Positions 1 to 64,000 of a stretch of 64,000 nucleotides of DNA are shown piece after piece. The stretch comes from Streptomyces cadmiisoli. Its GTDB lineage: Bacteria > Actinomycetota > Actinomycetes > Streptomycetales > Streptomycetaceae. Position numbers and translations under genes: made by a program. How positions within the stretch are numbered: position 1 is the first letter of the stretch; every line of letters starts with the position of its first letter. The notes beneath the pieces were generated by a model. The model did not search any database, was not told where the DNA came from, and was given only the letters and a program-made list of their open reading frames with translations. The stretch lies in contig NZ_CP030073.1 in assembly GCF_003261055.1 (NCBI RefSeq), positions 3,720,001 through 3,784,000 of the forward strand. Reading direction: 5' to 3'.

Positions 1-42
1 TTCGTCGTCTACTCGGTGCGCCGGGAGCGTCTGGGCTTCTGA
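1..42 (+). CDS. 3' end of an upstream gene (partial)
   Basis: An open frame enters from the left edge and ends at a TGA at 40-42, encoding a basic tail that ends in VRRERLGF. The next gene's promoter (TTGACG at 51-56) begins right after this stop, which fits the end of a real gene. Thirteen residues are too few to name the product. Confidence 0.45.
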   Translation, partial: FVVYSVRRERLGF

Positions 43-50
43 AAAGGGGT

Positions 51-80
51 TTGACGTGTCCTCGACCCCGGCGTCATAGT
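51..80 (+). promoter_or_regulatory. Promoter of the lipoprotein gene (leaderless)
   Basis: TTGACG at 51-56 and CATAGT at 75-80 are separated by 18 bp. The start codon ATG at 88 is 8 bases past the -10 box and no Shine-Dalgarno sequence precedes it, so the transcript probably begins at or next to the ATG. This is inferred from sequence only. Confidence 0.55.
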
Positions 81-87
81 CCCGATC

Positions 88-894
88 ATGAAGAGATCAT
101 CGGGTGCGCGGTGGAGCGCCACGGTCGCCGTGAGCGCGCTGTCGCTCGCCCTCATCACGGGCTGTGCCGAGGCCGGCTCGGACGACTCCGGGGATTCCAA
201 GGGATCCGGCTCGGGCTCGTCGGCCGCCGCGAAGGCCCTGAGCGCCACAGAACTGAAGAAGCTGATCATCGCCGAGGGCGATGTCGAGGGGTACAAGGTC
301 GAGGCCACCGACGCCTCTTTCCCCAAGGCCAAGAGCGAGGTGAAGGTCGACAAGGCGGAGTGCGAGCCGCTCGCCTTCGCCATGGCCGGGCTCGCGCCGG
401 GTGACTCGTCCGCCGAGGCGAGCAGCCAGGCCACCGAGGAGAAGAAGCCGTCGGACACCGCCTCCGACTCCCTGGAGGACCTGGCGTCGGGTGAGATGGA
501 GGACGCCCTCACCGACGCCATGAGCGTCAGGATGACCGTCGTGGGCCTGTCCTCCTACGAGGGCGACGGCGCCGAGAAGACGTTCAAGTCCGTGTCCGAC
601 GCGGTCGCGGGCTGCGCCGGCGGCTTCACCGTCGCCGCGCAGGGCGAGGAGCAGAAGCTCACCGGGATCGCCTCGGTGAAGGCCTCCGGCACCGGCGACG
701 AGTCGGTGCGGTTCTCCTCCACCGCCCCGACGGAGGAGTCGGGTGGCGAGCCGGTCAAGGTGCTCACCGAGGTGGTGCGGCACGGCGGCACCATCGCCAC
801 GTACTACTCCGTCGACCTCGGCTCGATGCTCACGGGTGAGGACCCCCGGATGCCGACGCCGGTCATCGAGGCCCAGGCCGCCAAGCTGAAGTGA
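88..894 (+). CDS. Secreted lipoprotein of unknown function
   Basis: The 268-residue product begins with a basic, hydrophobic signal peptide ending in the lipobox LITGC, so Cys26 should be lipidated and the protein anchored outside the membrane. A flexible Ser/Gly/Asp linker follows (about residues 28-48), then a soluble domain with a Cys pair near residues 92 and 172. No catalytic motif is recognisable. The start is the ATG at 88, set by the signal peptide and by a promoter placed for leaderless translation. It converges on hutH with two strong hairpins between them. The export prediction is firm; the function is unknown. Confidence 0.85.
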   Translation: MKRSSGARWSATVAVSALSLALITGCAEAGSDDSGDSKGSGSGSSAAAKALSATELKKLIIAEGDVEGYKVEATDASFPKAKSEVKVDKAECEPLAFAMAGLAPGDSSAEASSQATEEKKPSDTASDSLEDLASGEMEDALTDAMSVRMTVVGLSSYEGDGAEKTFKSVSDAVAGCAGGFTVAAQGEEQKLTGIASVKASGTGDESVRFSSTAPTEESGGEPVKVLTEVVRHGGTIATYYSVDLGSMLTGEDPRMPTPVIEAQAAKLK

Positions 895-899
895 CCCAC

Positions 900-933
900 C
901 GGGGCCCCGCCGTCGTCGTACGGAGGGGCCCCG
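900..933. terminator. Hairpin terminator after the lipoprotein gene
   Basis: GGGGCCCC at 901-908 pairs with GGGGCCCC at 925-932, plus a C-G pair at 900/933, around a 16-base loop. It starts six bases after the stop codon, between two convergent genes. There is no U-tract, which is usual in Streptomyces. Confidence 0.6.
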
Positions 934-975
934 TGCGTGTTCCCGCAAGGGGCCGGTGCCGGTCACCGCGCGGCG

Positions 976-1010
976 CCGGGGCCGGCCGCGGTCACCGCGG
1001 CCGGCCCCGG
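976..1010. terminator. Strong hairpin terminator after hutH
   Basis: Bases 976-991 and 995-1010 form a perfect 16-bp stem with a 3-base loop. It begins eight bases past the hutH stop (on the minus strand) and probably stops transcription from both convergent genes. Confidence 0.7.
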
Positions 1011-1017
1011 GCCACGG

Positions 1018-2580
1018 TCACTGCAGCGGGCCGGTGACCGCCTCCGCCGCAGCGACCAGCCGTCCCTCGCGTACGAAGACGTCCGCCGCCGCGAGGTCGG
1101 GCGCCAGGAAGCGGTCCGGTCCCGGGCCCGCCACCCCCGCCGCGCGCACCGCGTCGATGACCGCCCGCGAGGCCGGGGCCGGCTCCAGCCCTTCGCGCAG
1201 TTCTATGGCGCGGGTCGCGGCGTACAGTTCGACGGCGATCACCCGCGCGAGGCTGTCCACGGCCGTGCGCAGCTTGCGTGCCGCGGACCAGCCCATCGAG
1301 ACATGGTCCTCCTGCATCGCCGAGGACGGGATCGAGTCCACCGACGCCGGTACGGCGAGCCGCTTCATCTCGCTGACCAGCGCGGCCTGCGTGTACTGGG
1401 CGATCATCAGCCCGCTGTCCACCCCGGCGTCGTCCGCGAGGAACGGCGGCAGTCCGTGGCTGCGGTTCTTGTCCAGCAGCCGGTCCGTACGGCGCTCGGC
1501 GATCGACGCGAGGTCGGCGGCGGCGATGGCGAGGAAGTCCAGGACGTAGGCGACCGGGGCGCCGTGGAAGTTGCCGTTCGACTCGACCCGTCCGCCCCCG
1601 GTGCCGAAGCCGTCGAGGAGGACGACGGGGTTGTCCACCGCGGCGGCCAGTTCGCGGTCGGCGACCAGGCGGGCGTGGGCCAGCGTGTCCCGTCCGGCAC
1701 CGGCCACCTGCGGGGCGCACCGCACGGAGTAGGCGTCCTGGACCCGGGGCGCGTCGTCCTGGTGATGACCGGTCAGGCCCGAACCCTTCAGCACGGCCAG
1801 CATGTTGGCGGCGCTGGCGCCCTGGCCGGGGTGCGGGCGGATGGCGTGCAGTTCGGGGGCGAGCACCCGGTCCGTGCCGAGCAGGGCCTCCAGCGAAAGG
1901 GCCGCGGTGACGTCGGCGGACTTGTAGAGGGTGTCCAGGTCGGCGAGGGCCATCAGCAGCATGCCGAGCATGCCGTCGGTGCCGTTGAGGAGGGCGAGGC
2001 CCTCCTTCTCACGGAGTTCGACGGGTTCGATGCCGTGCGCGGCGAGGAGTTCGGCGGCCGGGCGCACGGTCCCGTCGGGTCCCTCCGCGTCGCCCTCGCC
2101 CATCAGCGTCAGGGCGCAGTGGGACAGCGGCGCGAGGTCGCCGGAGCAGCCCAGCGAGCCGTACTCGTGCACGACCGGGGTGATACCGGCGTTCAGCACG
2201 TCGGCCATGGTCTGCGCGACCCCGGGCCGCACACCGGTGTGCCCGGAGCAGACCGTCTTCAGCCGCAGGAACATCAGGGCCCGTACGACCTCCCGCTCGA
2301 CGCGCGGGCCCATGCCGGCGGCGTGCGAGCGGACGATGTTGCGCTGGAGCAGGGTGCGGAGCTCATGGCCGATGTGCCGGGTCGCCAGGGCGCCGAAGCC
2401 GGTGGAAACGCCGTAGACCGGTTCCGGCTTGGCCGCCAGCGCCTCCACGACCTCCCGCGCCGCGGTGAGGGCGGCGACCGCCTCGTCGGAGAGCTCGACC
2501 CGGGCGCCCGCGCGGGCCACGGCGAGTACATCGGACGCGGTGACCCCGGACGTCCCCACCACCACAGTGTGCATATCCAT
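1018..2580 (-). CDS. hutH: Histidine ammonia-lyase
   Basis: This is the first enzyme of histidine degradation: it converts histidine to urocanate and ammonia in the cytoplasm. The 520-residue protein is of normal family length. The MIO prosthetic group should form from Cys145-Ser146-Gly147 within GSLGCSGDLAPL; most family members have Ala-Ser-Gly, but a Cys here is known from the Streptomyces griseus enzyme. Other conserved segments are YGVSTGFGAL (about 56-65) and the QEDHVSMG loop. The frame is open far upstream, but homology begins at MDMHTVVV, so the ATG at 2580 is chosen; a TACGTT -10 box ends 8 bases before it, suggesting leaderless translation. The rest of the hut pathway is not in the window. 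Confidence 0.95.
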   Translation of the reverse strand: MDMHTVVVGTSGVTASDVLAVARAGARVELSDEAVAALTAAREVVEALAAKPEPVYGVSTGFGALATRHIGHELRTLLQRNIVRSHAAGMGPRVEREVVRALMFLRLKTVCSGHTGVRPGVAQTMADVLNAGITPVVHEYGSLGCSGDLAPLSHCALTLMGEGDAEGPDGTVRPAAELLAAHGIEPVELREKEGLALLNGTDGMLGMLLMALADLDTLYKSADVTAALSLEALLGTDRVLAPELHAIRPHPGQGASAANMLAVLKGSGLTGHHQDDAPRVQDAYSVRCAPQVAGAGRDTLAHARLVADRELAAAVDNPVVLLDGFGTGGGRVESNGNFHGAPVAYVLDFLAIAAADLASIAERRTDRLLDKNRSHGLPPFLADDAGVDSGLMIAQYTQAALVSEMKRLAVPASVDSIPSSAMQEDHVSMGWSAARKLRTAVDSLARVIAVELYAATRAIELREGLEPAPASRAVIDAVRAAGVAGPGPDRFLAPDLAAADVFVREGRLVAAAEAVTGPLQ

Positions 2581-2662
2581 ATTCAGGAACGTACACAGTG
2601 AATTCGAAGATGTCACGAGTGGATGCGCGACGTGCCCCTTACCGCTGTGACGGCGGCGGTGT

Positions 2663-3808
2663 TCACGGGCGGCCGCGGAAGCGGCGCCGCTCCGGGGCGT
2701 GCTCGTCGGAGGGGGCGTCGGCGAGACGCACCACCGGGTCGTCGGGTCCCTCGCGGCCGGCCACGACCGCACGGGCGGCGCGCACCCCCTTGGCCCGGTA
2801 CTGGGCGGCGTCCGCGAGCCGGAACAGCCTGCGGGCGGAGCGGACCGCGCCGATCGGGTCCCCGGTGGAGGCGACGCCGCAGGCGACACCGTCGCCCAGT
2901 TCCAGCTCTGCGGCCCGGCGGCACAGTTCGTCGGCCACCTTGACCACGTCGTTTGCGGACGGCCCGACCGCCAGCAGACAGAACTCGTCGCCGCCGAGGC
3001 GGGCCGCCAGCGTGCCCGGGAGCATCGCCCCGCACAGCGACAGCACGGAGCCGAACCGTTCCAGGAGCCGGTCGCCGACCGCGTGCCCGCGGGTGTCGTT
3101 GACCCGCTTCAACCCGTTGAGGTCGCAGACGACGAGGCTGACGACGACGCCCTCGGCGCGGTGCCGTTCGACGGCCCGGTCCAGGTGCACATCGACGGCC
3201 CGGCGGTTGGCGAGCCCGGTGAGGGAGTCGGTGAAGGCCAGCCGCCGGGCCTCCTCCAGTTGCTCGGTCTGCGCGATTCCGGCGGACACCACGGCGGCCA
3301 GCACCGTGGCGAAGTCGGCGTCCGCCCGGTCGAGGACGGCCGCGCCGACCGGACGCGCGACATACAACTCGCCCCAGGCCCGGCCGTGCAGCACGACGGG
3401 CGCGACCACGCAGCTGCTGCGGCCCCGGCGGCGCAGCGCGGCGACCCGCTGGTGGCAGTACCCGGCACGGCCGGCCGTGGCACCGTCGGCGGTCTCGACC
3501 CACGCGTCGGGCTCGCCGCCGCCCGCCCACCGCTCGTGCAGGAACTCGGTGATCTCGGCGAACTGGTTGACCGGATAGGTCTCGTCGTCCGGGAACTCGT
3601 CCTCGTCAGGTGCCCGCTCGCCCACGTTCACCAGGACCCGGAGGCGACCGAGGTCCCGCTCCCACACCGACAGCGCGGCGAAGCTCCCGTCCAGCGCCCG
3701 GCACGCCCCGAGCGCCGCGGCCCGCCAGGAATCGCGCGGGGTGTGCGCCGCGGCCATGCCCTGAGCCAGCGCCACGACGGCCGCGAGTCGGTCATCCTCA
3801 CCCATCAC
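2663..3808 (-). CDS. GAF-GGDEF protein, probable diguanylate cyclase
   Basis: This 381-residue protein has an N-terminal GAF-like sensor region (about 20-185), a short linker helix and a C-terminal GGDEF domain (about 195-360). The active-site motif RLGGDEF is intact and the metal-binding Asp lies in VVCDLNGLKRVND, so it should make cyclic di-GMP from GTP. The autoinhibitory RxxD site that often precedes GGDEF is absent (LPGT at that position), so product inhibition through that site is not expected. There is no transmembrane segment. It may correspond to the Streptomyces protein called CdgE, but this is from memory. It lies 82 bases upstream of hutH on the same strand and might be co-transcribed. 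Confidence 0.85.
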   Translation of the reverse strand: MMGEDDRLAAVVALAQGMAAAHTPRDSWRAAALGACRALDGSFAALSVWERDLGRLRVLVNVGERAPDEDEFPDDETYPVNQFAEITEFLHERWAGGGEPDAWVETADGATAGRAGYCHQRVAALRRRGRSSCVVAPVVLHGRAWGELYVARPVGAAVLDRADADFATVLAAVVSAGIAQTEQLEEARRLAFTDSLTGLANRRAVDVHLDRAVERHRAEGVVVSLVVCDLNGLKRVNDTRGHAVGDRLLERFGSVLSLCGAMLPGTLAARLGGDEFCLLAVGPSANDVVKVADELCRRAAELELGDGVACGVASTGDPIGAVRSARRLFRLADAAQYRAKGVRAARAVVAGREGPDDPVVRLADAPSDEHAPERRRFRGRP

Positions 3809-3912
3809 TCCAGGCTAGGGATGTTTGAGGCGATTCGGGATGTTTGCGGAGCGCTGGGGTGACCACGCGGCGACCGAGCGCCCGCACCCCTCCTACGAGC
3901 GGTGCGGCCGCC

Positions 3913-4713
3913 TCACTCCCCCGGCCACTGGGGCCGCCGCTTCTCGTTGAACGCCGCCACCCCCTCCGCGCGGTCCCCCGAGAACGCCACCGAGCGCCAG
4001 GCCGCGTCCTCCACCTCCAGTCCGGCCCGCAGGTCCAGCCCGTGCCCCAGCCGCAGCGCCCGCTTGGCGGCCCGCAGACCGACCGGCGAGTTCGCGGCGA
4101 TCCGGGACCCCAGCGCCAGCGCCTCCTCCCGGTCGCGCCCCTCGTCCACCAGAACGTCCACCAGGCCCAGCTCCCGCGCCTCGGCGGCCTCCACCCGGCG
4201 CGCGGTGAAGATCAGCTCGGCGGCGCGGGCGGCCCCCACCCGCCGGGGCAGCAACTGCGTACCGCCACCGCCCGGGATCACCCCCACGGACACCTCCGGC
4301 AGCCCGACCACGGCCGTACGGTCCGCGACGATCACGTCGCAGGCCAGCGCCAGCTCGAAGCCGCCGCCGAGCGCGAAGCCGTGCACGGCCGCGACCGTCG
4401 GCACCGGCAGCTCCAGCACGCCGGTGTACGCCCCGCGCGCGACCGGCCGCTGCCGCACCAGCTCGGCGTCGCTGAAGGAGTTGCGCTCCTTGAGGTCCGC
4501 CCCGACGCAGAACGCCCGCTCGTGCGTGGACGTCACGACCACCACACGTACGTCACGGTCCTCGCCCAGCGCGGCACACGCGTCGGCGACGGATCTGGCC
4601 ATCTCGGTCGAGACGGCGTTCATCGCCTTGGGCCGGTCCAGGGCCAGCTCCGCGACATACCCCTGCTCATGCCGCCTGACCAGCACGAACTCCCCGAACC
4701 GCTCCTCGCTCAC
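3913..4713 (-). CDS. Enoyl-CoA hydratase/isomerase family protein
   Basis: A 266-residue crotonase-fold protein that probably adds water to 2-enoyl-CoA in fatty-acid or amino-acid breakdown. The oxyanion-hole segments AFCVGADLKER and GFALGGGFELALACD are present, as is the acid/base region LPEVSVGVIPGGGGTQLLPR with the first catalytic Glu. The C-terminal AFNEKRRPQW is typical of the family. The frame is open ten codons further, but the GTG at 4713 follows a GGAGGG ribosome site and is preferred. Two GGTTAAC direct repeats lie just upstream. The exact acyl-CoA substrate cannot be read from sequence. Confidence 0.88.
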   Translation of the reverse strand: MSEERFGEFVLVRRHEQGYVAELALDRPKAMNAVSTEMARSVADACAALGEDRDVRVVVVTSTHERAFCVGADLKERNSFSDAELVRQRPVARGAYTGVLELPVPTVAAVHGFALGGGFELALACDVIVADRTAVVGLPEVSVGVIPGGGGTQLLPRRVGAARAAELIFTARRVEAAEARELGLVDVLVDEGRDREEALALGSRIAANSPVGLRAAKRALRLGHGLDLRAGLEVEDAAWRSVAFSGDRAEGVAAFNEKRRPQWPGE

Positions 4714-4724
4714 GACACCCTCCC

Positions 4725-4741
4725 GGTTAACGTGGGTTAAC
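4725..4741. promoter_or_regulatory. Direct repeat of GGTTAAC, possible operator
   Basis: GGTTAAC occurs at 4725-4731 and again at 4735-4741, a 10-bp helical repeat just upstream of the ribosome site of the enoyl-CoA hydratase gene. Each contains the palindrome GTTAAC, an AT-rich word that is rare in this G+C-rich DNA. A regulator-binding role is inferred. Confidence 0.35.
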
Positions 4742-4916
4742 AACGCCGATCCCGATCATCGCAGCCCCGCGCGCACGGGGAAAGGGCGGACGCCCCGCGG
4801 CCCGACACCCCGTTCGAGTGACATCCGCGCGACTCCCGCCCGCTTGTTCACGGGAGCGCATAGCGTGCGCACCGCCGAGGCGCATCGGGGGCGCGACGGC
4901 ATCGGGAGGGATCGCC

Positions 4917-6164
4917 ATGACGACCGACACGACGAACACCTCGGCGAGGAACCGGCCCACGCGGGAGCGGCGGGGCGAGGGGCAGGGCGCGGACGGCGCG
5001 GAGCGGGGTGACCGGCGGACCGCGGAGCGTGCCGGGGAAGGGGTCGCGGAACGAGGCACCGCGCGGGCCACGGAACGGGGCGATCAGCAGGGCGCCCAGC
5101 GGGCCGAGAAGCACGGCCGGACGCAGGGCCGGAAACAGGGCGGGGAACGGACGGCGGCACGAACGGCGGCGCGAACCGGGGAACGGACGGCGGCACGAAC
5201 GGCGGCGCGAACCGGGGAGCGGGGCGAGGAACGGACCGCGGAGCGGAACCCGGAGAAGGGCGTCCAGCGGGCCGGGAAACGAACCGCGGACCAGACCACC
5301 CGGCGGACCGAGACACCGGCCGAGAAGCAGACCGAGAAGCAGGCCGCGAAGCCGATCGAGGCACCGGCCAGGAAACAGGCCGCCGAACCGGGCGAGGCAC
5401 GGGCCGCCAGATCGGCCAAGGCACGGCCCGAGAAGCAAGCCGCGAAACCGGCCGGGACACGGATCGAAAAGCAGGCCGCCAAACCGGCCGAGAAGCCGCT
5501 CAAGGCTCAGGCTCACGCCCACACCGAGAAGCCGGCCGAGGCGCGGGGCGAGAAGCGGACCGGTGCCGAAGGTGAGGGTGCGGCCCTCGCCGGTTCGTGG
5601 CCGTGGGGCGCTCGGGGCCGGCACCGGCGGCCCCGCCCCCGCAAGATCCTGTTCGCCGTCGGCGCTCTCGCGCTGGCCGCGGGCGCGCTGGGCCTCGTAC
5701 GTCTGGTGTCGCAGCCCGCGCCCGACACGCCCGGCATCGCTCTGGCGGAGCCCGGTCCGGACCGGGTGACCGGAACGTCCCCGGCGACCGACCGGCCCGG
5801 CAGCGCCCGGCACGTTCCCGACGCGGGCCCGTCGGCGAGCGTCCCGCCGGGCACGGCCGGCATCACGCCGGCCACCGGTACGGGCCCGGACCCGCTCCTG
5901 TCCGCGACCACGTCGTCGACCCACCCGGCCATCGTCCCCACCGGCACACTCCCACCGGCCCTCCATACCCCCGGCGCTCCGCCTCCCGGCACCACGGCCG
6001 CACCCCGGCCTCCGGAGACCACGGGCCCCGCTCCGCGACCGACCCCCACGCCCAAGCCCACGCCGCCCCCGCCGAACACGCCGCCCCCGGCACCCCCGGC
6101 ATCGGACCGTCCGGGAATCTGCGTACCGATCATCAACCTCTGCCTGGGCGGATCGGGCGACTGA
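4917..6164 (+). CDS. Lys/Ala/Glu-rich single-pass membrane protein with Pro-rich tail
   Basis: I do not recognise a family. The 415-residue product has three parts. First is a long, highly charged Ala/Lys/Arg/Glu repeat region (about 1-235) with histone-H1-like units such as EKQAAKPA and a duplicated ERTAARTAARTG segment. Next is a basic stretch and one transmembrane helix (about 245-263). Last is a Pro/Thr/Gly-rich outer region (about 270-395) ending in ICVPIINLCLGG with two cysteines. It probably has a cytoplasmic low-complexity domain and an extracellular stalk. The ATG at 4917 follows GGGAGGG by six bases. Whether the N-terminal region binds DNA or is only repetitive is unknown. Confidence 0.7.
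   Translation: MTTDTTNTSARNRPTRERRGEGQGADGAERGDRRTAERAGEGVAERGTARATERGDQQGAQRAEKHGRTQGRKQGGERTAARTAARTGERTAARTAARTGERGEERTAERNPEKGVQRAGKRTADQTTRRTETPAEKQTEKQAAKPIEAPARKQAAEPGEARAARSAKARPEKQAAKPAGTRIEKQAAKPAEKPLKAQAHAHTEKPAEARGEKRTGAEGEGAALAGSWPWGARGRHRRPRPRKILFAVGALALAAGALGLVRLVSQPAPDTPGIALAEPGPDRVTGTSPATDRPGSARHVPDAGPSASVPPGTAGITPATGTGPDPLLSATTSSTHPAIVPTGTLPPALHTPGAPPPGTTAAPRPPETTGPAPRPTPTPKPTPPPPNTPPPAPPASDRPGICVPIINLCLGGSGD
5145..5216. repeat. Perfect 36-bp tandem duplication inside a coding region
   Basis: Bases 5145-5180 are repeated exactly at 5181-5216. The unit is a multiple of three, so it adds twelve residues without breaking the frame. It suggests recent slippage in the low-complexity gene. 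Confidence 0.85.
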
Positions 6165-6282
6165 CCCGAACCGAACACCCCGCACGCCGCCCCGACGACC
6201 GGCCCGGGACCAAGACCCACCGCACGCCCCGGCACCCCGCCCCCGCCCCCGCCGAACAGACGAGCCCCCGACTGCCGCCGGT

Positions 6283-7443
6283 CTAGGCGGTCCCCTCGCG
6301 CCGGGTGAGCAGCCAGGGTTCGACCACTCCGAGGCCGCGGACCGGGCGCTGCCACATCGGCTGGAGCGCGAAGCGGTACGTCGGCGGCTCCTCGCCCTCC
6401 TTCTCCGCGGCGGCGGCGGCCTCCGCGGCCTCCGCCTCGGAGGCGGGCGCCTCCCCCGTGCGGATCAGCTCCTCGGCGAACGCGCTGTCGACCAGGACGG
6501 CGTCACGCGGAGCTATCGACGTCAGCCGTGAGGCCAGGTTCACCGTCGTACCGAAGACGTCACCCATACGGGTCGTCACGGTGCCGAAGGCTATGCCTAC
6601 GCGCAGCTCCGGCATCGTGTCGTCGTTCGCCATCGTCTCCACGAGCAGCAGCGCGATCTCCGCGGCGACGCCCGCGTCGTCGGCGGCGTACAGCACCTCG
6701 TCGCCGAGGGTCTTCACGAGCCGTCCGCCGCGCGCGGCGACCAGGTCGGCGGCCGTCGTCTCGAAGGCCTCGACGAGTTCGCCGAGTTCCTCCTCCTCCA
6801 GGCGGCGGGTCAGCCGCGTGAACCCGACGAGGTCGGCGAAGCCGACGGCCAGCCGGCGGTCCACCATCTCCTCGTCGTCGGCGGCCTGGATGACGCGTCC
6901 GGCGGAGGCGGCGAGCTGGCGCCGCCAGACGTAGACGAGGAACTCCTCCAGCTCGGGCAGGAGCAGCTCGATGATCGGGTACGTCACCTCGGTGCGGGTC
7001 ATACCGGGCTCGGGGGGCTCGGTCAGGCCCTCCAGGAAGGAGTCGATCTGCCACTCGGCCAGGCGGGCCGTGGTCTGCCCGGTGGACCGGGCCACCTGGA
7101 CGGCCATCGCCTCGCTCAGCAGCCCCGCCTCGACGAGACCGGCGAGTCGGCGCAGCGCCAGCACGTCGGCCTCGGTGAGCGCCTTCGCCTGCCCGATGTC
7201 GGCGAAGCCCATCGCCCGCCAGAAGCGGGAGGCCAGCTCCATGGAGACACCGGCGCTGCGGGCCGCCTGGAAGGGGGTGTAGCGCCGTTCGGCGCCGAGG
7301 ATGAGCGCTTCGAGGCGCAGCGCGAGGGGGTCCTCGCCGGAATCGGCGTCATGGGCGTCCCCCCGCTCGAACGAAGCCGAGGGTCGGGGCGGATCCACTC
7401 GGCCGTGCGCGTCCGTGCCGGAGCCCGTGTCGTCGACGCTCAC
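6283..7443 (-). CDS. cya: Class III adenylate cyclase
   Basis: The 386-residue cytoplasmic enzyme converts ATP to cyclic AMP. Residues about 35-190 form a helical regulatory domain like that of the pH-sensing mycobacterial cyclase Rv1264. The C-terminal half is a class III catalytic domain: metal Asp in VGFADLVGFT, Lys and metal Asp in LVKTLGDEVLYA, and the transition-state Asn/Arg in TVNLASRL. A Glu/Ala-rich insert lies near residue 335. Translation starts at a GTG with GGAAGG about ten bases before it. It converges on the preceding membrane-protein gene. Streptomyces have one main cyclase of this kind, linked to germination and growth. Confidence 0.92.
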   Translation of the reverse strand: MSVDDTGSGTDAHGRVDPPRPSASFERGDAHDADSGEDPLALRLEALILGAERRYTPFQAARSAGVSMELASRFWRAMGFADIGQAKALTEADVLALRRLAGLVEAGLLSEAMAVQVARSTGQTTARLAEWQIDSFLEGLTEPPEPGMTRTEVTYPIIELLLPELEEFLVYVWRRQLAASAGRVIQAADDEEMVDRRLAVGFADLVGFTRLTRRLEEEELGELVEAFETTAADLVAARGGRLVKTLGDEVLYAADDAGVAAEIALLLVETMANDDTMPELRVGIAFGTVTTRMGDVFGTTVNLASRLTSIAPRDAVLVDSAFAEELIRTGEAPASEAEAAEAAAAAEKEGEEPPTYRFALQPMWQRPVRGLGVVEPWLLTRREGTA

Positions 7444-7639
7444 GCCTGTTGCCCTTCCGATCTGCCGCGGTCAGGTATCGACCGGCCCCAACTTTACGTC
7501 AGCTGTGGGCCAGCTCACTCTTCGCGGGTCTGCGCAGCCCGCGGGCAGGTTGCACCCCCGATCCGTCGCCTGCGCGGGCGGGCGCGTCCCCGGGCGCGGG
7601 CGGCCGTGACCGTGCGGTCCCGGCGCCGGCCGTCCGGTC

Positions 7640-8506
7640 TCAGGCCGGCCTCAGGTGCACGATGTCCCCCGCTCCCACCGGCTCCTGCACTCCCTCCTGC
7701 GTCGCCAGCACCAGCCGTCCGTCCCCGTCGATCGCCACCGCCTCGCCGGTGATCGACCGATCTCCCGGCAGTTCGGCGCGTACCTCTCTTCCCAGCGTGG
7801 CGCACCCGGCCGCATACGTCTCCTGCAGCCCGCTGACCATGGGATCGCCCCCTGCGGCCCGCCACCGTCCGTACCAGTCCTCCAGCGCGCGCAGCACGGC
7901 CCTGAGCAGGGGATCGCGGTCGGTGCTCGACGCCCCGGCCAGCGCCAGCGAACCCGCGGCCGGCACCGGCAGTTCCGGCTCGCGCAGCGTCACGTTGATG
8001 CCGACGCCGATCACCACACCGTCCTCGCCGGCCCGCTCCGCCAGGATGCCGCCGGCCTTGCGCTCCTCGCCCCCGACGCCGACCAGGAGGTCGTTGGGCC
8101 ACTTGAGTGCCGTGTCGACGCCCGCCGCCCGGGACAGTGCCGTCGCCACCGCGACGCCGGTGAGCAGGGGCAGCCAGCCCCAGCGGGCGACCGGGATCTC
8201 GGCGGGGCGCAGCAGGACGGAGAAGAACAGGCCGGAGCGGGCGGGGGCCGTCCACTGCCGGTCGAGCCGGCCGCGGGCCGCGGTCTGCTCCTCGGCGACC
8301 AGTACGGTGCCCTCGTCGGCCGTGCCCGCGACCGCGCGGGCCACCAGGTCGGTGTTGGTGGAGCCGGTGTGCTGCACCACCTCCAGCTCCGTCCACAGGC
8401 CGTCCCCGCGCAGCAGGGCGCGACGCAGGGCCGTCGCGTTGAGGGGCGGCCGGTCCAGGTCGGACCACCTGCTGTCATTCGGCTCTTGTGCATCTTGCGG
8501 CGTCAT
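7640..8506 (-). CDS. birA: Biotin--[acetyl-CoA-carboxylase] ligase
   Basis: A 288-residue biotin protein ligase that activates biotin with ATP and attaches it to the Lys of carrier domains, here most likely AccA2 encoded 4 kb away. Motifs are STNTD (about 46-50), the biotinyl-AMP loop GRLDRQW, KWPNDLLV, KAGGILAE and IGVGINV. There is no N-terminal helix-turn-helix, so it is a class I enzyme with no repressor function. The ATG at 8506 is chosen because the sequence upstream reads back into the divergent promoter region shared with pccB. Its location beside carboxylase genes supports the role. Confidence 0.93.
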   Translation of the reverse strand: MTPQDAQEPNDSRWSDLDRPPLNATALRRALLRGDGLWTELEVVQHTGSTNTDLVARAVAGTADEGTVLVAEEQTAARGRLDRQWTAPARSGLFFSVLLRPAEIPVARWGWLPLLTGVAVATALSRAAGVDTALKWPNDLLVGVGGEERKAGGILAERAGEDGVVIGVGINVTLREPELPVPAAGSLALAGASSTDRDPLLRAVLRALEDWYGRWRAAGGDPMVSGLQETYAAGCATLGREVRAELPGDRSITGEAVAIDGDGRLVLATQEGVQEPVGAGDIVHLRPA

Positions 8507-8616
8507 GCAAGCCACCCTAGGTGTGGTAAACGCCGCACTGCCGATCGGTAGGCCCCCCACTACTCTACGGATGAGTAACCGTCCCCCCTTTTGAGCAGGC
8601 AGGGAGCCGCATCCCG

Positions 8617-10200
8617 ATGTCCGAGCCGGAAGAGATCGACATTCATACGACCGCGGGCAAGCTCGCGGACCTTCAGCGCCGCATCCAGGAGGCGACGCAC
8701 GCCGGTTCGGAACGCGCGGTCGACAAACAGCACGCCAAGGGCAAACTGACGGCCCGTGAGCGGATCGATCTCCTGATGGACGAGGGATCCTTCGTCGAAC
8801 TCGACGAGTTCGCCCGGCACCGCTCCACCAACTTCGGCCTGGAACACAACCGCCCCTACGGCGACGGCGTCGTCACCGGCTACGGCACCGTCGACGGCCG
8901 CCCCGTCGCCGTCTTCTCCCAGGACTTCACCGTCTTCGGCGGCGCCCTCGGCGAGGTCTACGGCCAGAAGATCGTCAAAGTCATGGACTTCGCCCTCAAG
9001 ACCGGCTGCCCCGTCATCGGCATCAACGACTCCGGCGGCGCCCGCATCCAGGAAGGCGTCGCCTCCCTCGGCGCCTACGGCGAGATCTTCCGCCGCAACA
9101 CCCACGCCTCCGGCGTCATCCCCCAGATCAGCCTCGTCGTCGGACCCTGCGCCGGCGGAGCCGTCTACTCCCCCGCCATCACCGACTTCACCGTCATGGT
9201 CGACCAGACCTCCCACATGTTCATCACCGGCCCCGACGTCATCAAGACCGTCACCGGCGAAGACGTCGGCTTCGAAGAACTCGGCGGCGCCCGCACCCAC
9301 AACACCACCTCCGGCGTCGCCCACCACATGGCCGGCGACGAGAAGGACGCCATCGAATACGTCAAACAGCTCCTGTCCTACCTGCCGTCCAACAACCTCA
9401 CCGAACCCCCCGCCTTCCCCGAGGAAGCCGACCTCACCCCCACCGACGAGGACCACGCACTCGACACCCTCGTCCCCGACAGCGCCAACCAGCCCTACGA
9501 CATGCACACGGTGATCGAACACATCCTGGACGACACCGAATTCTTCGAGACCCAGCCCCTGTTCGCCCCCAACATCCTCACCGGCTTCGGCCGCGTCGAA
9601 GGCCGCCCCGTCGGCATCGTCGCCAACCAGCCCATGCAGTTCGCCGGCTGCCTCGACATCACCGCCAGCGAAAAAGCCGCACGCTTCGTCCGCACCTGCG
9701 ACGCCTTCAACGTCCCCGTCCTGACCTTCGTCGACGTCCCCGGCTTCCTGCCCGGCGTCGGCCAGGAACACGACGGCATCATCCGCCGCGGCGCCAAACT
9801 CATCTACGCCTACGCCGAAGCCACCGTCCCCCTGATCACCGTCATCACCCGCAAAGCCTTCGGCGGCGCCTACGACGTCATGGGCTCCAAACACCTCGGC
9901 GCCGACCTCAACCTCGCCTGGCCCACCGCCCAGATCGCCGTCATGGGCGCCCAGGGCGCCGTCAACATCCTCCACCGCCGCACCATCACCGACGCCGACG
10001 ACCCCGACACCACCCGCACCCGCCTCATCACCGAATACGAAGACACCCTCCTCAACCCCTACATCGCCGCCGAACGCGGCTACGTCGACGCCGTCATCAT
10101 GCCCTCCGACACCCGCCGCCACATCGTCCGCGGCCTACGCCAACTCCGCACCAAACGCGCCACCCTGCCCCCCAAGAAACACGGCAACATCCCCCTGTGA
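8617..10200 (+). CDS. pccB: Propionyl-CoA carboxylase beta (carboxyltransferase) subunit
   Basis: The 527-residue carboxyltransferase moves CO2 from carboxybiotin to propionyl-CoA, giving methylmalonyl-CoA, a precursor for polyketides and odd-chain metabolism. Both crotonase-like halves are present, with CoA-binding loops such as [12 protein letters not shown] (N half) and [14 protein letters not shown] (C half), and the oxyanion Gly pairs in [11 protein letters not shown] and [11 protein letters not shown]. The ATG at 8617 has AGGGAG upstream. pccE follows 14 bases after the stop and accA2, encoding the biotinylated partner, lies 2 kb on. Third positions are almost all C, suggesting high expression. 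Propionyl- versus acetyl-CoA specificity is inferred from the pccE neighbour. Confidence 0.94.
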
Positions 10201-10214
10201 CCCCGGAGCCACCC

Positions 10215-10424
10215 ATGACCATCAAAGTCGTACGGGGCAACCCCACCCCCGAGGAGCTCGCCGCCGCCCTGGCGGTGGTCAGAGCCCGCGCCGCGGCGGC
10301 GTCCGCCGTGCCGCCCGGCGCCACCGGCCCGCGGGACGCCTGGTCGGACCCGTCGCGCGTCGCCGCCCAGCACCTGCCCCAGCCGGGCCCGGCGTCCTGG
10401 GCGCGCACCTACTGGCCGGGCTAG
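10215..10424 (+). CDS. pccE: Acyl-CoA carboxylase epsilon subunit
   Basis: A 69-residue protein beginning MTIKVVRGNPTPEELAA and ending in ARTYWPG, the pattern of the small actinobacterial epsilon subunits that bind between the alpha and beta subunits and raise carboxylase activity. GGAG lies seven bases before the ATG. It is translated right after pccB and surely belongs to the same transcript. The last base of its TAG stop is the first base of the structured repeat that follows. Confidence 0.88.
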   Translation: MTIKVVRGNPTPEELAAALAVVRARAAAASAVPPGATGPRDAWSDPSRVAAQHLPQPGPASWARTYWPG

Positions 10425-10596
10425 GGCCTGTCGTCACATTCCTGTCGTTGCCCGAAGGGCGGCCCCGCGGCGTCCGGTGCGTGCTCTCGGCGTGCCGGGC
10501 GGAAGTCCTCGTACTGGACGTACTCGGGCTTTCGCCCGGTGCGGCGAGAGTGGGTGCCGGGCGTCGCGGGGCAGGCGGGAATTTGACGACAGGCCC
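10424..10596. repeat. Structured inverted-repeat element, copy A (173 bp)
   Basis: A perfect 13-bp terminal inverted repeat, GGGCCTGTCGTCA at 10424-10436 and its complement at 10584-10596, encloses a core that can fold into one long hairpin. Bases 10467-10544 match 20667-20744 of copy B at roughly nine positions in ten, in the same orientation. The arms GCCGGGCG/CGCCCGGT differ from those of copy B by a compensating base change. It adjoins the TAG stop of pccE in the context CTAG. It may act as a 3'-end or termination structure, or be a small non-autonomous mobile element. Confidence 0.8.
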
Positions 10597-10661
10597 CAGG
10601 GCCTGGGCCGGTGATCGGGCCGTGTCTGTCCTGGCGGCGTCCGCGGCCCGTTCGCAGAAGT

Positions 10662-10677
10662 TGAGTACGCGTACTCA
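10662..10677. promoter_or_regulatory. 16-bp perfect palindrome, candidate operator
   Basis: TGAGTACGCGTACTCA is a perfect palindrome 36 bases upstream of the small membrane-protein gene. Its position between copy A of the repeat and that gene suggests a dimeric regulator-binding site in a promoter. No regulator can be named. Confidence 0.5.
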
Positions 10678-10713
10678 GGCGCCGCCCGACGTCACCGCCC
10701 GACGATCGAAGGC

Positions 10714-10842
10714 ATGCTGTGGTCCGACCCGGAGAACGAGCCGCCCGAGGAACTGCGCGAGACGCAGAAGATGTTGCGGCGGCTCGGTGTTCTCGTGGCG
10801 CTGGCCATGGTGCTCACGATGATCGTGATCGGGCTGGGCTGA
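10714..10842 (+). CDS. Small conserved membrane protein (42 residues)
   Basis: The frame starting [18 protein letters not shown] encodes a short acidic cytoplasmic part with a Pro/Glu-rich start (about 1-20), a basic KMLRRL border and a single transmembrane helix (about 24-41) that ends at the C terminus. It lies 55 bases before maf. No standard ribosome site at good spacing is visible. From memory a near-identical protein is conserved at this place in other Streptomyces, which argues it is real. The function is unknown. Confidence 0.75.
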
Positions 10843-10897
10843 CCACCCGCGAACCCGGCCGTTCTGCGGGGGCCGGCCCGGCCCGTACCCTGATCGC

Positions 10898-11518
10898 ATG
10901 ACCGATCAGCCGCGCCGCCGACTCGTCCTCGCCTCCCAGTCCCCCGCCCGGCTCGGACTGCTGCGCCAGGCCGGACTCGACCCCGAGGTGATCGTCAGCG
11001 GCGTGGACGAGGACGCGGTCACCGCGCCCACCCCCGCGGAGCTGGCGCTAGCCCTGGCCGAGGCGAAGGCCTCGGTGGTGGCCGCCCGGCCCGAGGTCAA
11101 GGGCGCCCTGGTGATCGGCTGCGACTCCGTGCTCGACCTGGACGGCCAGGCGCTGGGCAAGCCCGCCGACGCCGAGGAGGCCGTCGCGCGCTGGAAGGCG
11201 ATGCGCGGACGGGCCGGCACGCTCCAGACCGGCCACTGCATCTACGACACGCTGAGCGGGCGGTACGCCTCCGCCACCGCCTCCACGGTCGTCCGTTTCG
11301 GTGAGCCCACCGACGCGGAGATCGCCGCCTACGTCGCCTCCGGTGAGCCGCTCTACGTCGCCGGCGCGTTCACCCTGGACGGCCGCTCGGCCCCGTTCAT
11401 CGACGGCATCGACGGCGACCACGGCAACGTGATCGGCATCAGCCTGCCGCTGGTGCGCCGCCTGCTGGCCGATCTGGGGGTCGGGATCACGGAGCTGTGG
11501 GCGCCGGCGGAGGGCTGA
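10898..11518 (+). CDS. maf: Maf-family nucleoside triphosphate pyrophosphatase
   Basis: A 206-residue house-cleaning pyrophosphatase that hydrolyses non-canonical or excess dTTP/UTP-type nucleotides to monophosphates. The signature LASQSPAR at the N terminus, [12 protein letters not shown] with the catalytic Asp, KP(A)DAEEA and the C-terminal [13 protein letters not shown] are all present. TACCCT at 10886-10891 ends seven bases before the ATG and there is no Shine-Dalgarno sequence, so the mRNA is probably leaderless. Its last 32 bases overlap the 3' end of a convergent membrane-protein gene. Confidence 0.9.
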
Positions 11519-11963
11519 CCGGGGAGCCGCCGTCCCCCTTGCCGCCCGCCGGTACCGCGTCGGCCGGCTCCGCCCGGCCGTCGTAGGTCATCAGCAGCAG
11601 CACGATCAGGCCGAGCACCACCACCATGAGGAGGAACGCGGTCCAGCCCACCAGCCCCCAGGTGAACGCGCCCAGCAGGCCGTGCACGACGGCGGCGCTG
11701 ATCAGCAGGACCCGTCCGAACCCGGCGGGAGCCCGGTCGCGCAGGGCGACGAGCAGGGCCACCAGGCCGCACAGGGCGAAGTAGAGGCCGAAGACGACCC
11801 CGCCGGCCTTCGAGGACACGGACATCACGTCCGGGTCCAGCCCGGCCAGGGACATGTCCTGACGGTCCACCACGACCCCCAGGAACCAGTTCAGCGCGGC
11901 CACGCCGAGCGCCTCCGCGAAGAGCACGACCGCCACGATCCAAGCCACCGGCCTGCGCACCAC
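11487..11963 (-). CDS. Four-helix integral membrane protein of unknown function
   Basis: The 158-residue product shows four hydrophobic helices (about 6-30, 52-72, 82-102, 105-126) with short loops and a soluble Gly/Pro-rich tail. The loop between helices 1 and 2 has the pattern [15 protein letters not shown]. No enzymatic motif is seen. The start is a GTG at 11963. The gene is convergent with maf and overlaps it by 32 bases. Similar proteins sit next to maf in other streptomycetes (from memory), but no function is known. Confidence 0.78.
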
Positions 11964-12354
11964 CGGTCCCCACCCACTTCCCGAGCCGCCGAGCCGTCCG
12001 GCCTCGTCCGGCCGGCACTGCTGTTACCCCAAGTACGTTCGAGCCGTCGTGAACGCTACTAACGGGTAAACCCGGGGACAAGGGTTCTGCGGAAGGCAAA
12101 GATGCATTGGGCCATTCGTAGGGACTCGACAAAGAAACCGGGTGGGGCGCAGCACGCTCTCACAGAGACCTTGACCACATCGGAGGGCTAGGGTTTTCCG
12201 GAGGAATCCTGCGTAGCACCGTGCGACATGGGATTTCGCGGGTCGAGCGAGCCTCGCATCACGCTCCGTGTGGGCAAGCTCACCACTGGGGACGGGTCGA
12301 AGTGCCGTGTCGGCAGTCCCTAAACTCGGCTTGTTTCAAGGAGGGAGCCTCATC
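11964..12354. other. Intergenic region upstream of accA2
   Basis: This 391-base gap separates the divergent membrane-protein and accA2 genes. It contains a less G+C-rich stretch with TTGACC at 12171 and TAGGGT at 12189, too close together to be one promoter, and a possible 31-codon upstream frame at 12228-12323 that ends just before the accA2 ribosome site AAGGAGG (about 12338-12344). No stable gene is evident. Confidence 0.5.
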
Positions 12355-14127
12355 GTGCGCAAGGTGCTCATCGCCAATCGTGGCGAAATCGCTGTCCGCG
12401 TGGCCCGGGCGTGCCGGGATGCCGGCATCGCGAGCGTGGCCGTCTACGCCGACCCGGACCGGGACGCTCTGCATGTCCGCGCCGCGGATGAGGCGTTCGC
12501 TCTGGGCGGTGACACCCCGGCGAGCAGCTACCTCGATTTCGAGAAGGTGTTGCGGGCGGCGCGGGAGTCGGGTGCGGACGCGGTCCATCCGGGGTACGGC
12601 TTCTTGTCGGAGAACGCGGAGTTCGCGCAGGCGGTGCTGGACGCGGGGCTGGTGTGGATCGGTCCGCCGCCGCAGGCGATCCGGGATCTGGGGGACAAGG
12701 TCGCCGCCCGGCACATCGCGCAGCGGGCCGGGGCGCCGCTGGTGGCGGGGACGCCGGATCCGGTCTCGGGTGCGCCCGAGGTGGTGGCGTTCGCCGAGGA
12801 GCACGGTCTGCCGATCGCGATCAAGGCGGCGTTCGGTGGTGGCGGGCGCGGTCTGAAGGTGGCCCGCACGCTGGAGGAAGTGCCGGAGCTGTACGAGTCG
12901 GCGGTACGTGAGGCGGTGGCCGCGTTCGGCCGGGGCGAGTGCTTCGTCGAGCGGTACCTCGACAAGCCCCGGCACGTGGAGACCCAGTGCCTGGCCGACC
13001 GCCACGGCAACGTCGTGGTGGTCTCCACGCGTGACTGCTCGCTGCAGCGCCGCCACCAGAAACTGGTCGAGGAAGCCCCCGCGCCGTTCCTGTCGCCGGC
13101 GCAGGTCCAGGAGCTGTACCGGGCCTCGAAGGCGATCCTGAAGGAGGCCGGCTACGTCGGTGCCGGCACCGTGGAGTTCCTCGTCGGCACCGACGGCACC
13201 ATCTCCTTCCTCGAGGTCAACACCCGCCTCCAGGTCGAGCACCCGGTCACCGAGGAAGTCGCCGGGATCGACCTGGTCCGTGAGATGTTCCGGATCGCCG
13301 ACGGCGAGGAACTCGGCTACGACGACCCGCCGCTGCGCGGACACTCCTTCGAGTTCCGCATCAACGGCGAGGACCCCGGCCGCAACTTCCTGCCCGCCCC
13401 CGGCACCGTCACCGCCTTCACCCCGCCCACCGGCCCCGGAGTCCGCCTGGACGCAGGAGTCGAGTCCGGCAGCGTGATCGGCCCGGCCTGGGACTCCCTG
13501 CTCGCCAAACTGATCGTGACCGGCCGCACCCGCGCCGAAGCACTCCAGCGCGCCTCCCGGGCGCTCGCGGAGTTCCAGGTCGAGGGCATGGCCACCGCGA
13601 TCCCCTTCCACCGCGCCGTGGTCACCGATCCCGCCTTCGCTCCCGAGCTGTCCGGATCGGACGATCCCTTCACGGTCCACACCCGCTGGATCGAGACCGA
13701 GTTCGTCAACGACATCAAGCCCTTCGCGTCGCCGGCCGACACCGACACCGACGAGGAAGCCGGCCGTGAGACCGTCGTCGTCGAGGTCGGCGGCAAGCGC
13801 CTGGAGGTCTCCCTGCCCGTCTCGCTGGGCATGTCCCTGGCCCGGACCGGCCTGGCCGCCGGCGCCAAACCCAAACGACGCGCCGCGAAGAAGTCCGGCC
13901 CCGCGGCCTCCGGCGACACCCTCGCCTCACCCATGCAGGGCACCATCGTCAAGGTCGCCGTCGAAGAAGGCCAGCAGGTCCAGGAAGGCGACCTCGTCGT
14001 CGTCCTGGAAGCCATGAAGATGGAACAGCCCCTCAACGCCCACAGGTCCGGCACCATCAAGGGCCTCACCGCCGACGTCGGCGCCTCCATCACCTCCGGC
14101 GCCCTCATCTGCGAGATCAAGGACTGA
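12355..14127 (+). CDS. accA2: Acyl-CoA carboxylase alpha subunit (biotin carboxylase and carrier)
   Basis: The 590-residue subunit carboxylates its own biotin with ATP and bicarbonate and presents it to carboxyltransferases such as PccB. The biotin carboxylase part opens with [18 protein letters not shown], contains the ATP-grasp loop [12 protein letters not shown] and [14 protein letters not shown], and ends near residue 450. The C-terminal carrier domain has the biotinylation motif EAMKMEQ, with Lys at about 555. The GTG at 12355 follows an AAGGAGGG site; the open frame upstream lacks homology. Streptomyces carry near-identical accA1/accA2 genes, so the symbol rests on neighbourhood (pccB, pccE, birA, deoR). 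Confidence 0.93.
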
Positions 14128-14696
14128 CGGCCCCGACCGCACAGCGGTCGAGGAGACGGACGCGGCGGCGCGTTCGGCGAGGGTCTCCCTCGCCGGGCGG
14201 GCCGCCGCGGCGTTGTGTCCCCGGGTCGGCCGTCCGGCCGTCACGTCCGCCCGGACACCGGTGCCGCCCCCGGCGAACGGGGACACTCCAGCCGTCCGGT
14301 GACTCCACCCGACGCCAGGTCGTCCCGGGGCCGTGCCGTCCCGATGACCCGTCATGCCGACGCCGCGTCACCCTGACGGCCGAGCGTCGTCGCGGAGGTT
14401 CCGGCGGGCCGGCGTCGCGCCACGGCAGACGGTCCACCGGCCGACGCACCGCCATCCGGACGGCCCAACGCCGCGAAGACACGGCGTGCGACGCGAGCCG
14501 ACTCCATGACCCCGCGGCTCACCGTCGGCAGAGGCCCCATGCCCGAGCTGATCCCACCGTCGGCGGAGGCCCATGACCTGAGCTGATCCCACCGTCGGCG
14601 GAAGCCGCCACCCGAACCGGATTCACCGTTGGCGGAGGCCCACCACGCGGGCCCGATGCACCACCGGCGGAATCCCGTCACCCGAACGAACCGGAT
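14128..14696. other. Long non-coding gap between accA2 and the DeoR gene
   Basis: These 569 bases hold the accA2 terminator hairpins at the left and a degenerate ~35-bp tandem repeat at the right. The middle shows no frame with plausible codon bias, start and homology; translated fragments are low-complexity Arg/Pro/Gly. It may be a decayed or expanded region. Confidence 0.55.
14134..14195. terminator. Two tandem hairpins after accA2
   Basis: CGACCGC/GCGGTCG (14134-14150, 3-base loop) is followed by a perfect 9-bp stem CGGCGAGGG/CCCTCGCCG (14175-14195, 3-base loop). They lie just past the accA2 stop and probably terminate its transcript. Confidence 0.6.
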
Positions 14697-14735
14697 TCAC
14701 CGTCGGCGGAGGTCCGCCACCCGGGCCCGTTCCGT
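14521..14735. repeat. Six-unit ~35-bp degenerate tandem repeat
   Basis: Units start with ACCGTCGGCGGAGG or close variants at about 14521, 14556, 14591, 14625, 14663 and 14699, giving periods of 34-38 bp. Units drift by substitutions and small indels. The last unit runs into the 3' coding end of the DeoR-family gene, whose stop is at 14697-14699. Confidence 0.7.
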
Positions 14736-15665
14736 TCCCGGCGGCTGGTCGCCCAGGACCGCAGCCGTACGGAGGGTGGGGCCGCCGGGGACCTGGCCGC
14801 GGCGCGGCCCCGGGAGCGGTACGTCCCGGCGCTGCTGACGCGCCGGGCCGGCATCACCCCCCACGTTTCCGTTTCCCGGGGCGCCGGTCCCCGCCACCGC
14901 GATCTGCACGCCCTGGTCGGCCAGCGCCTGCAACTCGGTGGCCGCACGGTCGTCGTGCGGCGGGGGCTCGTCCGTCACCAGCCGGGTGATCAGATCGGTC
15001 GGGACCGTCTGGAACATCGTGTCGGTGCCGAGCTTGGTGTGGTCCGCGAGGACCACCACCTCCGCGGCGGCCTGGACGAGTGCGCGGTCGACGGAGGCCG
15101 AGAGCATGTTGGACGTGGACAGTCCGCGCTCGGCGGTCAGACCGCTTCCGGACAGGAAGGCCCGGGACACCCGCAGCCCCTGGAGGGACTGCTCGGCGCC
15201 GGAGCCGACCAGGGCGTAGTTGGAACCGCGGAGGGTCCCGCCGGTCATCACGACCTCCACCCGGTTGGCGTGGGCGAGCGCCTGGGCCACCAGGAGGGAG
15301 TTGGTGACGACGGTCAGGCCGGGGACCCGGGCGAGCCGGCGGGCCAGCTCCTGCGTGGTCGTCCCCGCCCCGACCACGATGGCCTCGCCCTCTTCGACGA
15401 AGCCCGCGGCGAGATCGGCGATGGCCGTCTTCTCGGCGGTCGCGAGATGTGACTTCTGCGGAAAGCCGGACTCCCGCGTGAATCCGCCCGGCAGTACCGC
15501 ACCGCCGTGCCGGCGGTCTAGGAGTCCTTCTGCCTCCAGTGCGCGCACGTCCCGCCGTACGGTCACTTCGGAGGTCTGGACGACGCGGGCGAGCTCACGG
15601 AGCGACACGGCCCCGTTCGCTCGCACCATTTCGAGGATCAACTGGCGACGTTCTGCAGCGAACAC
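14697..15665 (-). CDS. DeoR-family transcriptional regulator
   Basis: An N-terminal winged helix-turn-helix (about 1-57; RRQLILEMVRANGAVSLREL and SEVTVRRDVRALE) is followed by a DeoR sugar-phosphate sensor domain (about 75-235) with the typical VGAGTTTQELARRL and ADHTKLG motifs. The usual family length is near 255 residues, but this frame runs to 322 with a Gly/Pro/Arg-rich tail after residue 260 that overlaps a tandem repeat. Translation begins at GTG 15665 with a TACTGT -10 box eight bases upstream. It could control the neighbouring nucleoside genes, whose breakdown yields pentose phosphates, but its own promoter lacks the shared operator, so this is only a possibility. Confidence 0.82.
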   Translation of the reverse strand: MFAAERRQLILEMVRANGAVSLRELARVVQTSEVTVRRDVRALEAEGLLDRRHGGAVLPGGFTRESGFPQKSHLATAEKTAIADLAAGFVEEGEAIVVGAGTTTQELARRLARVPGLTVVTNSLLVAQALAHANRVEVVMTGGTLRGSNYALVGSGAEQSLQGLRVSRAFLSGSGLTAERGLSTSNMLSASVDRALVQAAAEVVVLADHTKLGTDTMFQTVPTDLITRLVTDEPPPHDDRAATELQALADQGVQIAVAGTGAPGNGNVGGDAGPARQQRRDVPLPGPRRGQVPGGPTLRTAAVLGDQPPGTERARVADLRRR

Positions 15666-15797
15666 GAAACTGACAGTAACCCCAACGACCGTCTGCTTTC
15701 AGCAGTTTGCGCCGAATAACAGAAGTTGTTCGCACACAGCAGCGGGAAGTGGTATAGGAACCTACTCTCCCCGCCTATGCCGCCCGCATGGGCGGCA

Positions 15798-15820
15798 ACT
15801 CCCCGTGACCAGCGGGGAGT
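15798..15820. terminator. Hairpin after the quinone reductase gene
   Basis: ACTCCCCG (15798-15805) pairs with CGGGGAGT (15813-15820) around a 7-base loop, 13 bases past the stop of the minus-strand gene ending at 15833. Confidence 0.55.
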
Positions 15821-15832
15821 CGGTTTCGGCCG

Positions 15833-17281
15833 TCAGACTTCGCCGGTCGCCTTGCGGGTGTACAGCTGCCGCGCCACCTCGGCGATCGACCCCGAAAGGG
15901 AGGGGTACACGGTGAACGCGTTCGCGATCTGTTCGACCGTCAGATTGTTGTCGACGGCGATCGAGATGGGATGGATCAGCTCCGAGGCGCGCGGTGCGAC
16001 GACCACACCGCCGACCACGATGCCGGTGCCCGGCCGGCAGAACATCTTCACGAAGCCGTCCCGGATGCCCTGCATCTTGGCGCGCGGGTTGCGCAGGAGG
16101 GGCAGCTTCACGACCCGCGCCTCGATGACGCCGCCGTCCACGTCGGCCTGCGTGTAGCCGACCGTGGCGATCTCCGGGTCGGTGAAGACGTTGGAGGAGA
16201 CCGTCTTGAGGTCGAGGGGGGCCACCGCGTCGCCGAGGAAGTGGTAGACGGCGATGCGTCCCTGCATGGCGGCGACGGACGCGAGGGCGAAGACACCGGT
16301 CACGTCACCGGCCGCGTACACACCCGGGGCGGTCGTCCTGGACACCTTGTCGGTCCAGATGTGACCGGAGTCGCGCAGCTTGACGCCCGCCTCCTCCAGA
16401 CCCATGCCCGCGGAGTTGGGGACCGCGCCGACGGCCATCAGGCAGTGCGAGCCGGTGATGACCCGGCCGTCGGAGAGGGTGACCTCCACCCGGTCGCCGA
16501 CCCGCTTGGCGGAGGCGGCACGGGAGCGGGCCATCACGTTCATGCCACGGCGCCGGAAGACGTCCTCCAGCACGGCGGCGGCGTCCGGGTCCTCGCCGGG
16601 CAGCACGCGGTCGCGGGAGGAGACGAGGGTGACCTTGGAACCGAGCGCCTGGTAGGCGCCGGCGAACTCGGCGCCGGTGACACCGGAGCCGACCACGATG
16701 AGCTCCTCGGGGAGCTCGGTGAGGTCGTAGACCTGGGTCCAGTTCAGGATGCGCTCGCCGTCGGGCTGGGCGTCGGGCAGCTCGCGCGGGTGGCCGCCGG
16801 TGGCGATCAGCACCGCGTCGGCGGTGAGCGTCTCCTCGGTGCCGTCGGCGGCGGTGACGACGACCTTGCGGGAGCCGTCGAGGGCCTGCATGCCCTCCAG
16901 CCGGCCGCGGCCGCGCATCACCCGGGCGCCGGCCCGGGTGACGGAGGCGGTGATGTCGTGGGACTGGGCGAGCGCGAGGCGCTTGACGCGTCGGTTCACC
17001 TTGCCGAGGTCGACGCCGATGATGCGGGCGGCCTGCTCCTGCGGCGGGGTGTCGTCCTCGACGATGATCCCCAGCTCCTCGTAGGAGGAGTCGAAGGTTG
17101 TCATCACCTCGGCCGTGGCGATGAGCGTCTTCGACGGCACGCAGTCGGTCAGTACCGACGCTCCGCCCAGACCGTCGCAGTCGACGACGGTCACCTCCGC
17201 GCCGAGCTGCGCGGCCACCAGCGCCGCTTCATAGCCGCCGGGTCCGCCACCGATGATCACGATCCGAGTCACGTACTCCAT
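15833..17281 (-). CDS. lpdA: NAD(P)H-quinone reductase, LpdA type
   Basis: A 482-residue flavoprotein of the disulfide-reductase superfamily. The FAD motif RIVIIGGGPGGYEAA is at the N terminus, the NAD(P)H motif IVVGSGVTGAEFAGAY near residue 180 and the second FAD contact VYAAGDVTG near 310. In true dihydrolipoamide dehydrogenases the active site reads CxxxxC; here it is GGASVLTDCVPSK, so the first Cys is missing and only one remains. This matches Mycobacterium tuberculosis LpdA, an NAD(P)H-quinone reductase, not an E3 subunit. The start ATG at 17281 has GAGGGG upstream. No pyruvate dehydrogenase genes are near. Confidence 0.88.
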   Translation of the reverse strand: MEYVTRIVIIGGGPGGYEAALVAAQLGAEVTVVDCDGLGGASVLTDCVPSKTLIATAEVMTTFDSSYEELGIIVEDDTPPQEQAARIIGVDLGKVNRRVKRLALAQSHDITASVTRAGARVMRGRGRLEGMQALDGSRKVVVTAADGTEETLTADAVLIATGGHPRELPDAQPDGERILNWTQVYDLTELPEELIVVGSGVTGAEFAGAYQALGSKVTLVSSRDRVLPGEDPDAAAVLEDVFRRRGMNVMARSRAASAKRVGDRVEVTLSDGRVITGSHCLMAVGAVPNSAGMGLEEAGVKLRDSGHIWTDKVSRTTAPGVYAAGDVTGVFALASVAAMQGRIAVYHFLGDAVAPLDLKTVSSNVFTDPEIATVGYTQADVDGGVIEARVVKLPLLRNPRAKMQGIRDGFVKMFCRPGTGIVVGGVVVAPRASELIHPISIAVDNNLTVEQIANAFTVYPSLSGSIAEVARQLYTRKATGEV

Positions 17282-17386
17282 TGTCCCGCACCCCTCAACG
17301 TGCCACCGCCCCGGGGTTCGACCGGGCTATCACAGGTACCCCGGAGACGGAAGTGACAAGCGAGCCGACTGCCGTACGCTCGGTCC

Positions 17387-17827
17387 ATGTCGCTCTACGC
17401 CGCGTACGCCGGCCACCTCGACGCGCGGCTGATGTCGCGTCGCGTCCCGCACTCCCCGCTGCGGGCCACCGGGTGGCTGACCGGCTGGCGGCTGACGTTC
17501 GGCGGTGAGCACATCGGGTGGGACGGAGCCCTGGCGACGGTGGTCGAGTCGCCCGGCTCCCAGGTGTTCGTGGCCCTCTACGAAGTCGCGCCGATGGACG
17601 AGGACACGCTCGACCGCTCGGTCGGGGCGGCCGGACTCGACGCCTACCGCCGGTTCCGGATCCGCGCGCACACGCTGGACGGCGAGGAACCGGCCTGGAC
17701 GTACGTCCTCAACGGCTACGAGGGCGGACTGCCCTCGGCCCGCTACCTGGGCGAGATCGCGGACGCCGCGGAGTCCGCGGGAGCACCCCACGACTACGTC
17801 ATGGAACTGCGCAAGCGGCCCTGCTGA
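17387..17827 (+). CDS. Gamma-glutamylcyclotransferase-like protein
   Basis: This 146-residue protein begins with a divergent form of the cyclotransferase fold motif (SLYAAYAGHLD where many members have FxYGSN) and has LTGWRLTFGG and a VFVALYEVAP strand. The family cyclises gamma-glutamyl amines or amino acids and includes AIG2-like proteins of unclear substrate. TACGCT at 17375-17380 ends seven bases before the ATG with no ribosome site, so translation is probably leaderless. It sits between the quinone reductase and the nucleoside phosphorylase, with no obvious functional link. Confidence 0.75.
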   Translation: MSLYAAYAGHLDARLMSRRVPHSPLRATGWLTGWRLTFGGEHIGWDGALATVVESPGSQVFVALYEVAPMDEDTLDRSVGAAGLDAYRRFRIRAHTLDGEEPAWTYVLNGYEGGLPSARYLGEIADAAESAGAPHDYVMELRKRPC

Positions 17828-17904
17828 GCCCCGGGGCCCACCGTGGCGCGCGAGGGTCGTCGGAAACGACAAGACAACGATCGCAATCCCGTGAGCTCTG
17901 TCAT

Positions 17905-17916
17905 CTACGCGCGTAG
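17905..17916. promoter_or_regulatory. Nucleoside-regulon operator, site 1
   Basis: The perfect 12-bp palindrome CTACGCGCGTAG overlaps the expected -35 region of the purine nucleoside phosphorylase promoter (-10 TACCCT at 17929-17934). The same word occurs upstream of five other nucleoside-related genes in this window. Confidence 0.8.
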
Positions 17917-17941
17917 GCCGGGACCGGCTACCCTCATCCGC

Positions 17942-18766
17942 GTGAACGCATCTCTTCTTCCGGACGACATCCAGGGCGACCCGTACGCCGCCGCCGACGC
18001 GGCGGCCGCTCGCCTGCGCGAACTGACCGGCGCCGAGTCCCACGACGTCGCCCTCGTGATGGGCTCCGGCTGGGCCCCGGCCGTGGACGCGCTGGGCGAT
18101 GCCGACGCCGAGTTCCAGGTCACCGAGTTGCCCGGGTTCCCGCCGCCCGCCGTCGCGGGCCACGGCGGCAAGGTCCGTTCGTACCGGATGGGTGACAAGC
18201 GCGCCCTGGTCTTCCTCGGCCGTACCCACTACTACGAGGGCCGCGGGGTGGCCGCCGTCGCGCACGGCGTGCGCACCGCGGTGGCCGCCGGCTGCAAGAC
18301 CGTCGTGCTCACCAACGGCTGCGGCGGTCTTCGGGAGGGTATGCGTCCCGGCCAGCCCGTGCTGATCAGCGACCACATCAACCTGACGGCGACGTCCCCG
18401 ATCGTCGGCGCGAACTTCGTCGACCTCACCGACCTGTACTCGCCGCGGCTGCGCGCCCTGTGCAAGGAGATCGACGCGACCCTGGAAGAGGGCGTCTACG
18501 CGCAGTTCCCCGGCCCGCACTACGAGACGCCGGCCGAGATCCGCATGGCCCGTGTGATCGGCGCGGACCTGGTGGGCATGTCGACCGTGCTGGAGGCGAT
18601 CGCCGCCCGCGAGGCCGGCGCCGAGGTGCTGGGCATCTCCCTGGTCACCAACCTGGCGGCCGGCATGACCGGCGAGCCGCTCAACCACGAGGAGGTGCTC
18701 CAGGCCGGCCGGGACTCCGCGGCGCGCATGGGCGCCCTGCTCGGACAGGTGCTGGACCGCCTGTAG
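17942..18766 (+). CDS. Purine nucleoside phosphorylase
   Basis: A 274-residue trimeric-type phosphorylase that splits inosine, guanosine or their deoxy forms with phosphate into base and (deoxy)ribose-1-phosphate. Family motifs are the phosphate loop LVMGSGW, the strand [22 protein letters not shown], the purine-binding region [16 protein letters not shown] with its Glu, and [16 protein letters not shown] 17942 is chosen because TACCCT (17929-17934) ends eight positions before it, giving leaderless translation, and because the operator lies just upstream; reading further back would put promoter and operator inside the gene. The next gene, a phospho-sugar mutase, is 57 bases away and would act on the pentose-1-phosphate formed. 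Confidence 0.93.
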
Positions 18767-18823
18767 GCCGCCGGGGCCGCTCCGGAGCACACCGCAGGAA
18801 CACGACGAGAGGGTTGACCCGAC

Positions 18824-20470
18824 GTGCACGACGATCTCCTCGCACGGGCAAGGGCGTGGCTGGCCGAGGACCCCGACCCGGAGACCCGCGCGGAACTCGC
18901 CGGGCTGATCGACGCCGGGGACGTCACCGAGCTGGCCGAGCGCTTCGGCGGCACGCTCCAGTTCGGCACGGCGGGTCTGCGGGGCGAGCTGGGCGCCGGG
19001 CCGATGCGGATGAACCGCTCCGTGGTCATCCGCGCCGCCGCCGGCCTCGCCGCCCACCTGCGCAAGCAGGGGCACGCCCGGCAGGACGGCGGCAGCGGCC
19101 TGGTCGTCATCGGGTACGACGCCCGGTTCAAGTCGGAGGAGTTCGCCCGCGACACCGCCGCCGTGATGACCGGCGCCGGACTGCGCGCGGCCGTCCTCCC
19201 GCGGCCCCTGCCGACGCCCGTGCTGGCGTTCGCGATCCGGCACCTCGGCGCGGTCGCCGGGGTCGAGGTCACCGCCAGCCACAACCCGCCGCGCGACAAC
19301 GGCTACAAGGTGTACCTCGGCGACGGCTCCCAGATCGTCCCGCCCGCCGACGCGGAGATCGCCGCCGAGATCGACGCCGTACGGTCCCTGGACGACGTGC
19401 CCCGCCCCGCGGACGGCTGGCAGACCCTCGACGACGGCGTCCTGGACGCCTACCTGGCCCGCACGGACGCCGTACTGGCCCCCGGCTCCCCACGCACGGC
19501 CCGGACGGTCTACACGGCGATGCACGGTGTCGGCCGCGACGTCCTCCTCGCCGCCTTCGCCCGCGCGGGCTTCCCCGCGCCGGCCCTGGTCGCCGAACAG
19601 GCCGATCCGGACCCGCGGTTCCCGACCGTCGCCTTCCCCAACCCGGAGGAGCCCGGCGCGATGGACCTGGCCTTCGCGAAGGCCCGTGAGACGAATCCGG
19701 ACCTGGTCATCGCGAACGACCCGGACGCCGACCGCTGCGCCGTGGCCGTCCCGGTCGGCGACGACTGGCGCATGCTGCGCGGCGACGAGGTCGGCGCGCT
19801 GCTCGCCGCGCACCTGGTGGACCGCGGGGCGCGCGGCACGTTCGCGGAGTCGATCGTCTCCTCCTCCCTCCTCGGCCGGATCGCCGAGAAGGCGGGCCTG
19901 CCGTACGAGGAGACCCTCACCGGTTTCAAGTGGATCGCCCGGGTCGACGGCCTGCGCTACGGCTACGAGGAGGCCCTCGGCTACTGCGTGGACCCCGACG
20001 GCGTGCGCGACAAGGACGGCATCACCGCCGCCCTGCTGGTCACTGAGCTGGCCTCACGGCTCAAGGAGGAGGGCCGCACCCTCCTCGACCTGCTCGACGA
20101 CCTGGCCGTCGAGCACGGCCTGCACGCCACCGACCAGCTGTCGGTCCGGGTCGAGGACCTGTCGGTCATCGCCGACGCGATGCGGCGGCTGCGCGAGCGG
20201 CCCCCGGCGCGGCTCGCCGGTCTGCCCGTCACCCGCGCCGACGACCTCACCGAGGGCAGCGACCGGCTGCCGCCCACGGACGGCCTGCGCTACACGCTGG
20301 ACGGCGCACGGGTCGTCGTCCGGCCGAGCGGCACGGAGCCGAAGCTGAAGTGCTACCTGGAGGTCGTGATCCCGGTCGCCGCCCACGCCGACCTCCCCGC
20401 GGCCCACGCCCGCGCGTCGACCCTGCTGACGTCCCTCAAGAGCGACCTGTCCGCGGCGGCCGGCATCTGA
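18824..20470 (+). CDS. Phospho-sugar mutase, probable phosphopentomutase
   Basis: A 548-residue alpha-D-phosphohexomutase-superfamily enzyme with four domains. The opening FGTAGLRGELGAGPMRMN is the form seen in PGM2-type mutases. The phosphoserine loop is TASHNPPRDNGYK, the magnesium loop is DPDADRCAV, the sugar-binding loop is EEALGYCV and the C-terminal phosphate loop RPSGTEPKLK. The GTG start follows GAGAGGG. Many such proteins are named phosphomannomutase, but its place after purine nucleoside phosphorylase, with deoC nearby, favours conversion of ribose- or deoxyribose-1-phosphate to the 5-phosphate. Substrate is inferred from context. Confidence 0.88.
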   Translation: MHDDLLARARAWLAEDPDPETRAELAGLIDAGDVTELAERFGGTLQFGTAGLRGELGAGPMRMNRSVVIRAAAGLAAHLRKQGHARQDGGSGLVVIGYDARFKSEEFARDTAAVMTGAGLRAAVLPRPLPTPVLAFAIRHLGAVAGVEVTASHNPPRDNGYKVYLGDGSQIVPPADAEIAAEIDAVRSLDDVPRPADGWQTLDDGVLDAYLARTDAVLAPGSPRTARTVYTAMHGVGRDVLLAAFARAGFPAPALVAEQADPDPRFPTVAFPNPEEPGAMDLAFAKARETNPDLVIANDPDADRCAVAVPVGDDWRMLRGDEVGALLAAHLVDRGARGTFAESIVSSSLLGRIAEKAGLPYEETLTGFKWIARVDGLRYGYEEALGYCVDPDGVRDKDGITAALLVTELASRLKEEGRTLLDLLDDLAVEHGLHATDQLSVRVEDLSVIADAMRRLRERPPARLAGLPVTRADDLTEGSDRLPPTDGLRYTLDGARVVVRPSGTEPKLKCYLEVVIPVAAHADLPAAHARASTLLTSLKSDLSAAAGI

Positions 20471-20509
20471 CGGCAGGCCCCGGAACGTGAGCCGGGGCGG
20501 GCCCTGCCG
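20471..20509. terminator. Hairpin after the phospho-sugar mutase gene
   Basis: CGGCAGG at 20471-20477 pairs with CCTGCCG at 20503-20509, with an inner CCCCGG/CCGGGG stem. It starts directly after the stop codon. Confidence 0.6.
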
Positions 20510-20531
20510 GGGGCTCGGCGACGATTCCGCG

Positions 20532-20565
20532 CCGCGGGACGATCCCGAAGGGGAACGTCCCGCGG
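20532..20565. terminator. Second strong hairpin downstream of the mutase
   Basis: CCGCGGGACG (20532-20541) pairs perfectly with CGTCCCGCGG (20556-20565); the inner TCCC/GGGGA extends the stem. Probably a back-up terminator between convergent units. Confidence 0.55.
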
Positions 20566-20632
20566 TTCCGCGGGGCGGCTCGGGTCGGAGTGCCGCGGTT
20601 CGCGGGCGGCCGGAGCCGGCGTGCGGCTCGCC

Positions 20633-20830
20633 AGTGCCGCGTCAGGCAAGGTTCGCCGGTCGAGGAGCGGCGTCCGGTGCGTGCTCTCGGCGTGCCGGCC
20701 GTGAGTCCTCGTACTGGACGTACTCGGGCTCTCGGCCGGTGCGGCGGGTGGGGGCACCTCCCACGCCTTTCAGGCAGTGGGGGAGCGTGCCGGGCGTCGC
20801 GACGGGGCGAACGTTGCCTGACGCGGCACT
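20633..20830. repeat. Structured inverted-repeat element, copy B (198 bp)
   Basis: A perfect 17-bp terminal inverted repeat, AGTGCCGCGTCAGGCAA at 20633-20649 and its complement at 20814-20830, flanks a core shared with copy A. The terminal repeats of the two copies differ in sequence but each pairs perfectly with itself. Arms GCCGGCCG/CGGCCGGT show a compensating change against copy A. An extra stretch with a second small hairpin (CTCCCAC...GTGGGGGAG) lies near 20750-20785. The right end overlaps the TAG stop of the minus-strand PH-domain gene, again at CTAG. Confidence 0.8.
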
Positions 20831-21509
20831 AGCCCACCGCCAGCAGCACGGCCAGCAGCACCGCCCCGGCGATCACCGGCACCACCACCTCGTACGCCCA
20901 GCGGACCGTCACCTCGCCCTGCGCCGTGCTCGCCTTCTCCCGGGCCTCCAGCGTCAGCCGGAGGTCGTGGATGATCTGGTCGCTCTCCGCCCGGACGGGC
21001 CCGTCCGTCCCGGAGCCGCCCCCGAAACCGCCGAGGCCCCCCATCCCCTTGGGCCGGCTGACCCTGCCGCTCTGCTCCGCCTCCCACCGGGCGGTCTTGC
21101 GCGCCGCCCGCTTGCGGCCGCGCAGCGAGACGGGCACGGCCCACAGCTGGTACTTCGTGCCGGACTTGGCGACGACCTCGTTGGTGTAGCCGGAGCGCAG
21201 CGAGGCGACCTCGCCCCAGGGCAGCTCGACGACCCGGAACGGGTTGCGCACCCGCAGCCGGTCCTCGCCCGAGAAGACCGCGGGCCGGATCGTGAAGGCG
21301 ACGACCAGCGGCGCCACGACGAGCAGGGTGGCGAGCGCCTGCCAGGGCGTACTGCCCTCGCTGTTCACCATGGCGTCGATGCTGATCCAGCCGGCGAGGG
21401 CGAGCAGCAGGACGCCGGCGACGAGCCCCATGGGTGAGCGGTAGATCCGGTCCTTGGTGGTGGGGCCCGAAGGCTGCGGTGCTGGTGACTGGTGGTCCGG
21501 GGTGGTCAT
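20829..21509 (-). CDS. PH-domain-like membrane protein
   Basis: This 226-residue protein has a soluble start, two transmembrane helices (about 26-45 and 54-73), a bacterial PH-like domain (about 75-140, with RPAVFSGEDRLRVRNPFRVVELPWGEVASL), a charged region and a Gly-rich stretch (about 155-175), and a C-terminal membrane helix (about 203-224). The PH-like fold suggests a scaffold or lipid/protein contact on the cytoplasmic face; the function is unknown. The ATG at 21509 (MTTPDHQS) is preferred over upstream starts because the earlier part is low-complexity Arg/Gly and crosses the promoter. Its stop codon lies at the edge of repeat copy B. Confidence 0.8.
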   Translation of the reverse strand: MTTPDHQSPAPQPSGPTTKDRIYRSPMGLVAGVLLLALAGWISIDAMVNSEGSTPWQALATLLVVAPLVVAFTIRPAVFSGEDRLRVRNPFRVVELPWGEVASLRSGYTNEVVAKSGTKYQLWAVPVSLRGRKRAARKTARWEAEQSGRVSRPKGMGGLGGFGGGSGTDGPVRAESDQIIHDLRLTLEAREKASTAQGEVTVRWAYEVVVPVIAGAVLLAVLLAVG

Positions 21510-21708
21510 GGAGCCGATTCTGCCCGACGTCTCCGAAAGGTCCCCACGCGGTGCCACCCGGCGCGGCCCGCGCACAGCCGCTCCGGCCCCGATCCGCAGC
21601 ACCCGCGCAGCACGGGTCCGCAAAAGCCGCGACACCGCCCTGCCCCCGAACCGCGGGGTGATTCCCCTCGCCCGCCCCACGCGTGAGGGTCCGGGGGGTG
21701 TACAGCCG

Positions 21709-21720
21709 CTACGCGCGTAG
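21709..21720. promoter_or_regulatory. Nucleoside-regulon operator, site 2
   Basis: A perfect CTACGCGCGTAG lies one base upstream of the deoC -10 box TATGCT (21722-21727). A bound regulator there should block RNA polymerase. Confidence 0.8.
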
Positions 21721-21733
21721 ATATGCTCGTCTG

Positions 21734-22687
21734 GTGACCATGCCCACCTCTGCACACACCCTCACGGACGTGGCGGCCTCCGAGAGCACGCTGCGTCGGT
21801 TCCTCCACGGGCTGCCCGGCGTCGACGCGGTCGGCCTGGAGGCGCGTGCCGCCTCGCTCGGCACCCGTTCCATCAAGACCACCGCCAAGGCGTACGCCAT
21901 CGACCTCGCCATCTCGATGGTCGACCTGACGACGCTGGAAGGCGCGGACACCCCCGGCAAGGTCCGGGCCCTCGGCGCCAAGGCGGTCCGTCCCGACCCG
22001 ACCGACCGCTCGACCCCGTCGACGGCCGCGGTCTGCGTCTACCCCGACATGGTGGCCGCCGCGAAGGAGGCCGTCGCCGGATCGTCGGTGAAGGTCGCCT
22101 CCGTCGCCACCGCCTTCCCGGCGGGCCGCGCCCCGATCGCCGTCAAGCTGGCGGACGTGCGCGAGGCGGTCGCGGCCGGCGCCGACGAGATCGACATGGT
22201 CATCGACCGCGGCGCGTTCCTCTCGGGGAACTTCATGAAGGTGTACGAGGAGATCGTCGCCGTGAAGGAGGCCTGCGGGGCGGCCCGCCTCAAGGTCATC
22301 TTCGAGACCGGCGAGCTGTCGACGTACGACAACATCCGGCGGGCGAGCTGGCTCGGCATGCTGGCCGGGGCGGACTTCATCAAGACGTCGACCGGCAAGG
22401 TGGCGGTGAACGCGACCCCGGCGAACACCCTCCTCATGCTGGAGGCGGTGCGCGACTTCCGCGCGCAGACCGGGGTGCAGGTCGGTGTGAAGCCGGCCGG
22501 CGGCATCCGCACCTCCAAGGACGCCGTCAAGTTCCTGGTCCTGGTCAACGAGACCGCCGGCTCGGACTGGCTGGACAACCACTGGTTCCGCTTCGGTGCT
22601 TCCTCGCTCCTGAACGATCTGTTGATGCAGCGTCAGAAGCTGGCCACCGGCCGCTACTCCGGCCCCGACTACGTCACGGTGGACTGA
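21734..22687 (+). CDS. deoC: Deoxyribose-phosphate aldolase
   Basis: A 317-residue class I aldolase that cleaves 2-deoxyribose-5-phosphate to acetaldehyde and glyceraldehyde-3-phosphate. The Schiff-base Lys lies in GADFIKTSTGK; the second conserved Lys is in VGVKPAGGIRT, and ADEIDMVIDRG fits the family. The protein is longer than E. coli DeoC because of an N-terminal helix extension usual in actinobacteria. GTG 21734 is chosen since TATGCT ends seven bases before it (leaderless). Two aldehyde dehydrogenase genes follow after six bases, so the acetaldehyde product can be oxidised by the same operon. Confidence 0.93.
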   Translation: MTMPTSAHTLTDVAASESTLRRFLHGLPGVDAVGLEARAASLGTRSIKTTAKAYAIDLAISMVDLTTLEGADTPGKVRALGAKAVRPDPTDRSTPSTAAVCVYPDMVAAAKEAVAGSSVKVASVATAFPAGRAPIAVKLADVREAVAAGADEIDMVIDRGAFLSGNFMKVYEEIVAVKEACGAARLKVIFETGELSTYDNIRRASWLGMLAGADFIKTSTGKVAVNATPANTLLMLEAVRDFRAQTGVQVGVKPAGGIRTSKDAVKFLVLVNETAGSDWLDNHWFRFGASSLLNDLLMQRQKLATGRYSGPDYVTVD

Positions 22688-22693
22688 GACCCC

Positions 22694-24148
22694 ATGAACA
22701 CGGACATGCAGACATCCGCATTCGCCTACGCCCCGGCCCCCGAGTCCCGCTCGATCGTCGACATCGCGCCGTCCTACGGCCTGTTCATCGACGGTGAGTT
22801 CGTGGAGGCCGCCGACGGCAAGGTCTTCAAGACGGTCTCGCCCTCCACCGAGGAGGTCCTCTCCGAGGTCGCGCAGGCCGGCTCCGAGGACGTCGACCGC
22901 GCGGTGAAGGCCGCCCGCAAGGCCTTCGAGAAGTGGTCGGCGCTGCCCGGCGCCGAGCGCGCGAAGTACCTGTTCCGCATCGCGCGGATCATCCAGGAGC
23001 GCAGCCGTGAGCTCGCCGTGCTGGAGACCCTGGACAACGGAAAGCCGATCCGGGAGACCCGCGACGCCGACCTGCCCCTGGTCGCCGCGCACTTCTTCTA
23101 CTACGCGGGCTGGGCCGACAAGCTCGACCACGCCGGGTACGGCCCGGACCCGAGGCCGCTGGGCGTCGCCGGCCAGGTCATCCCCTGGAACTTCCCGCTG
23201 CTGATGCTGGCGTGGAAGATCGCTCCGGCGCTGGCCACCGGCAACACCGTGGTCCTGAAGCCGGCCGAGACGACCCCCCTGTCGGCCCTCTTCTTCGCGG
23301 ACGTCTGCCGCCAGGCGGGCCTGCCCAGGGGCGTCGTCAACATCCTTCCCGGCTACGGTGACGCGGGCGCCGCGCTCGTCGCCCACCCGGACGTCGCCAA
23401 GGTCGCCTTCACCGGCTCCACGGCCGTCGGCAAGGAGATCGCCCGCACGGTCGCGGGCACCCGCAAGAAGCTCACCCTGGAGCTGGGCGGCAAGGGCGCC
23501 AACATCGTCTTCGACGACGCCCCGATCGACCAGGCCGTCGAGGGCATCGTCACGGGCATCTTCTTCAACCAGGGCCAGGTCTGCTGCGCGGGCAGCCGCC
23601 TGCTGGTGCAGGAGTCGATCCAGGACGAGCTGCTGGACTCCCTCAAGCGCAGGCTCTCCACCCTCCGCCTCGGTGATCCGCTCGACAAGAACACCGACAT
23701 CGGCGCGATCAACTCCGCCGAGCAGCTCGCCCGTATCACCGCGCTCGCCGAGACGGGTGAGGCCGAGGGCGCCGAGCGCTGGTCCCCCGCCTGCGAACTG
23801 CCCTCCTCCGGCTACTGGTTCGCCCCGACCCTCTTCACGAACGTCACCCAGGCGCACACCATCGCCCGCGACGAGATCTTCGGCCCGGTCCTGTCGGTCC
23901 TCACCTTCCGCACCCCGGACGAGGCCGTCGCCAAGGCCAACAACACGCAGTACGGCCTGTCCGCCGGCATCTGGACGGAAAAGGGCTCCCGCATCCTGGC
24001 GGTCGCGAACAAGCTGCGCGCGGGCGTCGTCTGGTCCAACACGTTCAACAAGTTCGATCCGACCTCGCCGTTCGGCGGCTACAAGGAGTCGGGCTTCGGC
24101 CGCGAGGGCGGCCGCCACGGCCTGGAGGCGTACCTCGATGTCCGATAA
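22694..24148 (+). CDS. Aldehyde dehydrogenase (catalytic partner)
   Basis: A 484-residue NAD(P)-dependent aldehyde dehydrogenase with a full set of residues: VIPWNFPLLM, the coenzyme loop FTGSTAVGKEI, general-base Glu in LELGGKGAN and catalytic Cys in GQVCCAGSR, then FGPVLSV and the C-terminal PFGGYKESGFGREGG. It lies six bases after deoC, so acetaldehyde from deoxyribose breakdown is the likely substrate, giving acetate. Its 3' end overlaps the start of the next gene by 11 bases. It resembles the first half of ALDH16-type two-domain proteins (see findings). Confidence 0.92.
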   Translation: MNTDMQTSAFAYAPAPESRSIVDIAPSYGLFIDGEFVEAADGKVFKTVSPSTEEVLSEVAQAGSEDVDRAVKAARKAFEKWSALPGAERAKYLFRIARIIQERSRELAVLETLDNGKPIRETRDADLPLVAAHFFYYAGWADKLDHAGYGPDPRPLGVAGQVIPWNFPLLMLAWKIAPALATGNTVVLKPAETTPLSALFFADVCRQAGLPRGVVNILPGYGDAGAALVAHPDVAKVAFTGSTAVGKEIARTVAGTRKKLTLELGGKGANIVFDDAPIDQAVEGIVTGIFFNQGQVCCAGSRLLVQESIQDELLDSLKRRLSTLRLGDPLDKNTDIGAINSAEQLARITALAETGEAEGAERWSPACELPSSGYWFAPTLFTNVTQAHTIARDEIFGPVLSVLTFRTPDEAVAKANNTQYGLSAGIWTEKGSRILAVANKLRAGVVWSNTFNKFDPTSPFGGYKESGFGREGGRHGLEAYLDVR

Positions 24149-25043
24149 GTCCGAGAAGTTTGACGAGCGACTCTCCGTCTTCAAGACCTACAAGCTGTAC
24201 GTGGGGGGCAAGTTCCCGCGTTCCGAGAGCGGCCGGGTGTACGAGGTGACGGACTCCAAGGGCAAGTGGCTGGCCAACGCGCCCCTCTCCTCCCGCAAGG
24301 ACGCCCGTGACGCGGTCGTCGCCGCCCGCAAGGCCTTCGGAGGCTGGTCCGGCGCCACCGCCTACAACCGCGGTCAGGTGCTCTACCGGGTCGCCGAGAT
24401 GCTGGAGGGCCGCCGCGACCAGTTCGTGCGCGAGGTGGCCGACGCCGAGGGCCTGTCGAAGTCCAAGGCCGCGGCACAGGTGGACGCGGCGATCGACCGC
24501 TGGGTCTGGTACGCGGGCTGGACGGACAAGATCGCCCAGGTGGTCGGGGGCGGAAACCCGGTCGCGGGCCCGTACTTCAACCTCTCCACCCCCGAGCCGA
24601 CGGGTGTGGTGGCGGTCCTCGCCCCGCAGGACTCCTCGTTCCTGGGCCTGGTCTCGGTGACCGCCCCGGTGATCGCGACCGGCAACACGGCGATCGTGAT
24701 CGCCGCCGAGAAGTCCCCTCTCCCGGCGCTGTCCCTGGCCGAGGTGCTGGCCACCTCCGACGTACCCGGCGGCGTGGTGAACGTCCTCTCCGGCCGCACG
24801 GCGGAGATCGCCCTCCCGCTCGCCGCCCACCAGGACGTCAACGCGATCGACCTCGCGGGCGCCGACGACTCGCTGGCGAAGGAACTGGAGATCGCGGCGG
24901 CGGACAACCTCAAGCGCGTACTCCGTCCACAGCCTGTGGATTACGCGGCGACTCCGGGCACCGACCGCATGACGGCGTTCCTGGAGACGAAGACGGTCTG
25001 GCACCCCACGGGTGCGCTGGGGGCCTCCGGCTCCTCCTACTGA
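24138..25043 (+). CDS. Truncated, non-catalytic aldehyde dehydrogenase-like subunit
   Basis: The 301-residue product matches only the coenzyme-binding part of the aldehyde dehydrogenase fold: YKLYVGGKFPRSESGRVYEV, then VVAVLAPQDSSFLGLVSV in place of the usual PWNFP region. It ends before any catalytic Cys motif and has no LELGGK glutamate motif. It therefore cannot act alone. The ATG overlaps the end of the intact dehydrogenase gene by 11 bases, implying coupled translation and a complex. Combined length (484 + 301) is close to that of two-domain ALDH16 proteins, in which the second domain is inactive. Confidence 0.85.
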   Translation: MSDKSEKFDERLSVFKTYKLYVGGKFPRSESGRVYEVTDSKGKWLANAPLSSRKDARDAVVAARKAFGGWSGATAYNRGQVLYRVAEMLEGRRDQFVREVADAEGLSKSKAAAQVDAAIDRWVWYAGWTDKIAQVVGGGNPVAGPYFNLSTPEPTGVVAVLAPQDSSFLGLVSVTAPVIATGNTAIVIAAEKSPLPALSLAEVLATSDVPGGVVNVLSGRTAEIALPLAAHQDVNAIDLAGADDSLAKELEIAAADNLKRVLRPQPVDYAATPGTDRMTAFLETKTVWHPTGALGASGSSY

Positions 25044-25057
25044 CCGCCACCGCAGAC

Positions 25058-25103
25058 CAGAGGGCCGCGCCTCCCCTCCGTCCGGGGGAGACGCGGCCCT
25101 CTG
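25058..25103. terminator. Strong bidirectional terminator after the deoC operon
   Basis: CAGAGGGCCGCG (25058-25069) pairs with CGCGGCCCTCTG (25092-25103), and the inner CTCCCC/GGGGAG continues the stem after one mismatch. It lies between convergent genes. Confidence 0.75.
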
Positions 25104-25114
25104 CCGTACGCGCT

Positions 25115-25498
25115 TCAGCCCTGCTGCGCCGATCCCGTCACCTGCCCGACCACCGGCATCTCCCCGACCGACGGGGCCTGCGTCACCGGACGGGTCAGGT
25201 CCCGGGTCTTGACCGCCTTGAAGTCCCCCACCTGGGTGTCGACTCCGTTGTCGAGCGGGTCGGCGTTGGTGCCGGCGAGCGGGTTGGGCTTGACGCCGGC
25301 CACGGTGCCGGTGACGTGCGGCACCTGGTCGGTCAGCGTCCGCACGGCCGTCCGCGGGGCGAACTCGCCGAGCGCGACGGGCTGCGGCTCGGCGGCGGCG
25401 GAGGTGGTCGCACCCGCCCCCAGGGCCGCACCCGCGGTCGCGAGTGCGATCAGAACACGCCGGGCGTTCGACTGCCGGGCGGAGACGTGTCGGGCCAT
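25115..25498 (-). CDS. Small secreted protein
   Basis: A 127-residue product with a signal peptide (MARHVSARQSNARRVLIALATAGAA... region, cleavage probably after TTSAAA near residue 36). The mature part is acidic and Pro/Val-rich with no cysteines, pattern GVKPNPLAGTNADPLDNGVDT. It resembles in style the small exported protein at 31353-31676. No lipobox and no enzymatic motif is seen. The ATG at 25498 fits the signal peptide; AAGG lies about 11 bases upstream. Function unknown; it may be a surface or matrix component. Confidence 0.7.
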   Translation of the reverse strand: MARHVSARQSNARRVLIALATAGAALGAGATTSAAAEPQPVALGEFAPRTAVRTLTDQVPHVTGTVAGVKPNPLAGTNADPLDNGVDTQVGDFKAVKTRDLTRPVTQAPSVGEMPVVGQVTGSAQQG

Positions 25499-25626
25499 GA
25501 CTGGTGCCACCTTCTGCTGCATAGAGTAAGCGAATCGACACGAAGAGTAGTTGAGGTGTGACACGCGCTTCAAAGCCGACCCGCGGGGTCGTTCAGGAGT
25601 GGTCGGATGCATCAGACTGGTGTCCC

Positions 25627-26262
25627 GTGAGCTCCCATCCACCGATACCCACCCGGGTCGTGCTGCTGTGCGGGCCCTCCGGCTCCGGCAAGTCCCTCGT
25701 CTCCGCCCGTTCCGGCCTGCCGGTGCTGCGGCTCGACGACTTCTACAAGGAGGGCGCCGACCCCACGCTGCCGCAGGTGCCGGGGAGCTCGGACATCGAC
25801 TGGGACCACCCGGAGTCCTGGGACGCCGCCGCCGCCGTCGCCGCGATCGAGCGACTGTGCCGCACGGGGCGCACCGAGGTCCCGGTCTACGACATCTCGC
25901 TCAGCGCCCGCACCGGCGAGAACACCGTCGACATCGGCCGGACCCCGCTGTTCATCGCCGAGGGCGTCTTCGCCGCCGAGATCGTCCGGCGCTGCCGCGA
26001 ACTCGGGGTGCTGGCCGACGCGCTGTGCCTGAGCCGCGGCCCGCTGCGCACCTTCCGCCGCCGCTTCGTGCGCGATCTGAAGGAGGGCCGCAAGTCGGTG
26101 CCGTTCCTGCTGCGCCGCGGCTGGCGCCTGATGCGTGCCGAGCGTTCCATCGTGGCCCGGCAGACCGCGCTCGGCGCCCACGCCTGCGACAAGGACGAGG
26201 CGATGGGACGGCTGGCGGCCGCGGCGGCGGGACGGTCCACGACGCTGCGCACGGCCGCCTGA
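25627..26262 (+). CDS. Uridine kinase-like P-loop kinase
   Basis: A 211-residue nucleoside/nucleotide kinase family protein. Walker A GPSGSGKS lies at about 16-23, and LRLDDFYKEGADPTLP matches the LDDFY substrate segment of uridine kinases; DIDWDHPESWD and PLFIAEGVFA (Walker B-like) follow. It probably phosphorylates a nucleoside, plausibly uridine or cytidine, with ATP or GTP, which would suit the surrounding nucleoside genes, but no shared operator is present at its promoter. GTG 25627 is chosen because homology starts at VSSHPPIPTRVVLLCG; an upstream GTG at 25558 would add 23 unconvincing residues. Confidence 0.82.
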   Translation: MSSHPPIPTRVVLLCGPSGSGKSLVSARSGLPVLRLDDFYKEGADPTLPQVPGSSDIDWDHPESWDAAAAVAAIERLCRTGRTEVPVYDISLSARTGENTVDIGRTPLFIAEGVFAAEIVRRCRELGVLADALCLSRGPLRTFRRRFVRDLKEGRKSVPFLLRRGWRLMRAERSIVARQTALGAHACDKDEAMGRLAAAAAGRSTTLRTAA

Positions 26263-26408
26263 CCCGGACGCCGCGCACACACGCGAAAGCGGGACCGGAC
26301 GGACCCCCCGGCCCTCCAGCCCCGCTTCCGTACCACTCCCCCGTGGTCCCCCCGGACCCCGCTTTCCCCCGTGCTCCCCCCGGTGGGCGCTCCCCCGCGC
26401 CCCCGCCG

Positions 26409-27191
26409 TCAGGCGACAAGCTCCCCGAAGGCGTGCTGCTCGTCACGGCCGAAGCTGAGGACCTCGTCCTCCCGCAGCCTGCGGAGCGACCGCCAGATGC
26501 TGGACTTCACCGTGCCGACACTGATGTCGAGGATCTCCGCGATCTCCGGGTCCGTGCGGCCCTCGTAGTAGCGGAGGACCAGCATGGTGCGCTGGAGCTC
26601 GGGCAGCCGGGCCAGCGCCTGCCACAGGACCGCGCGCAGCTCGGTGCCGCGCATCGCGTCCGTGTCGCCGGCCGTCTCCGGCAGTTCCTCGGTCGGGTAC
26701 TCGTTCAGCTTGCGGCGGCGCCACGCGCTGATGTGCAGGTTGGTCATGGTGCGGCGGAGGTATCCGCCGACCGCCGCCTTGTCACTGATCCGGTCCCACG
26801 CCTTGTACGTCGAGAACAGCGCGCTCTGCAGCAGGTCCTCGGCCTCGAAGCGGTCACCGGTGAGGTGGTAGGCGGTGGCGTACAGGGAGGCGCGGCGTTC
26901 CTGGACGTAGGCGGTGAATGCCGCTTCGGCATCCGCCGTCTCCGTCGGCGCGCAACGCTCCCCCGATTCCTCCCTGTACGCGGCTCCCCCGTGTGTTTCC
27001 CCCGTGAAACCGTCAACCACCGTCATGTAGGGCTGAAGCCCCGGCTGTGCATGCGCGGTGTGCTGACGCCCGGTGCCGCGAGCGCACCCCCGCCCGCTCA
27101 CGGCACCGGACTTCTCGGAACCCCGGTGCGTGTTCACGTCGTGCAGACGCGTGATCACTGCGCTGGTGCTGATGCCGTGCAGCGTGTTCAT
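26409..27191 (-). CDS. sigQ: RNA polymerase sigma factor SigQ
   Basis: A 260-residue ECF-type sigma factor with an 80-residue N-terminal extension. Region 2 (about 90-160: SLYATAYHLTGDRFEAEDLLQ, then RRTMTNLHISAWRRRK) and region 4 (about 190-245: LPELQRTMLVLRYYEGRTD, VGTVKSSIWRSLRRLRED) are intact. It is divergent from afsQ1-afsQ2; in S. coelicolor SigQ opposes the antibiotic-stimulating effect of AfsQ1/Q2 (family knowledge). The ATG at 27191 has a GGGGGG stretch upstream; a second ATG 55 codons later is a possible shorter start. The shared promoter region contains an AfsQ1-type direct repeat. Confidence 0.9.
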   Translation of the reverse strand: MNTLHGISTSAVITRLHDVNTHRGSEKSGAVSGRGCARGTGRQHTAHAQPGLQPYMTVVDGFTGETHGGAAYREESGERCAPTETADAEAAFTAYVQERRASLYATAYHLTGDRFEAEDLLQSALFSTYKAWDRISDKAAVGGYLRRTMTNLHISAWRRRKLNEYPTEELPETAGDTDAMRGTELRAVLWQALARLPELQRTMLVLRYYEGRTDPEIAEILDISVGTVKSSIWRSLRRLREDEVLSFGRDEQHAFGELVA

Positions 27192-27299
27192 CTCGCGCCC
27201 CCCGTCGTGGACTTGCCCGTGTTCTGTCTTGCTCGGTCCTGCTTCCTTGCCCGTGCCGAAAAGCTTGCCGGGGTCACTTCATGGACGTGTCCGCCGACT

Positions 27300-27315
27300 G
27301 TCACAGACCTGTCAC
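27300..27315. promoter_or_regulatory. AfsQ1 box between sigQ and afsQ1
   Basis: GTCAC-n6-GTCAC at 27300-27304 and 27311-27315 matches the reported AfsQ1 direct-repeat consensus GTnAC-n6-GTnAC. It lies 120 bases before afsQ1 and 109 before sigQ, so it could serve either gene. Confidence 0.7.
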
Positions 27316-27434
27316 AGGGGTCGGCTCGTATGTCGTTCCTACGAGACGTACAAACCGGTCACGGAGCAGAGCGGTACGGCTACGCACCTGCCCGAGTGTC
27401 GAAACGCCACCCCACCATGGGCCAGAATGAGCCC

Positions 27435-28112
27435 GTGCCTTCCCTGTTGCTGATCGAGGACGACGACGCCATCCGAACGGCCCTGGAGCTCTCACTGACG
27501 CGCCAGGGACATCGCGTGGCGACCGCTGCCAGCGGAGAGGACGGTCTGAAGCTGCTGCGTGAGCAGCGGCCGGATCTGATCGTGCTGGATGTGATGCTGC
27601 CCGGTATCGACGGGTTCGAGGTGTGCCGGCGCATCCGGCGCACGGACCAGTTGCCGATCATTCTGCTGACCGCGCGCAGCGACGACATCGACGTGGTCGT
27701 CGGCCTGGAGTCCGGAGCCGACGACTATGTCGTCAAACCGGTGCAGGGCCGGGTGCTGGACGCGCGGATCCGGGCGGTGCTGCGCCGCGGTGAGCGGGAG
27801 TCGAACGACGCGGCGACCTTCGGCAGCCTGGTCATCGACCGTGCGGCGATGACCGTGACGAAGAACGGCGAGGACCTCCAGCTGACCCCGACCGAGCTGC
27901 GGCTGCTGCTCGAACTGAGCCGGCGGCCGGGACAGGCGCTGTCGCGGCAGCAGTTGCTGCGTCTGGTGTGGGAGCACGACTACCTGGGCGACTCGCGGCT
28001 CGTGGACGCCTGTGTCCAGCGGCTGCGCGCCAAGGTCGAGGACGTGCCGTCGTCCCCGACACTGATCCGTACCGTGCGGGGTGTGGGCTACCGGCTGGAT
28101 CCGCCTCAGTGA
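27435..28112 (+). CDS. afsQ1: Two-component response regulator AfsQ1
   Basis: The 225-residue OmpR/PhoB-type regulator has a receiver domain (1-115) with acidic pocket EDDD and phosphoacceptor Asp52 in IVLDVMLPG, and a winged-helix DNA-binding domain (about 130-222; SRLVDACVQRLRAKVE). With AfsQ2 it controls antibiotic production and nitrogen-related genes in S. coelicolor, and its own region. The GTG at 27435 lies seven bases past CAGAAT (27423-27428), so translation looks leaderless. It overlaps afsQ2 through GTGA. Confidence 0.95.
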   Translation: MPSLLLIEDDDAIRTALELSLTRQGHRVATAASGEDGLKLLREQRPDLIVLDVMLPGIDGFEVCRRIRRTDQLPIILLTARSDDIDVVVGLESGADDYVVKPVQGRVLDARIRAVLRRGERESNDAATFGSLVIDRAAMTVTKNGEDLQLTPTELRLLLELSRRPGQALSRQQLLRLVWEHDYLGDSRLVDACVQRLRAKVEDVPSSPTLIRTVRGVGYRLDPPQ

Positions 28113-29710
28113 CGAAGGGGCAAGGGGGTCTCCGCGGCTGGGCCGCGGCACGCAAGGGAGTTCTGTCGGCGCTGCGTTTCACCAGCCTGCGGCTGCGGCT
28201 GGTCGTGGTGTTCGGGCTGGTGGCGTTGACCGCGGCGGTGTCCGCGTCCGCCATCGCGTACTGGCTCAACCGTGAGGCCGTGCTCACCCGCACCCAGGAC
28301 GCGGTGCTGCGCGACTTCGAGCAGGAGATGGAGAACCGGGCGGGCGCGCTGCCCGAGCACCCCGGCCAGGACGAGCTCCAGAGCACCGCGGGCCAGATGG
28401 CGAGCAGCAGCCAGCGGTTCAGTGTGCTGCTCGTCGCCGAGGACGCGAACGGGCGCACGGTGTACGGCAGTTCCGGCGGCCTCAACGACGGCTTCGCCCT
28501 GACGGACGTACCGGAGTCGCTGCGTACGGCCGTCGCCGAGGAGCAGCCGCTGACCTCCGGGAACAAGTCGCCGTACCACCTGTACTGGCAGCGGATCGTC
28601 GACGACGGCACCCCGTACCTGGTGGCGGGCACCCGCGTGATCGGCGGCGGTCCGACCGGGTACATGCTCAAGTCGCTGGAGCCGGAGGCCAAGGACCTCA
28701 ACTCGCTGGCCTGGTCGCTGGGCATCGCCACCGGTCTCGCGCTGATCGGTTCCGCGCTGCTCGCGCAGGCCGCCGCGACGACCGTGCTCAAGCCCGTGCA
28801 CCGGCTCGGGGTCGCCGCGCGGCGGCTCGGCGAGGGCCAGCTCGACACCCGGCTGCGGGAATCGGGCACCGACGAACTGGCGGAACTGTCACGGACGTTC
28901 AACCGGACCGCGGAGGCGCTGGAGAAGCGGGTCGCCGACATGGCCGCGCGGGACGAGGCCTCGCGCCGGTTCGTCGCCGACATGAGTCACGAGCTGCGCA
29001 CGCCGCTGACCGCGATCACCGCCGTGACGGAGGTGCTGGAGGAGGAGCTGGACTCCGAGAGCGGCGGCATCGACCCGATGATCGAGCCCGCGGTACGGCT
29101 CGTGGTGAGCGAGACCCGGCGGCTGAACTCCCTCGTGGAGAACCTGATGGAGGTCACCCGCTTCGACGCGGGCACCGCCCGGCTGGTCCTGGACAACGTC
29201 GACGTCGCGGACCAGATCACCGCCTGCATCGACGTACGGGCCTGGCTCGACGCGGTGGAACTGGACGCGGAGCGCGGTATCCACGCCCGCCTCGACCCGC
29301 GCCGACTGGACGTGATCATGGCCAATCTGATCGGCAACGCGCTCAAGCACGGCGGTTCGCCGGTGCGGGTGTCCGTGCGGGAGCACCAGGGCGACCGCGA
29401 CGGGGCCGACGAGGGCAAGGCGGGCGCGGAGGTCGTGATCCAGGTGCGGGATCACGGGCCCGGCATCCCCGAGGACGTCCTGCCGCACGTCTTCGACCGG
29501 TTCTACAAGGCGAGCGCCTCCCGGCCGCGCTCCGAGGGCAGCGGGCTCGGCCTGTCCATCGCCCTGGAGAACGCGCACATCCACGGCGGCGAGATCACCG
29601 CCGCCAACTCCCCGGAGGGCGGCGCGGTGTTCACGCTGCGGCTGCCGCGGGACGCCTCGGCGCTGGCGGCCGAGGAGGAGCGCTCGATGGAGAGGGGGGA
29701 CCTCCGATGA
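28109..29710 (+). CDS. afsQ2: Two-component sensor histidine kinase AfsQ2
   Basis: A 533-residue membrane kinase. Two transmembrane helices (about 25-48 and 198-220) bracket an extracellular sensor domain; a HAMP linker (about 222-275) leads to the dimerisation domain with phosphoacceptor His294 in DMSHELRTPLT, then the ATP-binding domain with N box LIGNALKHGG, G1 DHGPGIPE and G2 GSGLGLSI. It phosphorylates AfsQ1. The GTG overlaps the afsQ1 stop codon (GTGA), and the lipoprotein gene that follows overlaps by ATGA, so the three are translationally coupled. The start is set by this overlap. Confidence 0.94.
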   Translation: MTKGQGGLRGWAAARKGVLSALRFTSLRLRLVVVFGLVALTAAVSASAIAYWLNREAVLTRTQDAVLRDFEQEMENRAGALPEHPGQDELQSTAGQMASSSQRFSVLLVAEDANGRTVYGSSGGLNDGFALTDVPESLRTAVAEEQPLTSGNKSPYHLYWQRIVDDGTPYLVAGTRVIGGGPTGYMLKSLEPEAKDLNSLAWSLGIATGLALIGSALLAQAAATTVLKPVHRLGVAARRLGEGQLDTRLRESGTDELAELSRTFNRTAEALEKRVADMAARDEASRRFVADMSHELRTPLTAITAVTEVLEEELDSESGGIDPMIEPAVRLVVSETRRLNSLVENLMEVTRFDAGTARLVLDNVDVADQITACIDVRAWLDAVELDAERGIHARLDPRRLDVIMANLIGNALKHGGSPVRVSVREHQGDRDGADEGKAGAEVVIQVRDHGPGIPEDVLPHVFDRFYKASASRPRSEGSGLGLSIALENAHIHGGEITAANSPEGGAVFTLRLPRDASALAAEEERSMERGDLR

Positions 29711-30327
29711 GGCGGCACGTGCGCCTGCTGGCGCTTCCCCTGCTGACGCTCCCCCTGCTCGGCGGTCTGCTGGCCGGCTGCGGCATCCGGGCCACGGAGG
29801 TGCCGACGGACTTCGGCCCCGCGCCGTCCCGCGCCCAGTGCTCGCTGACCGGGGCGGACACCGCCACCCGGTCCTCGCGCGGGATGCCGGTGCGGGTGTT
29901 CCTGCTGTGCGGTTCGTCGCTGGTGCCCGTCGACCGGACGGTGCGGGTGCCCGAGGGCACGGCGGACTCCGAGCGCCGCGTTCTGGTGGCGCGGGCGCTG
30001 CTGGACGAACTGGCCACGACGCCGTCGGCCCGGGAGGCGGAAGCCGGGTACTCGACGGACGTGCACGGCGGCATCACGGTGCGCGGGCCGGGCGCCGGCG
30101 ACCCCGACGACACCCTTCGCCTGGCCACCGCCCCCGAGGACCTCACCTCGTACTCCCTCGCCCAGATCGTCTGCACCTTCTCCGACTCGGCGGCGGCCGA
30201 GGGCGACGGCTCGGTCATCCTCGGCGGCCCCGGCCGCGAGCGGCCCCTGCGCTACGAGTGCACGGACGAGGTCCGCTCCCGGCCCGGCTCCGTCGAGCCG
30301 CCGTCGACGCGGGTCGCGGGCGGCTGA
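29707..30327 (+). CDS. Lipoprotein co-transcribed with afsQ1/Q2
   Basis: A 206-residue lipoprotein with signal peptide and lipobox LLAGC (lipidated Cys25). The mature part has the features of a GerMN-like exported domain (RVFLLCGSSLVPVDRTV, ALLDELATTP) and four further cysteines (about residues 45, 68, 157, 182) that may form disulfides outside the cell. Its ATG overlaps the afsQ2 stop by four bases, so it probably works with the kinase, for example in sensing at the membrane. That role is inferred from coupling only. Confidence 0.87.
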   Translation: MRRHVRLLALPLLTLPLLGGLLAGCGIRATEVPTDFGPAPSRAQCSLTGADTATRSSRGMPVRVFLLCGSSLVPVDRTVRVPEGTADSERRVLVARALLDELATTPSAREAEAGYSTDVHGGITVRGPGAGDPDDTLRLATAPEDLTSYSLAQIVCTFSDSAAAEGDGSVILGGPGRERPLRYECTDEVRSRPGSVEPPSTRVAGG

Positions 30328-30407
30328 GCCCGGATGTGGCGCATGCCTCGTCCCGGTCGGGGCCGCCGGCCGGAACCGATCGTGCCGGAGGCCGCGTCTA
30401 GGGGATC

Positions 30408-30959
30408 GTGCAGCGTCAAGGCTCCATGGGCGGCAACGCCGCGATCCGCATGCGTGTGACGGGGGGTGTCCTCCTCGTCGCGCATCTCGTGTTCGTCGCC
30501 TGGTGCACGCTGCGTCCACTGGACGTCCCCTGGGTGATGCCCGCCAATCTGCGCCCGCTCGCGGGCATCCGGGCCGATCTGGCGCTGGGCTGGCCCGAGG
30601 CGGCGCGCGGCATCGGGGGCGGGCTCGCGCTGCTGGCGCCGCTGGGTGTCCTGCTTCCGCTGGCCGGGGGGCGGCCGGCCGTCTCGCCGCTGGGTTCGCT
30701 GGCCCGTACGGTCGCGGCCGGGGCGCTGATCTCGCTCACCATCGAGCTGTTGCAGACCGGGGTGCCGGGCCAGGTCGTGGACGTGGACTCGGTGCTGCTG
30801 AACGCCGCGGGTGTGGCGCTCGCGCATGTCGCGGTCGTACCGGCCGGGCGGTACTGGATACGCCGCAGGTCTCAGTCCCGGCTCCGGGAGGCCCTGCGCC
30901 GGGACGAGTCCGCTCAGGGTCGGACCCCGACGATTCCCAGGGTCGGCATCGCCCCGTAG
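30408..30959 (+). CDS. VanZ-like membrane protein
   Basis: A 183-residue protein with about four transmembrane helices. The pattern WCTLRPLDVPW, SLTIELLQTGVPGQVVDVDSVLLNAAGVALA (conserved LQ...DVDDxxxNxxG-like motif in parts) is typical of VanZ-family proteins, some of which confer low-level glycopeptide resistance. The role here is unknown and there are no vancomycin-resistance genes nearby. The GTG at 30408 is the best start; there is no clear ribosome site. The C terminus is basic and cytoplasmic. Confidence 0.8.
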   Translation: MQRQGSMGGNAAIRMRVTGGVLLVAHLVFVAWCTLRPLDVPWVMPANLRPLAGIRADLALGWPEAARGIGGGLALLAPLGVLLPLAGGRPAVSPLGSLARTVAAGALISLTIELLQTGVPGQVVDVDSVLLNAAGVALAHVAVVPAGRYWIRRRSQSRLREALRRDESAQGRTPTIPRVGIAP

Positions 30960-31052
30960 AGTGACGCTTTGCCCCCTTCGTCTCCGTACCGTGGAAGTCA
31001 GTCGAGGCCGCCATCGGGGAAGCCTCGGCACGACGCTCACGAAGGAGTCGCC

Positions 31053-31253
31053 ATGTCCCGCCTCGCCCGTCCCAGCAGCGGCCGGATGATCGGCGGAGTG
31101 TGCGCAGCGCTGGCAGGGCGCTTCGGCACCTCCGCGACAACGATGCGTGTGATCTTCCTGCTGTCCTGTCTGCTGCCGGGGCCGCAGTTCCTGCTCTACC
31201 TCGCGCTGTGGATCCTGCTGCCGTCGGAGAGCAAGTCACGGACGGCCTGGTGA
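31053..31253 (+). CDS. PspC-domain small membrane protein
   Basis: A 66-residue protein that is nearly all PspC domain: RLARPSSGRMIGGVCAALAGRFG, then two hydrophobic segments including VIFLLSCLLPGPQFLLYLALW. PspC proteins help sense envelope stress in enteric bacteria; small actinobacterial forms are uncharacterised. The ATG at 31053 has GGAG six bases before it. A strong bidirectional terminator follows. Confidence 0.85.
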   Translation: MSRLARPSSGRMIGGVCAALAGRFGTSATTMRVIFLLSCLLPGPQFLLYLALWILLPSESKSRTAW

Positions 31254-31296
31254 CCGAGCCCTCCTGAGCGGAACCCCCCCTCCCTCAGGAGAAAGA

Positions 31297-31334
31297 CCGA
31301 TGGGGCGCACCCGGGAAAGGGTGCGCCCCATCGG
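31297..31334. terminator. Strong bidirectional terminator
   Basis: A perfect 16-bp stem (31297-31312 with 31319-31334) and a GGGAAA loop lies between the convergent PspC and small secreted protein genes. A weaker hairpin CTCCTGAG/CTCAGGAG (31261-31291) precedes it. Confidence 0.8.
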
Positions 31335-31352
31335 CATGTGCGAGGCCGGTGC

Positions 31353-31676
31353 TCAGCCCAGCGGGAGGCCGTTCACCGCGCTGCCGTGCGTGGGCAGACC
31401 GCCGAGCAGTGCGGCGACCGGGGCGACCGGGCCCTCGACGGGCTTCGGGCGGGCGGCCTTGCCGGTGGAGAAGCCGGGCTGCGCCTGCGCCAGGGCCTCG
31501 GCCGGGTTGGGCAGCGCCCGGGGGAGGTCCTTCGCCGGCAGCGTCCGGGTGACGCTCTTCAGCGCCTGGCCGGCGTCGGGGACGGCCGGTGCGGCGTCGG
31601 CGGCACCCGCACCGGTGGCGGCGAAGGCGGCACCGAGAGCGGCGACGCCGAGGGTCTTCGCAGCAGACTGCTTCAT
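31353..31676 (-). CDS. Small secreted protein
   Basis: A 107-residue product with a signal peptide (MKQSAAKTLGVAALGAAFA, probable cleavage near GAADAA, residue 28) and a short Ala/Pro/Leu-rich mature part ending in GSAVNGLPLG. There are no cysteines and no motif. The ATG at 31676 has AAGGA about ten bases upstream; an in-frame ATG four codons earlier lacks room for a ribosome site. Function unknown. Confidence 0.68.
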   Translation of the reverse strand: MKQSAAKTLGVAALGAAFAATGAGAADAAPAVPDAGQALKSVTRTLPAKDLPRALPNPAEALAQAQPGFSTGKAARPKPVEGPVAPVAALLGGLPTHGSAVNGLPLG

Positions 31677-31817
31677 GTTGAATTGCATCCTTGACTTGCT
31701 TGAAATGGGATGACGGGGATCGGGAGCGGCCCATGAACGTAAACACGCGACGGCTGGGGCCGCAAACATCGAAATGCGGACGGATTGTGAATGCGCGTCC
31801 GCGTCCCCGTCCCTCGA

Positions 31818-32981
31818 TCAGGCCTCGTCGGACGCGGAATCGCTGGTCGAAGCGGTCTGCTTGAACAGCCATTCGGACTTCAACTCGGCATAGCCGGGCT
31901 TGATCACGTCATTGATCATGGCCAGTCGTTCATCGAAAGGAATGAATGCTGACTTCATAGCATTGACCGAGAACCACTGCATGTCGTCGAGCGTGTAGCC
32001 GAACGCTCCGACCAGGTGCTCGAATTCCCGGCTCATGCTGGTGTGGGACATCAGCCGGTTGTCGGTGTTGACCGTCGCACGGAAGTGCAGCCGGCGCAGC
32101 AGCCCGATGGGGTGCTCGGCGTAGGAACTGGCCGCGCCGGTCTGGAGGTTGGAACTGGGGCACAGCTCCAGCGGGATGCGCTTGTCCCGGACGTACGCGG
32201 CGAGCCGGCCGAGCTTGACGCTCCCGTCCTCGGCGACCTCGATGTCGTCGATGATGCGCACCCCGTGGCCGAGCCGGTCGGCGCCGCACCACTGGAGGGC
32301 CTGCCAGATGGACGGCAGTCCGAAGGCCTCGCCGGCGTGGATGGTGAAGTGGTTGTTCTCCCGCTTGAGGTACTCGAACGCGTCGAGGTGCCGGGTGGGC
32401 GGGTAGCCGGCCTCGGCGCCCGCGATGTCGAAGCCGACGACGCCCTGGTCGCGGTAGCGGTTGGCGAGTTCCGCGATCTCCAGGGCGCGGGCGGCGTGCC
32501 GCATCGCGGTCAGCAGGGCGCCGACCCGGATCCGGTGGCCGTCGGCCCGCGCGGTCCGCTCCCCCTGCCGGAAGCCCTCGTTGACGGCCTCGACGACCTC
32601 TTCGAGGGTGAGCCCGCCCTCCAGGTGCTGCTCGGGGGCGTAGCGCACCTCGGCGTAGACGACGCCGTCCGCGGCGAGGTCCTCCGCGCACTCGGCGGCG
32701 ACCCGGACCAGGGCCTCGCGGGTCTGCATGACGCCGACGGTGTGGGAGAACGTCTCCAGGTACCGCTCCAGGGAGCCGGAGTCGGCGGCCTCGCGGAACC
32801 ACAGGCCCAGCTTGTCGGGATCGGTCTCGGGCAGGGCCGAGTAGCCGCCGGTGTGGGCGAGTTCGACCACGGTGCCGGGCCGCAGCCCGCCGTCGAGGTG
32901 GTCGTGCAGCAGAACCTTGGGTGCCCGGCGGATCTGGTCCGAGCTCGGGGTGTTCCCCATCCGGTCAGTCTGGCTCGTCAT
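31818..32981 (-). CDS. add: Adenosine deaminase
   Basis: A 387-residue zinc enzyme converting adenosine or deoxyadenosine to (deoxy)inosine, which then feeds the phosphorylase. Zinc ligands are in LHDHLDGG (about 26-33) and TIHAGEAFG, with the catalytic Glu in the latter; GHGVRI and the zinc-binding Asp of [10 protein letters not shown] complete the site (many family members have NTDDP). The ATG at 32981 is preceded by TAAAGT (minus strand, 32993-32988) ending seven bases before it, giving leaderless translation. The shared operator lies four bases upstream of that -10 box. Confidence 0.94.
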
Positions 32982-32997
32982 TTCGGCACTTTAACTC

Positions 32998-33009
32998 CTA
33001 CGCGCGTAG
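32998..33009. promoter_or_regulatory. Nucleoside-regulon operator, site 3
   Basis: A perfect CTACGCGCGTAG immediately upstream of the add -10 box TAAAGT on the minus strand. It lies between add and the divergent hydrolase gene. Confidence 0.8.
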
Positions 33010-33094
33010 AGCGCGTGGGACGCGAAACCGTCGATACGTAACGGTGACCGTGCGAACGGGTGGCGTACACCAGTGCTTCTGACACTGTTCTGTC

Positions 33095-33856
33095 ATGGCA
33101 CAGCAAGCGACGCCGGTTCGCTCGGCCCGGCTGGGGCGGGCGCTCGGTCCGGAACCGACTGCGGTGAGCGGGGTGGTGCTGCTGCTCCCCGGTGGCGACG
33201 CGACCTCCGCGCGCCGGCCCTCGCCCCTGCTCGCGGCCGCGTCCGTAAGGGGGTTGGGGCGCCGGCTGTCGCGTGCCGGCCGTGACGAGGGCCTGATCGC
33301 GCACATCGTGCACTACCGCTACCGCGGCTGGAACGGCAGCGAGGCGCATCTCGCGCGCGACGCCTCGTGGGCCGCCGACGAGGCGGTACGGCGCTACGGC
33401 GACGTCCCGGTCTGCCTGGCCGGCCGCGACATGGGCGGCCGGGCCGCGCTGCACGCGGGCGGCCACGAGGCCGTCAACTCCGTGATCGCGGTGGCCCCCT
33501 GGCTGCCGGAGGACGATGTCGCGGCGCCGCCCGAACCGGTGAAGCAGCTCGTCGGCCGCAAGGTGCTGATCGTGCACGGCACCAACGACGAGCGCACCGA
33601 CCCGGAGCTGTCGTTCCGGTTCGCGGCACGCGCGAAGAAGGCCAACCGGGACGTCTGCCGGTTCGAAGTCCACGGCGACCGGCACGGGTTGCACCAGTAC
33701 CGCGACGAAGTGCTCTCCCTCGCCGAGGACTTCGCCCTGGGAACCCTGTTCGACCGCGCCTTCTCCCGGCCCGTCGAGGACGCCCTGGCCGCACCACCGC
33801 CCCTGGGCCTGCGCATGCCGCTCGCCGCGGGCTTCGGGCGGTCGCTGCGCCGGTAG
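33095..33856 (+). CDS. Alpha/beta-hydrolase-fold protein with Asp at the nucleophile position
   Basis: A 253-residue cytoplasmic protein of the alpha/beta hydrolase (dienelactone hydrolase-like) fold: GVVLLLPGG near the oxyanion hole, a nucleophile elbow CLAGRDMGGRAAL, and a late VLIVHGTNDERTDPE acid strand and HGDRHGLHQY catalytic His. The elbow has Asp where Ser is usual, as in epoxide hydrolases and haloalkane dehalogenases, so the reaction may pass through an ester of that Asp or the site may be altered. Divergent from add and 113 bases away. Substrate unknown. Confidence 0.75.
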   Translation: MAQQATPVRSARLGRALGPEPTAVSGVVLLLPGGDATSARRPSPLLAAASVRGLGRRLSRAGRDEGLIAHIVHYRYRGWNGSEAHLARDASWAADEAVRRYGDVPVCLAGRDMGGRAALHAGGHEAVNSVIAVAPWLPEDDVAAPPEPVKQLVGRKVLIVHGTNDERTDPELSFRFAARAKKANRDVCRFEVHGDRHGLHQYRDEVLSLAEDFALGTLFDRAFSRPVEDALAAPPPLGLRMPLAAGFGRSLRR

Positions 33857-33937
33857 CCCCGCAACGCCGCCGGGCGCGACCATGGGCCCGGACCCCGCGG
33901 CCCCGGACGCGGTGCGGTGCGGCGGGGCCGAGCGGGG

Positions 33938-34891
33938 TCAGTCGGGCAGCAGGTGGCCGCGGCGGGACAGCAGGAACCTCTTGAACGCCGCCACCGGGGG
34001 TGTGTCCGGGCGGCCGTCCAGCCAGGCGACGCCGATCTCGCGTGCCGCGCGCGGAGCGGTGACCGTGAGTTCCACGACGCCGGGACGCGCCACGGTGGGC
34101 GGTGGCAGCAGCGCGACCCCGAGACCGGCCGCGACCAGACCCCTGAGCGTCTCGGTCTCCTCCCCCTCGAAGGCGATCCGGGGTTTGAACCCGGCCTCCC
34201 GGCACAGGTCGTCGGTGATGCGGCGCATGCCGTAACCCGGTTCCAGCGTCACGAAGATCTCCTCGGCGGCCTCGGCGAGGCGGACCCGTTTCCGGCCGGC
34301 GAGACGGTGGTCGGCCGGGACGACGAGGCGCAGCTTCTGCTCGTCCAGACGGCGCGCCACCAGGTCGGGGGCGTCCGGGACGGGAGAGGTCAGGCACAGG
34401 TCCAGCTCGCCGGCCCGGAGCCGTTCCAGCATCGCCTCGCCGTAGTTCTGGACCAGGCTGAAGCGGATCCCCGGATGGTCGGCGCGGAAGGCCTGGAGCA
34501 GGCCAGGGACGGTCTCGGCGCCCATGGTGTGCAGGAACCCGAAGGCCACCTTGCCGGTGGCCGGGTCGGCATCGGCGCGCACCTCCTCGGCGGCCCGCGC
34601 GATCTCGGCCAGGGCGCGTTCGACCGAGGCCAGGAACGTCCGGCCGGCGGTGGTCAGCGACACCGTACGGCCGCGGCGGGCGAACAGGTCGACGCCGAGG
34701 TCCTGTTCCAGCCGCACCATGGCCCGGGACAGGGTCGACTGCGGGACGTTCATCTCCTGCGCGGCGCGTGTCACGTGCTCGGTGCGGGCGACGCCGGCGA
34801 AGTGCGCCAGCCGCGGGGCGAGCAGCGCGACGATGTCTTCTGTGTCACTGCTCGGTGACAGCCGGCTTCGTGACCTCTGTTGATGCTCCAC
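33938..34891 (-). CDS. LysR-family transcriptional regulator
   Basis: A 317-residue regulator: helix-turn-helix (about 20-80; HFAGVARTEHVTRAAQEMNV, then QSTLSRAMVRLEQDLGVDLF) and a substrate-binding domain (about 105-310). It is divergent from an MFS exporter gene with a 63-base gap, the usual layout for a LysR regulator controlling an efflux gene. GTG 34891 (VEHQQRS) is chosen because CATAAT on the minus strand (34904-34899) ends eight bases upstream; an ATG at 34918 would cover that promoter. The inducer is unknown. Confidence 0.85.
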   Translation of the reverse strand: MEHQQRSRSRLSPSSDTEDIVALLAPRLAHFAGVARTEHVTRAAQEMNVPQSTLSRAMVRLEQDLGVDLFARRGRTVSLTTAGRTFLASVERALAEIARAAEEVRADADPATGKVAFGFLHTMGAETVPGLLQAFRADHPGIRFSLVQNYGEAMLERLRAGELDLCLTSPVPDAPDLVARRLDEQKLRLVVPADHRLAGRKRVRLAEAAEEIFVTLEPGYGMRRITDDLCREAGFKPRIAFEGEETETLRGLVAAGLGVALLPPPTVARPGVVELTVTAPRAAREIGVAWLDGRPDTPPVAAFKRFLLSRRGHLLPD

Positions 34892-34954
34892 AGGAACGAT
34901 TATGGCGATTCCATGCATTGGACGGATGAGTGGGCGGGTCCTTAGGTTCGAAGC

Positions 34955-36226
34955 ATGAACCCCGCCGATACCGGGGCGTCCACCACCCTGGACGCCGCAG
35001 CCCCCGTCCCTGCCGCCCCCGTCGCCGACTCGCGCATGGCCCCCGGCGGGCCCGGCTACCGCCGGATGAGCCTCGCCCTGTTCCTCGCGGGCGTCGCGAC
35101 CTTCGCGCTCCTCTACTCCACACAGGCCCTCCTCCCCCTGATCTCCGGCGACTTCGGCGTGACGGCGAGCGAGGCCAGCTGGACGGTGGCGGCCTCCACC
35201 GGCGGACTGGCGCTGTTCGTCCTCCCGATGAGCGCGCTGTCGGAGCGGTACGGCAGGCGTACGGTCATGACGGCGTCCCTCGCTCTCGCGGTGGCGATCG
35301 CCCTGCTCATCCCCTTCGCGCCCTCGCTGGGCGCGCTGGTGGCGCTGCGGGCGGTGCAGGGCGCGGCGCTGGCCGGGCTGCCGGCGTCGGCGGCCGCGTA
35401 CCTCGCGGAGGAGGTCCGGCCCCGCGCGCTGATCACCGCGATCGGCCTGTTCGTGGCCGGCAACAGCATCGGCGGGATGAGCGGCCGGGTGCTGACCGGC
35501 TGGGTCGCGCAGGAGTGGGGCTGGCGGATCGCGGTCGGCGCGCTCGGCCTGGTCGCCGTGGCCTGCGCGGTCGCCTTCCGGCTGCTGCTGCCGGCCCCGA
35601 AGCACTTCGTGCCGGGCTCGCCGCGTCCGCGGGTGCTGGCCCGCACGGTCCGCGACCACCTCGCCGACCCGCTGCTGCGCCGCCTGTACGCGATCGGCGC
35701 CCTGTTCATGACGGTGTTCGGCGGCGTCTACACGGTGATCGGGTACCGCCTGACCGAGGAGCCGTTCTCGCTCCCGCAGGGCATCGTCGGCTCGATCTTC
35801 CTGGTCTACCTGGTCGGCACGGTGTCGGCGTCGACGGCGGGCCGGCTGGTCGGCCGGCTGGGCCGGCGCGGCGCCCTGTACCTGGCGGGCGGCACCACGG
35901 CCTCGGGCCTGCTGCTGTCCACGGCGGACTCGCTGGCGCCGGTCCTGGTCGGCCTGGTCCTGATCACCGCGGGCTTCTTCGCGGGGCACGCGGTCGCCTC
36001 GGCGGCGGTCAGCAAGACGGCCACCCGGGGCCGCGCCCAGGCCGCCGCGCTGTACCAGTCGGCGTACTACATCGGGTCCAGCGTGGGCAGCACCGTCGGG
36101 GCCGTGGCCTTCCACGCGGGCGGCTGGGCCGGCACCGTCGGGGTCGGGCTGCTGGCGGTGCTCGGTGTCGTGGGCATCACCCTGCTCGGCTCCCGCGCGG
36201 CACGGCTGGCGACGCGGGTGGCGTAG
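34955..36226 (+). CDS. MFS transporter, probable drug or metabolite exporter
   Basis: A 423-residue permease with about 12 transmembrane helices. The cytoplasmic loop after helix 2 reads SALSERYGRRTVM, a form of the MFS A motif, and PASAAAYLAEEVRPRALITA fits helix 4-5 of the sugar/arabinose efflux-like (AraJ/YnfM) subgroup. TAGGTT at 34943-34948 ends seven bases before the ATG, so it looks leaderless. The divergent LysR gene probably controls it. The substrate is not predictable. Confidence 0.87.
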   Translation: MNPADTGASTTLDAAAPVPAAPVADSRMAPGGPGYRRMSLALFLAGVATFALLYSTQALLPLISGDFGVTASEASWTVAASTGGLALFVLPMSALSERYGRRTVMTASLALAVAIALLIPFAPSLGALVALRAVQGAALAGLPASAAAYLAEEVRPRALITAIGLFVAGNSIGGMSGRVLTGWVAQEWGWRIAVGALGLVAVACAVAFRLLLPAPKHFVPGSPRPRVLARTVRDHLADPLLRRLYAIGALFMTVFGGVYTVIGYRLTEEPFSLPQGIVGSIFLVYLVGTVSASTAGRLVGRLGRRGALYLAGGTTASGLLLSTADSLAPVLVGLVLITAGFFAGHAVASAAVSKTATRGRAQAAALYQSAYYIGSSVGSTVGAVAFHAGGWAGTVGVGLLAVLGVVGITLLGSRAARLATRVA

Positions 36227-36363
36227 CCGCTCAGTGTCTCATTCCCCGCCCCGGTGACCAGCGCCTTCCGCCGGTCCGGGGGCCATTGTCAGTGGGCTGC
36301 GGTAGCTTCCGAAGTGCTGGGCTCAATGGCGCGGCACGGGACGGCCACAGGGGTGGGTGGACG

Positions 36364-37368
36364 ATGGGCAACGGCACGGCGACGACAGACCTCGAAGCGG
36401 CACTGGAGAAGCACCGCGTCGAGCTGACCGGTTACTGCTACCGGATGCTCGGTTCCTCCTTCGAGGCCGAGGACGCGGTCCAGGACACCCTGGTCCGCGC
36501 CTGGCGCAGCTTCGACAAGTTCGAGGGCCGCTCCAGCGTGCGCTCCTGGCTCTACCGGATCGCGACGAACGTCTGCCTCGACATGCTGAGCGCCGGGAAC
36601 AAGCGCGCCCGGCCGATGGACCTGTCCGAGGCCACCCCGCTCGCCCGGGCCGCCCTCTCGCCCCGCCCCGACCACACCTGGCTGGAGCCGATGCCCGACG
36701 CCCGCGTGCTGCCCGCGACCGCCGACCCGGCCGAGGCCGCGGTCGCCAAGGAGTCGGTGCGCCTCGCGTTCATGGCGGCCCTGCAGCAACTGCCGCCCAA
36801 GCAGCGCGCGGTGCTGATCCTGCGCGAGGTGCTGGCCTGGAAGGCGGCCGAGGTGGCCGAGCTGCTCGGCACCTCCGTCGCGTCGGTGAACAGCGCCCTG
36901 CAGCGCGCCCGCGCGACCCTCGCCGAGCGGGCGGACACGGGCGCCGACGCGGCCGTGAGCGACCCGCTGGACGAGGAGCAGCAAAAGCTCCTGGAACGGT
37001 ACGTCGCCGCCTTCGAGGGGTACGACATGACGGCGCTGACGGCCCTCCTGCACGAGGACGCCGTGATGACGATGCCGCCGTTCGACCTGTGGCTGCGCGG
37101 CCCCGCGGACATCACGGGCTTCATGACCACGATCGGCTCCGCCTGCGCGGGCTCCCGCCTGCGGCCCGTCCGGGTCAACGGACTGCCGGGCTTCGCGCAC
37201 TACAAGCCGGACCCGGAATCGGGCGGGTTCGCGCCGTGGGCGGTGCAGGTGCTGGAGATCTCAGACGGCCGGATCACCGGGTTCCACTGCTTCCTCGACA
37301 CCAAGCGGTGGTTCCCGCTGTTCGGGCTGCCCCTCCATCTCGAAGCGGAGGCCGACCAGGTCGAGTAG
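36364..37368 (+). CDS. ECF sigma factor with SnoaL-like C-terminal domain
   Basis: A 334-residue sigma factor of the SigG/SigJ-like kind. Region 2 covers about 15-85 (GYCYRMLGSSFEAEDAVQDT, then SWLYRIATNVCLDML), region 4 about 135-190 (LPPKQRAVLILREVLAWKAAEVAELL, VNSALQRARATL), and a SnoaL/NTF2-like domain about 205-330. In related sigma factors this C-terminal domain modulates activity in place of a separate anti-sigma factor, and none is encoded next to it. The ATG at 36364 follows GGGTGG. Its last 108 bases overlap the antisense STAS gene. Confidence 0.88.
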   Translation: MGNGTATTDLEAALEKHRVELTGYCYRMLGSSFEAEDAVQDTLVRAWRSFDKFEGRSSVRSWLYRIATNVCLDMLSAGNKRARPMDLSEATPLARAALSPRPDHTWLEPMPDARVLPATADPAEAAVAKESVRLAFMAALQQLPPKQRAVLILREVLAWKAAEVAELLGTSVASVNSALQRARATLAERADTGADAAVSDPLDEEQQKLLERYVAAFEGYDMTALTALLHEDAVMTMPPFDLWLRGPADITGFMTTIGSACAGSRLRPVRVNGLPGFAHYKPDPESGGFAPWAVQVLEISDGRITGFHCFLDTKRWFPLFGLPLHLEAEADQVE

Positions 37369-37650
37369 GGCGTGCAGAGCGGGGGCGGGATCCCGCAGCC
37401 GGATCCGTCCGCCGGCCCGCTTGGCCGTCAGCTCCAGGCGGGCCAGCAGATCCACGGCGGCGAGCCCCGGCGGTCCGAGCCCCGCGACGTCGCACACCAC
37501 CACGGGCGCCCCGGTGGTCTCCAGCAACGCCCGCACGTCGTCGCACAGCCCCGCCACCTCGTCTCGGGCGACGACGGGGCCGGCCAGCACGATGTCCGCG
37601 GGGGTCATGGCATCCACGAGCGGTAGACCGGACGGGCGGGCGGAACTCAT
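37261..37650 (-). CDS. STAS-domain protein
   Basis: A 129-residue protein with a STAS fold core: DIVLAGPVVARDEVAGL, VVVCDVAGLGPPGLAAVDLLARLEL, then GGRIRLRDPAPALHALLDLVGL. STAS domains act as anti-sigma antagonists or phospho-relay scaffolds; the position after CDV where SpoIIAA-like proteins carry a phosphorylatable Ser is Gly-Leu-Gly-Pro-Pro here, so classic phosphorylation is doubtful. An internal ATG at 37608 is an alternative start. The C-terminal third overlaps the sigma factor gene on the opposite strand by 108 bases. Confidence 0.78.
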   Translation of the reverse strand: MSSARPSGLPLVDAMTPADIVLAGPVVARDEVAGLCDDVRALLETTGAPVVVCDVAGLGPPGLAAVDLLARLELTAKRAGGRIRLRDPAPALHALLDLVGLRFEMEGQPEQREPPLGVEEAVEPGDPAV

Positions 37651-37771
37651 CGGGCCGACGCCGATCCGGTGCCGTGGGCTGTCCGCGATGCAGGATCACA
37701 TTGACCCGCCGCCCTCCTTCCCCGGAGGGTTGGATGTATGCCCCATGGATCATCACCGCCCGTGCCGCCCG

Positions 37772-37798
37772 ACGCCTCCGTGACCGTCATGGAGGCGT
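37772..37798 (+). promoter_or_regulatory. Hairpin covering the AEC permease ribosome site
   Basis: ACGCCTCC (37772-37779) pairs perfectly with GGAGGCGT (37791-37798), which includes the GGAGG just before the GTG at 37800. The stem would hide the ribosome site when folded. Confidence 0.5.
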
Positions 37799-37799
37799 T

Positions 37800-38720
37800 G
37801 TGCAGGGGGTGTTGAGCGGCTTCGTCGTCATCGCCGTCGTGATCGCCGTGGGCTACGGCATCGGCCGGGCCGGTCATCTCGGGGAGCAGGGCCGCGAGGT
37901 CCTGACCAAGCTCGCCTTCCATGTCGCCTCACCGGCCCTGCTGTTCACCACGCTGGCCGGGGCCGACCTGTCGGTGGTCTTCTCCGACCGGCTGCTGGTC
38001 ACCGCGCTGAGCACGGCGGCGGTGGCCGGGGTGTTCGTCGCCGTCGGCGCGGTCCGCCGCTGGGGAGTCGGCCGTACGACGATCGGCGCCCTGTGCTCCA
38101 GTTACGTCAACTCCGGCAACCTCGGCATCCCGATCGCGGTGTACGTACTGGGCGACGCGTCGCTGGTGGCGCCGGTGCTGCTGTTCCAGCTGGTCGGGGT
38201 CACGCCGGTCGCGCTGACGGTCCTGGACCTCGCCGGCGGCGGCCGGAAGCGGCCGCTGTGGCAGCGCCTGCTGACGCCGCTGCGCAATCCGATAGCGGTC
38301 GGATCGCTGGCCGGGGTCACGGTGTCGGCGGCGGGCGTCACCGTCCCCGGTCCGCTGCTGGACCCGCTCACCCTGATCGGCAACATGTCGGTCCCGGCGG
38401 TCCTGCTGGCGTTCGGCATCTCCCTGCGCGGCAGCGCACTGCCCCTGCGCGGCGCCGAGCGGGCTCCCGTACTGCTCGCCGTGGCCCTGAAGTCCTTCGC
38501 CCAGCCCGTGGCAGCCTGGGCGCTGGCGGCGGGCGTCTTCGGCCTGCGGGGCGCGGCGCTGCTCGACGTGGTGGTGACCTCGGCGCTGCCCGCCGCGCAG
38601 AACCTCTTCACGTACGCGAGCAGTTACCGGGTGGGTGAGGTCCTGGCGCGGGAGGCGATCCTGCTGTCGACGGTGCTGTCGGTACCGGTCCTGGTGGCGG
38701 TGGCGGCGCTGCTCGGGTGA
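37800..38720 (+). CDS. AEC-family (auxin efflux carrier-like) permease
   Basis: A 306-residue membrane protein with about ten helices, MQGVLSGFVVIAVVIAVGYGIGRAG at the start and the family-typical SSYVNSGNLGIPIAVYVLG (Asn-x-Gly-x-x-Gly-xP in helix 4) and QNLFTYASSY near the C terminus. Members export or import small organic acids, amino acids or auxin-like compounds; the substrate is unknown. The GTG at 37800 is preceded by GGAGG at short spacing, inside a hairpin. It is convergent with deoA and separated from it by a strong terminator. Confidence 0.85.
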   Translation: MQGVLSGFVVIAVVIAVGYGIGRAGHLGEQGREVLTKLAFHVASPALLFTTLAGADLSVVFSDRLLVTALSTAAVAGVFVAVGAVRRWGVGRTTIGALCSSYVNSGNLGIPIAVYVLGDASLVAPVLLFQLVGVTPVALTVLDLAGGGRKRPLWQRLLTPLRNPIAVGSLAGVTVSAAGVTVPGPLLDPLTLIGNMSVPAVLLAFGISLRGSALPLRGAERAPVLLAVALKSFAQPVAAWALAAGVFGLRGAALLDVVVTSALPAAQNLFTYASSYRVGEVLAREAILLSTVLSVPVLVAVAALLG

Positions 38721-38732
38721 CCCCCGGTACGC

Positions 38733-38768
38733 CGGACGGGACCGGTGGTGGTCCACCGGTCCCGTCCG
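38733..38768. terminator. Bidirectional terminator between AEC permease and deoA
   Basis: A perfect 16-bp stem (38733-38748 with 38753-38768) with a 4-base loop. Confidence 0.8.
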
Positions 38769-38788
38769 CGCGAAGGAGAGGCCGCGGG

Positions 38789-40072
<1,284 letters not shown>

Positions 40073-40101
40073 GGCTGGCTTCCTTCCGGAAAGTGCGAGG
40101 T

Positions 40102-40137
40102 GTACGGCCCCTGGGAACCGGGTCCCAGGGGCCGTAC
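40102..40137 (-). terminator. Hairpin between cdd and deoA
   Basis: A perfect 15-bp stem (40102-40116 with 40123-40137, 6-base loop) begins just after the cdd stop and ends before the deoA ribosome site. It should reduce read-through into deoA or protect the upstream mRNA. Confidence 0.7.
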
Positions 40138-40142
40138 GGGAG

Positions 40143-40544
40143 TTACGAGGAGAGGTGGCCGGGGCCGAAAGCCTGCGGCAGCATCCGCGACAGCGGCAGG
40201 ACGCCCTCCGGGGTCTCCAGCAGCAGGTCCGGGCCGCCGAACTCGTGGAGCAGCTGCCGGCAGCGGCCGCACGGGACGAGGATCTCGCCCCTGCCGTCCA
40301 CACAGGTGAAGTGCGTCAGACGGCCGCCTCCGCTGCGCTGCAGCTCCGAGACCAGCCCGCACTCGGCGCACAGGCCGAGGCCGTAGGAGGCGTTCTCGAC
40401 GTTGCAGCCGGAGACGGTGCGGCCGTCGTCGACCAGGGCGGCGACGCCGACCGGGTAGCCCGAGTAGGGGGCGTACGCGTGGGTCATCGCCTCGCGGGCC
40501 ACCTCGCGCAGCGCCGCCCAGTCGACGTCGGCCGGCGGGGTCAC
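40143..40544 (-). CDS. cdd: Cytidine deaminase
   Basis: A 133-residue homotetramer-type cytidine deaminase, converting cytidine or deoxycytidine to (deoxy)uridine. The zinc site is in SGCNVENASYGLGLCAECG with catalytic Glu and a first Cys, and LVPCGRCRQLL with two Cys. HAYAPYSGYPVG is the substrate-binding start. The GTG overlaps the TGA of the upstream permease gene (GTGA), so translation is coupled to it. Its product feeds the uridine/thymidine phosphorylase gene that follows. Confidence 0.94.
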   Translation of the reverse strand: MTPPADVDWAALREVAREAMTHAYAPYSGYPVGVAALVDDGRTVSGCNVENASYGLGLCAECGLVSELQRSGGGRLTHFTCVDGRGEILVPCGRCRQLLHEFGGPDLLLETPEGVLPLSRMLPQAFGPGHLSS

Positions 40545-41818
40545 TTCCCTTGTCCCTTCCGGTACGGCAGGCCGTCCGCCTTCGGCACCCGCAGCCGTTG
40601 CGCGGAGAGCGCGAGGACGACCAGCGTGATGACGTACGGAGTGGCGGAGACGACCTGGTTGGGCACCTCGTTGGTGCCGGCGTACCAGGCGAACATCAGC
40701 GCGCCGACGACCACGGTGATCACAGCCTGGACGTACTTCTTGCGGATCGCCAGCCAGATCGCGCCGATGATCAGCAGCAGGGCGCCGAGCAGCAGCAGCG
40801 CGTGGACGTTCTCCGAGCCGCCGCGCAGGTTGAGGCTGTCGGTGTAGCCGAACAGGCCGGCGCCGATGGCGAGGCCGCCGGGCATCCAGTTGCCGAAGAT
40901 CATCGCCGCGAGGCCGATGTAACCGCGGCCGCTGACCTGGCCCTCCAGGTAGAACGGGTTGGCCACGATGGACAGGAACGCGCCGCCCAGGCCCGCCAGA
41001 CCACCGGAGATGATCACGGCCAGGTACTTGTACTTGTAGACGTTGACGCCGAGGGACTCGGCGGCGACCGGGTTCTCGCCGCAGGAGCGCAGGCGCAGGC
41101 CGAACGCGGTGCGCCACAGGATCCACCAGGTGGCGGGGACCAGCGCGATGGCGATCAGGGTCAGCCAGGAGACATTGGTGACCAGACCGCCGAGCAGGCC
41201 CGCGATGTCGGAGATCAGGAACCAGCCCTTGTCGTTGAGGTCCCTGAGCCCGTCGGCGAGCCCTGGCACGGTGAAGTGGCCGAGGGAGTCCACCGCCGGG
41301 GACTGCTTGGCCGAGCCGCCCGCGTGGCCCTCGAAGGCGAGGGGCGCGAGGTAGCGGGTGGCGCCGAGGGCGAGGATGTTGATCGCCACACCGGAGACGA
41401 TGTGGTTGACGTTGAAGGTGACCGTCACGAAGGCGTGCAGCAGACCGCCGATCGCGCCGCCGAGGATGCCGACCAGGACACCCGTCCACGGGCCCCACTG
41501 GAATCCGGCCCAGGCACCGAACCAGGTGCCGAGGATCATCATGCCCTCGAGGCCGATGTTGATGACGCCCGCGCGTTCGGCCCACAGACCGCCGAGACCG
41601 GCGAGGCCGATCGGCACGGCGAGCTGGAGCGCGGTGGACATCTGGCTGACGTTGGTGATGCCGTCCGCGCCCGTGATGATGCGGACGAGCGAGGTCAGCG
41701 CCAGGGCTCCGGCGATGACCAGCAGCAGGACGGGCCACGACATCCGGCGGCCGGTCGGCGCCACGGGGCGCAGCGTGGGCTGGTTGACGTCGAGGGCTGA
41801 GGTCTGCGGGGCGGTCAT
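40541..41818 (-). CDS. Nucleoside ABC transporter permease, second subunit
   Basis: A 425-residue inner-membrane permease of the BPD_transp_2 family with about ten helices, similar to NupQ/RnsD-type subunits. The segment AERAGVINIGLEGMMILGTWFGAW is a hallmark. It has an extra N-terminal soluble stretch and a middle insert (about 150-185) outside helices. AAGGAGG lies before the ATG at 41818, which overlaps the stop of the first permease (ATGA). It forms the channel with the other permease for nucleosides delivered by BMP lipoproteins. Confidence 0.9.
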   Translation of the reverse strand: MTAPQTSALDVNQPTLRPVAPTGRRMSWPVLLLVIAGALALTSLVRIITGADGITNVSQMSTALQLAVPIGLAGLGGLWAERAGVINIGLEGMMILGTWFGAWAGFQWGPWTGVLVGILGGAIGGLLHAFVTVTFNVNHIVSGVAINILALGATRYLAPLAFEGHAGGSAKQSPAVDSLGHFTVPGLADGLRDLNDKGWFLISDIAGLLGGLVTNVSWLTLIAIALVPATWWILWRTAFGLRLRSCGENPVAAESLGVNVYKYKYLAVIISGGLAGLGGAFLSIVANPFYLEGQVSGRGYIGLAAMIFGNWMPGGLAIGAGLFGYTDSLNLRGGSENVHALLLLGALLLIIGAIWLAIRKKYVQAVITVVVGALMFAWYAGTNEVPNQVVSATPYVITLVVLALSAQRLRVPKADGLPYRKGQGK

Positions 41819-42935
41819 CGGCCAGCCACCTCCTTCGTGTTGTTGGTGGCGCCGAGGACGTGACCGGCGGCCAGCTCGGCGCCGACCCGGCGCTGCTGGC
41901 GACGCTGGCCCCACTCACGGACGGCCTCGTAGGAGACGACGACCGAGAGGACGATCAGGCCCTGCATGATGACCGCGATCTCCTTGTCGTAGCCGTGGAA
42001 GTCCAGCTCGGGCGAAGCCTTGTCGAGCCAGGCCCACAGCAGGGCGGCGAACGCGATGCCGACGGGGCTGTTCCGGCCGAGCAGCGCGATGCCGATGCCG
42101 AGGAAGCCGATGCCGGTGGGGAAGTTCAGGCTGTACGTGTGGGTGTCGCCGAGCAGGATCGGCAGACCCGCGAGACCGGCGATCGCGCCGGAGAGGAGCA
42201 TGGCGGTCAGCACCATGCGCTTGGGGTCCACACCGCTGGCCGCGGCGGCGGTCTCCGAGGCGCCGGAGGCGCGCAGGTCGAAGCCGAAGCGGGTGCGGTT
42301 GAGGGTGACCCAGTAGCCGATGCCGAGCAGGATCGCGAGGACGACCAGGCCGTAGATCTCGCCGGCCGCGCCCATGTCGATGCCGGGCACCCAGCCGGAC
42401 TCGTGCATCTCGCCGGTGGTGTTGTTGTTGCCGACCTTGACGCCGAAGACGTTCGGCAGCCACAGGTAGGCGATGACGGAGGTGGCGATCGCGTTGAGCA
42501 TGATCGTCGCGACCACCTCGCTGACACCGCGGGTGACCTTCAGGACACCGGCGATACCGGACCAGAAGGCGCCGGTGAGCAGCGCGGTCAGGATCAGCAG
42601 CGGGACCTGGACCACGGCCGGCAGGTTCATGTGGGCGCCGACGACGGCGGCCATCATGGCGGCGAGCTGGTACTGCCCGTCGACACCGATGTTGAACAGG
42701 TTCATCCGGAAGCCGATGGCCACCGCGAGCGCCGCGACGTAGTACAGCGAGGCCTGGTTGATGATCAGGACCTGGATGTCGGAGAAACCGAGCTGTTCGA
42801 ACATCAGGGCGAACGGCTCGACCGGGTTCTTGCCGGAGGCGACCAGCACGATCGCGCTCAGCACGAAGGCCACGGCGAGCGCGATGACCGGTCCGGCCAC
42901 CGCGAGGAGCAGGCGCTCCTTGTCGAACTTCTTCA

Positions 42936-42936
<1 letters not shown>
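41815..42936 (-). CDS. Nucleoside ABC transporter permease, first subunit
   Basis: A 373-residue BPD_transp_2 permease with about nine helices, of the NupP/RnsC kind: AIGFRMNLFNIGVDGQYQLAAMMA, KVTRGVSEVVATIMLNAIA and PTGIGFLGIGIALLGRNSPVG are typical of the family. It pairs with the second permease and the ATPase. The ATG shares one base with the ATPase stop (TGATG), and the 3' end overlaps the next permease by four bases, so stoichiometry is probably kept by coupled translation. Confidence 0.9.
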
Positions 42937-44570
<1,634 letters not shown>

Positions 44571-44598
44571 GGCGCACTCTCCTGGGGACGGGGGTCGT

Positions 44599-44610
44599 CT
44601 ACGCGCGTAG
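44599..44610. promoter_or_regulatory. Nucleoside-regulon operator, site 4
   Basis: A perfect CTACGCGCGTAG 17 bases upstream of the ribosome site of the ATPase gene (minus strand), in the gap between the BMP lipoprotein terminator and the importer operon. Confidence 0.8.
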
Positions 44611-44647
44611 CGCCCCTACGGCATGCGAAGGGGCGACGCACCGTGAC

Positions 44648-44684
44648 AACGGGGTACAGGGAGGCACCCTCCCCGTACCCCGTT
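44648..44684. terminator. Terminator after the first BMP lipoprotein gene
   Basis: AACGGGGTAC (44648-44657) pairs with GTACCCCGTT (44675-44684), and an inner GGGAG/CTCCC continues the stem. It separates the binding-protein transcript from the importer operon, which has its own operator. Confidence 0.75.
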
Positions 44685-44731
44685 GAGCGGACGTAACCCC
44701 GCGGTTACTGACTGCTCGGAGTCCTGCTGTT

Positions 44732-45784
44732 TCAGCTGCTCTTGACCTTGATCTCGCCGCTGATGATCTTTTCCTTGGCCGTCTCGATGGCTTCCTGGAG
44801 TTCCGCGTCGTCCGCGAACTTCGGGTTGGAGTCCGCGAGTCCGACCTCACCGGTCTTCAGATCGCCCCTGACGATACCGGTCTCGGGCTTGCCGTCCTCG
44901 ACCGACTTCGCAAGGTTGTACACCGCCTTGGCCACGTCCTTGGTGGCCGAGGTGAGGATGGATTCCTTGTACTTGGCGAGAGCTTCCTGCGCGTACTGGT
45001 CGGAGTCCACACCGATCGCCCACACCTTGTTCGCGGCGGCGGCCTCGATGACGCCCTGACCGGACAGACCGGCCGCCGCGTACACGATGTCGGCCTTCTT
45101 CTCGATCTGGCCCTCGGCGGCGGTCTTGCCCTTGTCGGGGCTGGAGAAGCCGCCCTCCTCCGCGGTCTGCGTCAGGTACTGCGACAGGACCTTGACCTTG
45201 GGGTCGGTGTCCTTGACGCCCTGCTCGAAGCCCGCCTGGAACTTGTGGATCAGCGGGATGTCCACGCCGCCGACGAAGCCGACGACGTCGGACTTCGTGC
45301 TCTTGGCGGCGGCGACACCGGCGAGGTAGGAGGCCTGCTCCTCGGAGAAGACCAGGTCCGCCACGTTGTCGGCCTCGACCTGGGAGTCGTCGACGATGCC
45401 GAAGGTGGTGTCGGGGTACTTCGCCGCGACCTCCTTCACGGCCGGCGCGTACGCGTAGCCGACGCCGACGACGGGGTTGTAGCCCTGCTTCGCCAGCGAC
45501 GACAGACGCTGGATCTTGTCGGCGTCGGTCTCACCCTCGGTGGGCTCGATGTCGGCCGTGTCGTAGCCGAACTCCTTCTCCGCCTGCTCCAGGCCCGCGT
45601 ACGCGGCGTCGTTGAAGGACTGGTCGCCCTTGCCGCCGATGTCGTAGGCGATGGCGAGACCCTTGTCGCCCTTCGACTCCGAGGACGAACTGCTTTCGGT
45701 CGAGGTGCCGCCACAGGCGGACAGAGCGAGGGCGAGGGACGCGGTCGCTGCGCCTGCGACCGCTATGCGGGAAACCCGGCGCAT
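44732..45784 (-). CDS. BMP-family nucleoside-binding lipoprotein 1
   Basis: A 350-residue substrate-binding lipoprotein. The lipobox LSAC places the lipid on Cys24. The BMP/PnrA fold starts at GLAIAYDIGGKGDQSFNDAAY, whose Asp/Asn residues bind the nucleoside, and includes EEQASYLAGVAAA, GFVGGVDIPLIHKFQAGF and AIGVDSDQY. It captures nucleosides for the ABC importer encoded next to it. GGAG lies eight bases before the ATG. It is a close paralogue of the next gene, equal in length, and each has its own operator and terminator. Confidence 0.92.
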   Translation of the reverse strand: MRRVSRIAVAGAATASLALALSACGGTSTESSSSSESKGDKGLAIAYDIGGKGDQSFNDAAYAGLEQAEKEFGYDTADIEPTEGETDADKIQRLSSLAKQGYNPVVGVGYAYAPAVKEVAAKYPDTTFGIVDDSQVEADNVADLVFSEEQASYLAGVAAAKSTKSDVVGFVGGVDIPLIHKFQAGFEQGVKDTDPKVKVLSQYLTQTAEEGGFSSPDKGKTAAEGQIEKKADIVYAAAGLSGQGVIEAAAANKVWAIGVDSDQYAQEALAKYKESILTSATKDVAKAVYNLAKSVEDGKPETGIVRGDLKTGEVGLADSNPKFADDAELQEAIETAKEKIISGEIKVKSS

Positions 45785-45847
45785 GTGTGGTGCTCCTGTC
45801 GTACAAGCGCCGCACGGTTCGGCTTCGGCGCTGGCTTCGCCGCAGAT

Positions 45848-45859
45848 TAACGCGCGTAG
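45848..45859. promoter_or_regulatory. Nucleoside-regulon operator, site 5 (variant)
   Basis: TAACGCGCGTAG keeps the core ACGCGCGT and one perfect half-site of the palindrome. It lies 63 bases upstream of the first BMP lipoprotein start. Confidence 0.7.
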
Positions 45860-45984
45860 ACCTGCCTGAAAACCCCTTCTGTCCACCTTGTTATCCGCCC
45901 GTGGCCAATGTCTCCTCACACCAGGTCACAGCCTTGCCGACCGCAAAGACGGAGTGGCGCTGCGTGACACGGGACCGCCCGACG

Positions 45985-46022
45985 CGACGCGGGCGGGCGC
46001 CTGAGGGCGCCCGCCCGCGTCG
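45985..46022. terminator. Terminator after the second BMP lipoprotein gene
   Basis: A 17-bp G+C-rich perfect stem (45985-46001 with 46006-46022) and a TGAG loop, 40 bases past the stop codon on the minus strand. Confidence 0.8.
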
Positions 46023-46061
46023 ACCCCGAGACGGGCCGGACCGTTCAGTGGGAACGGCAGA

Positions 46062-47114
46062 TCACTCGGTGTCGACCTTGATGGTCCCGGCGATGATCTC
46101 TTCCTTGGCCTTGTTCACCTCGTCCTGGAGACCGGCGATCTCCGCGAACTTCGGGTTGCTCTCGGCCAGGCCGACGCCGTTGACCTTCAGGTCGAAGACC
46201 TGGGTGCCGGTGAGCGGCTTGCCGTCCTCGACGGACTTGGACAGGGCGTACACCGCTCCGCCGACGTCCTTGAGGGCGGAGGTGAGGATGTAGTCCTTGT
46301 ACCCCGCGAGGGCTTCCTGCTGGTACTGGTCGGAGTCGACGCCGATCGCCCAGACCTTGGCCTTGGCGGCGGCCTCGATGACGCCCTGACCGGACAGACC
46401 GGCCGCCTGGTAGACGACGTCGGCCTTCTTCTCGATCTGGCCCTCGGCGGCGGCCTTGCCCTTGTCGGGGCTGGAGAAGCCGCCCTCCTCCGCGGTCTGC
46501 GTCAGGTACTGCGAGACGACCTTGACCTTGCCGTCGCTGGTGTCCTCGACACCCTGCTTGTAGCCGGCCTCGAACTTGTGGATCAGCGGGATGTCCACAC
46601 CGCCGATGAAGCCCACGGTGTTCGACTTCGTGGCCTTGGCGGCGGCGACACCGGCGAGGTAGGAGGCCTGCTCCTCGGCGAAGACCAGGGAGGCCACGTT
46701 GCCGCCCTCGACGACGGAGTCGACGATGCCGAAGGTGGTCTTCGGGTACTTCTTGGCCACGGCCTCCATCGCGGGGCCGTAGGCGAAGCCGACGCCGATC
46801 ACCGGGTTGTAGCCCTGCTTGGCCAGCGAGGCCAGCCGCTGCTCCTTGTCGGCGTCCGTCTCGCCCTCGGTGGGCTCGATGTCGGCGGTCTTGTAGCCGA
46901 ACTCGCCCTCGGCCTTCTCCAGACCGGCGTACGCCGCGTCGTTGAAGGACTGGTCGCCCTTGCCGCCGATGTCGTAGGCGATGGCGAGGCCCAGGTCCTC
47001 CTTGGGCTTCGTCTCGTTGCCACTGTCAGTGCTGGTACCACCGCAGGCCGTGGCGGCGAGCGCGACCGACGCGACCCCCACCGCGACGCGGGTCAGTTTG
47101 GATATCTGACGCAT
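46062..47114 (-). CDS. BMP-family nucleoside-binding lipoprotein 2
   Basis: A 350-residue paralogue of the preceding protein with the same layout: lipobox ATAC (Cys24), GLAIAYDIGGKGDQSFNDAAY, EEQASYLAGVAAA, GFIGGVDIPLIHKFEAGY and AIGVDSDQY. Differences cluster in the C-terminal lobe and in the YAPAVKEV/YGPAMEAV region, so ligand preference may differ. The ATG at 47114 is chosen by the signal peptide. A 115-base block near 46421-46535 is almost identical in DNA to the matching block of its paralogue. Its own operator lies 55 bases upstream. Confidence 0.92.
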   Translation of the reverse strand: MRQISKLTRVAVGVASVALAATACGGTSTDSGNETKPKEDLGLAIAYDIGGKGDQSFNDAAYAGLEKAEGEFGYKTADIEPTEGETDADKEQRLASLAKQGYNPVIGVGFAYGPAMEAVAKKYPKTTFGIVDSVVEGGNVASLVFAEEQASYLAGVAAAKATKSNTVGFIGGVDIPLIHKFEAGYKQGVEDTSDGKVKVVSQYLTQTAEEGGFSSPDKGKAAAEGQIEKKADVVYQAAGLSGQGVIEAAAKAKVWAIGVDSDQYQQEALAGYKDYILTSALKDVGGAVYALSKSVEDGKPLTGTQVFDLKVNGVGLAESNPKFAEIAGLQDEVNKAKEEIIAGTIKVDTE

Positions 47115-47441
47115 CTGAAGTTCCCCATTCTCCAAAGCCCCGCAGTGGGTGCTCGGTTCGGCGCACATTAACGCGCGTAGACACTCCTGGGAACGGGGTT
47201 CTGCGTGGCCGTTATCCATTCGTGCCGATGGCCGGTAACGTCCCTGTGAACCATCGCCGCGAACGGTGCGCGCCTGGGGCGATCCGGGCGCCGTGAAGCG
47301 CATGGGTGCTCACCACGCGCACCAGGCTGCCGCCGGTGCGGACGGGCCGCAACCCGGGGTCTCCGGGGCGCAGCGGCCCGCCGCTCGCCGGGTCCCGTCC
47401 GGTCGATGCGCGCCGCCGCCCGCGCGGCGGCCTCGCGGGCC
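47115..47441. other. Gap between BMP lipoprotein 2 and the M20 amidohydrolase gene
   Basis: This 327-base gap holds the leader and operator site 6 of the lipoprotein gene in its left part. The right part (47240-47440) is G+C-rich with short inverted repeats near the amidohydrolase stop and no convincing frame. Confidence 0.5.
47169..47180. promoter_or_regulatory. Nucleoside-regulon operator, site 6 (variant)
   Basis: TAACGCGCGTAG, identical to site 5 and preceded by the same ATT, 55 bases upstream of the second BMP lipoprotein start. Confidence 0.7.
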
Positions 47442-48671
47442 CTACGGCATGCCGACCAGTGCCGCGGCGGTGAACAGCTCCACGCCGACGGTGATCGCGG
47501 ACTCGTCCACGTCGAAGTCGCCCTGGTGCAGATCGCGCACGGTGCGCTCACCGGGGCTGCGCACGCCCAGCCGGGCCATGGCGCCCGGCACGTGCTCCAG
47601 GTACCAGGAGAAGTCCTCGCCGCCCAGGCTCTGGTCGGTGACCTCGACCGACTCGGCCCCGCGCCGCGCGGTCATCGCCTCGCGCAGCAGCTCGGTGGTG
47701 TCGGACTCGTTGACCACCGGGGGGACACCCCGCACGTAGTTGATCTCCGACTTGGCGCGGTGCAGGTTGGCGACCTCGTCGATCGCCGCGTGCACGATGT
47801 CGGGCGCCTGCCGCCAGGTGTCGAGGTCCAGGCAGCGCACGGTGCCGGACAGCTCGGCGTGCTGCGGGATGACGTTCGGCGCGTGTCCCGACTCGATCCG
47901 CCCCCAGGTCACGGCGAGTCCGCTGCGGGTGTCGACGCGCCGGGCGACCAGCGCGGGCACATCGGTGACCACCCGGGCGACGGCCGTGACGAGGTCGGTC
48001 GTCAGATGCGGCCGGGCGGTGTGCCCGCCGGGGCCGTCCAGGGCGATCTCCAGCCGGTCGCAGGCCGACGTGATGGGGCCGTGGCGCAGCCCGATCCGCC
48101 CGGCGTCGACCCTGGGGTCGCAGTGCACGGCGATGATCCGCTCCACGCCGTCGAGCACCCCGCAGTCGATGGCGTCGGCGGCGCCGCCGGGCAGCACCTC
48201 CTCGGCCGGCTGGAAGACCAGCCGTACGGGCCGCGGCAGCAGGCCCCGCTGGTGCAGCTCGGCCAGGACGAGCCCGGCGCCCAGCGCCACGGTCGTGTGC
48301 ACGTCGTGCCCGCAGGCGTGCGCCCGGTCGGGCACGGTCGACCGGTAGGGGCATCCGGTCTTGGCGTCCGGGATGGGCAGGGCGTCGATGTCCGCGCGGA
48401 AGGCCAGCATGGGGGTCCCGCCGCGCCACTGGCCGCCGTCGGCTCCGACGTCACATACGAGCCCCGTCCCGACCGGGAGGACCCGCGGCTTCAGGCCGGC
48501 CTTCTCCAGCCGCGCCTTGATCGCCGCGGTCGTACGGAACTCCTGGTTGCCCAGCTCGGGGTGCATGTGCAGGTCGCGGCGGAACGCGACGAGTTCGGTG
48601 CGCAGCGCCTCCGGCAGTTTGCCGGGCAGGGCCGCGTCCCCGGGGCGATCGGCGTCGGACTCCAGTGACAT
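47442..48671 (-). CDS. M20-family amidohydrolase
   Basis: A 409-residue zinc-dependent peptidase/deacylase of the M20D (HipO/amidohydrolase) group. It starts with FRRDLHMHPELGNQEFRT, has metal ligands in ADIDALPIPD and HACGHDVHTT, the catalytic Glu in VFQPAEE, and a late SLGGEDFSWYL ligand. Such enzymes remove acyl groups from amino acids or hydrolyse N-acyl conjugates; the substrate is unknown. The ATG at 48671 has GAAG six bases before it; a GTG four codons earlier is an alternative. In S. coelicolor a similar gene stands between the BMP genes and the wall-polymer cluster (from memory). Confidence 0.88.
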   Translation of the reverse strand: MSLESDADRPGDAALPGKLPEALRTELVAFRRDLHMHPELGNQEFRTTAAIKARLEKAGLKPRVLPVGTGLVCDVGADGGQWRGGTPMLAFRADIDALPIPDAKTGCPYRSTVPDRAHACGHDVHTTVALGAGLVLAELHQRGLLPRPVRLVFQPAEEVLPGGAADAIDCGVLDGVERIIAVHCDPRVDAGRIGLRHGPITSACDRLEIALDGPGGHTARPHLTTDLVTAVARVVTDVPALVARRVDTRSGLAVTWGRIESGHAPNVIPQHAELSGTVRCLDLDTWRQAPDIVHAAIDEVANLHRAKSEINYVRGVPPVVNESDTTELLREAMTARRGAESVEVTDQSLGGEDFSWYLEHVPGAMARLGVRSPGERTVRDLHQGDFDVDESAITVGVELFTAAALVGMP

Positions 48672-48998
48672 CAGTTGCTTCACCCTCTGAAGGGTAGGAC
48701 GCCCGGGCGGCCAACTGACGCGAGATCAACAAAACTTCAGCCCGTTAGGGGAAGAAAATCTGGCCGTCGGACGCATAGGTATCGAGTCGGGTGGGTAAAC
48801 TCGCCGGTTTTGCCCGGACGCCCCGATCACGGGTGTCACCCCTTTCTCCACGCATACCACGCCCGGCCCCACCCGCGCGCTTCCGTTCACCTGTCGGACC
48901 CCTGCGGAACACCCCGCCCGGGTGGCGTGCGTGCCCGCGACGGATCCGGAGACCCCCTTCCTGGCGGCCACCCGAGCCTCGTACTGAGCCTCGTAGGG
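48672..48998. other. Gap between the amidohydrolase and the methyltransferase remnant
   Basis: A 327-base gap. The stretch near 48720-48800 is unusually A/T-rich for this genome (AACAAAACTTCAG, GAAGAAAATC) and could hold promoters in both directions. No gene or clear repeat is seen; the part after 48840 is plain G+C-rich DNA that might be the decayed 5' half of the following pseudogene. Confidence 0.45.
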
Positions 48999-49450
48999 GT
49001 GGACGTGGCCCCGCGGACGGTCGAGCCGGCCGGGCGTGATCATTCCGGCCCGCGCTTCCACGTCGGTTCGATGACCCGGCTGGACCTGCCGGACGACAGC
49101 CTGGCCGGGGTCCTCGCGCTGTACTCGGTCGTCCATGTGCCGGACGGGCACCTGCCGGACGTGTTCGCCGAGTTCCACCGCGTGCCGCGGCCGGGCGGCC
49201 ATGTCCTGCTCGCGTTCCGGTCCGGCGACACCGAGGACCACCGGCACCTGACGGAGCGCTACGGGCACGCCGTCGACCTGCACTCCTACATGCGTACACC
49301 CGAAAGGGTGGCCGACCTGCTGACCGAGGCGGACCTCGCCGTCCGGGCCCGGGACCTGCGCGAGCCGCAGGAGGAGGAGACCCTGGCGCGGGCGTTCCTG
49401 CCGGCCCGCGAGCCGGGCGGCCCGGGGCGCCCGGGGCGGTGCCGGGCGGG
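48999..49450 (+). pseudogene. Decayed SAM-dependent methyltransferase
   Basis: The translation contains the middle and end of a class I methyltransferase: VDVAPRTVE, FHVGSMTRLDLPDDSLAGVL, ALYSVVHVPDGHLPDVFAEF, VPRPGGHVLLAFR and HSYMRTPERVADLL. The SAM-binding motif I (VLDxGCGxG) that should precede it is missing, and no stop codon follows at the expected end; the frame runs on into low-complexity sequence across the next gene. It is therefore a 5'-truncated remnant. The end at 49450 marks where similarity fades. Confidence 0.65.
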
Positions 49451-49513
49451 CGCGGAGGGCGCGGGCCCGGGCGTCGGGGGCGAGGTGGCAACCCGGGCCC
49501 CCGTCCGCCGGCC

Positions 49514-50578
49514 CTACACGGCCTGTACCGCCGACAGTCGGTGCACGTCCCGTGCCGTCCCCGTCACCCCGTCCAGGAAGCCCTGGGCGCGGGGCGAGGC
49601 GGTCCGGGTGAGCCATTCGGGGTCGATGTCGCAGACCGCCACGCGGACGTCCGTGCCGGCCAAGGCCAGCGGGAGGGTGTGGACGACCGTGGACGGGAAG
49701 CTGAGGATGGTGCGGCCGACCGGGCCGCGGCGCGCGATCAGCTCCAGGGGGAGGTCGGGCCGGACGATCTCCAGGCCCGTCTCCACCGCGAGCCGGTGGA
49801 GCTTGTCGGTGCTCTCGCGGCGGTGGGCGAAGTAGCGGCGGGCCCCGTGCTTCTTGGCCAGGGACCGTACGGCGTCGAGGTACCGCTCGTTGTCCACGAC
49901 CCCCGTCTCGACCAGCGAGGTGCCGACCATGTCGGCGCCCTTGGAGATCCGGGGCGGGCCGAAGCGGGCGCGGGTCCAGGCGAAGTCGTTCGCGGTGACC
50001 GTCACCCCGCCCGGCGCCTCGTCGATCGGCATCGAGGAGAACACCTCGACCCGGCGGTCCGCGCCCGGCGTCAGACGGCGCCGGGCGGCGGACGACACCG
50101 GGGCGAAGATCAGATCGCGGGGGCGGCGGCGGCTGCCCCGGCGGTGCCAGCGGACCAGGCGTTCGCCGCGGGCCAGCTGGGTGACGAACTCCATGGTCGC
50201 CGTGCCGTCGTCCACGACCACCAGGTCGCGGGCGCGTGTGATGCTCAGCAGCAGTTGCACATAGCGCGAGAACGGATCGCCCATGACGATCCGTTCCGCG
50301 CGGCACAGCGGGCCGACGAGCCCGCCGATCGTCTGGAAGGGCGCCGACGCGCCGCCGCGCGCCTCCTCCCACCGGACGGTGTAGCCCTCCTCACGCGCCA
50401 GTTCCGCCATCCGCCGCAGCTGGCCGCGGGTCATCGGATCGAGCGGGGACAGGACCACGAGCGTGAGCCCCGCACCGGGTGCGTGGACATGCGCCCACTC
50501 CAGCACGTTCAGGAGCTGTACCGGACTCTCGACGAAGGCGAGAGTATGAGGGCCGGCATTCCCGGCGCGGGGGCTCAT
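49514..50578 (-). CDS. Putative sialyltransferase-like glycosyltransferase (GT52-like)
   Basis: A 354-residue cytoplasmic protein. FVESPVQLLNVLEWAH at the start resembles GT52/GT-B nucleotide-sugar transferases. DLVVVDDGTATMEFV has the D/E-D/E-G motif of bacterial sialyltransferases, RRYFAHRREST takes the place of the HP motif, and LSFPSTVVHTLPLAL contains a Ser-Thr pair near the CMP site. It lies next to the nonulosonate synthase and CMP transferase genes. It probably transfers a CMP-activated nonulosonic acid to the wall polymer; acceptor and linkage are unknown. The ATG at 50578 has no strong ribosome site. Confidence 0.72.
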   Translation of the reverse strand: MSPRAGNAGPHTLAFVESPVQLLNVLEWAHVHAPGAGLTLVVLSPLDPMTRGQLRRMAELAREEGYTVRWEEARGGASAPFQTIGGLVGPLCRAERIVMGDPFSRYVQLLLSITRARDLVVVDDGTATMEFVTQLARGERLVRWHRRGSRRRPRDLIFAPVSSAARRRLTPGADRRVEVFSSMPIDEAPGGVTVTANDFAWTRARFGPPRISKGADMVGTSLVETGVVDNERYLDAVRSLAKKHGARRYFAHRRESTDKLHRLAVETGLEIVRPDLPLELIARRGPVGRTILSFPSTVVHTLPLALAGTDVRVAVCDIDPEWLTRTASPRAQGFLDGVTGTARDVHRLSAVQAV

Positions 50579-50648
50579 CGGCGTACGACCGTCCCGTCGT
50601 AAGGCGTTGTGGGAGTTGTAGGCGTGGCGGGCCCGTCGGCCCCGCGCG

Positions 50649-51587
50649 TCAGACCTGGACCGGCTCGCCCGCGGCCGCGGCGATCTCGGCCTCGGCGACG
50701 ACGCCCTGGACGCGGCGCAGCTTCTTCATCGGGCCGAGCTCCGACTCGTAGACCTGCTTGACGCCGTCACCGAGGGAGGCCTCGATGGTGCGGATGTCGC
50801 GCACCAGGCGGGACAGGCCCTGGGGCTCGACGGAGGCGGCCTGGTCGGAGCCCCACATGGCGCGGTCCAGGGTGATGTGACGCTCGACGAAGGTGGCGCC
50901 GAGGGCGACCGCGGCGAGGGTGGTCTGCAGGCCCGTCTCGTGGCCGGAGTAACCGATCGGGACGTTCGGGTACTCCTGCTGGAGGGTGTTGATCACGCGC
51001 AGGTTGAGCTCCTCGGCCTTGGCCGGGTAGGTCGACGTGGCGTGGCAGAGCAGGATGTTGTCCGAGCCGAGGACCTCGACCGCGTGGCGGATCTGCTTCG
51101 GGGTGGACATGCCCGTGGAGAGGATGACCGTGCGGCCGGTGGCGCGCAGCGCCCGCAGCAGCTCGTCGTCGGTCAGGGACGCGGAGGCGACCTTGTGGGC
51201 GGGGACGTCGAACTTCTCCAGGAAGGCGACGGCCTCGGTGTCCCACGGGGAGGCGAACCAGGCGATCCCCTTCTCCTTGCAGTGCTCGTCGATCCGGCGG
51301 TACTCGTCCTCGCCGAACTCCACGCGGTGGCGGTAGTCGATGTAGGTCATCCGGCCCCAGGGGGTGTCGCGCTCGATGTCCCACTGGTCGCGCGGGGTGC
51401 AGATCTCCGGCGTGCGCTTCTGGAACTTGACCGCGTCGCAGCCCGCCTCGGCGGCCACGTCGATCAGCTTGAAGGCGTTCTCCAGGTCACCGTTGTGGTT
51501 GATGCCGATCTCGCCGGTGATGTACACGGGCCGGCCGGGGCCGGCCGTCTTCGAACCGAACGTGCGCAGGCGGGAGTTGGTGCTCAT
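50649..51587 (-). CDS. NeuB-family nonulosonic acid synthase
   Basis: A 312-residue synthase that condenses phosphoenolpyruvate with a six-carbon sugar (or its phosphate) to a nine-carbon 2-keto acid, such as N-acetylneuraminate or Kdn. YITGEIGINHNGDLENAFKL, AVKFQKRTPE, STGMSTPKQI, LLCHATSTYPA, GYSGHETG and FVERHITLDR form the complete TIM-barrel active site. The protein stops after that barrel; the C-terminal antifreeze-like (SAF) domain of standard NeuB is absent. The ATG at 51587 is chosen by homology. It lies 15 bases after the CMP-nonulosonate synthetase gene in the same operon. Kdn is favoured by analogy with S. coelicolor teichulosonic acid. Confidence 0.9.
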   Translation of the reverse strand: MSTNSRLRTFGSKTAGPGRPVYITGEIGINHNGDLENAFKLIDVAAEAGCDAVKFQKRTPEICTPRDQWDIERDTPWGRMTYIDYRHRVEFGEDEYRRIDEHCKEKGIAWFASPWDTEAVAFLEKFDVPAHKVASASLTDDELLRALRATGRTVILSTGMSTPKQIRHAVEVLGSDNILLCHATSTYPAKAEELNLRVINTLQQEYPNVPIGYSGHETGLQTTLAAVALGATFVERHITLDRAMWGSDQAASVEPQGLSRLVRDIRTIEASLGDGVKQVYESELGPMKKLRRVQGVVAEAEIAAAAGEPVQV

Positions 51588-51601
51588 GGCAGGAACATTC
51601 C

Positions 51602-52882
51602 TTACTTGGTGGAGGGGTCGAGAGAGTCGAGAGAGGGTCCGAGGATCCAGCCGGCGATCTCTCGGATCGCGCCGACGCCACCGGGGACGGTGGTGACCGC
51701 GCGTGCGGCGCCGCGTACCACGTCGTGGGCGCTCGCGACCGCTACCGGCCAGCCGACGAGGGCGAAGCACGGCAGGTCGTTGACGTCGTTGCCGACGTAG
51801 AGCACGCGCTCCGGCGCGATGCCCTGCTCCTCGCACCACTGCTTGAGCGCGAGGTCCTTGCGGTCGATGCCGTGCAGCACCGGGATCTTCAGCTTCCGGG
51901 CACGGGCGGCGACGACCGGGTTCTGCTCCGAGGACAGGATCAGCATCGACAGGCCGCTGCGCCGCAGGGCCGCGATGCCGAGGCCGTCTCCGCGGTGCAC
52001 GGAGACGAACTCCCGTCCATCGGCGTCGATCAGCACCCGGTCGTCCGTCTGGGTGCCGTCGAAGTCGAGTACGACCGCGTCGACGTCGCCGGCGGTCGGC
52101 AGGGCGCCGGGGCGGTCCGCGTCGAACAGCGGGGCCAGCGCCCGGGCGCGGGCGAGGTCGTGCGGGTCGTCGACCTCCAGCACCCGCGCGGGGTCGGTGC
52201 GCACCAGCTCGGTGCGGCCGAAGAAGCGGTGCCGGTGCTCACGGAAGCCGGCCGCGTCCATCGCGTAGGCGGCGCCGGTCTCCAGCAGGTCCTGGGGGCG
52301 GTCCTGGCGGCGCGGGCGGAAGGACTTGTCGTGGTTGACGCCGTAGCCGCCGCCGGAGCTGCGGGAGTCGGCCGCGGTGGCGACGTCGTCGGCCTCCGCC
52401 TCGACATCCGCGTCGCGCCAGATGAAGCCGTGGAAGGGCGCGACGGTGACGGCCGTGTCGGCGCCGTTCTCGACGACCGCGCCGGCCACCCCGTCGATGT
52501 CCTCGCGGATCAGGAAGGGGCTGGTGCACTGCACGAGCAGGACGGCGTCCACGGTGGCGCCGTGCAGCGCCTCGTGGGCGTCCATGGCGTGCAGCACGGC
52601 GGCCTCGGAGGTGGCGGTGTCACCCGCGATGGCGGCCGGACGCAGCACGACCTCGGCGCCGGCCGAGCGGGCGGCGGCCGCGATGGCCTGGTCGTCGGTG
52701 GAGACCACGACGTCCGTCACCAGGCGGCTGGCGACGCACTCGCGCACGGCACGCGCCACCAGCGGCACACCGCCGACGGGCGCGAGGTTCTTCGCGGGTA
52801 CGCCCTTGGAGCCGCCGCGGGCGGGGATCACCGCGAGCACCCGGCGCACCGAAGCGCCCTGGCCCGCTTCCGGGTTGGACAT
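51602..52882 (-). CDS. CMP-nonulosonate synthetase fused to a HAD-type phosphatase
   Basis: A 426-residue bifunctional protein. Residues about 14-240 are a CMP-sialate cytidylyltransferase: VLAVIPARGGSKGVPAKNL, VVVSTDDQAIA, LLVQCTSPFL. Residues about 265-420 are a KdsC-like HAD phosphatase: VVLDFDGTQTDDR with the nucleophile Asp, SSEQNPVV, and VLYVGNDVNDLPCF. The phosphatase could remove the 9-phosphate of the NeuB product before activation, so one polypeptide would carry out two consecutive steps. AAGGAG lies eight bases before the ATG at 52882. A comparable arrangement occurs in vertebrate CMP-sialate synthetases, whose HAD domain is less active. Confidence 0.88.
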   Translation of the reverse strand: MSNPEAGQGASVRRVLAVIPARGGSKGVPAKNLAPVGGVPLVARAVRECVASRLVTDVVVSTDDQAIAAAARSAGAEVVLRPAAIAGDTATSEAAVLHAMDAHEALHGATVDAVLLVQCTSPFLIREDIDGVAGAVVENGADTAVTVAPFHGFIWRDADVEAEADDVATAADSRSSGGGYGVNHDKSFRPRRQDRPQDLLETGAAYAMDAAGFREHRHRFFGRTELVRTDPARVLEVDDPHDLARARALAPLFDADRPGALPTAGDVDAVVLDFDGTQTDDRVLIDADGREFVSVHRGDGLGIAALRRSGLSMLILSSEQNPVVAARARKLKIPVLHGIDRKDLALKQWCEEQGIAPERVLYVGNDVNDLPCFALVGWPVAVASAHDVVRGAARAVTTVPGGVGAIREIAGWILGPSLDSLDPSTK

Positions 52883-52923
52883 TGGCTGTACTCCTTGACG
52901 TGCGTGAGGTGGGGTCCCGTGGC

Positions 52924-54309
52924 TCACAGCTCACCCATCCGCCGGATGACGGGCGCGACCCGCTGGACGCCGTGCCGGTAGGCGCCGCGTGCGGCGCGGC
53001 GCACGATCTGCCGGACCGGGCCCGGCTCCTTGTCGTGGGCGGGGGCGCCGGGCAGCGGGCTGCCGTCCGGGCCGAGGTGGTGGCGGGCGAGGATGCCCGG
53101 CAGATAGCCGGGGGCGGTCGCGGGCGTGTAGTACGGCGTCAGGGGCGGCAGGCCGCCGGGCCGGCCGAGCAGCTTGGTGATCCGCTCGCGGGCCGCGTCG
53201 AAGGCCGTCTCGTAGGAGCCCGCCCCGGAGGAGGAGCCCCCGGCCGCGACGCCCTGCCGGTCCACCCAGTCGGCGTCGGGTTCGGGCCGGTGCCCCGCGT
53301 CTAGCTGGTCCCAGGAAGCGAGGCAGCCGGAGCCGACGAAGTGGTGGTTGCCGAGCACCTCGCGCACACCGAGGTCGGTCAGGACGACGGTGGGGATCCG
53401 GCGGTGCAGCGACTCCAGCGCGGCCGTCGAGCTGACGGTGACCAGCAGGTCGGTGCGGTCCAGGACCTCGCCCATGTTGCCGTACACCAGCTGGAAGTTG
53501 GGCGGCAGCTCACCGTGCCGCTGCGCCAGCTTCTGGTACGGCAGTTCCTCGATGTGGGTGGTGTGCTCGCCCGGCTTGGAGCGCAGCTTGAGCAGCACTT
53601 CCCGCTCGGGGTGCAGCCGGGCGTGCTGGACGAGGCGGTCCAGCAGGTAGGTGCGGTCCTTGCGGCTGTCCGGCACGGACGGCTGGGCGGCGAAGACGAC
53701 CGTGTAGGGCCTGTCCTGCGCGGAGGTGTCGGGCCCGCCGGTGTACTTGGCGCCACCGAGGAACGGCAGCGCCACCTCGGTGACCGCGGAGGAGTCGGCG
53801 CCGACCCCGTCGAAGACGGCGCGGAAGCGCTCGGCGTCCTGGCGCGAGTTGGCGAGGACGAGGTCCGCGCCGTGCCGCAGCAGCAGACCGTCGGCGAGCT
53901 TCTCGTAGACGACGCCGACGTAGCCGGTGACCACGACGGGTCGCTTCTCGCGGCCCTCCCACACGTGCGCCAGACCGTGCAGCATCGCCTGCACGCCGCC
54001 GCCGACCAGGGAGAGGACCAGGACGTCGTACGACTCCTGCGCCATCGCCCGCAGGAACTCGACGGCCGTGACCTCGCGCAGCGAGTCGGCGTGGACGCCC
54101 ACCTCGGCCAGCTGGCGGGGGGTCGGCGTGGCCCGTCCGCGCAGCAGGAATCCGTCCAGGGCGTGCGCAACTTGCGTCTCGCCTTGCGGTCCGGCTTCCA
54201 TGGACGGGCCCGGAGCGATACGGCTCGCGGTGAGCGCACCCCATTTCCAGCGGGTGTCGGAGTCCGCGAGTACTGCGATCCGCGTGGGCTTCGTTGTACT
54301 TGGTGGCAC
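52924..54309 (-). CDS. DUF6716-type putative glycosyltransferase
   Basis: A 461-residue GT-B-like protein. It starts TRIAVLADSDTRWKWGALTA, has VVVTGYVGVVYEKLADGLLLR in the first Rossmann domain, and LLKLRSKPGEHTTH and LVTVSSTAALESLHR in the second, the latter like the Ser-Ser/Thr motif of polysialyltransferase and CDP-glycerol transferase families. It likely elongates the surface polymer. GTG 54309 is chosen because TAGCGT on the minus strand ends eight bases before it; an upstream TTG at 54330 is possible. First gene of the operon running down to the GT52-like gene; divergent from the GT2 gene. Confidence 0.75.
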   Translation of the reverse strand: MPPSTTKPTRIAVLADSDTRWKWGALTASRIAPGPSMEAGPQGETQVAHALDGFLLRGRATPTPRQLAEVGVHADSLREVTAVEFLRAMAQESYDVLVLSLVGGGVQAMLHGLAHVWEGREKRPVVVTGYVGVVYEKLADGLLLRHGADLVLANSRQDAERFRAVFDGVGADSSAVTEVALPFLGGAKYTGGPDTSAQDRPYTVVFAAQPSVPDSRKDRTYLLDRLVQHARLHPEREVLLKLRSKPGEHTTHIEELPYQKLAQRHGELPPNFQLVYGNMGEVLDRTDLLVTVSSTAALESLHRRIPTVVLTDLGVREVLGNHHFVGSGCLASWDQLDAGHRPEPDADWVDRQGVAAGGSSSGAGSYETAFDAARERITKLLGRPGGLPPLTPYYTPATAPGYLPGILARHHLGPDGSPLPGAPAHDKEPGPVRQIVRRAARGAYRHGVQRVAPVIRRMGEL

Positions 54310-54423
54310 GTCCAAGACGCTAGGAAGCAATTTCTAGTTGCAGCCCAACCGCGCCTCAACGAAAAGTTAACAGAAACCCACTGAGAGCCGAACTGGCTCG
54401 CCGGAGCCCAGGAAGTACACGGG

Positions 54424-55494
54424 ATGCACCGTATGGACACATTGAGTTCACCCCCCGTACCCTCACCGGAAAGTTCCCCAGCGGGGCCGCCTCCTAGGCT
54501 TTCGCAGGTGCCAAAGCTTTCCGTGATCGTGCCGTTCTACAACGTGCAGCAATACGCCCCGGACAACTTGCGAAGCCTTCGCGCGAATGCCCGACCGGAC
54601 TTCGAGTTCATCCTGGTCGACGACAAATCGAAGGACGAAACCCCGGCGATTCTCGAACGTGCGGTCGAGGAACTCTCCGATGTCGCCCAGGTGCGCTATA
54701 TCCGCAGAGAGGAAAACGGAGGGCTGGCCACTGCCCGCAACAGCGGCCTCGATGCCGCGACCGGCGAGTACATCACCTTCCTGGACGGGGACGACTGGCT
54801 CGCCCCGGGCTATCTCGGTGAGCTGGTGACCGCCATCGAGCGGCTCGGCTGCGACTTCGTGCGCACCGACCACGTCCAGGCCACCGCCCGCGCCCGCACC
54901 GTGCACCGGGCCCCCGTCGGACGGCGCCACGAGGTGCTCGATCCGCGTGGCGCGATCCTGCCCGCCAACCGCACCACCTCCGTGGACTACGCCTACGCCT
55001 GGGCGGGCGCCTACCACCGCCGGCTGCTGGACAAGGGCGTGCTGCACTTCACCGACGGGCTGCGCACGGCCGAGGACCGGCCGTGGATCTGGAAGCTGCA
55101 CCGTGAGGCGGAGTCCTTCGCCGTGGTGAGTCTGCTCGGTGTGTTCTACCGGCGGGGTGTGGCCGGCTCGCTCACCCAGATCGGCGACGTCCGCCAGCTC
55201 GACTTCATCCGCGCCTTCGACCAGGTCGTCCAGGAGACCGCGGCGGACCGCGACGCCGACCGTCTGCTGCCCAAGGCGGTGCGTACCTACTGCGCGATCA
55301 TCGCCCACCACCTGTCGGAGATCGACAAGTTCGAACCGGCCGTGGCCAAGCAGCTGCGGGTGATGAGCGCGGCGGCGATAAAGCGTATGCCGCAGGACGC
55401 GCTCGGCGACGTGCTCGACACCATGGACCTGCGTCGTGCCTCCAAGCTGCGGCGGCTGCGGCGCCGGGTCACCACAGCGAAGGCGGCTGCCTGA
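54424..55494 (+). CDS. GT2-family glycosyltransferase
   Basis: A 356-residue inverting transferase of the GT2 family: KLSVIVPFYNVQQY, FEFILVDDKSKDET, GGLATARNSGLDAATGEYITFLDGDDW with the DxD metal motif, and RTAEDRPWIWKLHR with the catalytic Asp/Glu region. The C-terminal part is helical and basic. The ATG at 54424 has AGGAAG upstream, but the GTG at 54508 (VPKLSVIV) is eight bases past TAGGCT and may be the true leaderless start. The stop overlaps the next gene's ATG (TGATG). It probably adds a hexose to the polymer or its linkage unit. Confidence 0.85.
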   Translation: MHRMDTLSSPPVPSPESSPAGPPPRLSQVPKLSVIVPFYNVQQYAPDNLRSLRANARPDFEFILVDDKSKDETPAILERAVEELSDVAQVRYIRREENGGLATARNSGLDAATGEYITFLDGDDWLAPGYLGELVTAIERLGCDFVRTDHVQATARARTVHRAPVGRRHEVLDPRGAILPANRTTSVDYAYAWAGAYHRRLLDKGVLHFTDGLRTAEDRPWIWKLHREAESFAVVSLLGVFYRRGVAGSLTQIGDVRQLDFIRAFDQVVQETAADRDADRLLPKAVRTYCAIIAHHLSEIDKFEPAVAKQLRVMSAAAIKRMPQDALGDVLDTMDLRRASKLRRLRRRVTTAKAAA

Positions 55495-56825
55495 TGTCCC
55501 GTACCACCCAGATCTTCTGCGTCTCGACGCTGTACGGCGCCGCCACGCTGGCCGCCGCGATCGACTCGGGCTGCTTCACCGAGGCGGACCGGCGCGTGCT
55601 GTTGGTGTTCAACAACTCGACCACGCCGGAGACCACCCCGGCCGTCGACGAGATGCCGGGCTTCGGCATGCTGCGCGACCACTTCGACGACGTCCTGTCG
55701 TACAACGAGGCGATCCGGCCCTTCCACCCCGGTGCCTGGGCGCCGCGTCCCGACGACCTGCCGCTGTTCGAGCGCTATCTGCGGCTGCTGTGGGGCCTGG
55801 GCGACGACCGGGTGGAACTGGTCATGGAGTCCATCCAGGTCAACCCCGCCCTCGGGCTGGCGCAGATCTTCACCGGCGCCCCGGTCGAGGTGTACGCCGA
55901 CGGCCTGATGAGCTACGGCCCCACGCGCAACAAGCTCGACCCGCTGGTCGGCACCCGGGTGCGGCGGCTGCTCCACCTGGACCTGGTGCCGGGGCTCAGG
56001 CCGCTGCTGCTGACCGAGTTCGAGGTGCCGGCCCAGGTGGTGCCGACGGAGGCCTTCCTGAAGGTGATGAGCGGGCTCACCGGCGCGGCCGGCGAACTGC
56101 CCGCGCTGCCGGACGGCGCCGCTCTGCTGCTCGGCCAGTACCTGTCCGCGCTGAACATCCTCTCCCCCGCCGAGGAGGAGGACCTGCACGTGCGGATGAT
56201 GCGGGGGGCGGTGGCCCGCGGGCACCGCTCCATCGTGTTCAAGCCGCACCCGACCGCGCCGGCCCGCTACAGCCGCGCCCTGGAGGCCGAGGCCGGCAAG
56301 CTCGGCGTGGACCTCACGGTCCTGGACACCCCGGTGCTCGCCGAGGTGCTGTTCGCCAAGGCCCGCCCCGCGCTGGTCGTCGGCTGCTTCTCGACGGCGC
56401 TGTTCACCGCGTCCGCGTTCTACGACCTGCCGGTGGCCCGGATCGGCACCGCTCCGCTGCTGGACCGGCTCACCCCCTACCAGAACAGCAACCGCCTGCC
56501 GGTGACGCTGGCCGACGCGCTGCTGCCGGACCTGGAGGAGCGCAAGGGCGAGGAGCAGGTCGCGGACGCGCTGGTGGGCGGCCTGGCCGAGGCGGTCGGC
56601 TTCACCATGCAGCCGCAGATCCAGGCGGAGCTCAGGCCCGCGGCGGAGCGCTTTCTGTCCACGCATCTCGGGCCGCGCACCCAGCGCTACTTCAAGAAGC
56701 GCCGGCTCACCTCGCTGGGCCTGCCGGGCGGTATCCCGGAGCGGCTGTCGTTCCTGCCGCACAACTCGGCCGCGCGCCGGGTGGTCCGGCGGGCGCGGGC
56801 GCTGAAGAAGGCGGTGCGCCGCTGA
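55494..56825 (+). CDS. Polysialyltransferase-family protein
   Basis: A 443-residue GT-B enzyme of the alpha-2,8-polysialyltransferase (GT38-like) kind. It starts TTQIFCVSTLYGAATLAAAI; VEVYADGLMSYG carries the acidic-Gly motif, IVFKPHPTAP the HP motif and VVGCFSTALFTASAF the Ser-Thr motif that contacts CMP. Such enzymes extend chains of nonulosonic acid from CMP-activated donors, matching the CMP transferase encoded nearby. The C terminus is strongly basic (RRVVRRARALKKAVRR), suggesting peripheral membrane contact. Translation is coupled to the GT2 gene by a one-base overlap. Confidence 0.8.
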   Translation: MSRTTQIFCVSTLYGAATLAAAIDSGCFTEADRRVLLVFNNSTTPETTPAVDEMPGFGMLRDHFDDVLSYNEAIRPFHPGAWAPRPDDLPLFERYLRLLWGLGDDRVELVMESIQVNPALGLAQIFTGAPVEVYADGLMSYGPTRNKLDPLVGTRVRRLLHLDLVPGLRPLLLTEFEVPAQVVPTEAFLKVMSGLTGAAGELPALPDGAALLLGQYLSALNILSPAEEEDLHVRMMRGAVARGHRSIVFKPHPTAPARYSRALEAEAGKLGVDLTVLDTPVLAEVLFAKARPALVVGCFSTALFTASAFYDLPVARIGTAPLLDRLTPYQNSNRLPVTLADALLPDLEERKGEEQVADALVGGLAEAVGFTMQPQIQAELRPAAERFLSTHLGPRTQRYFKKRRLTSLGLPGGIPERLSFLPHNSAARRVVRRARALKKAVRR

Positions 56826-56851
56826 GCGCGGCCGTGCGGACGGGGTGAGAC

Positions 56852-56885
56852 CGGCGGGTGGGCCACGGGCGTGGTCCACCCGCCG
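56852..56885. terminator. Terminator after the polysialyltransferase gene
   Basis: CGGCGGGTGG plus CCAC pairs with GTGG plus CCACCCGCCG across 56852-56885 with one bulge and a short loop, 27 bases after the stop. Confidence 0.65.
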
Positions 56886-57043
56886 TGTCCGTTCGGTCAC
56901 CGGGCTCCGGCTGTGCACAGGGCTTCGGCGAAGAGCAGATGAACAGCCGGGAACAATCGAACAGGCCGGTCGTGCGGGTGCCTACGATCACGCAATCGCG
57001 CACCAGGTCCTCGGCACCACCTCAACCGATCCGTGAGGCCACC

Positions 57044-58039
57044 ATGACGAACCTCGGCCGGCTCTACTCCCTCCTGGACGACGTCCGGCTCCCGGACGAC
57101 CTGCCCTACACCCAGGTGAGCTCGTGGGAACTGAAGTTCCTCTACCTGCTGGGCCGGCATCACCTCACGGGCGAGGACCGGCTGGTCGAACTGGGGTCCG
57201 GCGGGGGCGGCTCGACGTACGCGCTGGCCCTCGGGCTCCAGCAGAGCCCGGTGTTCGACGAGAAGACGGGGCGGCTGCACGCGTACGACTTCTTCCGGGT
57301 CGGCAAGGGCACCTTCGCCACGGAGAAGTTCTTCGACGCCGGCAAGGCGCCCGAGGGCGACAACTCGTTCCTGGAGGAGTTCCGGGGGCGTATGGAGCCG
57401 TTTCTGCCCTTCCTGGAGATCCACGCCGGTGACCTGTGGCAGACCTCCGACCCCGGCGACCGTTCGCCGGTCGAGTTCCTGCACATCGACATAGCCAAGA
57501 CGCCCCGTGTGTTCAAGTGCGTCAGCGAGCGGTTCCTGACCCGGCTGCGGCCCGGGTCGGTCGTCCTCCACCAGGACTTCGCCGGACCGCGGCTGCCGTG
57601 GCTGCACTACAGCACGGGCGCCCTGCTGCCGTACATCGAGATCGCCGGCCCGCCGATCCGCTCCACCCTCGCCTTCGAGGTCACCGCGCCCGTCCCGCGC
57701 GACGTGCTCACGGCCATCAGCGAGGACAGCTTCTCCTACGAGCGGAAGCTGGAGCTGATCTCCGCCGTGCAGGAGCGCGTCGACCGCGACCACACCGGCG
57801 GTATCCCGTTCCGGTCCGTGCTGGAGCTGGCCAAGGCGTACGTCGCCCACTACGACGGCCGGCACAAGCAGGCCTGGGCCATCGCCAAGCCGCTGGCCTC
57901 GGACGAGTACCTCGCCCGCACCCGCGCCGACCACTTCGCGCAGCTGCGGAAGGCCTACGAGCAGGACCGCCGCTCGAACGGCGGCGGCTCCGCGCTGTCC
58001 CGGGTCAAGCGGCTGGTCCGCAGGGCCGTGCGCGCCTGA
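57044..58039 (+). CDS. Class I SAM-dependent methyltransferase-like protein
   Basis: A 331-residue protein with a SAM-binding motif DRLVELGSGGGGSTYALAL (about 46-64) and a late acidic strand FLHIDIAKTPRVFK with Asp, then VVLHQDFAG, as in TylF/MTase_24-type sugar methyltransferases that use a metal-binding Asp pair. It may methylate a sugar of the polymer. Residues after about 240 are a helical extension ending in a basic tail. GAGG lies six bases before the ATG at 57044. It is a single-gene unit between the polysialyltransferase and the GT8 fusion, in the same cluster. Confidence 0.72.
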   Translation: MTNLGRLYSLLDDVRLPDDLPYTQVSSWELKFLYLLGRHHLTGEDRLVELGSGGGGSTYALALGLQQSPVFDEKTGRLHAYDFFRVGKGTFATEKFFDAGKAPEGDNSFLEEFRGRMEPFLPFLEIHAGDLWQTSDPGDRSPVEFLHIDIAKTPRVFKCVSERFLTRLRPGSVVLHQDFAGPRLPWLHYSTGALLPYIEIAGPPIRSTLAFEVTAPVPRDVLTAISEDSFSYERKLELISAVQERVDRDHTGGIPFRSVLELAKAYVAHYDGRHKQAWAIAKPLASDEYLARTRADHFAQLRKAYEQDRRSNGGGSALSRVKRLVRRAVRA

Positions 58040-58076
58040 ACCGGGGTCCGCGCCCCCTCGCGTCCGAAGGGGCCGC

Positions 58077-58108
58077 CCGGCCGGGACCTCGGCGTCGGTC
58101 CCGGCCGG
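58077..58108. terminator. Bidirectional terminator
   Basis: CCGGCCGGGAC (58077-58087) pairs with GTCCCGGCCGG (58098-58108) between the convergent methyltransferase and GT8-fusion genes. Confidence 0.7.
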
Positions 58109-58126
58109 ACGGCCTCCCGTCGTGGG

Positions 58127-60481
58127 TCAGCCGCCGAGGACGGCGCGCAGGTCCGCCGCGTTCGCCTGGGTGATCCGCCACAGCTCCTGCTGCCTGCCGT
58201 GCACGTCGGCGACGGTCTTGGCGTGGTCGGCGAGCAGATCGCGGGAGCGCTCCACCAGCACGTCGGCCAGGTTCCGGTCGTGCACGGACACGCCCCACTC
58301 GGGACGCTCGATGTCGCGCAGGAAGTACGCCATCTTCGGGTGCGAGATCAGGCTGATGATCGGTGTGCCGCAGCCGAAGGGGATCATGCCGGCGTGGCCG
58401 CGCATGCCGATGACGAGCCGGGTGCGCGCGTACAGGTCGCGGATCTCGTCGTTCTCGAAGTCGTACATCGGGATGACGGGCATCGAGACGCCGTGCTCGC
58501 GGCGCAGGTCGAACGCGATCTTCTCGTCGTCCAGTGAGTGCGCCACGCACTGCACGTCGCCGAGGTCGCCCAGCTCCCGCACGGCCCTGGCCATCTGCTC
58601 CAGGAAGTAGCCGTAGTCGTGGCCGAAGCGCAGGGAGGCGCGGTCGTAGGCGGCGTTGACGAGGATCGTGTCGTCGCGCTTGACCGGGTCCTGCCAGTTC
58701 GCGACGAGCTGGCGGGTGACCGTGGTCGGGCAGGGCTGGAAGCGCACCTTGTCGTGCAGGTGCGACGGGAGCATCGCCCGCACCTTCTCGATCGAGCCGT
58801 GGTTGCGCAGCCCGAAGAACGCGGAGCGCTCGACGAGCAGCCGCAGCGAGTCCCGGAACCGCTGCGCGCGGTAGGACTGGCCGTCGAAGGCGTTGAAGCC
58901 GACGGCGTAGACCGCGATCGGCACGTCGATCCGGCTCATCAGCTCGTCGGGGACGTTCCACTGCCAGGCGCTGTTGCCGTTCGGCATGGTGTCCGGGATG
59001 AACAGACCGCCGCCGCCGATCACCAGTCCGCGGCGGGCGTTGACGCGCTCCAGCGCCGGCTCGTCGAACAGCCGGTGGGCGTGCACGGAGTGCCAGCGGC
59101 GGTTGGTGGTGTCGGGGTCGAAGGCGAGCCGCACGCTCTCGGGGAGCAGCTTGTCGCCCGCGTTGCCCTGCCGGTCCATGTAGAAGGCGACGTGCGCGAG
59201 CTGGTCGGCGGGGCTGCCCTGCTGCTGGGCGGGGACGCCGATGGTGCGCTGGTGCCAGATGCGGCTCGCGCGGTGCGTCGGGTCGACGGTCAGGCCCTGG
59301 AGGGCGTACTGCTGCGCGGCGCCGTCGTCGCCGTGCACCCAGGAGACCTGGGCTAGCCGGGCGAAGGCCGTGGCGGCGCGGTTGGGCGCGGAGGTGGCCA
59401 GCAGCAGCTGGGCCCGGGCCTCCTCGTAGCGGGAGACGCTCATCAGGGCGTGGCCGTACACCTCGTGCGGCCAGGCCTCGTCGATGGGGATGTGGACGCG
59501 CTCCATGATCTCGACCGCGGACTGGTAGTCGCCCTTGGCGATGTGCGCGTGGGCGACCCGGCGTGCGGTGTCGACGTGGCCGGTGCGCTCCACGTGCGGG
59601 GTGCCGAAGTGGATCAGCAGGTCCTGGTGCATCGTGCCGCCGCCGCCGAGGTAGGCGGCCTGCAGGTCGGCGTCGCTCAGGTCGAACTCGCGCCAGCGCT
59701 CCTGCGCCAGGTCGTAGCCGGCCTCGCCGCCCTGCCAGGGCTTGTGGCGGCCGGTGAAGTGCAGGATCGCGGTGTCCTCGGGGACCGGGAGGTCGCCGGA
59801 CAGCCGCCGCTTGACGAAGTTGTACCGCGCGTCGAGGCGGACGAAGTCACCGTCGAGGACGGCGTTGAGGATGCCCTGGTCGTGCTTGTCGAGCTCGTAG
59901 GAGCCGCTGCGTCCGACCTGGTCGATCCTCGCGTAGAACTCGTCGCTCAGGTATTCCTTCTGAATGACGAGCAGGCCGCTGTTGAGCTTGTGCCGGCCGT
60001 AGAAGAACTGCGGTACGGCGGCGAGTCCCTCGCGCAGCGACAGCAGTTCCGCGAGCGAATCGAGGACCACCATGTCGGTGTCCAGGGTGATCACGGTGTC
60101 GTAGTCGCGGATCTTGAAGACGTCGAGGATGAAGTACGCCTTGCGGACCAGGTAGTTGTCCTGGTCGCCCTTGGCGTAGGAGTCGTAGTGGTCGGCGTCG
60201 ACGCGGCGGAAGCTCACCCGCGGGTGCAGGGCGCGGATGCGGGCCACGGAGGACGGCTTGAGGTCGTCGTGCAGGACGATGAAGTCCTCGCAGACACCCG
60301 GGTTGGACAGGGCCAGGGAGCGCAGCAGGACGAGGAAGCCGGGCAGGTAGTTCTCGTCGACGAAGCTGGCGAAGGCGATACGGCGCTTGCCGGTGAGGGC
60401 GCGGGCCGAACCCTCGTCCGAGGCGGGCGCCGCGGTGCGGGCCGTCGCGGGGACGGGGGACGATATGTGGGTCGCGGTCAT
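58127..60481 (-). CDS. GT8 glycosyltransferase-TPR-polysaccharide pyruvyltransferase fusion
   Basis: A 784-residue three-part protein. Residues about 33-285 are a GT8 (glycogenin/LPS galactosyltransferase-like) domain: RIAFASFVDENYLPGFLVLL, DTVITLDTDMVV with the DxD metal site, KLNSGLLVIQK, KHDQGILN and AILHFTGRHKPW. Residues about 300-410 are helical TPR-like repeats. Residues about 430-784 resemble polysaccharide pyruvyltransferases: MDRQGNAGDKLLP, GLVIGGGGLFIP, VIGMRGHAGMIPFGCGTPIISL. It could add a hexose and then a pyruvyl ketal or another group to the polymer. The ATG overlaps the stop of the upstream GT29-like gene by four bases, so they are coupled. Confidence 0.83.
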   Translation of the reverse strand: MTATHISSPVPATARTAAPASDEGSARALTGKRRIAFASFVDENYLPGFLVLLRSLALSNPGVCEDFIVLHDDLKPSSVARIRALHPRVSFRRVDADHYDSYAKGDQDNYLVRKAYFILDVFKIRDYDTVITLDTDMVVLDSLAELLSLREGLAAVPQFFYGRHKLNSGLLVIQKEYLSDEFYARIDQVGRSGSYELDKHDQGILNAVLDGDFVRLDARYNFVKRRLSGDLPVPEDTAILHFTGRHKPWQGGEAGYDLAQERWREFDLSDADLQAAYLGGGGTMHQDLLIHFGTPHVERTGHVDTARRVAHAHIAKGDYQSAVEIMERVHIPIDEAWPHEVYGHALMSVSRYEEARAQLLLATSAPNRAATAFARLAQVSWVHGDDGAAQQYALQGLTVDPTHRASRIWHQRTIGVPAQQQGSPADQLAHVAFYMDRQGNAGDKLLPESVRLAFDPDTTNRRWHSVHAHRLFDEPALERVNARRGLVIGGGGLFIPDTMPNGNSAWQWNVPDELMSRIDVPIAVYAVGFNAFDGQSYRAQRFRDSLRLLVERSAFFGLRNHGSIEKVRAMLPSHLHDKVRFQPCPTTVTRQLVANWQDPVKRDDTILVNAAYDRASLRFGHDYGYFLEQMARAVRELGDLGDVQCVAHSLDDEKIAFDLRREHGVSMPVIPMYDFENDEIRDLYARTRLVIGMRGHAGMIPFGCGTPIISLISHPKMAYFLRDIERPEWGVSVHDRNLADVLVERSRDLLADHAKTVADVHGRQQELWRITQANAADLRAVLGG

Positions 60482-61983
60482 CGCAGGGAGATCCTCATGC
60501 CGGAGACGCTCTGGGCCCGTTCCATGACCCACGCCTTCTCGCTGGTGTATTCGTGGACGGACGTGATCGGCATCTTCATCGCGGCGTCGATGCGGTAGGC
60601 ACCGCTCTCGTAGAAGTCGAAGCCGATCAGGTCGAGGGTCGGGCTGACGTCGAGGAAGTCGAGCAGCCAGAGCATGTTGAAGCCGGAGGTCGGGATCGCG
60701 GGCCAGACGTCGTTGCCCAGCTTGCCGATGTTCCGCAACGGCCAGCGCAGCGACTCGTCACCGAGGAACTTCTGCGCGCCCGGCACGAGGCGGTTGCGCA
60801 GGGAGTACTTCCAGTCGTTGGAGATGCCGCCGAAGACCAGCCGGATGTCGACGGGCCGGTCCCAGTTGAAGCCGTGCTTGTGGATCGAGACGTGGATGTC
60901 GGTCCGCTTGCCGGTGTGCACCGCGTCGATCTTGTACGAGTTGAAGCGCACGACCAGGTCGTAGCCGTCGATCTCGGCGCCCTTGCCGCTCTCGCCGACC
61001 TTGCCGGAGTTGGCGACGAGGCAGATCGACTTCCCGGCGACCTTGTTGCGGAACTCGCCGAGGCTGATCCATTGCAGACCGCCGAACAGCGGGTCGTCCA
61101 GCGGGCCGCGCATCCGGTTGCGGCGCTGCTCGGCGAACAGGGCGATCGCCTGGGTCAGTTCGGGCGTGGGGCGGTGCTGGGCGCTGGTGCTCAGATCCAG
61201 GTAGTGGCCGAGCGCCTCCTGGAACTCCTGCTCGGGGGCTTCGGCGCGGTCCAGCGCGACGAGCGCTCCCACGAGCCGGGCCCGGGCGCCGTCCCAGTCG
61301 CCGGCGGAGTGCGTCTGCAGGCCGTCCGCCCACACGTCGGTGGCGGGGCCCGCGGCGAACGCGGCGGAGTCGGGGACGGTCCGCTGGAGCAGGGTGAGCA
61401 GCTCGCCGCGCCGCTCCTGGGCGGTGCGCAGGCCGGCGACCTTGGACCGGACGCCGAAGCCGTCCTCCTGGGTGAGGCCGAGATAGCGGTCGAACGCCTC
61501 GACGGCGGCGTCCGGGCGGCCCATGGCCTCCAGCAGCCGGCCCCGCAGCCGCCAGCCGGCCCGGGAGTTCTTGCGCTGCGACAGCACCGTGTCGTTGATC
61601 AGCAGGGCCAGGTTCAGCTCGTCGTCGTAGCCGCAGTCCAGGGCCTTGTTCGCGACGCCGAGGAGCGCGTCGAGGAGTTCGTTGCTCAGTGTGCCGCCGG
61701 TGACGGCCTTGGCACCACGTCTGATCAGGCCGCTCGCACCCGTGGCGGCCGGCTGGGCCTGCTCCTGCGTCGCCCAGAGTGCGAGCAGTTCGCGCAGTTT
61801 CTCGGCCAGGGCTATTCGCCGCTTGTCGAGGCTGCCCACGAGTTTGCCGCTGTGCACGGCGCACGCGCGCAAGCAGTCCTCCAGCTCGGCCGGGGTCACC
61901 TGCGCGGTGGGCGGCCCGGCGTCAGTGGTCGCCGATGCCGGGTCCCCTGTTCGGGAACGGGACCATCTGCTGCGAACCGTCAT
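60478..61983 (-). CDS. TPR protein with GT29-type sialyltransferase domain
   Basis: A 501-residue protein. Residues about 90-300 are helical repeats of TPR type (LEAMGRPDAAVEAFDRYL). The C-terminal 190 residues show eukaryote-type sialylmotifs. Motif L lies at about 318-348 (SICLVANSGKV with the Asn-Ser-Gly, then AEIDGYDLVVRFN). Motif S lies at about 426-453 (PTSGFNMLWLLDFLD, then LDLIGFDFYE), and a late His in SVHEYTSEK stands where motif VS/III should be. It therefore probably transfers a CMP-nonulosonic acid. GGAG lies five bases before the ATG. It shares an operon with the GT8 fusion. No signal peptide or membrane anchor is seen. Confidence 0.82.
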   Translation of the reverse strand: MTVRSRWSRSRTGDPASATTDAGPPTAQVTPAELEDCLRACAVHSGKLVGSLDKRRIALAEKLRELLALWATQEQAQPAATGASGLIRRGAKAVTGGTLSNELLDALLGVANKALDCGYDDELNLALLINDTVLSQRKNSRAGWRLRGRLLEAMGRPDAAVEAFDRYLGLTQEDGFGVRSKVAGLRTAQERRGELLTLLQRTVPDSAAFAAGPATDVWADGLQTHSAGDWDGARARLVGALVALDRAEAPEQEFQEALGHYLDLSTSAQHRPTPELTQAIALFAEQRRNRMRGPLDDPLFGGLQWISLGEFRNKVAGKSICLVANSGKVGESGKGAEIDGYDLVVRFNSYKIDAVHTGKRTDIHVSIHKHGFNWDRPVDIRLVFGGISNDWKYSLRNRLVPGAQKFLGDESLRWPLRNIGKLGNDVWPAIPTSGFNMLWLLDFLDVSPTLDLIGFDFYESGAYRIDAAMKMPITSVHEYTSEKAWVMERAQSVSGMRISLR

Positions 61984-62010
61984 GGTGCTCCTGCTCTGGA
62001 TGGGACGACG

Positions 62011-62028
62011 CAGGCAGATATCTGCCTG
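62011..62028. promoter_or_regulatory. 18-bp perfect palindrome upstream of the GT29/GT8 operon
   Basis: CAGGCAGATATCTGCCTG lies 28 bases upstream of the GT29-like start (minus strand), just downstream of an A/T-rich promoter-like stretch (TACTGT near 62050 on the minus strand). It could be a dimeric repressor site or an mRNA 5' hairpin. Confidence 0.55.
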
Positions 62029-62269
62029 GGTAAACGTGGTGGATCGGAGAACAGTAAGAAACCAATACGACGCAGAGGTGAACCGCTCGGGACCGGCGGG
62101 CAAATCGTGTTTCCGTCGAACGGAATTCCATCGAACGACGTTTAGGGTGGCGTGCGGCGTCAAAGAGCGTTGACGGAGGCCTCCTGGGGTTATGACTGAT
62201 ACGGGCGCTTTGTACGGAACGGCGTCCGAAGAGATCTGCGGACGGACGAGGCAGCCGAGGTAGGAAAGC

Positions 62270-63445
62270 GTGACCGAGACGGTCGTCACCACAGCAAAGC
62301 CCCAGCCCACCGCGCCCGCTCCGGGCGGACCGCGGCAGGCCCCGACGGGCCCGCCGCGGAGGAAAGCCTCCGGCGGCCGGCTGCGCGCCCTGGACGGGCT
62401 GCGACTGCTGGCCGCGCTGATGGTGGCGCTCTACCACTACGGCGGCCGGGGCGGCGACGTCACCCACGCCTGGGGTTCGTCGCCGCAGATCCAGTTCCCC
62501 ACCCTGCACTCGTGGTTCGCCTACGGCTGCCTCGGCGTGCAGATCTTCTTCGTGATCAGCGGCTTCGTGATCTGCATGAGCGGCTGGGGCCGGTCCCTGC
62601 GCGACTACTTCGCCTCCCGGGTCGCACGGCTGATGCCCTCGTACTGGGTGGCCGTCGTCCTGGTGACGGCCGTGTTCGCGCTGCCGGGCGTGGCCTACGA
62701 GGCGGTGTCGCCGAGCGACGCGCTGGTCAATCTGACCCTGCTTCAGCAGCCGCTGGGCGCGGACCGGGTGCTCGGCGTGTGCTGGACGCTGTGGGTGGAG
62801 ATCCGGTTCTACGCGCTGTTCGCCCTGTGCGTCGTACTGCCGGGCGCGAACCGCCGACGGGTGGTGCTGCTGTGCGCCGTCTGGACGCTGCTCGCGGCCG
62901 TCACCCGGGCGGCCGACCAGCCCTTCCTCGACCTGGTCGTGATGCCGGAGTACGCGCCGTTCTTCATCGGCGGCATGGGCATCTACCTGCTGTACCGCGA
63001 CCGCAGGGACGCCGTCGCGTGGGGCATCGTGCTGGTGAGCTGGCTGACCGGCCAGCACTACGCGGTGCAGAGCCTGTGGCACAGCGACGGCCCCGGCCAC
63101 TTCTCCTACCGCTCCGCCTCGGTCATCATCCTGATCGTCACGTTCGGCTTCGCGGCGGTGCTGGCGGTGGCGCTCGGCTGGCTGAGCCGGGCCGACTGGC
63201 CGTGGCTGACGGTGGCGGGCGCGCTGACGTACCCCTTCTACCTCGTCCACGAGCACCTGGGCTGGGCCGTGATCGAGGTGCTCCACCAGGACTTCGGCGT
63301 GCCCTCGTGGATGACGGTGGGCTGCACGCTCGCGGTGATGCTGACCCTGGCGTGGCTGTTCAACCGGTACGTCGAGGAGTGGGCCACACCGCTGCTGCGG
63401 CGGACACTGGCGGCGGCGGGGACGCGCCCCGCACCGAAGGGCTGA
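62270..63445 (+). CDS. Acyltransferase family 3 membrane protein
   Basis: A 391-residue integral membrane acyltransferase with about ten helices, typical of O-acetyl or O-acyl transfer to surface sugars. Family motifs are RLRALDGLRLLAALMVALYHYG (with the His of the active site), FVISGFVICMSGW, the Arg pair in ASRVARLMPSYW, and CWTLWVEIRFYALF. A 35-residue Pro/Gly-rich N-terminal stretch precedes the first helix. The GTG at 62270 has AGGAAAG upstream. It is divergent from the GT29 operon and probably decorates the same polymer. Confidence 0.87.
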   Translation: MTETVVTTAKPQPTAPAPGGPRQAPTGPPRRKASGGRLRALDGLRLLAALMVALYHYGGRGGDVTHAWGSSPQIQFPTLHSWFAYGCLGVQIFFVISGFVICMSGWGRSLRDYFASRVARLMPSYWVAVVLVTAVFALPGVAYEAVSPSDALVNLTLLQQPLGADRVLGVCWTLWVEIRFYALFALCVVLPGANRRRVVLLCAVWTLLAAVTRAADQPFLDLVVMPEYAPFFIGGMGIYLLYRDRRDAVAWGIVLVSWLTGQHYAVQSLWHSDGPGHFSYRSASVIILIVTFGFAAVLAVALGWLSRADWPWLTVAGALTYPFYLVHEHLGWAVIEVLHQDFGVPSWMTVGCTLAVMLTLAWLFNRYVEEWATPLLRRTLAAAGTRPAPKG

Positions 63446-63698
63446 CGGGCCGGCACCGAAAGCGGCGGACGGGGCCGGGGCGGCGCCGTCGGCCCGGAGG
63501 CGGTCGGCGCGGGACCGGCGGCGTACGGGTGGGCCGGCCCGGGTGGCCGGGTGACCACCGGCGCCGGTTACTCGGCCGAGGAGCGAAGTCGACGTACTGT
63601 GCGCAGGGAATTGACCCGTTGTTCATCTGTCGACTGGTTTGGCCGGATTGTTCGCCCGGGCAGGCGCTGGGCAGTTCCTGACCGCACCATTCGCACGA

Positions 63699-63717
63699 GG
63701 AAGGGCGTTCTCCTTCC
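63699..63717 (+). promoter_or_regulatory. Hairpin over the ribosome site of the last gene
   Basis: GGAAGG (63699-63704), the only Shine-Dalgarno candidate, pairs with CCTTCC (63712-63717) immediately before the ATG at 63718. The loop is GCGTTCT. Confidence 0.4.
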
Positions 63718-64000
63718 ATGACCACTACACACGACACGCCATTGCGGCCTCGCCGGCTCGACGACGTTCCGGGCTGGTTCCCCGTACTCGACCAGGTTCT
63801 CTTCGACTGGTTCCTGGACCGGCAGGACGCCGCGGAGGTCCGCGGCGACCTGCTGGAGGTCGGGGTCTACATGGGCAAGAGCGCCATCTTCCTCGGCCGC
63901 CGTCTGCACGAGGGCGACCGGTACACGGTGTGCGACCTCTTCGAGGGCGACGCCCCGGACGACGCCAACCGCGCCGAGTCCACGAAGTCGTACGGCGCCC
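63718..64000 (+). CDS. SAM-dependent methyltransferase, 5' part only (partial)
   Basis: The first 94 residues are present; the gene continues beyond the window. After a short N-terminal stretch (WFPVLDQVLFDWFLDRQ) comes a motif I GDLLEVGVYMGKSAIFLGR and a motif II-like TVCDLFEGDAPDD, as in MTase_24/TylF-type sugar or polymer methyltransferases. It lies 272 bases after the acyltransferase gene on the same strand; that gap shows no gene. Probably another decoration enzyme of the glycopolymer cluster. Confidence 0.75.
   Translation, partial: MTTTHDTPLRPRRLDDVPGWFPVLDQVLFDWFLDRQDAAEVRGDLLEVGVYMGKSAIFLGRRLHEGDRYTVCDLFEGDAPDDANRAESTKSYGA

Follow-up and report, generated by a model that had tools for sequence, protein, structure and literature searches.

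A 12-bp palindrome as the probable operator for genus-wide repression of nucleic-acid scavenging in Streptomyces

Six nucleoside-related promoters within one stretch of a Streptomyces genome carry nearly the same short palindrome, which raises the question of whether a single operator joins these genes, which protein would read it and how far such a regulon would extend. The stretch analysed, hereafter the window, comprises 64 kb (C1:3720001-3784000); the genome measures 10.24 Mb and consists of two contigs. The original prediction had placed perfect copies of CTACGCGCGTAG at four of these promoters and CTACGCGCGTTA at the other two, and all six coordinates were correct (Table 1). The four perfect copies compared with none in 100 dinucleotide-preserving shuffles, as did the two copies of CTACGCGCGTTA, which is the gene-strand reading at both BMP genes. 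Among the 36 distinct perfect 12-bp palindromes of the window, CTACGCGCGTAG was the most repeated, with four copies against two for the next. Matches with up to two mismatches numbered six against a shuffle mean of 4.07, and 23 of 100 shuffles reached six; this count was not significant, and weight was therefore placed on the exact copies. No further copy within two mismatches was present in the window, in agreement with the earlier claim that no non-nucleoside promoter there carries one. Pfam assigned the site-bearing genes to PNP_UDP_1, DeoC, A_deaminase, ABC_tran and, twice, Bmp.

Table 1. Putative operator sites, promoter boxes and genes in the window (window positions)
Feature	Position	Strand	Remarks
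Putative operator CTACGCGCGTAG	17905..17916	.	PNP promoter, over the -35 region; same place in 14/14 traced genomes
Putative operator CTACGCGCGTAG	21709..21720	.	Against the -10 of deoC; 14/14 traced genomes
Putative operator CTACGCGCGTAG	32998..33009	.	Just upstream of the add -10; 12/14 traced genomes
Putative operator CTACGCGCGTAG	44599..44610	.	Just downstream of a -10-like box, ABC operon; 11/14 traced genomes
Putative operator variant CTACGCGCGTTA	45848..45859	-	End overlaps -10-like TAATCT
Putative operator variant CTACGCGCGTTA	47169..47180	-	BMP-type lipoprotein promoter
PNP -10-like box TACCCT	17929-17934	+	GTG start 17942; read by eye, start site not mapped
deoC -10-like box TATGCT	21722-21727	+	GTG start 21734; read by eye, start site not mapped
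add -10-like box TAAAGT	32993-32988	-	ATG start 32981; read by eye, start site not mapped
DeoR-family regulator	14697..15665	-	HTH_DeoR + DeoRC; judged an unlikely reader
Purine nucleoside phosphorylase (PNP)	17942..18766	+	PNP_UDP_1 on longer frame 17843-18766; start codon inferred
deoC, deoxyribose-phosphate aldolase	21734..22687	+	DeoC on 21683-22687; start codon inferred
add, adenosine deaminase	31818..32981	-	A_deaminase
Pyrimidine/thymidine phosphorylase, ABC operon	38789..40303	-	Glycos_transf_3 + PYNP_C; reading frame, gene shorter
Permease, ABC operon	40541..41914	-	BPD_transp_2; reading frame, gene shorter
Permease, ABC operon	41815..43425	-	BPD_transp_2; reading frame, gene shorter
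ABC importer ATPase	42936..44474	-	ABC_tran; true 5' end further upstream
BMP-type substrate-binding lipoprotein	44732..45784	-	Bmp on 44732-45919; start inferred
BMP-type substrate-binding lipoprotein	46062..47114	-	Bmp on 46062-47303; start inferred

A scan of the whole 10.24-Mb genome, as the original prediction had proposed, found no perfect copy at an unrelated gene. All five copies lay at nucleoside genes; the one outside the window overlaps the opening codons of add2, which encodes a second adenosine deaminase (Pfam-confirmed). Copies with at most one mismatch did not exceed the reversed control in four genomes (21 versus 25, 24 versus 31, 42 versus 42 and 14 versus 14), and a weak site was therefore counted only if it recurred at the same gene in other species; the one-mismatch sites read were 16/16 in G000, 10/10 in G168, 15/20 in G008 and 9/37 in G074. 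The pattern CTACGCGCGKNR occurred at 37 distinct places in the genome, 21 of which read CTACGCGCGTNR, the other 16 having G at position 10. Nucleic-acid genes accounted for 13 of the 21 CTACGCGCGTNR places: the six window sites, add2, two 5'-nucleotidases, a secreted RNase (PF00545), a secreted GmrSD_C protein and two places before an Exo_endo_phos_3 protein. The remaining eight comprised six inside called reading frames, one between convergent genes and one before an M23 peptidase. One of the 16 places with G at position 10 was recognised as a nucleic-acid gene, the NCS2 permease. CTACGCGCGKNR was also rarer than its reversed control (16+26 versus 38+33 in G000; 17+14 versus 30+28 in G168), a scarcity that could reflect avoidance of stray operators or codon effects.

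Perfect copies were present in all 31 of the 31 genus genomes sampled, at 3-6 per genome, with a total of 121 versus 23 for the reversed control. An order-level sample gave at least two copies in 107/107 genus genomes and one copy in 3 of 12 others. At class level, 28 of 197 genomes matched, namely 20 genus genomes and 8 of the 177 others, each outsider having a single copy except G095, which had three. Over both samples, a copy was found in 11 of 185 non-genus genomes; neither sample contained a further genus of the family, such as Kitasatospora. A tblastn search at 1e-5 gave no match to a regulon protein at 13 non-genus loci (all ten class-sample places and three from the order sample). Two of the non-genus copies lie inside IMPDH (L164 by Pfam, L165 by sequence), and several have no called gene beside the site.

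Every perfect copy was traced in fourteen genus genomes, and 55 of the 59 lay at PNP (14), deoC (14), add (12), the ABC operon (11), add2 (3) and purS (1). The remaining four were all in G009, three at other genes and one not covered. Targets without a perfect site were the ABC operon in G096 and both add and the ABC operon in G159. These loci were fetched through the pattern and contain it by construction; what is informative is the identity of the genes behind it. A HAD phosphatase gene carried a perfect site in G022 and G105 (L104, L105). The element has two properties that we took to mark an operator: one and the same element stands at functionally linked promoters above chance, and it is kept at the orthologous promoters of other species. 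Across the Streptomyces genomes sampled, the 12-bp element is nearly unchanged.

The secreted RNase belongs to PF00545, a secreted ribonuclease family that includes RNase Sa. Its relatives were sought by protein in named genomes; of 113 loci, the best 80 were retained (79 labelled Streptomyces and one labelled Actinobacteria bacterium). Having been found by protein and not by pattern, this set is the least biased test. Exactly CTACGCGCGTCA was present in all 80 of these best 80 of 113 loci, 22 bp (71 loci) or 23 bp (9 loci) before the start, whereas 100 permuted palindromes matched a mean of 0.91 and a maximum of 31 of the same 80 loci with up to two mismatches allowed. The promoter around the element was conserved too, including TTGACA upstream, and what the set shows is therefore a promoter retained as a whole, within which the element does not vary, not conservation of the site alone.

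Recurring variant sites widened the gene set. One-mismatch forms were found in 4/4 genomes both at a 5'-nucleotidase (CTACGCGCGTTG) and at the NCS2 permease (CTACGCGCGGAG), and CTATGCGCGTAG stood at deoA in three genomes. Three genomes had CTAC(C or T)CGCGTAG before purS and a fourth had a perfect site there; Pfam and NCBIfam both identified the product as PurS. A second 5'-nucleotidase and two nuclease-like genes each had their own site in both G000 and G168. A carbon-nitrogen hydrolase gene was preceded by CTACGGGCGTAG or CTACGTGCGTAG in five genomes and by a two-mismatch form in a sixth. The name beta-ureidopropionase was dropped for this gene; its best NCBIfam model, N-carbamoylputrescine amidase, scored below the cut-off, so that a part in pyrimidine-base breakdown is not established.

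Some sites fit the nucleic-acid theme less well. (A/T)TACGCGCGTAG lies 80 bp before an M23 peptidase in three genomes (L009, L149, L159), three (L006, L156, L167) have an operator-like site 266-291 bp ahead of an OppC-type peptide permease gene, and a stray perfect copy in G009 (L099) is flanked by the genes for a peptide-binding protein and another OppC-type permease. The M23 peptidase and peptide permease sites reflect either a wider regulon or chance. Matches at DUF397-like/ATPase loci (L155, L160, L172; names by eye) fall where two convergent genes end, next to a hairpin-like sequence, and were rejected as operators. One-mismatch matches in DnaA of several genomes (L007, L139, L157, L169; Pfam for L139) were likewise rejected; they lie inside coding sequence and are kept through protein conservation, so conservation alone is no proof of a site. 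One shared operator at the nucleoside promoters, as originally predicted, finds good support in the five of five perfect genome copies at nucleoside genes and in cross-genome conservation. Its restriction to nucleoside genes did not hold, given the sites at secreted nucleases, 5'-nucleotidases, the NCS2 permease, purS and a few genes with no part in nucleic-acid metabolism.

The position of the sites bears on how they might act. At PNP, deoC and add, the site touches a putative leaderless promoter, as had been proposed, with a -10-like box (read by eye) and the start 6-7 nt on. At the RNase gene it lies in the spacer/-10 region, and at add2 and the GmrSD_C gene it covers the first codons (boxes by eye). 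Overall, the sites are spread between about -96 and +11 with respect to the start, and from the -35 region to past the start codon. This scatter around the core promoter suits a polymerase-blocking repressor better than a fixed-distance activator.

We consider it likely that CTACGCGCGTAG, together with its variant CTACGCGCGTNR, is the operator through which one repressor, common to Streptomyces, controls nucleic-acid scavenging. What was observed directly is where the sites lie, how well they are conserved and which genes follow them; from these sequence features we infer one protein reading all sites, repression and an inducer. The reader would be a dimeric repressor, most likely encoded away from the window cluster. 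Bound on or beside the core promoter, it would block RNA polymerase, and a metabolite of the pathway (a nucleoside, base or pentose phosphate) would release it. The repressor would shut the genes through which RNA and DNA become sources of carbon, nitrogen and bases. The proposed targets at the extracellular end are the secreted RNase, two secreted nucleases and two 5'-nucleotidases, and those for uptake and breakdown are the nucleoside-binding lipoproteins, the ABC importer, two adenosine deaminases, the nucleoside phosphorylases, deoC, the NCS2 permease and probably purS.

An element this constant might instead belong to the promoter itself, perhaps as the -10 box read by an alternative sigma factor. 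Its asymmetric variants mostly point with the gene and are fixed, CTACGCGCGTCA at the 80 RNase loci (best 80 of 113) and CTACGCGCGTTA at 26/26 BMP-type sites found, although the latter were fetched by pattern and BMP promoters without the site would be missed. However, the distance to the start varies over the whole range given above (about -96 to +11), independent -10-like boxes stand beside the element at PNP, deoC and add, two oppositely oriented copies precede the Exo_endo_phos_3 nuclease gene, and the commonest form is the perfect palindrome; we regard a promoter part as very improbable. The fixed variants could also mean at least two related regulators with a common core, one for the palindrome of nucleoside catabolism and one for the CTACGCGCGTCA type of the secreted nucleases, and each class does keep its own ending across genomes. 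This division seems unlikely to us: the first ten bases are common to both classes, the functions join into one route, and the ending of the BMP site overlaps a -10-like box and is thus explained otherwise than by a second regulator.

The DeoR-type gene at 14697 had been put forward as a candidate; its product would bind the palindrome and leave it in the presence of deoxyribose-5-phosphate or a comparable sugar phosphate. It is the sole classical one-component regulator recognised near PNP and deoC, belongs by name to the right family as known from E. coli, is present in 36 of 37 genus genomes (the one missing it is 79% complete) and has an identical 40-residue HTH stretch in 48/48 genus loci. 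Nevertheless, none of these 48 loci has a site within two mismatches in the 300 bp upstream of the gene, which accords with the earlier remark that the gene lacks a site of its own. In other genera, 17 loci encode relatives with 49-71% identity and a similar recognition helix; at none of them was there an operator within one mismatch or a match to PNP, deoC, add or Bmp. A two-domain ABC ATPase adjoins the relative in 8 of these 17 loci and lies within 2 kb in two more, and in the two loci scanned the ABC ATPases, permease and binding protein best matched monosaccharide transporters, below cut-offs. GATC was enriched upstream of the non-genus relatives (63 versus 12.9 expected, 48 of them in the eight ABC-adjoining loci) and, to a lesser degree, in the genus loci (72 versus 39.1). 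The operators of RhaR, a DeoR-family protein, are imperfect direct repeats with a 10-11 bp period in the accessible part of PMC3870299; the element here is a compact 12-bp palindrome. Across the 48 genus and 17 other loci, the DeoR-type gene neither carries the operator nor keeps it where the operon moves. With its relatives elsewhere adjoining monosaccharide-type ABC genes, this candidate is disfavoured; that it is the repressor appears improbable, and we think that it regulates something else.

The DeoR loci showed two further features. The GATC-rich DNA upstream of those DeoR relatives that adjoin monosaccharide-type ABC genes in other actinobacterial genera (L216-L223) provides a candidate DeoR motif. 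The region upstream of the DeoR-type gene and its first codons (window 15600-15860; 20 orthologous loci, L114-L133) were unusually conserved, at many third positions too, and contain no operator; this region may hold the protein's own site.

Other regulator genes near the sites were considered. A GntR gene whose promoter region contains CTACGCGCGTAA (L135, G168) was rejected, the gene being present in 2 of 12 genomes and its second locus, L175, having no site within two mismatches. Both GntR loci contain an add-like frame, so the GntR gene may be a target and not the master regulator; in L135, CTACGCGCGTAA lies between an MFS transporter gene and the GntR gene, and the add-like frame belongs to the same locus. 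An 83-residue XRE protein near the carbon-nitrogen hydrolase, present in 12/12 genomes, had a site within two mismatches in 4 of 12 loci, three of them within one, and was set aside as a weak lead. The XRE loci (L176-L187) usually adjoin an M24-type peptidase gene (Pfam for L178 only). Inside the cluster, at window positions 26409-29710, a sigma factor gene (-) and genes for a response regulator and a histidine kinase (+) show a SigQ-AfsQ1-AfsQ2 layout. The AfsQ1 site consists of GTnAC repeats and differs from the palindrome described here. Judged by position and by the available text of PMC9739842, these genes are presumably SigQ/AfsQ1/AfsQ2, a system that is associated there with high-glutamate conditions and GlnR cross-regulation. 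The factor reading the operator is probably encoded away from its targets.

Nucleoside regulons are known from E. coli, where they are governed by DeoR and CytR. The proposed regulon resembles these in having one operator class for nucleoside uptake, phosphorylases, deaminase and deoC. In contrast to them, it has a different operator, includes secreted nucleases and 5'-nucleotidases, and probably has an unlinked regulator; the linked DeoR-type protein does not fit. CytR inducers are treated in the accessible part of PMC4052901, which also covers the LacI-family proteins UriR, AdeR, HpxR and PurR as local or global regulators of nucleoside and purine genes. As far as that text goes, their sites are, like ours (CTACGC/GCGTAG), even palindromes with a central CG, but they span 16-22 nt, whereas the core here is 12 bp. 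Flanks beyond this core were weak in 15 hand-copied sites, some of them chosen through the pattern. No LacI-type gene, linked or preceded by a site, was recognised among the site neighbours read. NupR of Bacillus thuringiensis (GntR/HutC family) is, in the summary available, likewise a regulator of nucleoside transport, in another phylum.

The 12-mer itself appears in the portions of literature retrieved as an unrelated crystal duplex (5MVK), reused for docking, and TACGCGCGTA and CTACGCGCG gave incidental matches only in the accessible Streptomyces literature. Searching by topic, with subscription journals and RegPrecise outside the search, we found no such regulon described, and the literature searched held no description of joint control of secreted nucleases and nucleoside uptake in Streptomyces. 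A nucleoside regulon is of a known kind; what looks new here is the inclusion of secreted nucleases, the orphan regulator and the genus-wide extent.

As they develop, Streptomyces reuse material of their dying mycelium. More tentatively, and with somewhat less than even expectation, we suggest that one genus-wide, unlinked master repressor might control the entire path from secreted RNase/DNase-like enzymes via 5'-nucleotidase and nucleoside import to nucleoside breakdown and also take in purine synthesis, a peptide importer and a cell-wall-type M23 peptidase, as a circuit for recycling dead mycelium. The analysis proposes a control site for the secreted ribonucleases of the PF00545 family. 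A fixed 12-bp operator could also serve to fish out the regulator, to flag missing steps in genomes and possibly as a promoter element that responds to nucleosides.
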